In this document: positions 1 to 32,724 of the stretch, piece by piece
Numbering within the stretch: position 1 is the first letter of the stretch
How the letters are laid out: every line of letters begins with the position of its first letter
Assembly (NCBI GenBank): GCA_028821405.1
Contig: JAPPGK010000120.1
Span: 1-32,724 of the forward strand
Length of the DNA stretch: 32,724 bases
Source of the DNA: Gammaproteobacteria bacterium
GTDB lineage: Bacteria; Pseudomonadota; Gammaproteobacteria; Pseudomonadales; Azotimanducaceae
Direction of reading: 5' to 3'
Translations under genes and position numbers: made by a program
Notes under the pieces: generated by a model
The model's database searches: none
The model's input: only the letters and a program-made list of their open reading frames with translations
What the model was told of the DNA's origin: nothing

Positions 1-133
1 CGAGAACCGGGCTCTCGTTGGGTGCCTGTCCGAAGAACGCGGCGACGTGCGCGTCATCCACCTGCCCGAGCGCCGCACCGCAAACCAGACTCGCAATACC
101 GCCCACGATGGCGGCGAGTACCGTACGCCTCAT
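1..133 (-). CDS. Secreted protein of unknown function, N-terminus only (cut by window edge)
   Basis: Only the first 44 codons are present; the gene runs off the left edge. The N-terminus (MRRTVLAAIVGGIASL...) is a clear Sec signal peptide: two arginines, a hydrophobic core and a likely cleavage at about ALG/QVDD near residue 22. The start is fixed by a strong Shine-Dalgarno AGGAGG seven bases upstream. It lies 143 bases downstream of an FG-GAP/UnbV gene on the same strand and may have its own promoter (185-214). The visible mature part (DDAHVAAFFGQAPNESPVL) is too short to assign a family, so only export across the inner membrane can be inferred. Confidence 0.75.
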   Translation of the reverse strand, partial: MRRTVLAAIVGGIASLVCGAALGQVDDAHVAAFFGQAPNESPVL

Positions 134-140
134 GATTCCC

Positions 141-146
141 CCTCCT
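141..146 (-). promoter_or_regulatory. Strong ribosome binding site that fixes the start at 133
   Basis: The minus strand reads AGGAGG, in the context GAGGAGGGGGAATC-ATG, with seven bases before the ATG. This is one of the two strongest Shine-Dalgarno sites seen in the window. Confidence 0.7.
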
Positions 147-184
147 CTCAATTGCAATCCCGACTGCCTTCGAGGCTCCATCCG

Positions 185-214
185 AGCATACCGCCAGTGC
201 GCTCTAACGTGCAA
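185..214 (-). promoter_or_regulatory. Possible sigma70-type promoter for the secreted-protein gene at 133
   Basis: The minus strand has TTGCAC (214-209), an 18-base spacer and TATGCT (190-185). The -10 element matches four of six consensus bases and the -35 three of six. A start about seven bases later would give a leader of some 45 bases carrying the strong AGGAGG site. The match is modest and was found by eye. Confidence 0.3.
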
Positions 215-276
215 AAAGCGACGAACCAATGCAGCACTCAACGGGCACCTAGGGTGGACGTCAAGGACTTGACCGC

Positions 277-1932
277 TTATGGCGTGCCGCCGCCTTGGAC
301 GATGTCGTGCGTGCGACCCGCTTCGAAGTCGCCGAATGATTCGGTCTCGCCGGTGGCCCAACGGACAGCCACATCACTGACGCCTGTCTCGCCTGCCAAC
401 CCGAAGTGGACCCGCGGATCGCTCGACGCCACGTAGCTGCCCTCCGGCGCCACGCGTCGATGCTGTCGCCGGGGGCCGACATTGGCCGAGACGGTGGCAC
501 CGTGGGCATCGCGGCCCGTGGTCGTCCGCACGCGGAAACGGATCCAGTTGCCCCGATTCGGCACGCGGTTCATCAACAGATATGGTGGCGCGTCGCGATT
601 GCCGACGACGAGGTCCAATCCGCCGTCGTCGTCAATGTCGCCCACGGCGAGACCGCGACTGGTGTGGATCAGCGTCGCCGTCGTACCACCGGCGGGCAGG
701 ATCTCCTCGAAGCGACCGTCCGACGTGCCCCGCAAGAGCGTGTTGGGTTCCGCGAACTCGTCCCCTTCGTGCTTGGTCTCGCTCGGCGCGACACCGCCGT
801 TGGCCTCGTAGACGTCGAGTCGGCCGTCATTGTCGAAGTCCGCCAATACGACGCCAAACCTCGTGTATCGGCGGCTTGTTGTCGCAAGGCCGACCGCTTC
901 CGTGGCATCGACAAACCAGGCGCCCTCGTTGCGATAGTAGGAATCGGTCTGTGCCGCCAAGTTCACGACCAGGAGGTCCGTGTCCCCATCGTCGTCCGCA
1001 TCCGCCGCAGCGACGCCCATACCGGCCTTGGCGAGTCCATGCGAGTCCACGGCGACACCACGAAAAGCGGCTTCATCCACAAAGCGCAGGCCGCCCCGGT
1101 TGAGCCACAGCTGGTTGACCATCATGTCGTTGGCAACGAACAGATCGGTCGACCCGTCGCCGTCGAAATCGGCGCTCGACACGCCAAGACCCGTCCCGAA
1201 CGCGGCGTTCAATCCGGCTTCGGCGGTCACGTCCGTGAACGTGCCATCGCCATTGTTGCGATACAACCGGTCGCGCATCGGTGCGTTGTAGTTCGTTGGC
1301 GGGCAATAGGTAAGAACACCCGCCATGAAGCAGTCGCGTTCCACGGCCACATTCCAGTGGATGTAGTTGACGACGAACAGGTCGAGATCGTCGTCGGCAT
1401 CGAGATCCGCGAAGGTCGCCGCCGTGCTGTAACCCGGATCGCCCACCCCCGAAGCCTGGGTCACGTCTTCGAAGTTCCCACGGCCATCGTTCTGCAACAG
1501 GACGTTCGGACCGTAGTTGGTCACGTACAGGTCCACGTCGCCATCGTTGTCGTAGTCGCCCGCGGCCACACCGAGACCGTAGCCGCGATCCCCGGCACCA
1601 TGCCCATCTCGAACCTCGAACGTGCCCGCTTCGTTGAAGTAGAGGCGGTTCGACCGGTCGATGGTTTCCGGGGCTTCATCCATATGCAGACTACCGCTCT
1701 GGACCAGGTAGAGATCCAGGTCGCCGTCCCCGTCGACATCCGACAGCGCCACGCCCCCGCCCATGATCTCCGGCATCAGGTGCCGCCCTTCGAAACCGGA
1801 TCGATGGCGGAAGTCGATACCCCGCACCGCCGCCGCTTCCTGGAACCAGACACCCTCCTGGCCGCGCCCGGTTGGCCCGGAACAACCCGCGCACAACACG
1901 CACACCCCGAGTACCGCCAAAGGGCGGTTCAT
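277..1932 (-). CDS. FG-GAP repeat / ASPIC-UnbV (CRTAC1-like) lipoprotein, copy A
   Basis: The 551-residue protein starts with a lipoprotein signal (VLCAGC, Cys17), so it is probably anchored in a membrane facing the periplasm or the cell surface. Seven FG-GAP/VCBS calcium-loop motifs of the DxDxDGxxD type follow (for example DVDGDGDLD, DYDNDGDVD, DFDNDGRLD), the number expected for an integrin-like seven-bladed propeller. About residues 460-548 form an ASPIC/UnbV domain (GRDAHGATVSANV, PEGSYVASSDPRVHFGL). A Cys pair sits in the insert DCFMAGVLTYCPP before the fourth motif. It begins 21 bases after the TPR lipoprotein gene upstream and is probably co-transcribed with it. The biochemical role of the family is not established; a binding or scaffold role is inferred. 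Confidence 0.9.
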   Translation of the reverse strand: MNRPLAVLGVCVLCAGCSGPTGRGQEGVWFQEAAAVRGIDFRHRSGFEGRHLMPEIMGGGVALSDVDGDGDLDLYLVQSGSLHMDEAPETIDRSNRLYFNEAGTFEVRDGHGAGDRGYGLGVAAGDYDNDGDVDLYVTNYGPNVLLQNDGRGNFEDVTQASGVGDPGYSTAATFADLDADDDLDLFVVNYIHWNVAVERDCFMAGVLTYCPPTNYNAPMRDRLYRNNGDGTFTDVTAEAGLNAAFGTGLGVSSADFDGDGSTDLFVANDMMVNQLWLNRGGLRFVDEAAFRGVAVDSHGLAKAGMGVAAADADDDGDTDLLVVNLAAQTDSYYRNEGAWFVDATEAVGLATTSRRYTRFGVVLADFDNDGRLDVYEANGGVAPSETKHEGDEFAEPNTLLRGTSDGRFEEILPAGGTTATLIHTSRGLAVGDIDDDGGLDLVVGNRDAPPYLLMNRVPNRGNWIRFRVRTTTGRDAHGATVSANVGPRRQHRRVAPEGSYVASSDPRVHFGLAGETGVSDVAVRWATGETESFGDFEAGRTHDIVQGGGTP

Positions 1933-1953
1933 CGACGGAATCCGGAACAGGAC

Positions 1954-3399
1954 TCAAGCACCGCCGGGTGGCTGATCATCAACCCTTAAGGACTCGGCGC
2001 TTGCCAAAATATCCCGCGCCGACGCCACGGCCCCCGGATGCGTTCCCAAACGCGCCGCCCAATCGAGCGCCTTGCGGGCCTCGTCGAACCGCTCGACCTG
2101 GCCAAGACTGCGGGCGAGGTGTACGTAGGCCTCGGTGAAGGCGGGATCGGCCTCGGTCGCTTGGCGAAACCGTTCGATGGCTTCGGTCCATCGCCCCCGC
2201 GCCGCTTCCGCCATGCCCGCGGCATCGAGCACGCTCGCGGGGTTCGGGATGCCTTTCGCCAGCGCCACGTCCAATGCGTCGAGACCCTCATCCGTTCGCC
2301 CCTGACGCAGCAGGACCTTGCCTCGTTCCTCGTGCGGGTACGGTTGTGTGGGATTCAGCTCGGCAGCTTTGTCCAAGTGGAACAGGGCCTTGTCGTCTTC
2401 ACGCCAGCGGACGTACAGGCGTCCGATATGGAAGTGGAAATGGTAGCCCGAGGAATGCGTGGACGAATGTGCCGCCACGCCCCGCAAGAGAATCTCGTGG
2501 GCACGGTCCAAGTCGTCGAGATTCAGGTAGGCCCAGCCGAGATTGGTCAACAGGGCGGGGTCAGCCGGGTGCCGCTCCTCCCAATCATGGAGCAACGCCA
2601 ATGCGTCCTCGATCTGGCCGGCAACGAGAAGCTCGCCGGCAAGCGCCATCTGGTTCTTGAAGCCCCACACGTAGTCGGTTTTCTGGTGTTGCCGAGGATC
2701 GAACCATTCCAGGGCTTGTGCGAGCTTGCCGCGCGCAAAGGCAATTCGCGCGTCGTCGTCGCGGCCGAGGTTCCGATAGGCTTCGCCCAACATCCGGTGA
2801 AGTTGCGGGTGACTGTACTCCGGGTTCACCGCCTCCAGCAGTGCCACCGCTTGGCTCGGTCGACCTTGGCGCAACCGGAGCTGCGCCAAGCCGGCGATCG
2901 CGGGCGAACCCGCCCCCAAGTCTTGCGCACGCCGATAGGCGGTCTCCGCCGTCTTCTCGTCACCGCTGTCTAGCGACCATTTGCCCTGCCACAGCCACGC
3001 CGGCACGTAGTCCTGGTCGATGGCAATCGATTGCTCCAGGCTCGCCAGCGCCGCCGGAAGATCGCCATTCTTGCCGAGCAACAGCGCGCGAAAGTACGGC
3101 CAGGAGAACTCCTCGGGATCGAGACCTGCAGCTTGCTCGTAGGTGGCCAGCGCCGCATCCGGAAAGCCGTTCATCTCGTAGGCCATCGCCAAACGACCGC
3201 GAAGTTCACCCGATTGCGGCGCGGCGCGAACCGATGCCAGGAGCTCTGATATCCCCGCCACGATGTCAGGGTCCGCATCGTCGAGCGCGACCGGTGCCAG
3301 CCGATCCACTGATGGCCGGTCACACCCCAGGATCAACAAAAGGGAGCAGGAAGCGAAGGCAACAACCGCCCATTGGAACGCAAACAACCGGCGGTCCAT
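1954..3399 (-). CDS. TPR-repeat lipoprotein, copy A
   Basis: The 481-residue protein has a lipoprotein signal (LLLILGC, Cys26) and then about ten tetratricopeptide repeats to the C-terminus (for example AMAYEMNGFPDAALATYEQA and NLGWAYLNLDDLDRAHEIL). TPR arrays form helical protein-binding surfaces. The ATG at 3399 is chosen because it gives a proper lipobox and has AGGA six bases upstream; the frame stays open 76 codons further without signal-like sequence. An unusual histidine cluster (HSSGYHFHFHIGR) lies in the middle of the array. The gene sits between the AEPAPL-repeat gene (31 bases upstream) and the FG-GAP/UnbV gene (21 bases downstream). It is a clear paralogue of the TPR lipoprotein at 13494, sharing GRLAMAYEMN, a WPYFRA segment and DDARIA.ARGK. 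Confidence 0.88.
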   Translation of the reverse strand: MDRRLFAFQWAVVAFASCSLLLILGCDRPSVDRLAPVALDDADPDIVAGISELLASVRAAPQSGELRGRLAMAYEMNGFPDAALATYEQAAGLDPEEFSWPYFRALLLGKNGDLPAALASLEQSIAIDQDYVPAWLWQGKWSLDSGDEKTAETAYRRAQDLGAGSPAIAGLAQLRLRQGRPSQAVALLEAVNPEYSHPQLHRMLGEAYRNLGRDDDARIAFARGKLAQALEWFDPRQHQKTDYVWGFKNQMALAGELLVAGQIEDALALLHDWEERHPADPALLTNLGWAYLNLDDLDRAHEILLRGVAAHSSTHSSGYHFHFHIGRLYVRWREDDKALFHLDKAAELNPTQPYPHEERGKVLLRQGRTDEGLDALDVALAKGIPNPASVLDAAGMAEAARGRWTEAIERFRQATEADPAFTEAYVHLARSLGQVERFDEARKALDWAARLGTHPGAVASARDILASAESLRVDDQPPGGA

Positions 3400-3430
3400 T
3401 GGCCGTCCTAATGCCTTCGGTCCGAGGCGA

Positions 3431-4351
3431 TCAGTCAAGCAGCGCGTCGCACTTTCGCCGGTTCTCGGCACCGAGTTCAGCGCTTTCGCAGCGCAGACGC
3501 GAGGCTCGAACGGACCCGCCCGACGAGCTTCCGATGCTGTAGCGCTCGCCCAGAAACGCCGAGGTGCGTACGACCTTGACAGAGTCGCCACGCTCGAGCC
3601 GGCTATGGGAAGCGCGCTCGGTCTCAAAGAGCAGCTTGCCGTCCAAGACGACGAGTTGCCGGTCGTACATCAGCTTGCGCACACCGGTAACTTGGGCCGT
3701 GAATCGCTTGGGGATTTCCAAGACCGTGCTCTCCAAGCTGCGCTCGGTGATTTCAGGAACCTTCGGCTCGGCCACGGGGTGGTCAGCTTTCGGCACCGCG
3801 CCAGCAGGTTCGGCCTTCGGCACGGCGACGACAGGCTCATTGCCCCGGCCCAACCGAGGCACGCGCAACACTCGCCGCCACCACGGGCGTTCGGCATCGG
3901 GCGCCGCCGGCTCGGCCGACGGTGCCGGTTCGGCCAAGGGTGCCGGTTCGGCCAAGGGTGCCGGCTCGGCCAAGGGTGCCGGTTCGACCAGCGGTGCGGG
4001 CTCGGCCAAGGGTGCGGGTTCGGCCAAACGTGCCGCTTCCGCGAGTGGCGCCGGTTCTGCCTGCTCTACCGGCGCCTCCGCCTGCCCCGCCTCTTCGACA
4101 TCCGATGGCAGATCCTCATCGGACTCGTCGCCCTGATAGCGGGCGATCACGCCGTCGTAGCACTCCTTCCGGCGCTCCTCGTCATCGATGGCCGCGCAAC
4201 TCAGCATCATCAAGCAGAATGGCTGCTCGGCCTTGGGCAGCTTCAAACAGTCCTGTTCGTCCGCCAAGGCAGGTGTGCCGAGAGCGAGGGCCAGAGCTAG
4301 CGCGGCTGTCGCGTGGAACCGTAGCGACCTCAAGCCGGTTCGGGCTAGCAC
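3431..4351 (-). CDS. Secreted protein with AEPAPL repeat and C-terminal SH3-like beta domain
   Basis: The 306-residue protein from the GTG at 4351 begins with a Sec signal peptide (cleavage near TPALA/DEQD, residue 30). Residues 31-72 are a small Cys-containing domain with four cysteines (35, 46, 52, 64) ending in ECYDGVIARYQ. This resembles the ACYD-type segment I recall in many proteobacterial hypothetical proteins. Residues 98-148 are a low-complexity array of six-residue AEPAPL units, a likely stiff spacer. Residues about 216-288 (VTGVRKLMYDRQLVVLDGK...) look like a small beta barrel of the kind often paired with the ACYD segment. It is followed closely by the TPR and FG-GAP lipoproteins. 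An ATG at 4408 is an alternative start but would give an overlong Arg-rich signal. Function unknown. Confidence 0.8.
   Translation of the reverse strand: MLARTGLRSLRFHATAALALALALGTPALADEQDCLKLPKAEQPFCLMMLSCAAIDDEERRKECYDGVIARYQGDESDEDLPSDVEEAGQAEAPVEQAEPAPLAEAARLAEPAPLAEPAPLVEPAPLAEPAPLAEPAPLAEPAPSAEPAAPDAERPWWRRVLRVPRLGRGNEPVVAVPKAEPAGAVPKADHPVAEPKVPEITERSLESTVLEIPKRFTAQVTGVRKLMYDRQLVVLDGKLLFETERASHSRLERGDSVKVVRTSAFLGERYSIGSSSGGSVRASRLRCESAELGAENRRKCDALLD
3908..4060 (-). repeat. 18-base tandem repeat encoding AEPAPL units
   Basis: On the plus strand the unit reads ggttcggccaagggtgcc and recurs about eight times with small changes. It lies inside the gene at 3431-4351 and encodes repeated Ala-Glu-Pro-Ala-Pro-Leu, with variants such as LVEPAP and SAEPAA. 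Near-identical units in frame suggest expansion by slippage, so the array may vary in length between strains. Confidence 0.85.
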
Positions 4352-4417
4352 ACACCACCCGGCTGATCGGCGCGGGACGCCGCAAGGGCGTCGCCTACAC
4401 GCTCGCATACCACGCAA

Positions 4418-4433
4418 CCCCGTTCGAACGGGG
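4418..4433. promoter_or_regulatory. Perfect 16-base palindrome, possible operator
   Basis: CCCCGTTCGAACGGGG is fully self-complementary with no loop. It lies immediately beyond the T-tract of the TonB receptor terminator and upstream of the AEPAPL-repeat gene. A loop-free dyad is more typical of a dimeric repressor site than of a terminator, but no promoter was recognised next to it. Confidence 0.3.
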
Positions 4434-4434
4434 C

Positions 4435-4473
4435 AAGAAAAAGCCCGGCCACGGCAGAGCCGTCGCCGGGCTT
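4435..4473 (-). terminator. Intrinsic terminator of the TonB receptor gene
   Basis: On the minus strand a nine-pair stem AAGCCCGGC/GCCGGGCTT encloses a second five-pair stem (ACGGC/GCCGT) with a three-base loop. It is followed directly by TTTTTCTT. It starts about 20 bases after the stop codon of the receptor gene. Stem, closing position and T-tract all fit a rho-independent terminator acting on minus-strand transcription. Confidence 0.88.
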
Positions 4474-4493
4474 CAACTTCGCTCATCCTGAGA

Positions 4494-7400
4494 CTAGAAG
4501 CCCAGGGTGAGTCGGGCGAAGCCGATACGGCCCATGATGTTGTCCACGTAGGTCTCGTGGCCAACACCCGTCGGCATCGGGTCGGGATAGGTATCGAATA
4601 GGTTGCGCATGGCAACGTTCAACGACACGTACCCGAAGCCCATGAAGTCGGGACGGTTGTAGGTGTAGCTGATGTCCCAATAGTGCCTGGAGTCGATCTT
4701 GCAGTACGGGTTGCGGTCCTGGTCGGTGCAGGAATCCGACTCCGTCCAATCCGCGATCGGTCGCCCGTTGTGCGTCCCGCCCCGGTCGATTGCCCCGGGG
4801 ATATCCTCGATCTCGTCCCACGACGCCGAGATGTCCGTCAACGAATCGTGCCAGCGGACCGATAGCTGCATGGTGTGGTTGGCATAGAGCCAGCGCAGAC
4901 CCAGATTGACCCGCCACTCCGGCGTCGGCGGCAATGGCCAGAACAACTCGCCACCGAGAACGCCCGCACTCCAGTTGGCGTTGTTGCGGTTGCCGACGCC
5001 GTCAACGCGGATTGCCTCGAAGCGATGTCCGCTGCCCTCCGCATACCGCAGCAGGCTCAGTTCGAGCATCTGCGTCGCGCTCAGCCTGGTCTCGAAGGTG
5101 CCGTAGTCACCGCCGATGAAGGGAATCTCGTCCGAGTCGAATCGGAAACGCCCTGCGTAGATGATCGTGTCGGTGATCTGCGAACCCTGGTTCAACCACG
5201 GGTTGCCCGCCTCCAGGAGCCGGATGTTGTCGGTCTCCGCTCCCGGGCCGGGCCCACGGACCAGGACGGCCCCGCCAAGACCCCTTTCGTGGTTCGCGAC
5301 CCAATCGATCGCCGCTTGGCGACGACACTGGAGTTCCTGTTCGACCGTGCCCTCCCAATCGGGCGAACCGTTCATGAGGAACTCCGCCGGGGTGATCATG
5401 GTGGCATCGGGGCCGAGCGCGCTCACGTTGTCGTAGTTCAGCAACGAGTTGGGACAGGCTGCCTGCATGAACGGCCGGAACTCGATCTCGTTGTGGTTGA
5501 CATTGGCGCCAGCCCCCAAGCGCTCGACACGGCCTTCGAACTCGACGGTCGTGTAGTCGACGTCGAAGGAAAGGTCCCCGTCCATGAAGCGCAGCGAGAC
5601 GCCCGCATTCCAGAGGTCGGACTCCTCCGCCCCGAGGCTCGCGTTACGGGTGGATGGCGTCAGCACGTTGGTGATGGCACCACCCGACGCACCGCCGCAA
5701 TCGGGCAGCTCCGGCATCAGGTCACAGATGTAGTCGCGCACCGTGGAACGGGAATTCGGGTTGGAAGTGGTCTGGAAGAGCTGGAACATCCCGGGCAGGA
5801 CGAATCCCTGGGTAAGGCTTGCACGCACCGCCAGCCACTCCGTCGGCGCGTAGCGGATCGCCACCTTGGGGATCGTCGTATCGAATTGCGCGCTATCGCC
5901 GCCCGAGATAATCGAGCCTCGTCCCTCGAACTCGGCGTAGCGGCCCGCGATCTGGACCTCCATGTCGCCCCACCTGGGACTGTTGATCAACGGCAACTGC
6001 AGTTCCATGTAGACCGCGCGGGTCTCCTCCTCCGTGTACTGGAAGTCGGCGCGTGCCGAGCCCAGTGCCGAGGCACCGAACTGGTTGGGGCGGTATTCCT
6101 CGGACTCGAGCCGATAGTGGATGCCTGCCGCCAAGCCAACGGGACTGTCGTTGTACCAGAGGTCGAACAGCCGCGTGTTGCTCACCGTGGCATCGATGAT
6201 GTTCATGCCGAGGTTGCGCTGGTCGTGGCGGAGCAACACACCCGCATTCCGATGCTCGAGGGTCGTGTTGGCCGCCGGATCGTCGGGGTCCCGCCACGCC
6301 GGCAGGATCTGGCCGTCCTCGGTGGAATCGAGCCAGGCCGTGCTGAACGGGTTCCAGCACTGGTCGCCGAACTGGCCGCCCTGGCAGCGCATCGAGGCGA
6401 CGGTCCAGTGCGATACCGGCTCGGCATAGTCCTCTTCGCGTTTGCTGGTCGCCCAGATCCAGTCGAAGTCCAGGTACCACTCGGTCTCCGGGATGTTGAA
6501 TTCGGTCCCTAGGCGGATCCGCAGGTTGTCGATCTGCCGGCGGCGGCTGTAGGACATGTCGTCGTTGATCCAGGAGATCGTGTTGCCGTGGGGCTGCTTC
6601 GGCGCGATGGACATTTCCTCCATCCTCACGTCCTCGAATAGCCGCACGCCCCCGTTGCCGACCATGTCGGGGTCGAACCGGTCGGGAATGCCGTCGCCGT
6701 CGGAGTCGGTATCGATGGGCAGCAGCACGACGCGGTACTCGGGATTGCGCTCGAAGCCCGAACAGTCGAGCGATGCGCCCGATCCGGTGCAGTCGGCAAG
6801 ACCGTCGCCGTCGGCATCCCGGTCCGGAATCCCGTTGCCGTCCGAATCCTGGGCGAAGAGCAGGTACTCGCCCGGCTCCTGCAGGTAGTCGTAGACGCCG
6901 TTGCCGTTCTCGTCGACGTAGTCGAGTTCGTTCCTGCGGTTGCAGTTCTGCGAGGAAACAAGAGACCCGGTCGCAAACCCGGCCATGACCGCCTCTCGGG
7001 TCGCCCCATCAAAGATCAGAGGGAAACACGCCCCGTTGTTGAAGCCCAATGCGCTGGAACCGTCGGCGAAGGCCCGGAACGGGTTGCCGGGGTTCGAACC
7101 GATGGCGATGGCCGTGTTCCTGCCGTAGCGGTTGCGGCGGTCCCATTCGTCGATGTTGCCGACCACGTCGCGGGTGTCGTAGTCCATACCGGAGACGACG
7201 ATTTCGCCCTTGACCTTCAGATAGTCGTTCAGGCTGTGCTCGAAGTAGCCCATGCCCTGCTGCTGGTCGCGCCGTTCGCGGATGTCCTGGTAGTCGGCGA
7301 TCACCTGACGGCAATCGTCGCGGTTGCCCGGCTCGTCGCCTTCGGATCCCTCCCACCATGAGATGCCCCGATGGCCCCGCCAGTCCGGGCCCGCGCCGGT

Positions 7401-8567
7401 GCCTGCGGTCATGAAGCCGTTGTAGAAGCTCCCGAACCGGTTGAAATCGCCATAGCCCAGGCCGCTGATATGGTCGTCGTTGGAGACCGTCTTGTTGGGG
7501 TCGTCGCCGCTGGCGTCGAGCGGTTCGCGCATGCCGCCGTAGTCGTCGTGGCCGGCACCGAAGGGGAAGCCGCAACCCGGATCGGCTCGACGCTGTACGG
7601 CAACCCGCCCTTGGTTGTCGCCGTGATCGATCCAGCTCGACTCCCGGTGCCAAACGGCATTGTGCTGATACCAGGCATCGCCACGCCACGGCACGAGTTC
7701 GCCGTTGGCGCCGCGAACCGGCACCTGCCAGTCGCCCGGATTGCCGCGGCCCATCTCGTTGTAGGGCGGCAGGTTCTGGCCGGTCCAGTTGGCCGAAGCG
7801 ATGACGTACTCCGGGCGATCCACGAGCTTCATGCGCTCCTGGTCGCGAATCTCCAAGGCGAAGATCGCACTTGTCCGTTCGCCTTGGGCGCCGGCGAGGA
7901 GGCTGAACCGCTTGGACGGCGCGCCGTTCGTGATCGGCTGCTCGTACTCCTGGTTGACCATGAGGCCGTCGAAGGACTTCCGCGGCACCAGGTTGATCAC
8001 ACCGGACACCGCCTCCGAGCCGTACAACGCCGAGGCGCCGTCGAGAATCGTGTCCACGCGACCGATGGCGATGCCGGGGTATAGGTTGGTCAGATCGGTG
8101 CCCGCCCGGCGTGTCCACCAGCTATAGCCGGTGACGTTCGCCGGAACCCGGTGGCCATCCATCATGGTCATGGTGGCCCGTGTTCCGAGACCGCGAAGGT
8201 TCGCCCAGACTTCCCCGCCCTGCTGCCAGTTCTGGTCGTCGCCGCCGCCGAACTCGAAGGGTGCCGAGTAGGCGTTTACGCCGACCTGGAAGGTCTGGTC
8301 GTAGATGATGTCCCCGAGGTCGGGTGTCCCTGCGAGCTCCAAATCCACATCGGTGAGTACTGCCGTCGGCGATGGTAGATCGAAGTTGTCGCGTCGTATG
8401 AAGGATCCCGTAACCAAGACCTCCTCGACATCCCCCTCGGCGTCCGCTTCTTCTTCCGTCTCCTCTTCTTCCTCCACTTGGTCATCGGCGTCCTGTGCCC
8501 AGGCCATACCGAAACTGAAGAGCAGCGCAAGCGCCGACCCGGTCAATACCGATCTTCTATATCTCAT
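4494..8567 (-). CDS. Large TonB-dependent outer-membrane receptor
   Basis: The 1357-residue protein has a signal peptide (cleavage AWA/Q after residue 24), then a very acidic linker (EEEEETEEEADAEGDVEE). The plug domain begins at EEVLVTGSFIRR and contains NLRGLGTRATMTMMDGHRVP and DGASALYGSEAVSGVINLV, hallmarks of TonB-dependent receptors. The C-terminus (NVAMRNLFDTYP ... ARLTLGF) is a beta-barrel end with the terminal Phe used by the BAM machinery. It should import a large ligand using TonB energy; the ligand is unknown. The ATG at 8567 is chosen for the signal peptide and the GAGGGG site upstream. At 1357 residues it is longer than most receptors, partly because of a calcium-loop-rich insert at residues 552-634. 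It has its own promoter (8644-8672) and terminator (4435-4473). Confidence 0.95.
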   Translation of the reverse strand: MRYRRSVLTGSALALLFSFGMAWAQDADDQVEEEEETEEEADAEGDVEEVLVTGSFIRRDNFDLPSPTAVLTDVDLELAGTPDLGDIIYDQTFQVGVNAYSAPFEFGGGDDQNWQQGGEVWANLRGLGTRATMTMMDGHRVPANVTGYSWWTRRAGTDLTNLYPGIAIGRVDTILDGASALYGSEAVSGVINLVPRKSFDGLMVNQEYEQPITNGAPSKRFSLLAGAQGERTSAIFALEIRDQERMKLVDRPEYVIASANWTGQNLPPYNEMGRGNPGDWQVPVRGANGELVPWRGDAWYQHNAVWHRESSWIDHGDNQGRVAVQRRADPGCGFPFGAGHDDYGGMREPLDASGDDPNKTVSNDDHISGLGYGDFNRFGSFYNGFMTAGTGAGPDWRGHRGISWWEGSEGDEPGNRDDCRQVIADYQDIRERRDQQQGMGYFEHSLNDYLKVKGEIVVSGMDYDTRDVVGNIDEWDRRNRYGRNTAIAIGSNPGNPFRAFADGSSALGFNNGACFPLIFDGATREAVMAGFATGSLVSSQNCNRRNELDYVDENGNGVYDYLQEPGEYLLFAQDSDGNGIPDRDADGDGLADCTGSGASLDCSGFERNPEYRVVLLPIDTDSDGDGIPDRFDPDMVGNGGVRLFEDVRMEEMSIAPKQPHGNTISWINDDMSYSRRRQIDNLRIRLGTEFNIPETEWYLDFDWIWATSKREEDYAEPVSHWTVASMRCQGGQFGDQCWNPFSTAWLDSTEDGQILPAWRDPDDPAANTTLEHRNAGVLLRHDQRNLGMNIIDATVSNTRLFDLWYNDSPVGLAAGIHYRLESEEYRPNQFGASALGSARADFQYTEEETRAVYMELQLPLINSPRWGDMEVQIAGRYAEFEGRGSIISGGDSAQFDTTIPKVAIRYAPTEWLAVRASLTQGFVLPGMFQLFQTTSNPNSRSTVRDYICDLMPELPDCGGASGGAITNVLTPSTRNASLGAEESDLWNAGVSLRFMDGDLSFDVDYTTVEFEGRVERLGAGANVNHNEIEFRPFMQAACPNSLLNYDNVSALGPDATMITPAEFLMNGSPDWEGTVEQELQCRRQAAIDWVANHERGLGGAVLVRGPGPGAETDNIRLLEAGNPWLNQGSQITDTIIYAGRFRFDSDEIPFIGGDYGTFETRLSATQMLELSLLRYAEGSGHRFEAIRVDGVGNRNNANWSAGVLGGELFWPLPPTPEWRVNLGLRWLYANHTMQLSVRWHDSLTDISASWDEIEDIPGAIDRGGTHNGRPIADWTESDSCTDQDRNPYCKIDSRHYWDISYTYNRPDFMGFGYVSLNVAMRNLFDTYPDPMPTGVGHETYVDNIMGRIGFARLTLGF
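6666..6914 (-). other. Thrombospondin-type-3-like calcium-loop insert within the TonB receptor
   Basis: Receptor residues 552-634 contain DENGNGVYDYL, DSDGNGIPDRDADGDGLADC and DTDSDGDGIPDRFDPD. These are the Asp-rich loops of thrombospondin type 3 / OmpA-linker repeats, which bind calcium. A Cys pair (ADCTGSGASLDCSG) lies between them. The position, in the first half of the barrel region, suggests a long loop, probably extracellular. Dockerin-like or EF-hand-like spacing is a less likely reading. Confidence 0.7.
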
Positions 8568-8895
8568 TAGACACCCCTCGAGATGTTGCATCTTGATCCC
8601 CACAGGCCACCGGGCCTCCCGGTTCGGTAGCCACCATTGGCCGAAGATATGCCTCTCAACAGGGCGAGTCAACACCGTTTCGACACATTCTGTAACATCT
8701 GTCCGAGAGACCCCAAGCGCGAACGGCAGCCGCGCCGCGTCCCGGCCTGCCCAACTGGGTTTATTGGGGTTGGCAGCCGATCGGATTCCCCCGCCGCGAA
8801 ACGGGCGGGCGTCATTTGCCCGACAACTTTCGGCGACCATCCGCCGACGCAGGTGCTCTCTGGTGGCCCGCCGTGAGCGGGCTCAAAAAGCGGGC
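8568..8895. other. Non-coding stretch upstream of the TonB receptor
   Basis: This 328-base stretch separates the receptor start from the decayed coiled-coil gene. It holds the receptor promoter (8644-8672) and a leader of about 70 bases. I see no other convincing gene, hairpin or riboswitch; short open frames here are Arg/Pro-rich and lack start signals. Confidence 0.55.
8644..8672 (-). promoter_or_regulatory. Sigma70-type promoter of the TonB receptor gene
   Basis: The minus strand reads TTGACT (8672-8667), exactly 17 bases, then TATCTT (8649-8644). The -35 matches five of six consensus bases, the -10 four of six, with ideal spacing. Transcription would start near 8637, about 70 bases before the receptor ATG. 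Confidence 0.6.
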
Positions 8896-9219
8896 TCAGA
8901 AGAAAGTGCCTTTCAGGAGCGCCGCCATGATCCCTACGATGACCGTGCGGCACATCACCTAGACAGCGGTCTTGTTGTAGCTCACGGCAGCCAGCAGGAC
9001 TTCCACCCCCTGCTGGTAGTCCTTCTTGGTCTCGATGATCCTGCCTTCGACCCTGGCGATGTCCAACCGAAGCTCGTCCCGCGTCTCGGTGATGCGGCCG
9101 TCCAGCCGGGCAATGTCCGACTTGAGCTCGTCCCGCGTCTCGGTCAGGCAGGTTGCGCTTGGGCGCCTTGTTTTGGGCTCGTACCGGCGTGTTCGAGGCG
9201 CAGCCAACCTCTTGGACAC
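8896..9219 (-). pseudogene. Decayed coiled-coil protein gene with in-frame stop before its membrane anchor
   Basis: The frame reads two 18-residue coiled-coil repeats (TETRDELKSDIARLDGRI, then TETRDELRLDIARVEGRI), IIETKKDYQQGVEVLLAAVSY and a TAG stop at 8961-8959. The same frame then continues as MCRTVIVGIMAALLKGTFF before a TGA at 8898-8896. That tail matches the anchor of the intact coiled-coil protein at 23175 (LCGTAIVSMIALLAKGVLY). The frame therefore looks like a gene whose coil and C-terminal transmembrane segment are now separated by one stop codon. The sequence before the repeats is not coil-like and lacks a ribosome site, so the 5' end is probably also lost. A genuinely truncated 86-residue protein cannot be excluded. 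Confidence 0.65.
9037..9144 (-). repeat. Two tandem 54-base units encoding an 18-residue coiled-coil repeat
   Basis: The units at 9091-9144 and 9037-9090 encode TETRDELKSDIARLDGRI and TETRDELRLDIARVEGRI, nearly identical at the DNA level. Eighteen residues equals eleven plus seven, the same hendecad/heptad mixture seen in the intact paralogue at 23175. Confidence 0.75.
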
Positions 9220-9341
9220 AGTGGGCGGCGTTATACACTTAGACGATCAAGGGCAGTGACCCGCCGCTGAAGGTGGCCGGCTTCGTGGGCAGACTTGAAA
9301 CGATGATCCCCGACAGGCAAGCACGGCGCTCGAGAGGCAGC

Positions 9342-12300
9342 ATGCGACGACTTGCGCTGGCGGCCGCTGCGGCGATGATCGCCGGTTGCGGCGCCGATGC
9401 CATCAAGCTCAACGATGCGGGTGCAGCCCGCATGGGACGCTACGAATACGCCGAGGCCGAAAGCCTGTTCGGCCAAGCCGTCGAAGACGCACCCGGATGG
9501 CTGGACGCACGGGTCAATCACGCCATCGCCACGCTGAACCGGCAAGACGAGGGCGACGAACAACGTACCCTGGACATCCTGGCCCGGGTACTGGCCGACG
9601 ACCCCGACCACCTGCGCGCCCTCTACACGACCGCCATCGTCCAGCTATACCTCGGGAATGCCATGGGCGCGGAGGCGGGTTTTCGACGGGTCGTCGAGTT
9701 GGATTCCCAGGACGCCTACGCCACCTATTTCCTGGGACAGTCCTTCCTTCAGCAGGGAAACTACGATGCTGCCGCGCGGTGGTTCTCGAGGGCCATCGAA
9801 CTCGACGCCTACCTGCGCAGTGCCTATTGGGCGGGATCGCAGGCGTTCCGGCGGCTGGGCCAGAGCGAGGACGCCGAGGGGCTGTTCGAGGACTATGAGC
9901 GGCTGGAGTCGAATCCCGCGTCGCGGCTTGCCGGGTTCAACTACAAGGAAATGGGCCCCAAGGCGGCTGTTCTGGCCACGACGCCGGATGCGGTTCCGCC
10001 TGCCGCACCTCCCGACGGACCCCTGTTCGATTCGCCCCGAACGCTATCTCCCGAACCGGCGACGACGCTCACGATCGCCGACCTCGATGGCGACGAGACA
10101 TTGGAGCTGGTGTTGACCGGCGCGAGCGCCCCCCTTGTGCTCAAGGGGAGGGGCGACGACTACCGACCGGATTCCGCGCAGCCGTTCGCGCAGGCGGGGC
10201 CGGTAACATCGATCCTATGGGGCGATCTCGACGACGACGGCAATCTCGACGCGGTCCTGTGTACTCACGAAGGCCCGCGCCCCTGGCGGCAAGACCCCCA
10301 GGACGCCTGGCATCCGGTGCCCGCGTTGGGATCCCTGCCCTGCGCGGCGGGCGCCCTCGTCGACGCGGACAACGACGGCGACCTGGATGTCCTCGCCACG
10401 GGGCCGGAAGGCACCGAGCTGTACAACAACAATCGCGATGGCACGTTCACACCCCTTGCCGCCGACGTCGGTCTCGATGGCGGCGACGGCCGGCAAGCGC
10501 TGGTGGCGGACCTCGACAACGACCGCGACCTCGACATCGTCATCCTCAACCGCACCCCGCCGCACGACATCTGGCAGAACGACCGCACCTGGCGCTACCA
10601 ACCTTTTCCCGGACTCGACGACCTAAGGAACTCGAACCTCGTCGCCATCGCCGCCGCCGATACCGATGGCGACGGCAACCGCGAGATCTACGCCGTCGTG
10701 TCCGACGGCAACGTGTTGCGATGGAAATACGACGGCGCCGCGTGGTCGGGAGCGCAAATGTTCGTGGCGGGAAACGGCCCGGTTGATTTCGCCACTCTCG
10801 ACGTCGCCGACTTCGATGGCGACGGCGATCTCGAACTTCTCCGCACCCGGCGCAATAGCGTGGCGATCATCGATCCATCAACCGGCGCGCAGGTCTGGGC
10901 GCAAGCCATCAACGGCTTGTCCAGCGCCCGCGCGGTCAATCTGGACCCCGCCAAAGGGCCGGAGCTGATCACCGCGAGTGCTCGCGGCCTCACGCTGTGG
11001 CCTGCTGGCGCGGGCAGGCACACGTACGTCTTCGTGTCCCCAAAGGGGCGCAGCGAAGCGGATCAGATGCGCTCCAACGCCTCCGGGATCGGCACGCTGG
11101 TCAAACTCCGCCATGGCGGTCGTTGGAGTGTTCAGGACGCCATCGATTCCCACTCGGGCCCTGGCCAGAGCCTGCAACCGCTGAGCTTCGGCCTCGCGGG
11201 TCACGGCGTGGCCGGTTTCGTCGCCCTCGAATGGTCCGATGGCGTGTCGCAAACCGAACTCGAACTCTGTGCGGGGGAACGCTACGCCATCGCCGAAGTC
11301 CAACGACAGCTGGCGAGTTGCCCTGTGCTGTTCGCCTGGAACGGCCACGCCTTCGAATTCGTCAGCGATGTGCTCGGCGGCGCGGCCATCGGCTACCTGG
11401 AAGCGCCGGGGCGATACGCGCCGCCACGGCCCAAGGAGCGTTTCCTGCTCGGCCCCGACGACCTGAAGGCGCGCGACGGCCGCTACCTGATCAAGCTCGC
11501 CGAGCCCATGGAGGAAGCCGCCTACCTGGACGCGGCGTCCCTCACGGTCTACGACCTCCCGCGCGGGTGGCAGGTTGTGCTCGACGAGCGCCTCGCCGTA
11601 GGCGGCCCGCCGGCCACGGGCCAGCCGATCTTCTTCCGCCGAGTGTTGCAACCAAGCCGCGTCACCAATGCAGCAGGCGACGACGTGACCACCCTCGCCG
11701 CCGACAAGGACCATCGCGCGCCGCCCCCCGGTGCACTCGATCATCGGTTCATCGGTCTCCTCGCCGACGATCAGGTTCTGACGCTCGAGTTCGCCGCACC
11801 GATTGAGGGCAAGGGCGCCGTCCTGATCGCGGATGGTTGGATCGAGTACCCCTACTCGCAGACGTCGTTCGCGGCCTGGCAGGCCGGCATGCGATACCGA
11901 CCCGCCACCCTGGAGGCACGAGCCGACGGCGTTTGGCAAACCGTGATTCCGGAGTTCGGCTACCCGGCGGGTATGCCGCGAACCATGGCGTTGCGGCTGC
12001 CTGATTTGCCGCACGGCACCGATGCGCTGCGCCTGTCCTCGAACATGGAAATCTACTGGGACCGGTTGCGCATAGGCTTCGAGGAGAGCGTTGACGCGGC
12101 GGCGGTTGTCCTGGAACCGGTCACCGCCCGCATCGCACGCAGCGGCTTCGCGCAACGCACCACGGGCCCCCAAAGGCTGCCTTACTACGACTACGCGGTA
12201 CGTCCTCCGTATTGGGACGCCAAGACGCCCCGCGGGTCCTACACGGTTTTCGGCGAGGCGAGGGAACTCGTGGATCGCCTCGACGGTGCGTTGGCCATCA

Positions 12301-12545
12301 TCGGCAGCGGTGAGGAGGTCCATCTCGAATTCGCGGCACCACCGCCGCCGGCGCCGGGCCACAAGCGGTTCTTCGCCATCGAGTTCGAGGGTTGGGCCAA
12401 GGACATGGACCTCTATACGCTCGATGGCGACACGCTCGAACCGATGCCCGTTCCCGCCGTCATGGATCGTGAGAACCTGGCGCGACGAGACGCGCTCCAC
12501 AACCGCTACAACGTCCGTTTTCGCGGTGGACCCGTTACTCACTAG
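9342..12545 (+). CDS. Giant lipoprotein fusing TPR, FG-GAP propeller, UnbV and an unknown C-terminal region
   Basis: The 1067-residue protein starts at ATG 9342 (GAGAGG just upstream) with a lipoprotein signal (MIAGC, Cys16). Residues about 20-210 are TPR repeats (NDAGAARMGRYEYAEAESLF, YFLGQSFLQQGNYDAAARWF). About residues 225-560 hold seven FG-GAP-like motifs (DLDGDETLE, DLDDDGNLD, DADNDGDLD, DFDGDGDLE and others). Next comes an UnbV-like part (ASGIGTLVKLRHGGRW, ALEWSDGVSQTEL). The last 380 residues or so I do not recognise; they begin with CPVLFAWNGHAFEFVSDVLG and look beta-rich and Trp/Tyr-rich. Here TPR and propeller, which are separate genes elsewhere in the window, are one chain. The probable location is periplasmic or surface, lipid-anchored. 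The ATG at 9273 would spoil the lipobox signal. Confidence 0.88.
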   Translation: MRRLALAAAAAMIAGCGADAIKLNDAGAARMGRYEYAEAESLFGQAVEDAPGWLDARVNHAIATLNRQDEGDEQRTLDILARVLADDPDHLRALYTTAIVQLYLGNAMGAEAGFRRVVELDSQDAYATYFLGQSFLQQGNYDAAARWFSRAIELDAYLRSAYWAGSQAFRRLGQSEDAEGLFEDYERLESNPASRLAGFNYKEMGPKAAVLATTPDAVPPAAPPDGPLFDSPRTLSPEPATTLTIADLDGDETLELVLTGASAPLVLKGRGDDYRPDSAQPFAQAGPVTSILWGDLDDDGNLDAVLCTHEGPRPWRQDPQDAWHPVPALGSLPCAAGALVDADNDGDLDVLATGPEGTELYNNNRDGTFTPLAADVGLDGGDGRQALVADLDNDRDLDIVILNRTPPHDIWQNDRTWRYQPFPGLDDLRNSNLVAIAAADTDGDGNREIYAVVSDGNVLRWKYDGAAWSGAQMFVAGNGPVDFATLDVADFDGDGDLELLRTRRNSVAIIDPSTGAQVWAQAINGLSSARAVNLDPAKGPELITASARGLTLWPAGAGRHTYVFVSPKGRSEADQMRSNASGIGTLVKLRHGGRWSVQDAIDSHSGPGQSLQPLSFGLAGHGVAGFVALEWSDGVSQTELELCAGERYAIAEVQRQLASCPVLFAWNGHAFEFVSDVLGGAAIGYLEAPGRYAPPRPKERFLLGPDDLKARDGRYLIKLAEPMEEAAYLDAASLTVYDLPRGWQVVLDERLAVGGPPATGQPIFFRRVLQPSRVTNAAGDDVTTLAADKDHRAPPPGALDHRFIGLLADDQVLTLEFAAPIEGKGAVLIADGWIEYPYSQTSFAAWQAGMRYRPATLEARADGVWQTVIPEFGYPAGMPRTMALRLPDLPHGTDALRLSSNMEIYWDRLRIGFEESVDAAAVVLEPVTARIARSGFAQRTTGPQRLPYYDYAVRPPYWDAKTPRGSYTVFGEARELVDRLDGALAIIGSGEEVHLEFAAPPPPAPGHKRFFAIEFEGWAKDMDLYTLDGDTLEPMPVPAVMDRENLARRDALHNRYNVRFRGGPVTH

Positions 12546-12624
12546 GCCCGCGTTGACAAGGTGTTTGCGGGCGGCGACTGGCCAAAGCGAGTAGACTCGC
12601 AAGCGGTGCTTTGGGGAATTCGCT

Positions 12625-13428
12625 ATGAACGAGGGTGATCCTGCGGACCTCCATGGAACATGCCGTAGCGCCCCATCGCCGGGTCCGGTGCCTGGCTGGC
12701 GCTCGACCGTCGCGTGGATGGTCGTGGCGGTGTTGACAGGGCTTCATGCGGCCGCCACGCCGGAACGGGCCGCATTGACCGAAACCAACGCCGCAAGCGA
12801 GGCACAGGGCGACGAAGCGTTGATCGAAGACGAGATCAAGGTCATTGGCGAGCGGAGACCGCTGACCCTCGAAGAACGGATGCGCATCTACCGGGAGCTC
12901 GCCAGAGCCCGGGACCTCTATTCCAGGAACGAGATCGACGAAGCGTTTCCGCTGCTTCTGAAGACCGCACGCAAGGGATTCAAGAACGCGCAGGCGCGGG
13001 TGGGGCATATCTACCTACGCGGTCTCGGCAACGTCGAACAGGATCCGGTGGAAGCCATCGGCTGGCTTGGCGTCGCTTCCGCCGGAAACACCTCGCCGCC
13101 CATACGCAACTACTTCAACGACATCTGGAAACGCATCCCAGACAAGTACGTCGACAGCTTCGAGGAGGTTGTGGAGGAATACCGAGGCAAGTACGGCGAG
13201 AACGCCACGGGCGTGGTGTGCGAGTTGCACCGTCCCCTGCGAACCTTCGTCAAGCAGCTCACCTGCTATTTCGAGCAGGATCTGCCCGACACGGTTCGGG
13301 AGCCTCTCGACGAATACATGGATGGCGACGAGCGCCGACGCCTGATCCGAGAAAACGAAGAGCGGATACGGGCGTACATCCAGTCGCGGCGGGGCCTGCC
13401 CGCGCAGGAAGCCGAAACGCCCCCATAG
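12625..13428 (+). CDS. Sel1-like repeat protein, membrane-anchored or secreted
   Basis: The 267-residue protein has a hydrophobic segment at residues about 28-44 (STVAWMVVAVLTGLHAA), probably a signal peptide or anchor after a 25-residue N-terminal tail. The mature part starts with EDEIKVIGERRPLTLEERM. Residues about 92-155 form a helical Sel1/TPR-like unit (RARDLYSRNEIDEAFPLLL, AQARVGHIYLRGLG, PVEAIGWLGVAS). A Cys pair (CELHRPLRTFVKQLTCYF) follows, then a charged helical tail. The start has GGGGA seven bases upstream. It lies 79 bases after the giant lipoprotein gene and 65 bases before the TPR lipoprotein, so a four-gene plus-strand operon (9342-16612) is plausible. The role is probably protein binding in the periplasm. 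Confidence 0.82.
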   Translation: MNEGDPADLHGTCRSAPSPGPVPGWRSTVAWMVVAVLTGLHAAATPERAALTETNAASEAQGDEALIEDEIKVIGERRPLTLEERMRIYRELARARDLYSRNEIDEAFPLLLKTARKGFKNAQARVGHIYLRGLGNVEQDPVEAIGWLGVASAGNTSPPIRNYFNDIWKRIPDKYVDSFEEVVEEYRGKYGENATGVVCELHRPLRTFVKQLTCYFEQDLPDTVREPLDEYMDGDERRRLIRENEERIRAYIQSRRGLPAQEAETPP

Positions 13429-13493
13429 CCGTACCTCTCTCGAAGACGGTCGTGTTCGAAGAGACACTGTCAGCCGTTGACGAGCCCTGCTAC

Positions 13494-14915
13494 ATGGGTC
13501 CTGTTGTTCACGCCACCCGTCGAGTCTTGTGCCTGGTCCTCCTCTCGTTGAGTGCGTCCTGCTCTCCCGGCGTCGATCAACCGCCACGGATCGTGGCGGA
13601 CGCCGCCGACCCCGAACTGGGTCGGTTTCTCGACGGCCTTTTCGATGCCGCGTTCGATAACCCCGAGGACGCCGAAGCGCGCGGGCGGCTGGCAATGGCC
13701 TACGAGATGAACGACTTCGACGACGACGCCGTGGTCGCCTATCGGCAAGCCGAAGCGCTCGACCGCCAAGAATTCCGCTGGCCCTACTTCCGTGCCCAGC
13801 TGACGGCCGCCCGGGGCGACCCCGAAGCGGCGCTCAAACCTCTCGACCAGGCGCTGGCCCTGGATGCCGACTACGCCCCCGCGTGGTTGTGGAAAGCGGC
13901 CCTCCTGCGCGATCTCGGTGAAGACGACGGGGCTGCGGCGGCGTACCGCCGTGCCCGGGACCTCGGCGAGGAAGTGCATGCCCTCGTCGGGCTCGCGCAG
14001 CTGGCTTTGCGCCAGGCACGACCCGACGATGCACTGGCTCTGCTCGAGAGCGTGAAGCGTGCCGAGGCGCATCCCCAGCTATTCCGGTTGCTGGGCCGCG
14101 CCTACCAAGCCCTCGGTCGAACGGACGACGCCCGCATCGCGATGGCGCGGGGCAAGGACACCGAACCGTTGCGCTGGGCGGATCCCCGTCTCGCCGAGAA
14201 ATCGCGCTACATCATGAGCCTCGGTGGTCTGCTGGCGTTGGCCGAGGAGGCCATGAAGGGCAAGGACTACGAGACAGCCGTTTCGATCCTGGTAGGGCTT
14301 CGGGTTCGGTTTCCCGACGACAAGGCCCTGCTCGGCAATCTCGCCATCGCCTACGCGCACACCGGCCGGACATCCCAGGCCCACGACGTATTGCGGCACG
14401 CCTTCAGCCTCGATGCCGAACACGCCCCGTTCCACAACGTCATGGCCACGGTCCTCGCCGAGACCGGCGACGTCGCTGGCGCACGTCAGAGCCTTGAGGC
14501 TTCCCTCCGTTTGAATCCGGCCCAGGCATGGGTACACGAGCGTCTCGGTCGGATCCTGATGGACAAGGGCGAATACGACGACGCACTCGCGGCCTTCGAG
14601 GAAGCCATCCGCTACGGGATCGACAAACCCGAGATCGTGCTCCATGTCGCGGGATCCATCGAGGGCGCCCGGGAGAACTGGCCGGAAGCCATTGGGTACT
14701 TCGAGCGCGCCGTGGCCCTCGACGAATCCCTCGCGGACGCCTACATCTACCTCGGCATCTGCCTCGCCGAACTCGGCGCCCTTGTTGATGCGGAAAAAGC
14801 GCTGCTGTGGGCCGAGAAAATCGGCACTCGGCCACGGGAAGTCGCGGCCGCCAAGGAACGCCTCGCCCGCCAGGCGAACCCGACAGCCAACGCTCCCGAC
14901 ACCGCAGGACCGTGA
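13494..14915 (+). CDS. TPR-repeat lipoprotein, copy B
   Basis: The 473-residue protein has a lipoprotein-like signal (LSLSASC, Cys23; the -3 position is Ser, slightly off consensus) followed by about ten TPRs. These include GRLAMAYEMNDFDDDAVVAY, WLWKAALLRDLGEDDGAAAAY and NLAIAYAHTGRTSQAHDVL. It matches the copy at 1954-3399 segment by segment but lacks that protein's histidine cluster. ATG 13494 is chosen for the signal peptide; no strong ribosome site precedes it, and the frame is open far upstream only because it overlaps the Sel1-like gene. Its stop TGA overlaps the GTG start of the next gene (GTGA), so the two are probably translationally coupled and their products used together. Confidence 0.88.
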   Translation: MGPVVHATRRVLCLVLLSLSASCSPGVDQPPRIVADAADPELGRFLDGLFDAAFDNPEDAEARGRLAMAYEMNDFDDDAVVAYRQAEALDRQEFRWPYFRAQLTAARGDPEAALKPLDQALALDADYAPAWLWKAALLRDLGEDDGAAAAYRRARDLGEEVHALVGLAQLALRQARPDDALALLESVKRAEAHPQLFRLLGRAYQALGRTDDARIAMARGKDTEPLRWADPRLAEKSRYIMSLGGLLALAEEAMKGKDYETAVSILVGLRVRFPDDKALLGNLAIAYAHTGRTSQAHDVLRHAFSLDAEHAPFHNVMATVLAETGDVAGARQSLEASLRLNPAQAWVHERLGRILMDKGEYDDALAAFEEAIRYGIDKPEIVLHVAGSIEGARENWPEAIGYFERAVALDESLADAYIYLGICLAELGALVDAEKALLWAEKIGTRPREVAAAKERLARQANPTANAPDTAGP

Positions 14916-16612
14916 TCGCTCCCCGCAGCTTCACACGTCCCGCGGTCTGGTCCGTGCTTTGGACAATCCTGCTCATCGGCTGTGCGCAAGAGGACGAGGG
15001 ATCGGCACCTTGGTTCGTCGAGGAGGCCGGGCCACGGGGCATCGGCTTCATACATCGTTCCGGTTTCAACGGGCGACCGCTCCTCCCCGAGATCACCGGC
15101 AGCGGTACCGCCTTGGCCGACCTCGACGGCGATGGCGACCTCGACGCCTATCTCGTCCAGGCCGGCAGCCTCTGGGACGATGCGACCGTCGCCCGAAGCG
15201 GAAACCGACTGTTCCTGAACGACGGCACCGGCCACTTCGTCGAAGCGCCCGATGGCCACGGGGCCGACGACCCGGGTTACGGCATGGGCGTGGCGGCCGG
15301 CGACTACGACAACGACGGTGATGTGGACCTGTTTGTCACCAACGTCGGTCCCAACGTGCTGCTGCGCAACAACGGCGATGCGGTCTTCGAGGATGTGTCG
15401 GTCGCCGCCGGCGTCGCGAACGCCGGCTGGGGAACGTCCGCCGCCTTTCTGGATTTCGACGGCGACGGGGATCTCGACCTCGTTCACGCCAACTACATCA
15501 ACTGGTCACGCGCTACGGAGATGGACTGCTACCTCGGTAGTCTGCTGACCTACTGCCCGCCGCTCGCCTACAACTCCCCCGCCGGGGACCGGTTGTACCG
15601 GAACGACGGCGACGGCACGTTCACAGACTGGACGGCCGAGTCCGGCATGGACCGCGCCTTCGGCAACGGCTTCGGCGTCGTCGCCGCCGACTTCAATGCC
15701 GACGGGCTGATCGACTTCGCGGTGGCGAACGACATGACCGTCGATCACTTGTGGCTGAACCGGGGCGACCTCGCCTTCGAGGAACGCGGCAACCTATGGG
15801 GAAGCGCCGTGGACGAGCACGGCGTCGCCAAGGCCGGCATGGGCATCGCCGCCGCCGACATCGACCACGACGGCGACCCCGACTTCATGGTCGTCAACCT
15901 GCAAGGCCAGACGGACTCGTTCTTCCGCAACGAAGGTGGCTTTTTTCGCGATGCCACGGCGGAACTTGGGCTCGGGACAACGGGACGCTATACGCGGTGG
16001 GGTATCGCGCTCACCGACTTCGACAACGACGGCCACCTGGATCTCTACGAGGCCAACGGCATGGTCGGCACCGAGACCCGCGACGAACAACCCACCCAAC
16101 TGGATTTCGACGAGCCCAACGTGCTGTTCCGAGGCACGCCCGAGGGACGGTTCGAAGAGGTCGTGCCCCGCGGCGCGGTCGTGCCGGCCCTGGTGCACAC
16201 GAGCCGCGGGTTGGCCGTGGGGGATGTCGACGGCGATGGGGGCCTGGACTTGCTCATTGCCAACCGCGACGGTCCTGCCTACCTGCTGATGAACCGGGCG
16301 CCTGCGCGCGGTGACTACGTGCGGTTCCGCGCCGTGCTCGGGGAACCGGGCCGCGACGCCCACGGTGCCACCGTGTCCGCCGTCGTCGACGGCAAGCGCA
16401 TCTACCGCGACGTCAGGCCCGAGGGGAGCTATCTGTCGTCCAACGATCCCCGGGTTCACTTCGGACTTGGCAACGTTACGCAGGTGGTGGACGTGAGGGT
16501 GGTTTGGCCGTCGACCGGGAAAGGGCATCCCGCGGTGGAATCGTTCGGCGACTTCCAGGCCGGGCAGACGGCGGTTCTCCGGCAGGGGACGGGCACGGCC
16601 GTCGACCGCTGA
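14912..16612 (+). CDS. FG-GAP repeat / ASPIC-UnbV (CRTAC1-like) lipoprotein, copy B
   Basis: The 566-residue protein starts at a GTG overlapping the upstream stop and has a lipobox (LLIGC, Cys24). Seven FG-GAP motifs follow (DLDGDGDLD, DYDNDGDVD, DFDGDGDLD, DFNADGLID, DIDHDGDPD, DFDNDGHLD, DVDGDGGLD). About residues 475-560 are the ASPIC/UnbV domain (GRDAHGATVSAVVDGK, PEGSYLSSNDPRVHFGLG). The insert DCYLGSLLTYCPP carries the same Cys pair as copy A. Blade order, spacing and linkers match copy A at 277-1932, so the two genes are close paralogues. It is probably a calcium-stabilised propeller working with the coupled TPR lipoprotein in the periplasm or at the outer membrane; the ligand is unknown. 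It converges with the FG-GAP gene on the other strand, with 70 bases between stops. Confidence 0.9.
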   Translation: MIAPRSFTRPAVWSVLWTILLIGCAQEDEGSAPWFVEEAGPRGIGFIHRSGFNGRPLLPEITGSGTALADLDGDGDLDAYLVQAGSLWDDATVARSGNRLFLNDGTGHFVEAPDGHGADDPGYGMGVAAGDYDNDGDVDLFVTNVGPNVLLRNNGDAVFEDVSVAAGVANAGWGTSAAFLDFDGDGDLDLVHANYINWSRATEMDCYLGSLLTYCPPLAYNSPAGDRLYRNDGDGTFTDWTAESGMDRAFGNGFGVVAADFNADGLIDFAVANDMTVDHLWLNRGDLAFEERGNLWGSAVDEHGVAKAGMGIAAADIDHDGDPDFMVVNLQGQTDSFFRNEGGFFRDATAELGLGTTGRYTRWGIALTDFDNDGHLDLYEANGMVGTETRDEQPTQLDFDEPNVLFRGTPEGRFEEVVPRGAVVPALVHTSRGLAVGDVDGDGGLDLLIANRDGPAYLLMNRAPARGDYVRFRAVLGEPGRDAHGATVSAVVDGKRIYRDVRPEGSYLSSNDPRVHFGLGNVTQVVDVRVVWPSTGKGHPAVESFGDFQAGQTAVLRQGTGTAVDR

Positions 16613-16682
16613 ATAGCGTCGCGGGACCATGCGCGAGCGCTCGTGGATCGGCGCCCGGGGTTGCGGGATCGGGCAAGCGCCC

Positions 16683-18518
16683 CTACGGTTCGTTGTCCGG
16701 CGGTTGCCTTGCCAACGTGTGGTAGCGGTCGACGGCAAGGGGGCCGTAGGTTCCCTCCTCGCCGTCGGACCAACGTACGCGCACCCGGCGCGCCGATGGA
16801 TCGGTGCCGAGTCCGAACAAGACGCGCGGATCGTTGGCCGAGGCGTAGCTGCCGTCCGTGGACACCCGCCGCGCGCCGCAGCCGACTGGGTCCAGCCACA
16901 CGCGGCTTCCAGGGGCCGCGTCGCCCACCAACTCAAGGCCGATCCAGTGGCCACCGTCCGTGTCGTTCCGGTAGAGCCGCGCAGGCCCGCGGTTGTTGGT
17001 AACCAGCAGATCCAGATCGCCATCGTTGTCGAAGTCGGCGAACGCGGTGCCCCGGCTGACCTCCTCGCGTTCGAACGCCGGAAGGAGAACCTCCGCATAG
17101 CGATCGGCGTCGTTGCGCCAGAACTGGTTGCGCTGACGTAGCGGCAAACCCAACGGCCCGGTTTCCTGGCCGGTGATCGCCGTGACGGCCCCGTTGGCCA
17201 CGAACAGGTCGAGGTCGCCGTCGTTGTCGACGTCGAACCAGCCGGTGCCAAAGCCGGTGAACGGAATGCTCGCCGCCGCGACGCCGTGGGCATTCGTGCG
17301 GTCGGCGAACCAGCCATCGCCTTCGTTGGCGTAGAGCGTATTGGTCTGCGCGGCCAGGTGGGTGACGAAGATGTCGATGTCGCAGTCCAGGTCGAAGTCC
17401 TCGGCATCGATGCCCATGCTCGCCTCGACGTTGCCGTCGCCGTTGACCGCGACGCCTGCCAACAGGGCGTTGTCGACGAAACGCCGCCCTCCCTGGTTCA
17501 CCCAAAGCCGGTTCTCGTTCATATCGTTGGCGACATAGAAGTCGATGTCCCGGTCGCCGTCGAAGTCGTCCGCGATCACGCCCAAGCCGGCGCCCCGGAC
17601 CTTGCCGATTCCAGCTTCCATCCCGATTTCGACGAACTTGAACCCGCCCAGGTTTCGGTAGAGACGATCCACCGACGGCGTGTAGACCTCCGGCGAGCAG
17701 TAGCTCGGTGCTCCGGCACCGTCGCGGCAGACCTTGTGGCCAGCCACCGTCCAGTCGACGTAGTTGGCCACGTACAGGTCGGGCAGGCGATCGCCGTCGA
17801 CGTCGGCGAAAGAGGCGCTGACCGACCAGTCGTCGTCGACCAGACCGCCATCCGCCGTCGCGTCGCGGAACCGGCCGTCACCCAGGTTCTCGAACAGTTG
17901 GTTGGCGCCGTGATTGGCGACGAATACGTCGAGGTCGCCGTCGTTGTCGACATCGGCGGTGGCGACCCCCATGCCGTAGCCGCTGGCACAGACGCCGGCC
18001 TGTGCGGTGACGTCCTCGAACTTCAACTCGCGGGGAGTGGATACGTTTCGGTAGAGCCGGTCGCAGGGAAGGTTCCCGGAACGGTCGTCGAGCGGTCCGC
18101 CTTGCACGAGCCAGATGTCGACGCGGCCATCGTCGTCGAAGTCGAAAGCGGCGGCACCCGCGCCCATGATTTCCGCGAGCCACAGCTCCCCGGCCATGCC
18201 GTTCACATGGGTGAAATCGAGGCCGGCTCGCCCGCCGACATCCACGAAGCGTGGCTCGGCGTACCCCAGCGCGACGACCGACATGAGGAGAACCGCACCG
18301 TATCTACGACAACGTATTCGCAGGGAATCCGTACGAGGTGTGGACGAACCCGTCGAGGACGGGCTCGCCCCGTCCCGCGCCGACCGTCGCCTTGACGCCG
18401 CGGCGTCGCGAATCCGGGCGACTGCTAGGGGCCGCCCTGGTGTTGATTCCATGCGAGCGAACACTTCGTGGTCGAGGCGGCACCGACCGCCAGGCAACAA
18501 GGGACGGATTTGGTTCAT
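16683..18518 (-). CDS. FG-GAP repeat / ASPIC-UnbV (CRTAC1-like) protein without a TPR partner
   Basis: From ATG 18518 the protein has 611 residues. Seven FG-GAP motifs are present (DFDDDGRVD, DVDNDGDLD, DVDGDRLPD, DFDGDRDID, DFDLDCDID, DVDNDGDLD, DFDNDGDLD) and an UnbV domain at the end (TDGSYASANDPRVLFGLG). The insert VCRDGAGAPSYCSP keeps the Cys pair. The start is unresolved: the likely signal peptide (RRYGAVLLMSVVALGYA) begins only near residue 72, behind an Arg/Ser-rich stretch that looks non-coding. Starts at ATG 18452, CTG 18323 or ATG 18284 are alternatives; none has a clear ribosome site. No lipobox is seen, so it is probably a soluble periplasmic or secreted protein. It is transcribed divergently from the cytochrome gene and is the only propeller here without a TPR neighbour on its strand. 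Confidence 0.85.
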   Translation of the reverse strand: MNQIRPLLPGGRCRLDHEVFARMESTPGRPLAVARIRDAAASRRRSARDGASPSSTGSSTPRTDSLRIRCRRYGAVLLMSVVALGYAEPRFVDVGGRAGLDFTHVNGMAGELWLAEIMGAGAAAFDFDDDGRVDIWLVQGGPLDDRSGNLPCDRLYRNVSTPRELKFEDVTAQAGVCASGYGMGVATADVDNDGDLDVFVANHGANQLFENLGDGRFRDATADGGLVDDDWSVSASFADVDGDRLPDLYVANYVDWTVAGHKVCRDGAGAPSYCSPEVYTPSVDRLYRNLGGFKFVEIGMEAGIGKVRGAGLGVIADDFDGDRDIDFYVANDMNENRLWVNQGGRRFVDNALLAGVAVNGDGNVEASMGIDAEDFDLDCDIDIFVTHLAAQTNTLYANEGDGWFADRTNAHGVAAASIPFTGFGTGWFDVDNDGDLDLFVANGAVTAITGQETGPLGLPLRQRNQFWRNDADRYAEVLLPAFEREEVSRGTAFADFDNDGDLDLLVTNNRGPARLYRNDTDGGHWIGLELVGDAAPGSRVWLDPVGCGARRVSTDGSYASANDPRVLFGLGTDPSARRVRVRWSDGEEGTYGPLAVDRYHTLARQPPDNEP

Positions 18519-18595
18519 GGAGCGTATGATACGAGCCCATGCCGGACCGTCGTTCTCGGCGTGCAAACCAACCCCCCGCCCATGAATTCACTCGA

Positions 18596-21331
18596 ATGAA
18601 CAACGGCACCAAGCGCATGGCGATCCCGGTTGTCGGACCCGGAATGCGCAAGCTCCTGGTGTTCGTGCTGGTCGTGTTCGCGCTGCTGGTGGTCAACTCC
18701 GCCTACCTGGGTGCGATCACCTACCGCGAGTGGCTGACCGGCGAGAGCCTGGAGGACGCGGTCTATCTTTCGATGTTCCTCGGCCACCTGTTGCTCGGCC
18801 TCGCGATCACCGTCCCCGTTGTGGTCTACGGCGTCATGCACCTGCGCCGTGCCATCGGCCGGCCCAACCGCCTGGCGGTGCGCTTGGGGGTGGCGCTCTT
18901 CGCCTGCGTCATCCTGCTGCTCGCCACGGGGTTCGGCCTGACCCGCGGTATTCCGCTGATCGAGTTGCGCGACCCCGCCTGGCGATCGCTGGCGTACTGG
19001 GCACACGTCGCCGCGCCGCTCGTCATCGGCTGGTTGTTCGTGCTGCATCGCCTGGCGGGGCGTCCCATCCGGTGGTCGGCCGGGGTCGGCATCGGCGTGA
19101 TCGCCATCGGGGTCGGAATCTTGAGCATCTGGCTTGTCGAGCCCCGTCACCCGGTCGCCGAGGGCGACGTGGACTTCCTGCCCGCCTTGGCCCGTACGTC
19201 CACCGGCGGCCACATCGTTCCCGAGGAATTGATGCGCGACGACGAATGCGCGCGCTGCCACCCGGACGCCCACGCGCAATGGCAGTTCAGCGCGCACCGT
19301 TTCGCGTCGTTCAACAACCCGGCGTACCTGTTCTCGGTGAGGAACACCCGCAACGCCGTGCTTGCCCGGGACGGCAACGTCCATGCCGCCCGTTTCTGCG
19401 CCGGGTGCCACGACCCCGTACCGCTGTTCAGCGGCCGTTTCGACGACCCGGAATTCGACGATGTCCACGACCCCACGGCGCATGCCGGGATCACCTGTGT
19501 AAGTTGCCATGCGATCGAGGCCATCGGCAGCGTGCGCGGCAACGCCGACTTCGTCATCGGCGTGCCCGAGCGCTATCCCTTTTCACGTTCGGCAGATCCC
19601 GTCGCCACCTGGCTGAACGACTTTCTCATCAGGGCGAAACCGGCGCTGCACAAGCGCACCTTCCTGAAGCCCCTGCACAAGTCGGCGGAGTTCTGCGGTA
19701 CGTGCCACAAGGTGCACCTGCCCGTGGCGCTCAACCACTACAAGTGGCTGCGCGGCCAGAACCACTACGATGCGTTCCTCCTAAGCGGCGTCTCGGGGCA
19801 CGGTGTCACGAGCTTCTACTACCCGCCCCAGGCGGAGGAGAACTGCAACCGCTGCCACATGCCGCTTCTCGAATCCGACGACTTCGCCGCGAAACGCAAC
19901 GACGATAGCGGCGCGTTGACGGTGCACGGGCATCACTTCCCCGCGGCCAACACCGCGCTCGCGCACCTGCTCGCCTTCCCCGACTCGGTCAACGAAGCCC
20001 ACCGGGAGTTTCTCGAGGGTAGCCTGCGGGTGGACATCTTCGGCATCCGCTCGGGCGCTGCCATCGATGCGCCCTTGACCGCGCCCCTGCGTCCCGACGT
20101 TCCGGCCCTGTTGCCGGGCGGCGAGTACCTCGTCGAAGTGGTGCTCCGAACGCTGACCCTCGGTCACACCTTCACGCAGGGGACTGCGGATTCGAACGAG
20201 GTCTGGCTCGAGGTCACCGCGACGAGCGGCGATCGGCTGATCGGCATCAGCGGCGGCCGGAACCCCGACGACGGGGCCGTCGACCCGTATTCGCACTTCG
20301 TCAACGCCTACGTCCTCGACCGCGACGGCAACCGCATCGACCGGCGCAATGCCGAGGACATCTTCACGCCGCTCTACAATCACCAGATCCCGCCGGGGTC
20401 GGCAAGCGTTGCGCATTACCGCTTGACGGTACCCGAGGACCTCGACGTACCGCTCGTCGTCGCGGCGCGGCTCCACTACCGGAAGTTCGACACGATCTAC
20501 ATGCGCCACTTCCAGGGCGAGGCGTTCGCCGGAAACACCCTGCCGATCATCACCATCGCGAGCGACGAGGTCGCGTTTCCCGTCGCGGGGGCAGCACAGC
20601 ACCGCGCCCCGGACATTCCCATCTGGCAGCGCTGGAACGACTACGGCATCGGCCTTCTGGCCAAGCCGGACCGGGGCGCCCTGCGCCAAGCCGAGGCGGC
20701 GTTCCAGCAGGTCGCGGACTTGGGCCGGGCCGAAGGGGATCTGAACCTCGCCCGGGTGCTGATCCGCGAGGGGCGCCTCGACGAGGCCGCCGATGCGCTG
20801 CGCCGCGCGGCGGCGAATGGCGCCTATCCCTGGTCCGTGGCGTGGTTCGGCGCCTTGGTCGACCTCCAGAACGGCGAGTTCGACGCCGCCATCGACGGCT
20901 TCACGGCGTTGGCCGAGACCCGCTTCGAGGAAGCCCGGCGACGAGGCTTCGACTTCTCGCGGGACTACCGAATGCTGAACACCTTCGGGCGAACCCTGTT
21001 CGAACGCGCCAAGTTGTCCGTCTCGCCCGAGGACGAGCGCCAATGGCTCGAGGCCGCAGCCGACCGCTACCGCCAGGCGCTTGCCATCGATCCCGAGAAC
21101 GTCGCCGCCCACTACGGAATGGCGCAGGTGGCGGCCCGGCTCGGAGACCCCGAAACGGAGGCACGTCATCGGCGCCTGCACAACACCTACCGTCCCGACG
21201 ACAATGCCAAGGACCGGGCCATCGCCGCCGCGCGCCGCCAAGACCCGGCGGCGAATCATGCCGCCGAAGCCGTCGTGGTCTACGACCTGCAGCGCCCGGG
21301 CACATTCGGTCTTGAAGAGCGGCCACCGTGA
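18596..21331 (+). CDS. Membrane-anchored pentaheme cytochrome c with C-terminal TPR region
   Basis: The 911-residue protein has five predicted transmembrane helices at about residues 19-42, 58-82, 94-118, 131-152 and 160-182. A periplasmic domain with five CXXCH haem sites follows (CARCH 218, CAGCH 268, CVSCH 301, CGTCH 367, CNRCH 417). This resembles the cytochrome c554-type multihaem fold; it should carry electrons. About residues 480-670 are beta-rich without haem sites. Residues about 685-880 are TPR-like (DLNLARVLIREGRLDEAADAL, YRQALAIDPENVAAHYGMAQ). ATG 18596 is chosen over 18539 for lack of any signal in between; ATG 18644 (MRKLLVF) is also possible. The stop overlaps the GTG of the next FG-GAP/UnbV gene, so the two are probably coupled. 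No catalytic residue pattern for a known reductase was recognised, so the electron donor and acceptor are unknown. Confidence 0.9.
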   Translation: MNNGTKRMAIPVVGPGMRKLLVFVLVVFALLVVNSAYLGAITYREWLTGESLEDAVYLSMFLGHLLLGLAITVPVVVYGVMHLRRAIGRPNRLAVRLGVALFACVILLLATGFGLTRGIPLIELRDPAWRSLAYWAHVAAPLVIGWLFVLHRLAGRPIRWSAGVGIGVIAIGVGILSIWLVEPRHPVAEGDVDFLPALARTSTGGHIVPEELMRDDECARCHPDAHAQWQFSAHRFASFNNPAYLFSVRNTRNAVLARDGNVHAARFCAGCHDPVPLFSGRFDDPEFDDVHDPTAHAGITCVSCHAIEAIGSVRGNADFVIGVPERYPFSRSADPVATWLNDFLIRAKPALHKRTFLKPLHKSAEFCGTCHKVHLPVALNHYKWLRGQNHYDAFLLSGVSGHGVTSFYYPPQAEENCNRCHMPLLESDDFAAKRNDDSGALTVHGHHFPAANTALAHLLAFPDSVNEAHREFLEGSLRVDIFGIRSGAAIDAPLTAPLRPDVPALLPGGEYLVEVVLRTLTLGHTFTQGTADSNEVWLEVTATSGDRLIGISGGRNPDDGAVDPYSHFVNAYVLDRDGNRIDRRNAEDIFTPLYNHQIPPGSASVAHYRLTVPEDLDVPLVVAARLHYRKFDTIYMRHFQGEAFAGNTLPIITIASDEVAFPVAGAAQHRAPDIPIWQRWNDYGIGLLAKPDRGALRQAEAAFQQVADLGRAEGDLNLARVLIREGRLDEAADALRRAAANGAYPWSVAWFGALVDLQNGEFDAAIDGFTALAETRFEEARRRGFDFSRDYRMLNTFGRTLFERAKLSVSPEDERQWLEAAADRYRQALAIDPENVAAHYGMAQVAARLGDPETEARHRRLHNTYRPDDNAKDRAIAAARRQDPAANHAAEAVVVYDLQRPGTFGLEERPP

Positions 21332-23181
21332 CCGAGCAATCCGGAGATGCCGAGCGTCCCGACGGCGAGCAGCGAATACGACGCGCGCTACGCACCTCGC
21401 TCGTCGTCGCGGGCGTAGTCGCCACAGGCGCGGTCGCGGTCTTCTCCCTGATCACGCGCGAGCCTGCCGTGGTTCCGCCCGCCGAACATCGACCCGCGGG
21501 ACCGAACCTGCCCGAGACCACCGTCTCGGCCCTGCCGGCACTGCGGTTCACCGACATTACCCGCGAGGCCGGCATCGACTTCGTCCACGAAGACGGCGCG
21601 TACGGTGAACGCCTGCTGCCCGAAACCATGGGCGGCGGCGTCGCGTTCCTCGACTACGACAACGACGACGACCAGGATCTGCTGTTCGTCAATTCGGCGA
21701 CGTGGCCGTGGCGTCCGGCACCCGCCACACCGTCCACCTCAAGGCTCTACCGGAATCGCGGCGACGGCTCGTTCGAGGACGTCACCGAGACCGCCGCCCT
21801 GGACGCCGTGCTCTATGGGATGGGTGTTGCCGTCGGTGACTACGACGGCGACGGATTCGTCGACATCTTTGTCACGGCCGTGGGCGAGAACAGGCTGTTT
21901 CGGAACCTGGGCGGCCAGCGCTTCGCGGACGTGACGGTCGAAGCCGGCGTCGGCGGAAGCCCCACGGCGTGGAGCACCAGCGCGGCTTTCGCCGATATCG
22001 ACGACGACGGCGACCTCGACCTCTTCGTGTGCAACTACGTCGCCTGGTCACCCGAAATCGACCGGGAGGTCGACTACCGCCTGACGGGCATCGGTCGTGC
22101 CTACGGACCACCGACCGACTTCCCGGGTAGCGACTCGTACCTCTACCGGAACGACGACGGGAAGTTCGTCGATGTTTCCGCGGCAGCCGGCATCGTCGTC
22201 GCCAACCCCGCCACCGGTCAACCGGTGGGCAAGGCGCTGGCCGTGTTGCCGGCGGACGTGGACGGCGACCATCGCGTCGATTTCGTCGTGGCCAACGACA
22301 CCGTGCGCAACTTCCTGTTCCTGAACCAAGGCGAGGGCAAGTTCCGCGAAGCCGGGGTGGACATGGGACTCGCCTTCGACAGCGGCGGTGCCGCCACCGG
22401 CGCGATGGGCGTCGATGCCGCCCGGTTCGACAACGACGGCAAGCTCGCGGTGGTCATCGGGAACTTCGCCAACGAGATGTCTTCCTTCTACGTTTCACGA
22501 CCCGGCGAACGGCTCTTCAGTGATGACGCCATCGTCTCCGGCGTGGGGGCACCGAGTCGTCGCGCGTTGACCTTCGGCGTGTTCTTCTTCGACGCCGACC
22601 TTGATGGACGCCTGGACGTGCTGGCGTCGAACGGCCACGTCGAACCCGAAATCCAGCGCGTGCAGGCCAGCCAAACCTATTCTCAGCCCACGCACTTGTT
22701 CTGGGATTGCGGGGTCGACTGCCCGCGCCGCTACGCGTTGCTGGACCAAACCGGCGACCTCGACAAACCCATTGTGGGTCGCGGCGCAGCCTACGCGGAC
22801 ATCGACCTCGACGGCGACCTCGACGTTGTCCTCACCCAAGTCGGCGGACCAGCGGTGCTGTTCCGCAACGACCAGGCACTCGGCCACAACTGGATACGCC
22901 TAAGACTCGCCTCGCAATCGCCGAACCCGCATTCTCTCGGCGCCGTCGTGACGGCTGAAGTTGCCGGCCTTCGGCAGGTCCGGGTCGTAAATCCGGCCCG
23001 AAGCTACCTGTCTCATGTCGAGCTGCCCGTCACCTTCGGGCTGGGTACATCGACATACGTAGACGAATTGACCGTGCGCTGGCCAAGCGGCGCTCGGGAG
23101 ACGTGGGCGAACCTCCCCGCCGGTCGCTCCTACGTGCTTCGCCAGGGCGGAGCGGAACGGGAGTCAACCGAGCCTCAATAG
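21328..23181 (+). CDS. FG-GAP repeat / ASPIC-UnbV (CRTAC1-like) protein coupled to the pentaheme cytochrome
   Basis: The 617-residue protein starts at a GTG inside the GTGA overlap with the cytochrome stop. A single N-terminal hydrophobic segment (residues about 22-42, SLVVAGVVATGAVAVFSLI) without a lipobox suggests an inner-membrane anchor with the bulk in the periplasm. That differs from the two lipoprotein copies and fits its membrane-bound partner. Seven FG-GAP-type motifs follow (DYDNDDDQD, DYDGDGFVD, DIDDDGDLD, DVDGDHRVD, RFDNDGKLA, DADLDGRLD, DIDLDGDLD), then an UnbV domain (NPHSLGAVVTAEVAG, LPVTFGLG). The fifth motif is degenerate, and the Cys pair found in the other three stand-alone propellers is missing (ripe segment DYRLTGIGRAYGPP). 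The 3' end overlaps the convergent coiled-coil gene by seven bases. Confidence 0.9.
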   Translation: MTEQSGDAERPDGEQRIRRALRTSLVVAGVVATGAVAVFSLITREPAVVPPAEHRPAGPNLPETTVSALPALRFTDITREAGIDFVHEDGAYGERLLPETMGGGVAFLDYDNDDDQDLLFVNSATWPWRPAPATPSTSRLYRNRGDGSFEDVTETAALDAVLYGMGVAVGDYDGDGFVDIFVTAVGENRLFRNLGGQRFADVTVEAGVGGSPTAWSTSAAFADIDDDGDLDLFVCNYVAWSPEIDREVDYRLTGIGRAYGPPTDFPGSDSYLYRNDDGKFVDVSAAAGIVVANPATGQPVGKALAVLPADVDGDHRVDFVVANDTVRNFLFLNQGEGKFREAGVDMGLAFDSGGAATGAMGVDAARFDNDGKLAVVIGNFANEMSSFYVSRPGERLFSDDAIVSGVGAPSRRALTFGVFFFDADLDGRLDVLASNGHVEPEIQRVQASQTYSQPTHLFWDCGVDCPRRYALLDQTGDLDKPIVGRGAAYADIDLDGDLDVVLTQVGGPAVLFRNDQALGHNWIRLRLASQSPNPHSLGAVVTAEVAGLRQVRVVNPARSYLSHVELPVTFGLGTSTYVDELTVRWPSGARETWANLPAGRSYVLRQGGAERESTEPQ

Positions 23182-23732
23182 AGGACTCCCTTGGCAAGCA
23201 GCGCGATCATCGACACGATGGCGGTGCCGCAGAGGGCGTAGAGGACCCGCCTATCGTGGCCCAACTCGGCTCTTAACTCGGTACGGACCTCGTTGTTCCC
23301 GGCCTTCAGGTCGCGAAACATTTCCTTGACGTCCTCAACATTCCGATGCATGTCGGACTTCAGTTCCTCCTTCATCCCATGCATGTCGGCCTTCATCCCA
23401 TTCATGTCGGACTTCAGTTCCTCCTTCATCCCATGCATGTCGGCCTTCAGATCCTCTTCCATCCGATGCATGTCGGATTTCAGGTTCTTTTCCATTCGAT
23501 GCATGTCGGACTTCAGTTCCTGCATGTCGGATTTCAGGCCCTGCTCGACTCGCTGAATGTCCGCCTTCAGTTCGCCGCGGGTCTGCTCAATCGCGCTCTC
23601 CACCCGGTCGACGCGACGCGACAGGTGGCCGATGTCGCCCCGCACACTCGCCATGCGCGCGTCGAGTGTGGGTTCCCGATCCGTTGACTCGCCGTCAGCC
23701 ATCGTTGCTTGACCTACTGCTGCCAAGTTCAT
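23175..23732 (-). CDS. Hendecad-repeat coiled-coil protein with C-terminal membrane anchor
   Basis: The 185-residue protein is almost wholly helical. Residues 56-135 are tandem units beginning KSDM or KADM, six of eleven residues (for example KSDMHRMEKNL, KADMHGMKEEL) and two of seven (KSDMQEL, KSDMNGM). The mixture of hendecads and heptads predicts a long coiled coil. Residues about 164-182 (VLYALCGTAIVSMIALLAK) are a single tail anchor, so most of the protein should face the cytoplasm. The layout recalls DUF1640-like or Bdr-like coil-plus-tail-anchor proteins. ATG 23702 (MADGES) is an equally possible start; neither has a strong ribosome site. It lies convergent to the FG-GAP gene and divergent from the ABC genes. 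A decayed relative is at 8896-9219. Function unknown. Confidence 0.8.
   Translation of the reverse strand: MNLAAVGQATMADGESTDREPTLDARMASVRGDIGHLSRRVDRVESAIEQTRGELKADIQRVEQGLKSDMQELKSDMHRMEKNLKSDMHRMEEDLKADMHGMKEELKSDMNGMKADMHGMKEELKSDMHRNVEDVKEMFRDLKAGNNEVRTELRAELGHDRRVLYALCGTAIVSMIALLAKGVLY
23328..23567 (-). repeat. Tandem 33-base and 21-base units encoding the coiled-coil repeats
   Basis: The eight units read 11-7-11-11-11-7-11-11 residues. The plus strand shows the recurring phrase catgcatgtcggacttcag with variants. The units are in frame throughout and have no unique spacers, so this is a coding repeat. Confidence 0.8.
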
Positions 23733-23950
23733 AGGAATAGCGTACCGCGCGATCCATCGGCAGGCAACAAAATCCAACAAAAATAGTGATTTAGACATAA
23801 CCTCGCCGTTGTTGCCGAGAAAACAACACCTTGCGCTGCCCCGCCGGTCGACACGTCGCAACAACCTGTACGAATACCGTCGACGTGGAGCGCCGAAACG
23901 GCCACAAGACGGTCCTTGACGCAACCGACGATTGGTGTTGCGCTTGCCCA

Positions 23951-23955
23951 AGGGG
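23951..23955 (+). promoter_or_regulatory. Ribosome binding site favouring the GTG start at 23964
   Basis: AGGGG lies eight bases before GTG 23964. The same open frame also begins at TTG 23916, which has no comparable site, so this motif decides the start. Confidence 0.5.
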
Positions 23956-23963
23956 TGAGGGAT

Positions 23964-26408
23964 GTGGGCGACATCGCACAAGACATAGCCGAGAACCGGG
24001 CCCGCTCGCGGGCGATGCCGATGTTCGGCCCCGGCTACCTTCCCCCCGATCGGGATCCCAGCGTCGAGCAGGACAAGAGCGGTTTCCGCGACGTCCTCTA
24101 TCTCTTCCTCCGATCCTGGCCCTACATCCGCTACTACTTCCTTGGCCGCTGGTGGGTTCCCGGCAAGGGCATCGGCACCACTACGGCCGAAGTGCTCGCC
24201 AGCGAAGGCTACAGCTTCGCCTACGCACCGTTCCTGGTGGCCGCGGTCGCGCTCGCGGGCCCGATGACCGGTTTCGTGCCTGCGACCCTGGAGTGGCCGT
24301 GGTTTCTCATGTACATCCCCACGGCCGCCATCGCGGCGTCGATGTTCGGACTGGCGTTCTCGCCCCCGGGCCGATGGCAGGCCGTGTCCATCACCGCCGT
24401 CATCCTCTCGGGCATCGGCGTGGTGACCTTCTCCGGCTTTTTCATGGACGGCTGGCCGCCCAAGCTCTACGGCACCGCGGTCATCGCTGCATGCATCTTC
24501 GGGTGGACCGTGCAGTTCCGCATCCGCCACAACGGCGCAAGGCGCTTGGAGTTCCGGGTGCGGGCGGCAACCCACCTGGTCTACTTCTACGCCATCAACT
24601 TCGGCCAGCGTTTCCTTGGTCTGGCGCTGGGACTGATCCTCGGCGATCTGGTCAATCAGAACCTCCTCCAGGGGGAACCACTGGCGCCCTCGCTGCAGAA
24701 AATCGCCGCCTTCTTCGGCGTGCCCGAGTGGGCGTACACGTCCGTCGAGGAGTTGACCCGGGAGCAGAAGGTCGAACTGATGTGGCTCTACGTCAAGATC
24801 GAGCTGCTTATCTGGGTGACGCAGTCGCCGCTCAACAACTTCATCAATCCCTACTACAACCTGTGGATCATGCAGCAGATCAACCAGGATCTGCGCATCG
24901 CGTTGGTGGAACGCTGGCACCAGCTGTCGATGAGCTACCACAGCGGCCACCGCACCGGCGACTCGATCTTCCGCATCTACCAGGACAGCGCCATGGTGAC
25001 CTCGGTGATCGGCCACCTGATCGGCTTGACGCTGGCCTCCGGCAGCTATCTGACCTGCGTGCTGCTCGTCACCCTGCTGAGTCCCTGGCTGGGCCTGATG
25101 GCGGCCACCCTGCTGATACCCGCTTTCATCTGGTCGTATTGGGCCATGCCCCGGATGCGGGTGCGGGCGTTGGCCTATCGCGCCGCGGCTTCCGACGTCA
25201 CCGCCACCATCCAGGAGACCTTCGGCGCCATCAAGCTCATCAAGGCGTTCGGGACGAGGAAGCGCGCCCAGGGCCGCTTCGAGCAGGACGCGGTCGTGGC
25301 GTTCAACGCGGCCTACCGGGTCCGCAACCTGATCGCCGTCGTCACGATCGTGATGTACACGCTGGCCGCCACCTTCTTCATCGGCGGCGAGTTCGCCATG
25401 GCCCTGTGGGCAAACCGCGGCGATCCCGCCTTCGCCGCCCAGCTGATCGGCCTCTTGGGCCTCAGCTACGTGGTCTGGAACCTGGCCACGTTTCGTTGGG
25501 GGGAAGCCCAGTTCCGGGAGTCGAGCGGCGACATCCGCGGGGTGCTGCGCGGCTGGATGTCGGCCCAGGACATGGCCATGGGCCTGCGCCGGGTCTTCGA
25601 CATCCTGGACATCGAACCCGATGTAAAGGACCGCGGCGACGCCGTGCCGATGGAGCGGTTCGAGCGCGAGATCCGGTTCGACAGTGTCCGCTTCGCATAC
25701 GAACCGGGGCGACCGGTACTCGACAATGTGAGCTTCGCCGCCGAGGCCGGGACCATCACCGCGATCATCGGTCCCACGGGGTCCGGCAAGAGCACCCTCA
25801 TGACGCTGCTGCTGCGCCTCTACGATGTCGATGGCGGCGCGATTTCGGTGGACGGTCGCGACATACGCGACTACCAGGTCGAAACCCTGCGCGGCAACAT
25901 CGCCATTGCCCTGCAGGAGAACGTGCTGTTCGCCATGTCGGTGCGCGACAACATCCGCTACGTCGCGCCCGGCGCCGACGATGCGGCGATACACGAAGCG
26001 GTGCGGGTGGCATGCATGGACGACTACGTCAACGGCTTGCCGCGGGGGCTCGACACCGTGCTGTCCGACCGCGGCGGCAAGCTGTCCACGGGCCAGCGCC
26101 AGCGGCTGTCCATCGCCCGCGCGGTGGTGCGCGACACGCCCATCCTCGTGCTCGACGAGCCCACCGCCGCGCTGGATGCGGCCACCGAGCACCGGGTGAT
26201 GACGAACCTGGCCCAATGGGGGCGCGGGCGCGCGATCTTCCTCATCACGCACCGCATATCCACCATCCGGCGAGCCGACAACATCCTCTACCTCGACGGT
26301 GGACACATCGTCGAGAGCGGGAACCACAACGCACTGATGGAGATTGAAGGCGGCCGCTACCGAGCCTTCGTCGAGGCCGAATCCCACCTGACGGGAACCG
26401 TCCAATAA
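23964..26408 (+). CDS. ABC exporter half-transporter (permease fused to ATPase), first of a pair
   Basis: The 814-residue protein has an N-terminal soluble part, about four extra hydrophobic helices (residues about 65-200) and a type-I exporter membrane domain (about 210-550). A nucleotide-binding domain follows: Walker A GPTGSGKS 603-610, Q-loop ALQENVLF, signature LSTGQ 707-711 (consensus LSGGQ), Walker B ILVLDE 727-732 with the catalytic Glu, and H-loop His763. It should export a substrate from the cytoplasm using ATP. It is longer than the usual half-transporter of about 600 residues because of the N-terminal helices. GTG 23964 is chosen for its ribosome site. The next gene encodes a second half-transporter 88 bases downstream, so a heterodimer is likely. 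The substrate cannot be told from the sequence. Confidence 0.9.
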   Translation: MGDIAQDIAENRARSRAMPMFGPGYLPPDRDPSVEQDKSGFRDVLYLFLRSWPYIRYYFLGRWWVPGKGIGTTTAEVLASEGYSFAYAPFLVAAVALAGPMTGFVPATLEWPWFLMYIPTAAIAASMFGLAFSPPGRWQAVSITAVILSGIGVVTFSGFFMDGWPPKLYGTAVIAACIFGWTVQFRIRHNGARRLEFRVRAATHLVYFYAINFGQRFLGLALGLILGDLVNQNLLQGEPLAPSLQKIAAFFGVPEWAYTSVEELTREQKVELMWLYVKIELLIWVTQSPLNNFINPYYNLWIMQQINQDLRIALVERWHQLSMSYHSGHRTGDSIFRIYQDSAMVTSVIGHLIGLTLASGSYLTCVLLVTLLSPWLGLMAATLLIPAFIWSYWAMPRMRVRALAYRAAASDVTATIQETFGAIKLIKAFGTRKRAQGRFEQDAVVAFNAAYRVRNLIAVVTIVMYTLAATFFIGGEFAMALWANRGDPAFAAQLIGLLGLSYVVWNLATFRWGEAQFRESSGDIRGVLRGWMSAQDMAMGLRRVFDILDIEPDVKDRGDAVPMERFEREIRFDSVRFAYEPGRPVLDNVSFAAEAGTITAIIGPTGSGKSTLMTLLLRLYDVDGGAISVDGRDIRDYQVETLRGNIAIALQENVLFAMSVRDNIRYVAPGADDAAIHEAVRVACMDDYVNGLPRGLDTVLSDRGGKLSTGQRQRLSIARAVVRDTPILVLDEPTAALDAATEHRVMTNLAQWGRGRAIFLITHRISTIRRADNILYLDGGHIVESGNHNALMEIEGGRYRAFVEAESHLTGTVQ

Positions 26409-26496
26409 TGCTTGAACGCGGCACAAGGCTCTCACTCGAATCGACGATCGACGCCGGTGTGCCATCATCACTCGCCGGGCCTGGTCACCGCTAGCC

Positions 26497-28530
26497 ATGT
26501 CCGATCCCGCAGACACGCCGCGTCGCAGACGGTCCCTCCGTGAACAGGAACGCGACCTGGAGGTCCGGGCGAGCCTGATCGACACCCGCACGGCGATCAC
26601 CTTCCGGGAGTCGGCACGCATCATCCTGCGTGCGGCCAGCTACCTGCGCTACTTCGTCGGGCGTTCGATCATCAAGCTCGCCATGACCTGGGTGGGCCGG
26701 GCGCTGCCGATCTTCGTCCTGACCTGGTTCGGCAAGATCCTGATCGATCACGTCGTTCTGGGCGAGCCCATCGAAGAAGCCGAGCAGTATCCCGCGTACA
26801 TGATGCCGGTCCTGGACATACTGCAGGGCTACTCGGCATTCGAGATCATGATTTTCCTCGCCATCGTGGGCGTTGGCCTGATGCTCACCATGGGCGCCTA
26901 CCCCGGCTACCGCGACGAGGTCGAGGCCGGATTGATGGAAGGACGCGACTACGCGACCAGCACCGAGAATGCCATGCACGGCGGCCACAGCAGTCTGGGC
27001 GCCTTCTACGGCTACGTCGAGTTCACCATGAACATGCGTCTGACCCAGGCGCTCAACCACACCGTTCGATCCCACGTCTTCAGCCGCATCACGGGATTGT
27101 CCATGACGCGCCTGGAGGACCAACGCATCGGCGACTCCATCTACCGGGTGCTTTACGACACGCCGCAGATCAACGAGATCTTCTACCAGATCGTGCACAC
27201 CCCGGTAATGACGATCACGTTGTTCATCGCCGCCGCCTGGACGATGATGAGCGCCTACCCCACCGTGCCCGAACTGCTCTGGATGACGGTGGTCATCCTG
27301 CCGCTGTGGTTCTGCGTCTCGTCCCTGTTCGCCCCCATCGTGCGCCGACGGGGCCAGGCCGCCCGGGCCGCCGGCGCCCTGACCACCAGCACCATCGAGG
27401 AGGGCATGGACAACGTGCTCGCCGTGCAGAGCCTCGGCGGCAACAAGAAGGAACGGGGGAGGTTCGGCGACGACAGCGCCGAGTCGTTCAAGCGCCACCG
27501 GTTCCAGTCGCTGGTCTGGATGTCCATCTTCTGGGTCAACGGCGCGTTCAACCAGATCATCGAGCTGTTCTTCTTCTGCTACGTCCTGTTCATGGTGTTC
27601 GACGGTCAACTCTCGGTCGGCGACTTCGGCGTACTGCTCGGCATGATCGGCCAACTCCGCGGCCGCGCCCAGGAACTTGCCTGGATCTGGATCCGTTTCC
27701 AGGACAACGTGGCGGCCATGCGGCGGGTGTTCGCGATGATGGACCTGCCGCCGGAGGACGACCTTGGGCGCGAGACGCTGCCTCCCATACGGGAGGGCGT
27801 CACGATGCGCAATGCCGGCCTCGTCTACCCGGACGGCCGGCGGGCGCTCGAAGGCGTCGACTTGGATGCCAACGTGGGCGAGATCGTCGCCTTCGTCGGG
27901 CCCACCGGCGCGGGCAAGACCAGTCTCGCCTACCTCATCCCCCGTTTTCACGAGGCCACGGAAGGCGAGGTGTGCATCGACGGTCGCCCGGTCAACGATC
28001 TAACCCTCGACAGCCTGCGGGGTCAGGTCACCTACGTGTTCCAGGAAACGCAACTGTTCCGGGATTCCATCCTCGACAACATCCGTTACGGCAAGCCCGA
28101 CGCCCATCAGGCACAAGTCGAGCGCGTGGCGAAGATCGCCGGCATCCACGACTTCATCATGTCGTTGCCGGAGGGCTATCAGACCGAACTCGGCACCGTC
28201 ACCAGCAGCAAGATCTCGGTGGGCCAAAAGCAGCGCATCGCCATTGCCCGCGGGTTGCTCCGCGACTCCAGGATCCTGATCCTCGACGAACCCACCTCGG
28301 CCCTCGACCCCGAGACCGAGGAATACCTCGTTCAGTCGCTCCACGAAGCCGCCAAGGACCGGCTGGTCATCATCATCGCCCACCGCCTGTCCACCATCGC
28401 CAATGCCGACAAGATCGTGTTCCTGGAGGAGGGTCGCGTCGTCGAGCAAGGCGGCCACGCGGAGCTACTCGCCAAGGAGGGCGGGCGCTACCGCGAATTC
28501 GTGGAACTGCAAACTACGGTCGCCTCGTAG
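26497..28530 (+). CDS. ABC exporter half-transporter (permease fused to ATPase), second of a pair
   Basis: The 677-residue protein has a charged N-terminus (RRRRSLREQERDLEVR) and a type-I exporter membrane domain (about 45-400) with an inserted segment near residues 130-175. The nucleotide-binding domain has Walker A GPTGAGKT 468-475, Q-loop FQETQLF, signature ISVGQ 573-577 (two changes from LSGGQ), Walker B ILILDE 593-598 with the catalytic Glu, and H-loop His629. Both half-transporters keep Walker and Glu residues but have altered signature motifs, the second more so, which fits a heterodimer with unequal ATP sites. ATG 26497 has no strong ribosome site. A periplasmic acylase gene follows about 90 bases later on the same strand, so the three genes are probably one transcription unit. 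Confidence 0.9.
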   Translation: MSDPADTPRRRRSLREQERDLEVRASLIDTRTAITFRESARIILRAASYLRYFVGRSIIKLAMTWVGRALPIFVLTWFGKILIDHVVLGEPIEEAEQYPAYMMPVLDILQGYSAFEIMIFLAIVGVGLMLTMGAYPGYRDEVEAGLMEGRDYATSTENAMHGGHSSLGAFYGYVEFTMNMRLTQALNHTVRSHVFSRITGLSMTRLEDQRIGDSIYRVLYDTPQINEIFYQIVHTPVMTITLFIAAAWTMMSAYPTVPELLWMTVVILPLWFCVSSLFAPIVRRRGQAARAAGALTTSTIEEGMDNVLAVQSLGGNKKERGRFGDDSAESFKRHRFQSLVWMSIFWVNGAFNQIIELFFFCYVLFMVFDGQLSVGDFGVLLGMIGQLRGRAQELAWIWIRFQDNVAAMRRVFAMMDLPPEDDLGRETLPPIREGVTMRNAGLVYPDGRRALEGVDLDANVGEIVAFVGPTGAGKTSLAYLIPRFHEATEGEVCIDGRPVNDLTLDSLRGQVTYVFQETQLFRDSILDNIRYGKPDAHQAQVERVAKIAGIHDFIMSLPEGYQTELGTVTSSKISVGQKQRIAIARGLLRDSRILILDEPTSALDPETEEYLVQSLHEAAKDRLVIIIAHRLSTIANADKIVFLEEGRVVEQGGHAELLAKEGGRYREFVELQTTVAS

Positions 28531-28620
28531 GGACGGCCCTTGCGGTCGCCCGCGCAGAACACAGGGCCGAGCCGGCTGCTTGGCTGCGCGCCGTGGGCGC
28601 GCCGCGACGCCGCGAAGGCG

Positions 28621-31059
28621 GTGGTCCCAAGGCGTTGGACGAGACCCCTGGCGATCTGCCTCTCACTGTTCCCGTGCGCATGTTCCTCGAACTCCCCGCC
28701 GGACCCCGAGCCACGCTATCAAGCCGAGATTCGGCGCACCGCCTACGGCATCCCGCACATAAAGGCCGACGACTGGGGCAGCCTCGGCTACGGCTACGGG
28801 TATGCCTACGCAAAGGACAACTTCTGTGTCGCGATGCGCGCCATCGTGTTCGCGACGAGCCGGTCCGCAGAGTTCCTTGGCGAAGGCGGGGGCGACCTCA
28901 CGGCCGACTTCGTGCTGCGGTTCCTGTTCGGCACCAAGGAGGCGTTCGCCGCGGACTACCTGGACCGTGGATCCAACGCCTTCCAACTGACGGAGGGCTT
29001 CGCCGCCGGGATGAACCGCTACCTGCGGGAGACCGGAGCGGCCAACCTGGCGGCGGGCGACGTCGGGTGCCGGGATGCGGATTGGGTCTACGAGATCGAT
29101 GCCGTGGACATCTGGATGCTGATCTCGCGCGTGGTGCTGAACGGGAGCTCCGACCAGAGCACCGTGCGGCGGGGCATCTTCGCACCCACCGGGCCGGACG
29201 AATCCGCATCGACCGGCATGGGTAGTGCCGAGATGGACGCCTTGAAACGGGACCTGCGGCATGCCGCGCACCGCTTCGGCCGGCCGGACAGCGGCAGCAA
29301 TGCCTTGGCCATCGGTCGCGACCTGAGCCAGACTGGCCGGGGGCTCCTATTGGGCAATCCCCATCGGGGTTGGGAAGGACCGGGGGCGTTCCATCAACTG
29401 CATCTTACGATCCCCGGCGAATACGACGTGGCCGGCGCCGCGTTGCACGGCATCCCCTGGGTCGGCATCGGCTTCAACGGCGACCTGGCATGGACCCACA
29501 CGACGTCCTTCGCAACCCGGTTCACGCTCTACGAACTGCAGCTGAACCCCGACGACCCGCTTCAGTATCGCTACGAGGACGAGTGGCGCGACATTACCGC
29601 CCACAACGTCCAAATCGAGGTCAAGCTCGACGACGGCTCCAGCGAGACCCGAACGCACACCTTCTACCGGTCCCACTACGGCCCCATCGTGGACCTGGGC
29701 GTGCTGAGTTCGGTACTGGCGGGTTGGCCAATGTTCAACGGCAACGTGTTCACATTCCGGGACGCCAACGCGCTGCGCAGCACGATGGCGGTCGACCAGT
29801 ACCTCGCCATGGGTCAGGCGGGAAACATCGAGGCGTTTACCGACGCGCTGAAGGACATCGGCGTCCCCATATTCCACACCCTCGCCGCCGACCGGCACGG
29901 CGATGCCTTCTACGGCGAGGTCGCCGCCGTCCCCCACGTCACTGACACACAGCGCGAGGACTGCGCGACCGAGCTCGGCCGCGTGCTCGCGGCCCTCTCC
30001 AACAACGCCCTGATCACCCTGGACGGCAGTTCCGCCGCGTGCGAATGGGGCGAGGATGCGGACAGCCCGCCAGGCGCCGGCCTCTTCGGCTACGAAGCCC
30101 GACCGACCCTCGTCACCACGGACTACGTCGGCAACGGCAACGACAGCTATTGGCTCAGCAACGCCGACAACCCGCTCACCGGATTCTCGCCGATCTTCGG
30201 CTGGCTGGGCCGCGAGAACACCCAGCAGAGCCTGCGCACCCGCATCGGCCACCTCATGGTCCAGGAACGGCGCCGCGCGACGGACGGCTTGGATGCCCGC
30301 GGCGGGTTCACGCTCGACACGTTGAAGGCGTTCATGTATCGCAACCGCGTCTACGGTGCCGAGATCGTCCTCGACGACGTGCTGGCGTTCTGCGCGGGAC
30401 TCGATGGCAGCGATGCCGACGAGGAACGCGCGACCCGGGCCTGCGAGGTCCTCGCCGACTGGGACCGAAGGGTCGACGTCGGCAGCCGGGGCGCCCAGGT
30501 GTTCACCGAGTTCTGGCGGGAGATCCATCGCGAGCTTGGCAGCGACTTCCACGTGCTGATCGAATCGTCGAGCTTCTGGGCCGTGGATTTCGACCCGGAC
30601 GACCCGCTGAACACGCCCCGTGGCATCGACCGCTCCCGGCTCAGCAACCGCAAGCTCGTCGTGGAGTCGTTGAGCGAGTCCGTTCGGCGCCTGGAAAACG
30701 CGGGCGTCGCGCTTGATGCGCCCTGGGGCGACGTGCAGTTCGTGACGCGCAACGGCGTCGACATTCCGATACACGGCGGCCATGCGGACGCCGGCGTGTA
30801 CGGCCACATCTCGCCGAGCCTGCGCGCCGGCGGCTATCGCCCTCGCAGCGGCAACAGCTACATCCAGGCCGTCACCTGGGACGACGAATGCCCACGCGCC
30901 GAGACCATTCTCCTTTCATCCCAGTCCGGCGACCCCGAGTCGCCCCACTTCGCCGACCAGACTGAACTGTACGCGCGCAAGGAGTGGGTGTCCTTCCCCT
31001 ACTGCGAACTCCAGATCGAAGCGGCGCGGATCGGCGAAGCGCTCGTCGTCCGGGAATAG
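28621..31059 (+). CDS. Periplasmic Ntn-hydrolase of the penicillin acylase / acyl-homoserine-lactone acylase family
   Basis: The 812-residue precursor has a signal peptide (RRWTRPLAICLSLFPCACSS), possibly a lipoprotein one, although the lipobox is imperfect. The family is made as one chain and cuts itself before a Ser that becomes the N-terminal nucleophile. Here the junction is DSG/SNALAIG with Ser226. Beta-chain features LLLGNPHRGWEGPGAFHQLH and GIPWVGIGFNGDLAWTHTTS closely recall PvdQ/AHL-acylase-type enzymes, which cleave long-chain amides. The alpha chain contains YGIPHIKADDWGSLGYGYGYAYA. The likely reaction is removal of a fatty-acyl or aromatic acyl group from an amide in the periplasm. 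GTG 28621 is chosen for the signal peptide; TTG 28540 would add 27 unlikely residues. It follows two ABC exporter genes and may process their exported product. Confidence 0.88.
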   Translation: MVPRRWTRPLAICLSLFPCACSSNSPPDPEPRYQAEIRRTAYGIPHIKADDWGSLGYGYGYAYAKDNFCVAMRAIVFATSRSAEFLGEGGGDLTADFVLRFLFGTKEAFAADYLDRGSNAFQLTEGFAAGMNRYLRETGAANLAAGDVGCRDADWVYEIDAVDIWMLISRVVLNGSSDQSTVRRGIFAPTGPDESASTGMGSAEMDALKRDLRHAAHRFGRPDSGSNALAIGRDLSQTGRGLLLGNPHRGWEGPGAFHQLHLTIPGEYDVAGAALHGIPWVGIGFNGDLAWTHTTSFATRFTLYELQLNPDDPLQYRYEDEWRDITAHNVQIEVKLDDGSSETRTHTFYRSHYGPIVDLGVLSSVLAGWPMFNGNVFTFRDANALRSTMAVDQYLAMGQAGNIEAFTDALKDIGVPIFHTLAADRHGDAFYGEVAAVPHVTDTQREDCATELGRVLAALSNNALITLDGSSAACEWGEDADSPPGAGLFGYEARPTLVTTDYVGNGNDSYWLSNADNPLTGFSPIFGWLGRENTQQSLRTRIGHLMVQERRRATDGLDARGGFTLDTLKAFMYRNRVYGAEIVLDDVLAFCAGLDGSDADEERATRACEVLADWDRRVDVGSRGAQVFTEFWREIHRELGSDFHVLIESSSFWAVDFDPDDPLNTPRGIDRSRLSNRKLVVESLSESVRRLENAGVALDAPWGDVQFVTRNGVDIPIHGGHADAGVYGHISPSLRAGGYRPRSGNSYIQAVTWDDECPRAETILLSSQSGDPESPHFADQTELYARKEWVSFPYCELQIEAARIGEALVVRE

Positions 31060-31066
31060 GCGCCGC

Positions 31067-32557
31067 CTATTGGCGTTCCAGCGTGAACAGCGACCCGATG
31101 CCGATCTCCCGTTGGTCGTGGACGATCGCCAGCACCACGGCCCGGGTTCCGCTCCCGGGATCGTCCGCGGTATCCATGACCGCCAGGATCAGGTCGACGA
31201 CGCTCGACGGGAGTACCAGAAGGGAGCAAGAGACGGTCACGTCGGCCTCGTAGACGGCGAACGCGGGGTTGATCGTGTCGAATGCACCGTTGACGCTGCA
31301 GGTGAAACCTCCGGCGGGGAAGGAGAAGGTGACCGCGCCGTCGGGGTCCGGTTCGAATTCCCCGTCCAAGTCCGCGTCATCCTCTTCCGGGCTCCACAAT
31401 CCCGCGATCTCCTCGGTTGCGCCGCCACGTTCGAAACCGGTGAACGCCCAACCGCGGAAGGGTCGGCTGGCCTCGCCGGCCCGGGTGTATTGGCCCCGGA
31501 TCCAGTCGCCGGACCGATACTCCGCCGTGAACTCGAAGCCATCGCGCTCGCCTCTCACGTCCAGACCCACCTGCTCGACCACGCCCGATTCGTAGAGGTC
31601 ACCCGCGCCCGAGACACCTTCCGCAGTGCTCCAGAACGTAGCCCGGGCGACCCGCGCGACGTCCTCCGTCTCCGGAAGCCAGGCGTACATGCGGCTGTCC
31701 GGCAGCAGCACGATGAAGCCATCGCCACCCTGCCCGTCTTCGAAAGAGACCCGCCACATTCCCACGGGTCCCCGGTAGTCCGGATTCGTGCCGGAGAGAT
31801 TCGTCAGGTGGCCGGAGACCGTGCTCATCAGGTTCACGACCTCGATGGGCACATCCGATTGAATGTCGAGGGACCACTTGCCGGTGCCATCGCCGATACC
31901 ATCGGACTCGGAGTTTCCCGCCTCCAACTCAGACGACTGGACGGTCTGCGCGCCGCCTGCGGGAATCGTGAGGCTGAATCCGCCCGACCCGTTCTGCGAC
32001 CCAGCGTCGTCTCGACCCGTGACCGTGACATTCGCGTCGACCTCGCCCGGGTTGATCAGACGCAGTGAACTCTCCTGGTTCCTGTTGCTGCCCGGGTTGA
32101 AGATCGGCACCCGGTGACTTGACAGCGCCTCGGTCACCACGTCGTGCATGCTGGTCAGGAAACCGTCGTGCAGGGTGCGGATGTAGACCAGGGGCTCGAT
32201 GTCCAGACCACCGCCGTCGAGCAGGAGCCGCCAATCGCCCTCGCCGTCGCCCAGCGAGCCCGTTAGACCCTTGCCCTCGTTGCCGTGCTCCAGGTCCTCG
32301 GAGTTCAGGTGTTTCGTCTCTAGGGCGCCGATCGACAACTCAGCAGGTCCGTGGCTCGTCCCGGCGTCGTCCACGCCATGGATCTCGACCGTCCCTGCTT
32401 CGTCCGAGTGGTTGACGATCCGGATGAAACCCTGCCGTTGCTCTGGATTGCCGTGCGCCATGAACAGCGGAATCGAGTGTTCGCGGCCCGGCGGTTCGAA
32501 CTCCTGGCCGATTGCCGAATAGCCAAACAGAAGCATCACGACAAGAAGTGGTCGCAT
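31067..32557 (-). CDS. Secreted protein with a duplicated beta-rich domain
   Basis: The 496-residue protein has a signal peptide (cleavage near AIG/QEFE, residue 17). Residues 28-140 and 148-254 are two copies of one domain. Each has IP.F or VPIF at the start, then R.VN or RLINP, G.DDAG, a Gly/Asp-rich GDG.G.W/KWSLD loop and an ending like MSTVSGHLTNLSG. The rest (about 260-496) is beta-rich (GPVGMWRVSFEDGQGGDGFI, GAVTFSFPAGGFTCSVNG) with two cysteines. No catalytic motif is visible. I recall similar duplicated domains in secreted gammaproteobacterial proteins of unknown function. The start has a near-perfect ribosome site (AAGGAGGT) and a possible promoter at 32620-32648. It converges with the acylase gene, only seven bases apart. 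Confidence 0.85.
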   Translation of the reverse strand: MRPLLVVMLLFGYSAIGQEFEPPGREHSIPLFMAHGNPEQRQGFIRIVNHSDEAGTVEIHGVDDAGTSHGPAELSIGALETKHLNSEDLEHGNEGKGLTGSLGDGEGDWRLLLDGGGLDIEPLVYIRTLHDGFLTSMHDVVTEALSSHRVPIFNPGSNRNQESSLRLINPGEVDANVTVTGRDDAGSQNGSGGFSLTIPAGGAQTVQSSELEAGNSESDGIGDGTGKWSLDIQSDVPIEVVNLMSTVSGHLTNLSGTNPDYRGPVGMWRVSFEDGQGGDGFIVLLPDSRMYAWLPETEDVARVARATFWSTAEGVSGAGDLYESGVVEQVGLDVRGERDGFEFTAEYRSGDWIRGQYTRAGEASRPFRGWAFTGFERGGATEEIAGLWSPEEDDADLDGEFEPDPDGAVTFSFPAGGFTCSVNGAFDTINPAFAVYEADVTVSCSLLVLPSSVVDLILAVMDTADDPGSGTRAVVLAIVHDQREIGIGSLFTLERQ

Positions 32558-32560
32558 CGG

Positions 32561-32568
32561 ACCTCCTT
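32561..32568 (-). promoter_or_regulatory. Near-perfect Shine-Dalgarno site for the secreted protein at 32557
   Basis: The minus strand reads AAGGAGGT three bases before the ATG, the strongest complement to the 16S rRNA tail seen in the window, though the spacing is short. It fixes the start and suggests high translation. Confidence 0.65.
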
Positions 32569-32619
32569 ATTCATTGAGTCGGTGCGGCAGCCATTGCCAT
32601 CGCAGCGTGTGGGGGCGGC

Positions 32620-32648
32620 AGAATACGAAAGCGTTGGACATGCGGCAA
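32620..32648 (-). promoter_or_regulatory. Possible sigma70-type promoter of the secreted-protein gene
   Basis: The minus strand has TTGCCG (32648-32643), 17 bases, and TATTCT (32625-32620); each hexamer matches four of six consensus bases. The leader would be about 56 bases long. I see nothing else in the stretch from 32569 to the right edge. Confidence 0.4.
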
Positions 32649-32724
32649 TCCCGGTGGTTCGGGGGACCGCCCCGCCCCTTGCATGGAACAAACGCCAAAG
32701 GGAGCCTGCGACCGTGGCGATTGT

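Follow-up and report, generated by a model that had tools for sequence, protein, structure and literature searches.

To our knowledge, CRTAC1-type propellers, which combine FG-GAP_3 (PF13517) and ASPIC/UnbV (PF07593) domains, have no agreed molecular role, and CRTAC1 itself has no known TPR partner. Other described systems touch on parts of the locus analysed here: NapC/NrfH and CymA quinol dehydrogenases join a one-helix membrane anchor to a multihaem c region, while in SusC/SusD uptake systems a helical-repeat lipoprotein of the envelope accompanies a TonB-dependent receptor. CRTAC1-type propellers occur from bacteria to vertebrates, according to a 2010 title cited in PMC3123361. In hydrazine-synthase-like clusters, a CRTAC1 gene adjoins genes for haem-enzyme homologues, in Planctomycetota among others (PMC12758564); a term search of that paper's text gave no match to TPR. 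Literature searches turned up no description of a TPR-propeller-cytochrome combination, and PMC3192720 had no match to the terms sought.

The window, 32,724 nucleotides of gammaproteobacterial DNA, makes up one entire contig of its genome (4.77 Mb) and resembles each of these systems in part. Four of its propellers (P0001, P0006, P0007 and P0009) match both CRTAC1 models but, unlike CRTAC1, four of the window's five propellers have a TPR module beside them or within the same protein, and one propeller clade goes with a cytochrome. As in the hydrazine-synthase-like clusters, a CRTAC1-type gene stands next to a haem-protein gene. This haem protein, P0008, has the C554-type haem region of the cytochrome c554/c552 superfamily (PF13435; profile match to 5ze8), from which it is set apart by having five haem motifs, by conserved histidines in an N-terminal membrane region and by a C-terminal TPR tail. 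Like NapC/NrfH and CymA, P0008 consists of a membrane anchor and a multihaem c region, whereas its N-terminus has five predicted helices with four conserved histidines, and it adds a TPR module and a downstream propeller gene. The TonB-dependent receptor P0003 near the TPR lipoprotein P0002 recalls SusC/SusD; the propeller lipoprotein, the cytochrome version and the lack of a SusD family match set the locus apart.

TPR modules beside UnbV propellers

Open reading frames, translations and Pfam matches bear out the initial annotation in that the window encodes five FG-GAP propellers, four of which are preceded by a TPR module (5' side), in three architectures: two lipoprotein pairs, one fusion, and a pentahaem cytochrome with a TPR tail and a coupled propeller. 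Of the 17 PF07593 matches in the genome, this 32.7 kb contig accounts for four, whereas 14 control genomes had no match; the four window propellers concerned all carry FG-GAP_3 repeats above cut-off. P0007 (16683 to about 18284, minus strand; PF13517 3.7e-36, PF07593 4.2e-11) has no same-strand TPR gene upstream and is divergent from P0008; its reading frame is open to 18566 and its start is uncertain.

Adjacency was assessed at 80 fetched loci from several phyla, five of which (L075, L085, L086, L100 and L115) yielded no FG-GAP gene. The contrary expectation, that TPR neighbours are no commoner beside UnbV propellers than beside other secreted genes, did not hold: a TPR gene lay upstream of 38/96 UnbV propellers against 3/99 other secreted genes at the same loci. 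With a TPR gene downstream in 30/99 testable cases, a TPR module necessarily 5' of the propeller is rejected. Natural fusions account for 9/104 propeller genes, eight TPR-first and one propeller-first (UnbV carriers); most adjacent cases have the TPR module and the propeller encoded by two genes. The window's class was also sampled without selection (37 non-own matches, of which two below cut-off, G086 and G075, were dropped; the remaining 35 gave 33 propeller genes with both domains). Here, adjacent or fused TPR was found at 5/33 UnbV propellers, and therefore TPR adjacency does not characterise the family as a whole and a TPR partner for every UnbV propeller is rejected. The proposal that the two domains act together thus keeps its footing in non-random adjacency across several phyla and in natural fusions, but is tempered by the class sample and by the unfixed gene order. 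A mirror-tree test on 5 pairs from the window's genome gave r 0.96 (5/120 permutations), a value that depends largely on one distant pair. The profiles for TPR, FG-GAP, UnbV and receptors derive from this analysis's own matches, and genes and signal peptides were called by home-made rules; errors are therefore to be expected in some starts, genes and 'secreted' labels.

A pentahaem cytochrome paired with a propeller of its own clade

P0008 (18596..21331, plus strand), identified from Pfam, a structure model and a family alignment, overlaps by four bases the gene for P0009 (21328..23181, plus strand; PF13517 1.4e-34, PF07593 4.5e-18), an UnbV propeller with an N-terminal hydrophobic segment that the propeller tree places in the clade accompanying the cytochrome. 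CXXCH motifs lie at positions 218, 268, 301, 367 and 417 of P0008, followed by a beta region and the C-terminal TPR (model helices 676-882), a tail kept in homologues from several phyla. The PF13435 match (29.2 bits, cut-off 20.8) covers residues 236-324 only of the 930-aa reading frame; cytochrome c552 5ze8 matches by profile at E 2.3e-6, and the NrfH model weakly (E 0.007). Across the haem region the structure model is weak, with block pLDDT values of about 46-78, and a PDB fold search with it returned TPR-containing proteins only among the 50 matches listed.

In the membrane part, H64 and H137 are present in all 75 distinct cytochrome rows that have it, while H82 and H151 occur together in 59, are missing together in nine and singly in seven (Fisher 1e-6, shared ancestry ignored), as expected if both share one b haem. 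At the sequence level, P0008 has the paired histidines in predicted membrane helices that a quinone-linked b/c cytochrome would need. The membrane part is absent in 5/80 distinct rows (L307-L311), three of which are still followed by a propeller; a quinone link is thus not universal. Nine histidines outside the membrane are invariant in 80/80 distinct rows. Five of these fall within haem motifs and the other four could be distal ligands, which leaves one of the five haems without an invariant distal histidine; this haem may be an open catalytic site.

Coupled propellers were counted with A3, a profile built for the P0008 family and searched by itself; a locus scored when the next gene downstream, on the cytochrome's strand, was an FG-GAP gene. 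The loci taken were all 12 rows of the window's class, the best 30 of 83 from Planctomycetota, the best 30 of 41 acidobacterial ones and both from Verrucomicrobia. Across these four groups, 55/66 testable loci have the downstream propeller, or 51/62 without the seed loci (one per group). By group, this holds for 6/8 testable TPR-bearing loci in the window's class (with L195, a contig-end fragment, among them), 26/28 in Planctomycetota (the phylum of L066; L217 and L219 are near-identical), 21/28 in the acidobacterial phylum (of L087) and 2/2 in Verrucomicrobia (the phylum of L125). Seven of the 11 loci that miss the adjacent propeller are acidobacterial. Three shorter multihaem A3 matches (L193, L194 and L196), without TPR and without a downstream FG-GAP gene, stand outside the 66.

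In a 169-tip propeller tree, 31 of 32 cytochrome-downstream propellers fall within one 35-tip clade (support 1.0). The cytochrome is thus paired with a propeller type that is distinct in the tree. A near-full-length cytochrome occurs in 48/199 sampled Planctomycetota-phylum genomes and 25/149 acidobacterial-phylum genomes (row counts). In a separate genome check, the cytochrome was present in 5/5 genomes; since two of these (L104 and L065) had been selected independently of the clade, its mere presence says little. Among 20 cytochrome neighbourhoods, no third gene was conspicuous by order and size; genes of L243 and L252 were miscalled.

Fused and paired lipoproteins

P0004 (9342..12545, plus strand; TPR_16 4e-9, FG-GAP_3 3.5e-22) is the fused TPR and FG-GAP lipoprotein, with TPR helices at 36-189 and propeller strands at 233-565 in its structure model, the best PDB match of which is murine CRTAC1 (E 4e-12). 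Its initial description as FG-GAP/UnbV stands for FG-GAP; the UnbV part has no Pfam match and was seen only by profile-profile comparison, within residues 562-661 (hhalign probability 94%, E 1.2e-7). The C-terminal region (653-1067) has no Pfam match at E up to 1, and its profile, A5, matched no PDB sequence. A5 is found in 5/274 genomes of the class, the window's included, all within the 10 genomes with an A3 cytochrome match (hypergeometric 2e-8, shared ancestry ignored). P0004 relatives occur in 8/9 genomes, a partly circular count since the alignment was drawn from five of these genomes; among the remaining four, a relative spanning the C-terminal region is present in three. At L066, L070 and L141, P0004 homologues are coupled to a carbon-nitrogen hydrolase gene. 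As a constant partner it was rejected: of 8 genomes tested, only 3 have close homologues (60-67% identity), namely G005, G062 and G117, each of which also has P0004, and the window's genome and G196 carry P0004 but only distant hydrolase homologues.

In the first of the two lipoprotein pairs, P0002 (1954..3399, minus strand; TPR_19 1.9e-30), a TPR lipoprotein with a lipobox-like ILGC, lies directly upstream of P0001 (277..1932, minus strand; PF13517 4.5e-44, PF07593 6e-13), a CRTAC1/UnbV-type propeller and possible lipoprotein (weak lipobox), with a gap of 21 bases. The TPR lipoprotein P0005 (13494..14915, plus strand; TPR_19 2.1e-28) overlaps by four bases the UnbV propeller lipoprotein P0006 (14912..16612, plus strand; PF13517 1.5e-44, PF07593 3.7e-15), to which murine CRTAC1 (9etn) is the sole PDB sequence match at E up to 0.1. 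No SusD family model was among the Pfam or model matches of P0002 and P0005. A 236-aa reading frame with weak Sel1 similarity (12718..13428, plus strand; Pfam below cut-off, phmmer) has three homologues in tandem between the TPR-propeller pairs of locus L104 (phmmer).

Upstream of P0002 and P0001, on the same strand, lies the TonB-dependent receptor P0003 (4494..8840, minus strand; PF00593 7.8e-17, PF07715 8e-8), the coding start of which is probably downstream of 8840; a 259-aa reading frame (3431..4210, minus strand; gene call) without a Pfam match separates receptor and TPR gene. Such receptors flank the C89 pair on both sides, and receptor-like genes lie within two genes at 9/30 Acidobacteriota loci. 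They make up 10/110 near genes against 1/89 genes five or more away (Fisher 0.025, shared ancestry ignored). None was found within two genes at 25 Planctomycetota loci by profiles whose seeds, receptors of the window and of acidobacteria, could miss receptors of other kinds, and a receptor as constant third gene is rejected. Several versions exist, as initially proposed, but not as one system: the propeller of the cytochrome pair has its own clade, while some lineages place their lipoprotein pairs beside receptor-like genes.

Possible roles and rival explanations

Drawing on the observed gene order and its conservation, the propeller clade, co-occurrence, haem motifs and natural fusions, the reading we consider probable is that TPR modules dock calcium-type propellers, the cytochrome version being an undescribed, probably quinone-linked periplasmic electron-transfer system and the lipoprotein pairs envelope accessories. 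TPR modules and UnbV-type propellers would be working partners in contact outside the cytoplasm, the TPR solenoid serving as docking scaffold. P0008 would be an inner-membrane b/c cytochrome with two putative b haems in the membrane and five c haems in the periplasm, its C-terminal TPR docking its own membrane-anchored propeller, P0009; P0004 may be a third, looser component. The cytochrome would link the quinone pool by electron transfer to a partner or substrate in the periplasm. P0002/P0001 and P0005/P0006 would act as envelope pairs, in some lineages beside TonB-dependent-receptor-like genes, and are probably binding accessories at the outer membrane.

Nutrient uptake could instead be the common theme, with a SusD-like TPR lipoprotein and the propeller lipoprotein forming a surface lid and binding platform for the neighbouring TonB-dependent receptor and the cytochrome pair a side branch. 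SusD has a TPR-like fold, and the receptors near P0002/P0001, the C89 pair and Acidobacteriota pairs fit this account, but the missing SusD match, the Planctomycetota loci at which these profiles found no receptor and a cytochrome pair left unexplained make it rather unlikely. TPR being a general docking fold, the module might also be an assembly or export chaperone and not a stable partner, as the prevalence of separate genes would allow; fusions that hold both domains in one protein, and a cytochrome carrying its own TPR tail in several phyla, render this improbable.

Mere passive linkage, in which propellers and TPR proteins, both numerous, cluster in exported-protein islands without joint work, would accommodate the patchy occurrence in the class sample and propellers that stand alone, P0007 included. 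Set against the excess over secreted controls at the same loci, the four-base overlaps, fusions in both orders and a propeller clade beside the cytochrome, it is very hard to credit.

Similar sets in very distantly related bacteria suggest an unstudied electron-transfer system. A more specific version of the docking reading is put forward tentatively, at under even odds: an undescribed envelope respiratory system in which a membrane cytochrome with two b and five c haems recruits its own propeller via its TPR tail, its further parts being a TPR-propeller lipoprotein of the outer membrane and an amidase relative present in some genomes.

A clade tied to one cytochrome in several phyla offers a testable setting for the role of CRTAC1-type propellers, in which redox activity, haem content and TPR binding are measurable on a single gene pair. 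If true, this reading would add a widespread, as yet unassigned electron-transfer module to Planctomycetota and Acidobacteriota.

TPR and propeller genes of the window and its genome

The window spans the whole of contig C51 in a genome (G000) of 4.77 Mb, 122 contigs and 97.6% completeness. The initial annotation counted five FG-GAP/UnbV propellers. Four of these (P0001, P0006, P0007 and P0009) match CRTAC1/UnbV models in Pfam; in the fifth, the fused TPR-FG-GAP lipoprotein P0004, an UnbV-like stretch is visible by profile comparison only. Translations and Pfam bear out the architectures described for them, namely TPR lipoproteins (P0002 and P0005), the fused lipoprotein and the cytochrome P0008, which has five CXXCH motifs and a TPR tail. 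P0002 and P0001 are separated by 21 bases, and the pairs P0005/P0006 and P0008/P0009 each overlap by four. By propeller alignment the closest relative found is locus L065 of a Gammaproteobacteria MAG (60%), and Planctomycetota come next, which makes Gammaproteobacteria the probable class of the window. The window also contains short repeats (23346-23687), read by eye on the minus strand as a repeated coiled-coil-like peptide, and tandem ABC-transporter-like genes on the plus strand (23964-26408, by Pfam, and 26497-28530, by eye).

PF07593 has 17 matches in this genome, and 5 of the 17 propellers have a TPR neighbour under a strict rule that requires the same strand and a gap of no more than 300 bases. 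On contig C89, a TPR gene (19329-20762) and a propeller (20759-22441) are flanked on both sides by TonB-dependent receptors. Contig C84 carries a minus-strand TPR gene (88872-87472) followed by two propellers, a pairing that fails the strict rule on gap length given the gene caller's chosen start. It also carries a propeller-TPR pair in reverse order (95609-98661), directly downstream of a sulfatase gene (sulfatase and pair entered as C84:93360-97282). In our own gene calls, four long propellers of 1173-1244 residues have a long C-terminal extension (C84:69089-72823, C11:92211-95837, C92:13088-16609 and C105:132025-135624); Pfam, run on the C105 copy alone, matched the vanadium chloroperoxidase domain VCPO_2nd (PF22778).

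The cytochrome, its propeller and the fused lipoprotein

P0008 and nine homologues align across most of their length, the homologous loci being titled Planctomycetota, Verrucomicrobia, Gemmatimonadetes, Sulfotelmatobacter, Thioalkalivibrio and one further bacterium. A profile of this family matched 10 of 274 genomes of the window's class and 59 of 199 in the phylum of locus L066 at an E-value limit of 1e-40, and 38 of 149 and 2 of 145 in the phyla of L087 and L125 at the unequal limit of 1e-100, with shorter relatives counted in throughout. A same-strand FG-GAP gene lies downstream of the cytochrome at 6 of 8 testable loci in the class, 26 of 28 in the L066 phylum (best 30 of 83), 21 of 28 in the L087 phylum (best 30 of 41) and 2 of 2 in the L125 phylum. 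Each group includes one seed locus of the profile alignment, and the counts omit contig-edge loci (L192, L238, L239, L294 and L303) and three shorter TPR-less matches (L193, L194 and L196).

Of the 32 propellers directly 3' of a cytochrome, 31 group in one 35-tip clade (support 1.0) of a 169-tip propeller tree, the exception being L134_2. The four remaining tips of the clade (L274_12, L143_9, L076_4 and L099_0) come from genomes that carry the cytochrome elsewhere. In the L076 and L099 genomes a propeller already follows a cytochrome, which makes the clade member an additional copy. Genome G117 and that of L143 have a cytochrome that no propeller follows, which suggests that the partner has relocated; in G117 the clade-matching propeller is the first gene in the operon of a P0004 homologue. 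Relatives (L120, L274, L276, L278, L279, L280 and L281) carry a separate TPR family, about 500-590 residues long, either 3' of the cytochrome's propeller or 5' of a P0004 homologue; none of the stretches of the window's genome that were compared holds a close homologue.

Four histidines (H64, H82, H137 and H151) are conserved in the membrane part of P0008. After removal of four duplicate rows, H64 and H137 are kept in all 75 rows having this part, which is absent from five further rows; H82 and H151 are both present in 59, both lost in 9 and singly lost in 7. From the invariance of the former and the joint loss of the latter, we read the membrane part as two putative b haems, one dispensable. 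The c-haem part, which resembles the cytochrome c554/c552 group, has five motif histidines and four others invariant in 80 of 80 rows, with a strict CXXCH count of five in 68 rows and four in 12. The predicted cell location was taken from lipoboxes and hydrophobic segments visible in the sequences. AlphaFold models of P0008 (mean pLDDT 72.7, pTM 0.67) and P0004 (mean pLDDT 70, pTM 0.41) are of moderate quality: confidence is good for the TPR parts and low in the haem region of P0008, and the P0004 model gives no reliable position of TPR relative to propeller.

Homologues of P0004, of 1112-1212 residues, occur at L066, L070, L087, L097, L140 and L141. The last 415 residues matched no Pfam model at E up to 1 in the four members scanned, and a profile of the C-terminal region matched no PDB sequence at E up to 10. 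That profile matched 5 of 274 class genomes including the window's, and all five belong to the ten genomes in which the cytochrome profile matched. A relative covering the C-terminal region was found in 8 of 9 genomes reached via cytochrome loci; as five of the nine supplied the alignment, 3 of 4 is the independent count. It adjoins the cytochrome or its propeller in five genomes (G275, G276, G280, G281 and G282), shares the cytochrome's contig in G274 and lies elsewhere in G277 and G279. Among class members, G005 has it adjacent, and in the window it lies about 6 kb off. A carbon-nitrogen hydrolase gene is directly coupled to the P0004 homologue at L066:7221-8222, L070:7431-8330 and L141:2210-3190; the curated models closest to it, formamidase and aliphatic amidase, both score far below cut-off (L066 and L141 scanned), and close homologues occur in G005, G062 and G117.

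Extent and possible role of the TPR-propeller partnership

Searches of one literature collection found no paper on the TPR-UnbV propeller-cytochrome combination. A CRTAC1 gene is reported among hydrazine-synthase-like genes (PMC12758564), Solibacter paralogues include an ASPIC/UnbV gene (PMC3174227), and calcium blades of FG-GAP propellers are the subject of PMC3123361; bacterial integrin-type propellers are that of PMC3192720, in which a term search gave no hits.

A rival reading, possible but less likely, gives the pair a SusD-like role, in which TPR lipoprotein and propeller would form a binding platform for a neighbouring TonB-dependent receptor. Seven acidobacterial neighbour genes all match CarboxypepD_reg and OMP_b-brl_4 in Pfam. 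Only one of the seven has a TonB Plug above the Pfam cut-off, so the label 'TonB-dependent' is partly inferred for them. Using a profile built from these neighbours, with groups taken from record titles, a receptor-like gene was found within two genes at 9 of 30 loci from Acidobacteriota and at none of 25 from Planctomycetota. At L104, from a Gammaproteobacteria MAG, three tandem homologues of the window ORF 12718-13428 (genes 5-7) stand between TPR-propeller pairs.

The initial annotation had placed a TPR module 5' of, or fused to, four of the window's five propellers, and proposed a genome survey of TPR neighbours with random secreted proteins as the comparison. Eighty named loci, fetched with the propeller alignment and selected for likeness to the window's propellers, hold 104 genes with FG-GAP and UnbV; controls were secreted genes of at least 200 residues from these same loci, separated from the propellers by a distance of more than two genes. 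TPR is commoner beside the propellers, lying directly upstream of 38 of 96 testable propellers against 3 of 99 controls (Fisher 6e-11) and directly downstream of 30 of 99 against 4 of 89 (Fisher 2.5e-6), both values ignoring shared ancestry. Fusions account for 9 of 104, three of them of the P0004 type (L087, L097 and L140), and 65 of 104 propellers in these selected loci have TPR upstream, downstream or fused. A sample of the window's class drawn without such selection covered 94 genomes and comprised 31 regions, with nine control regions chosen at random. Here 5 of 33 propellers have TPR in any position. An upstream TPR was counted for 3 of 30 propellers and for none of 67 secreted genes, a downstream one for 3 of 31 and for none of 62 (Fisher 0.03 for each). 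The TPR-propeller partnership is real, yet it belongs to part of the UnbV propeller family.
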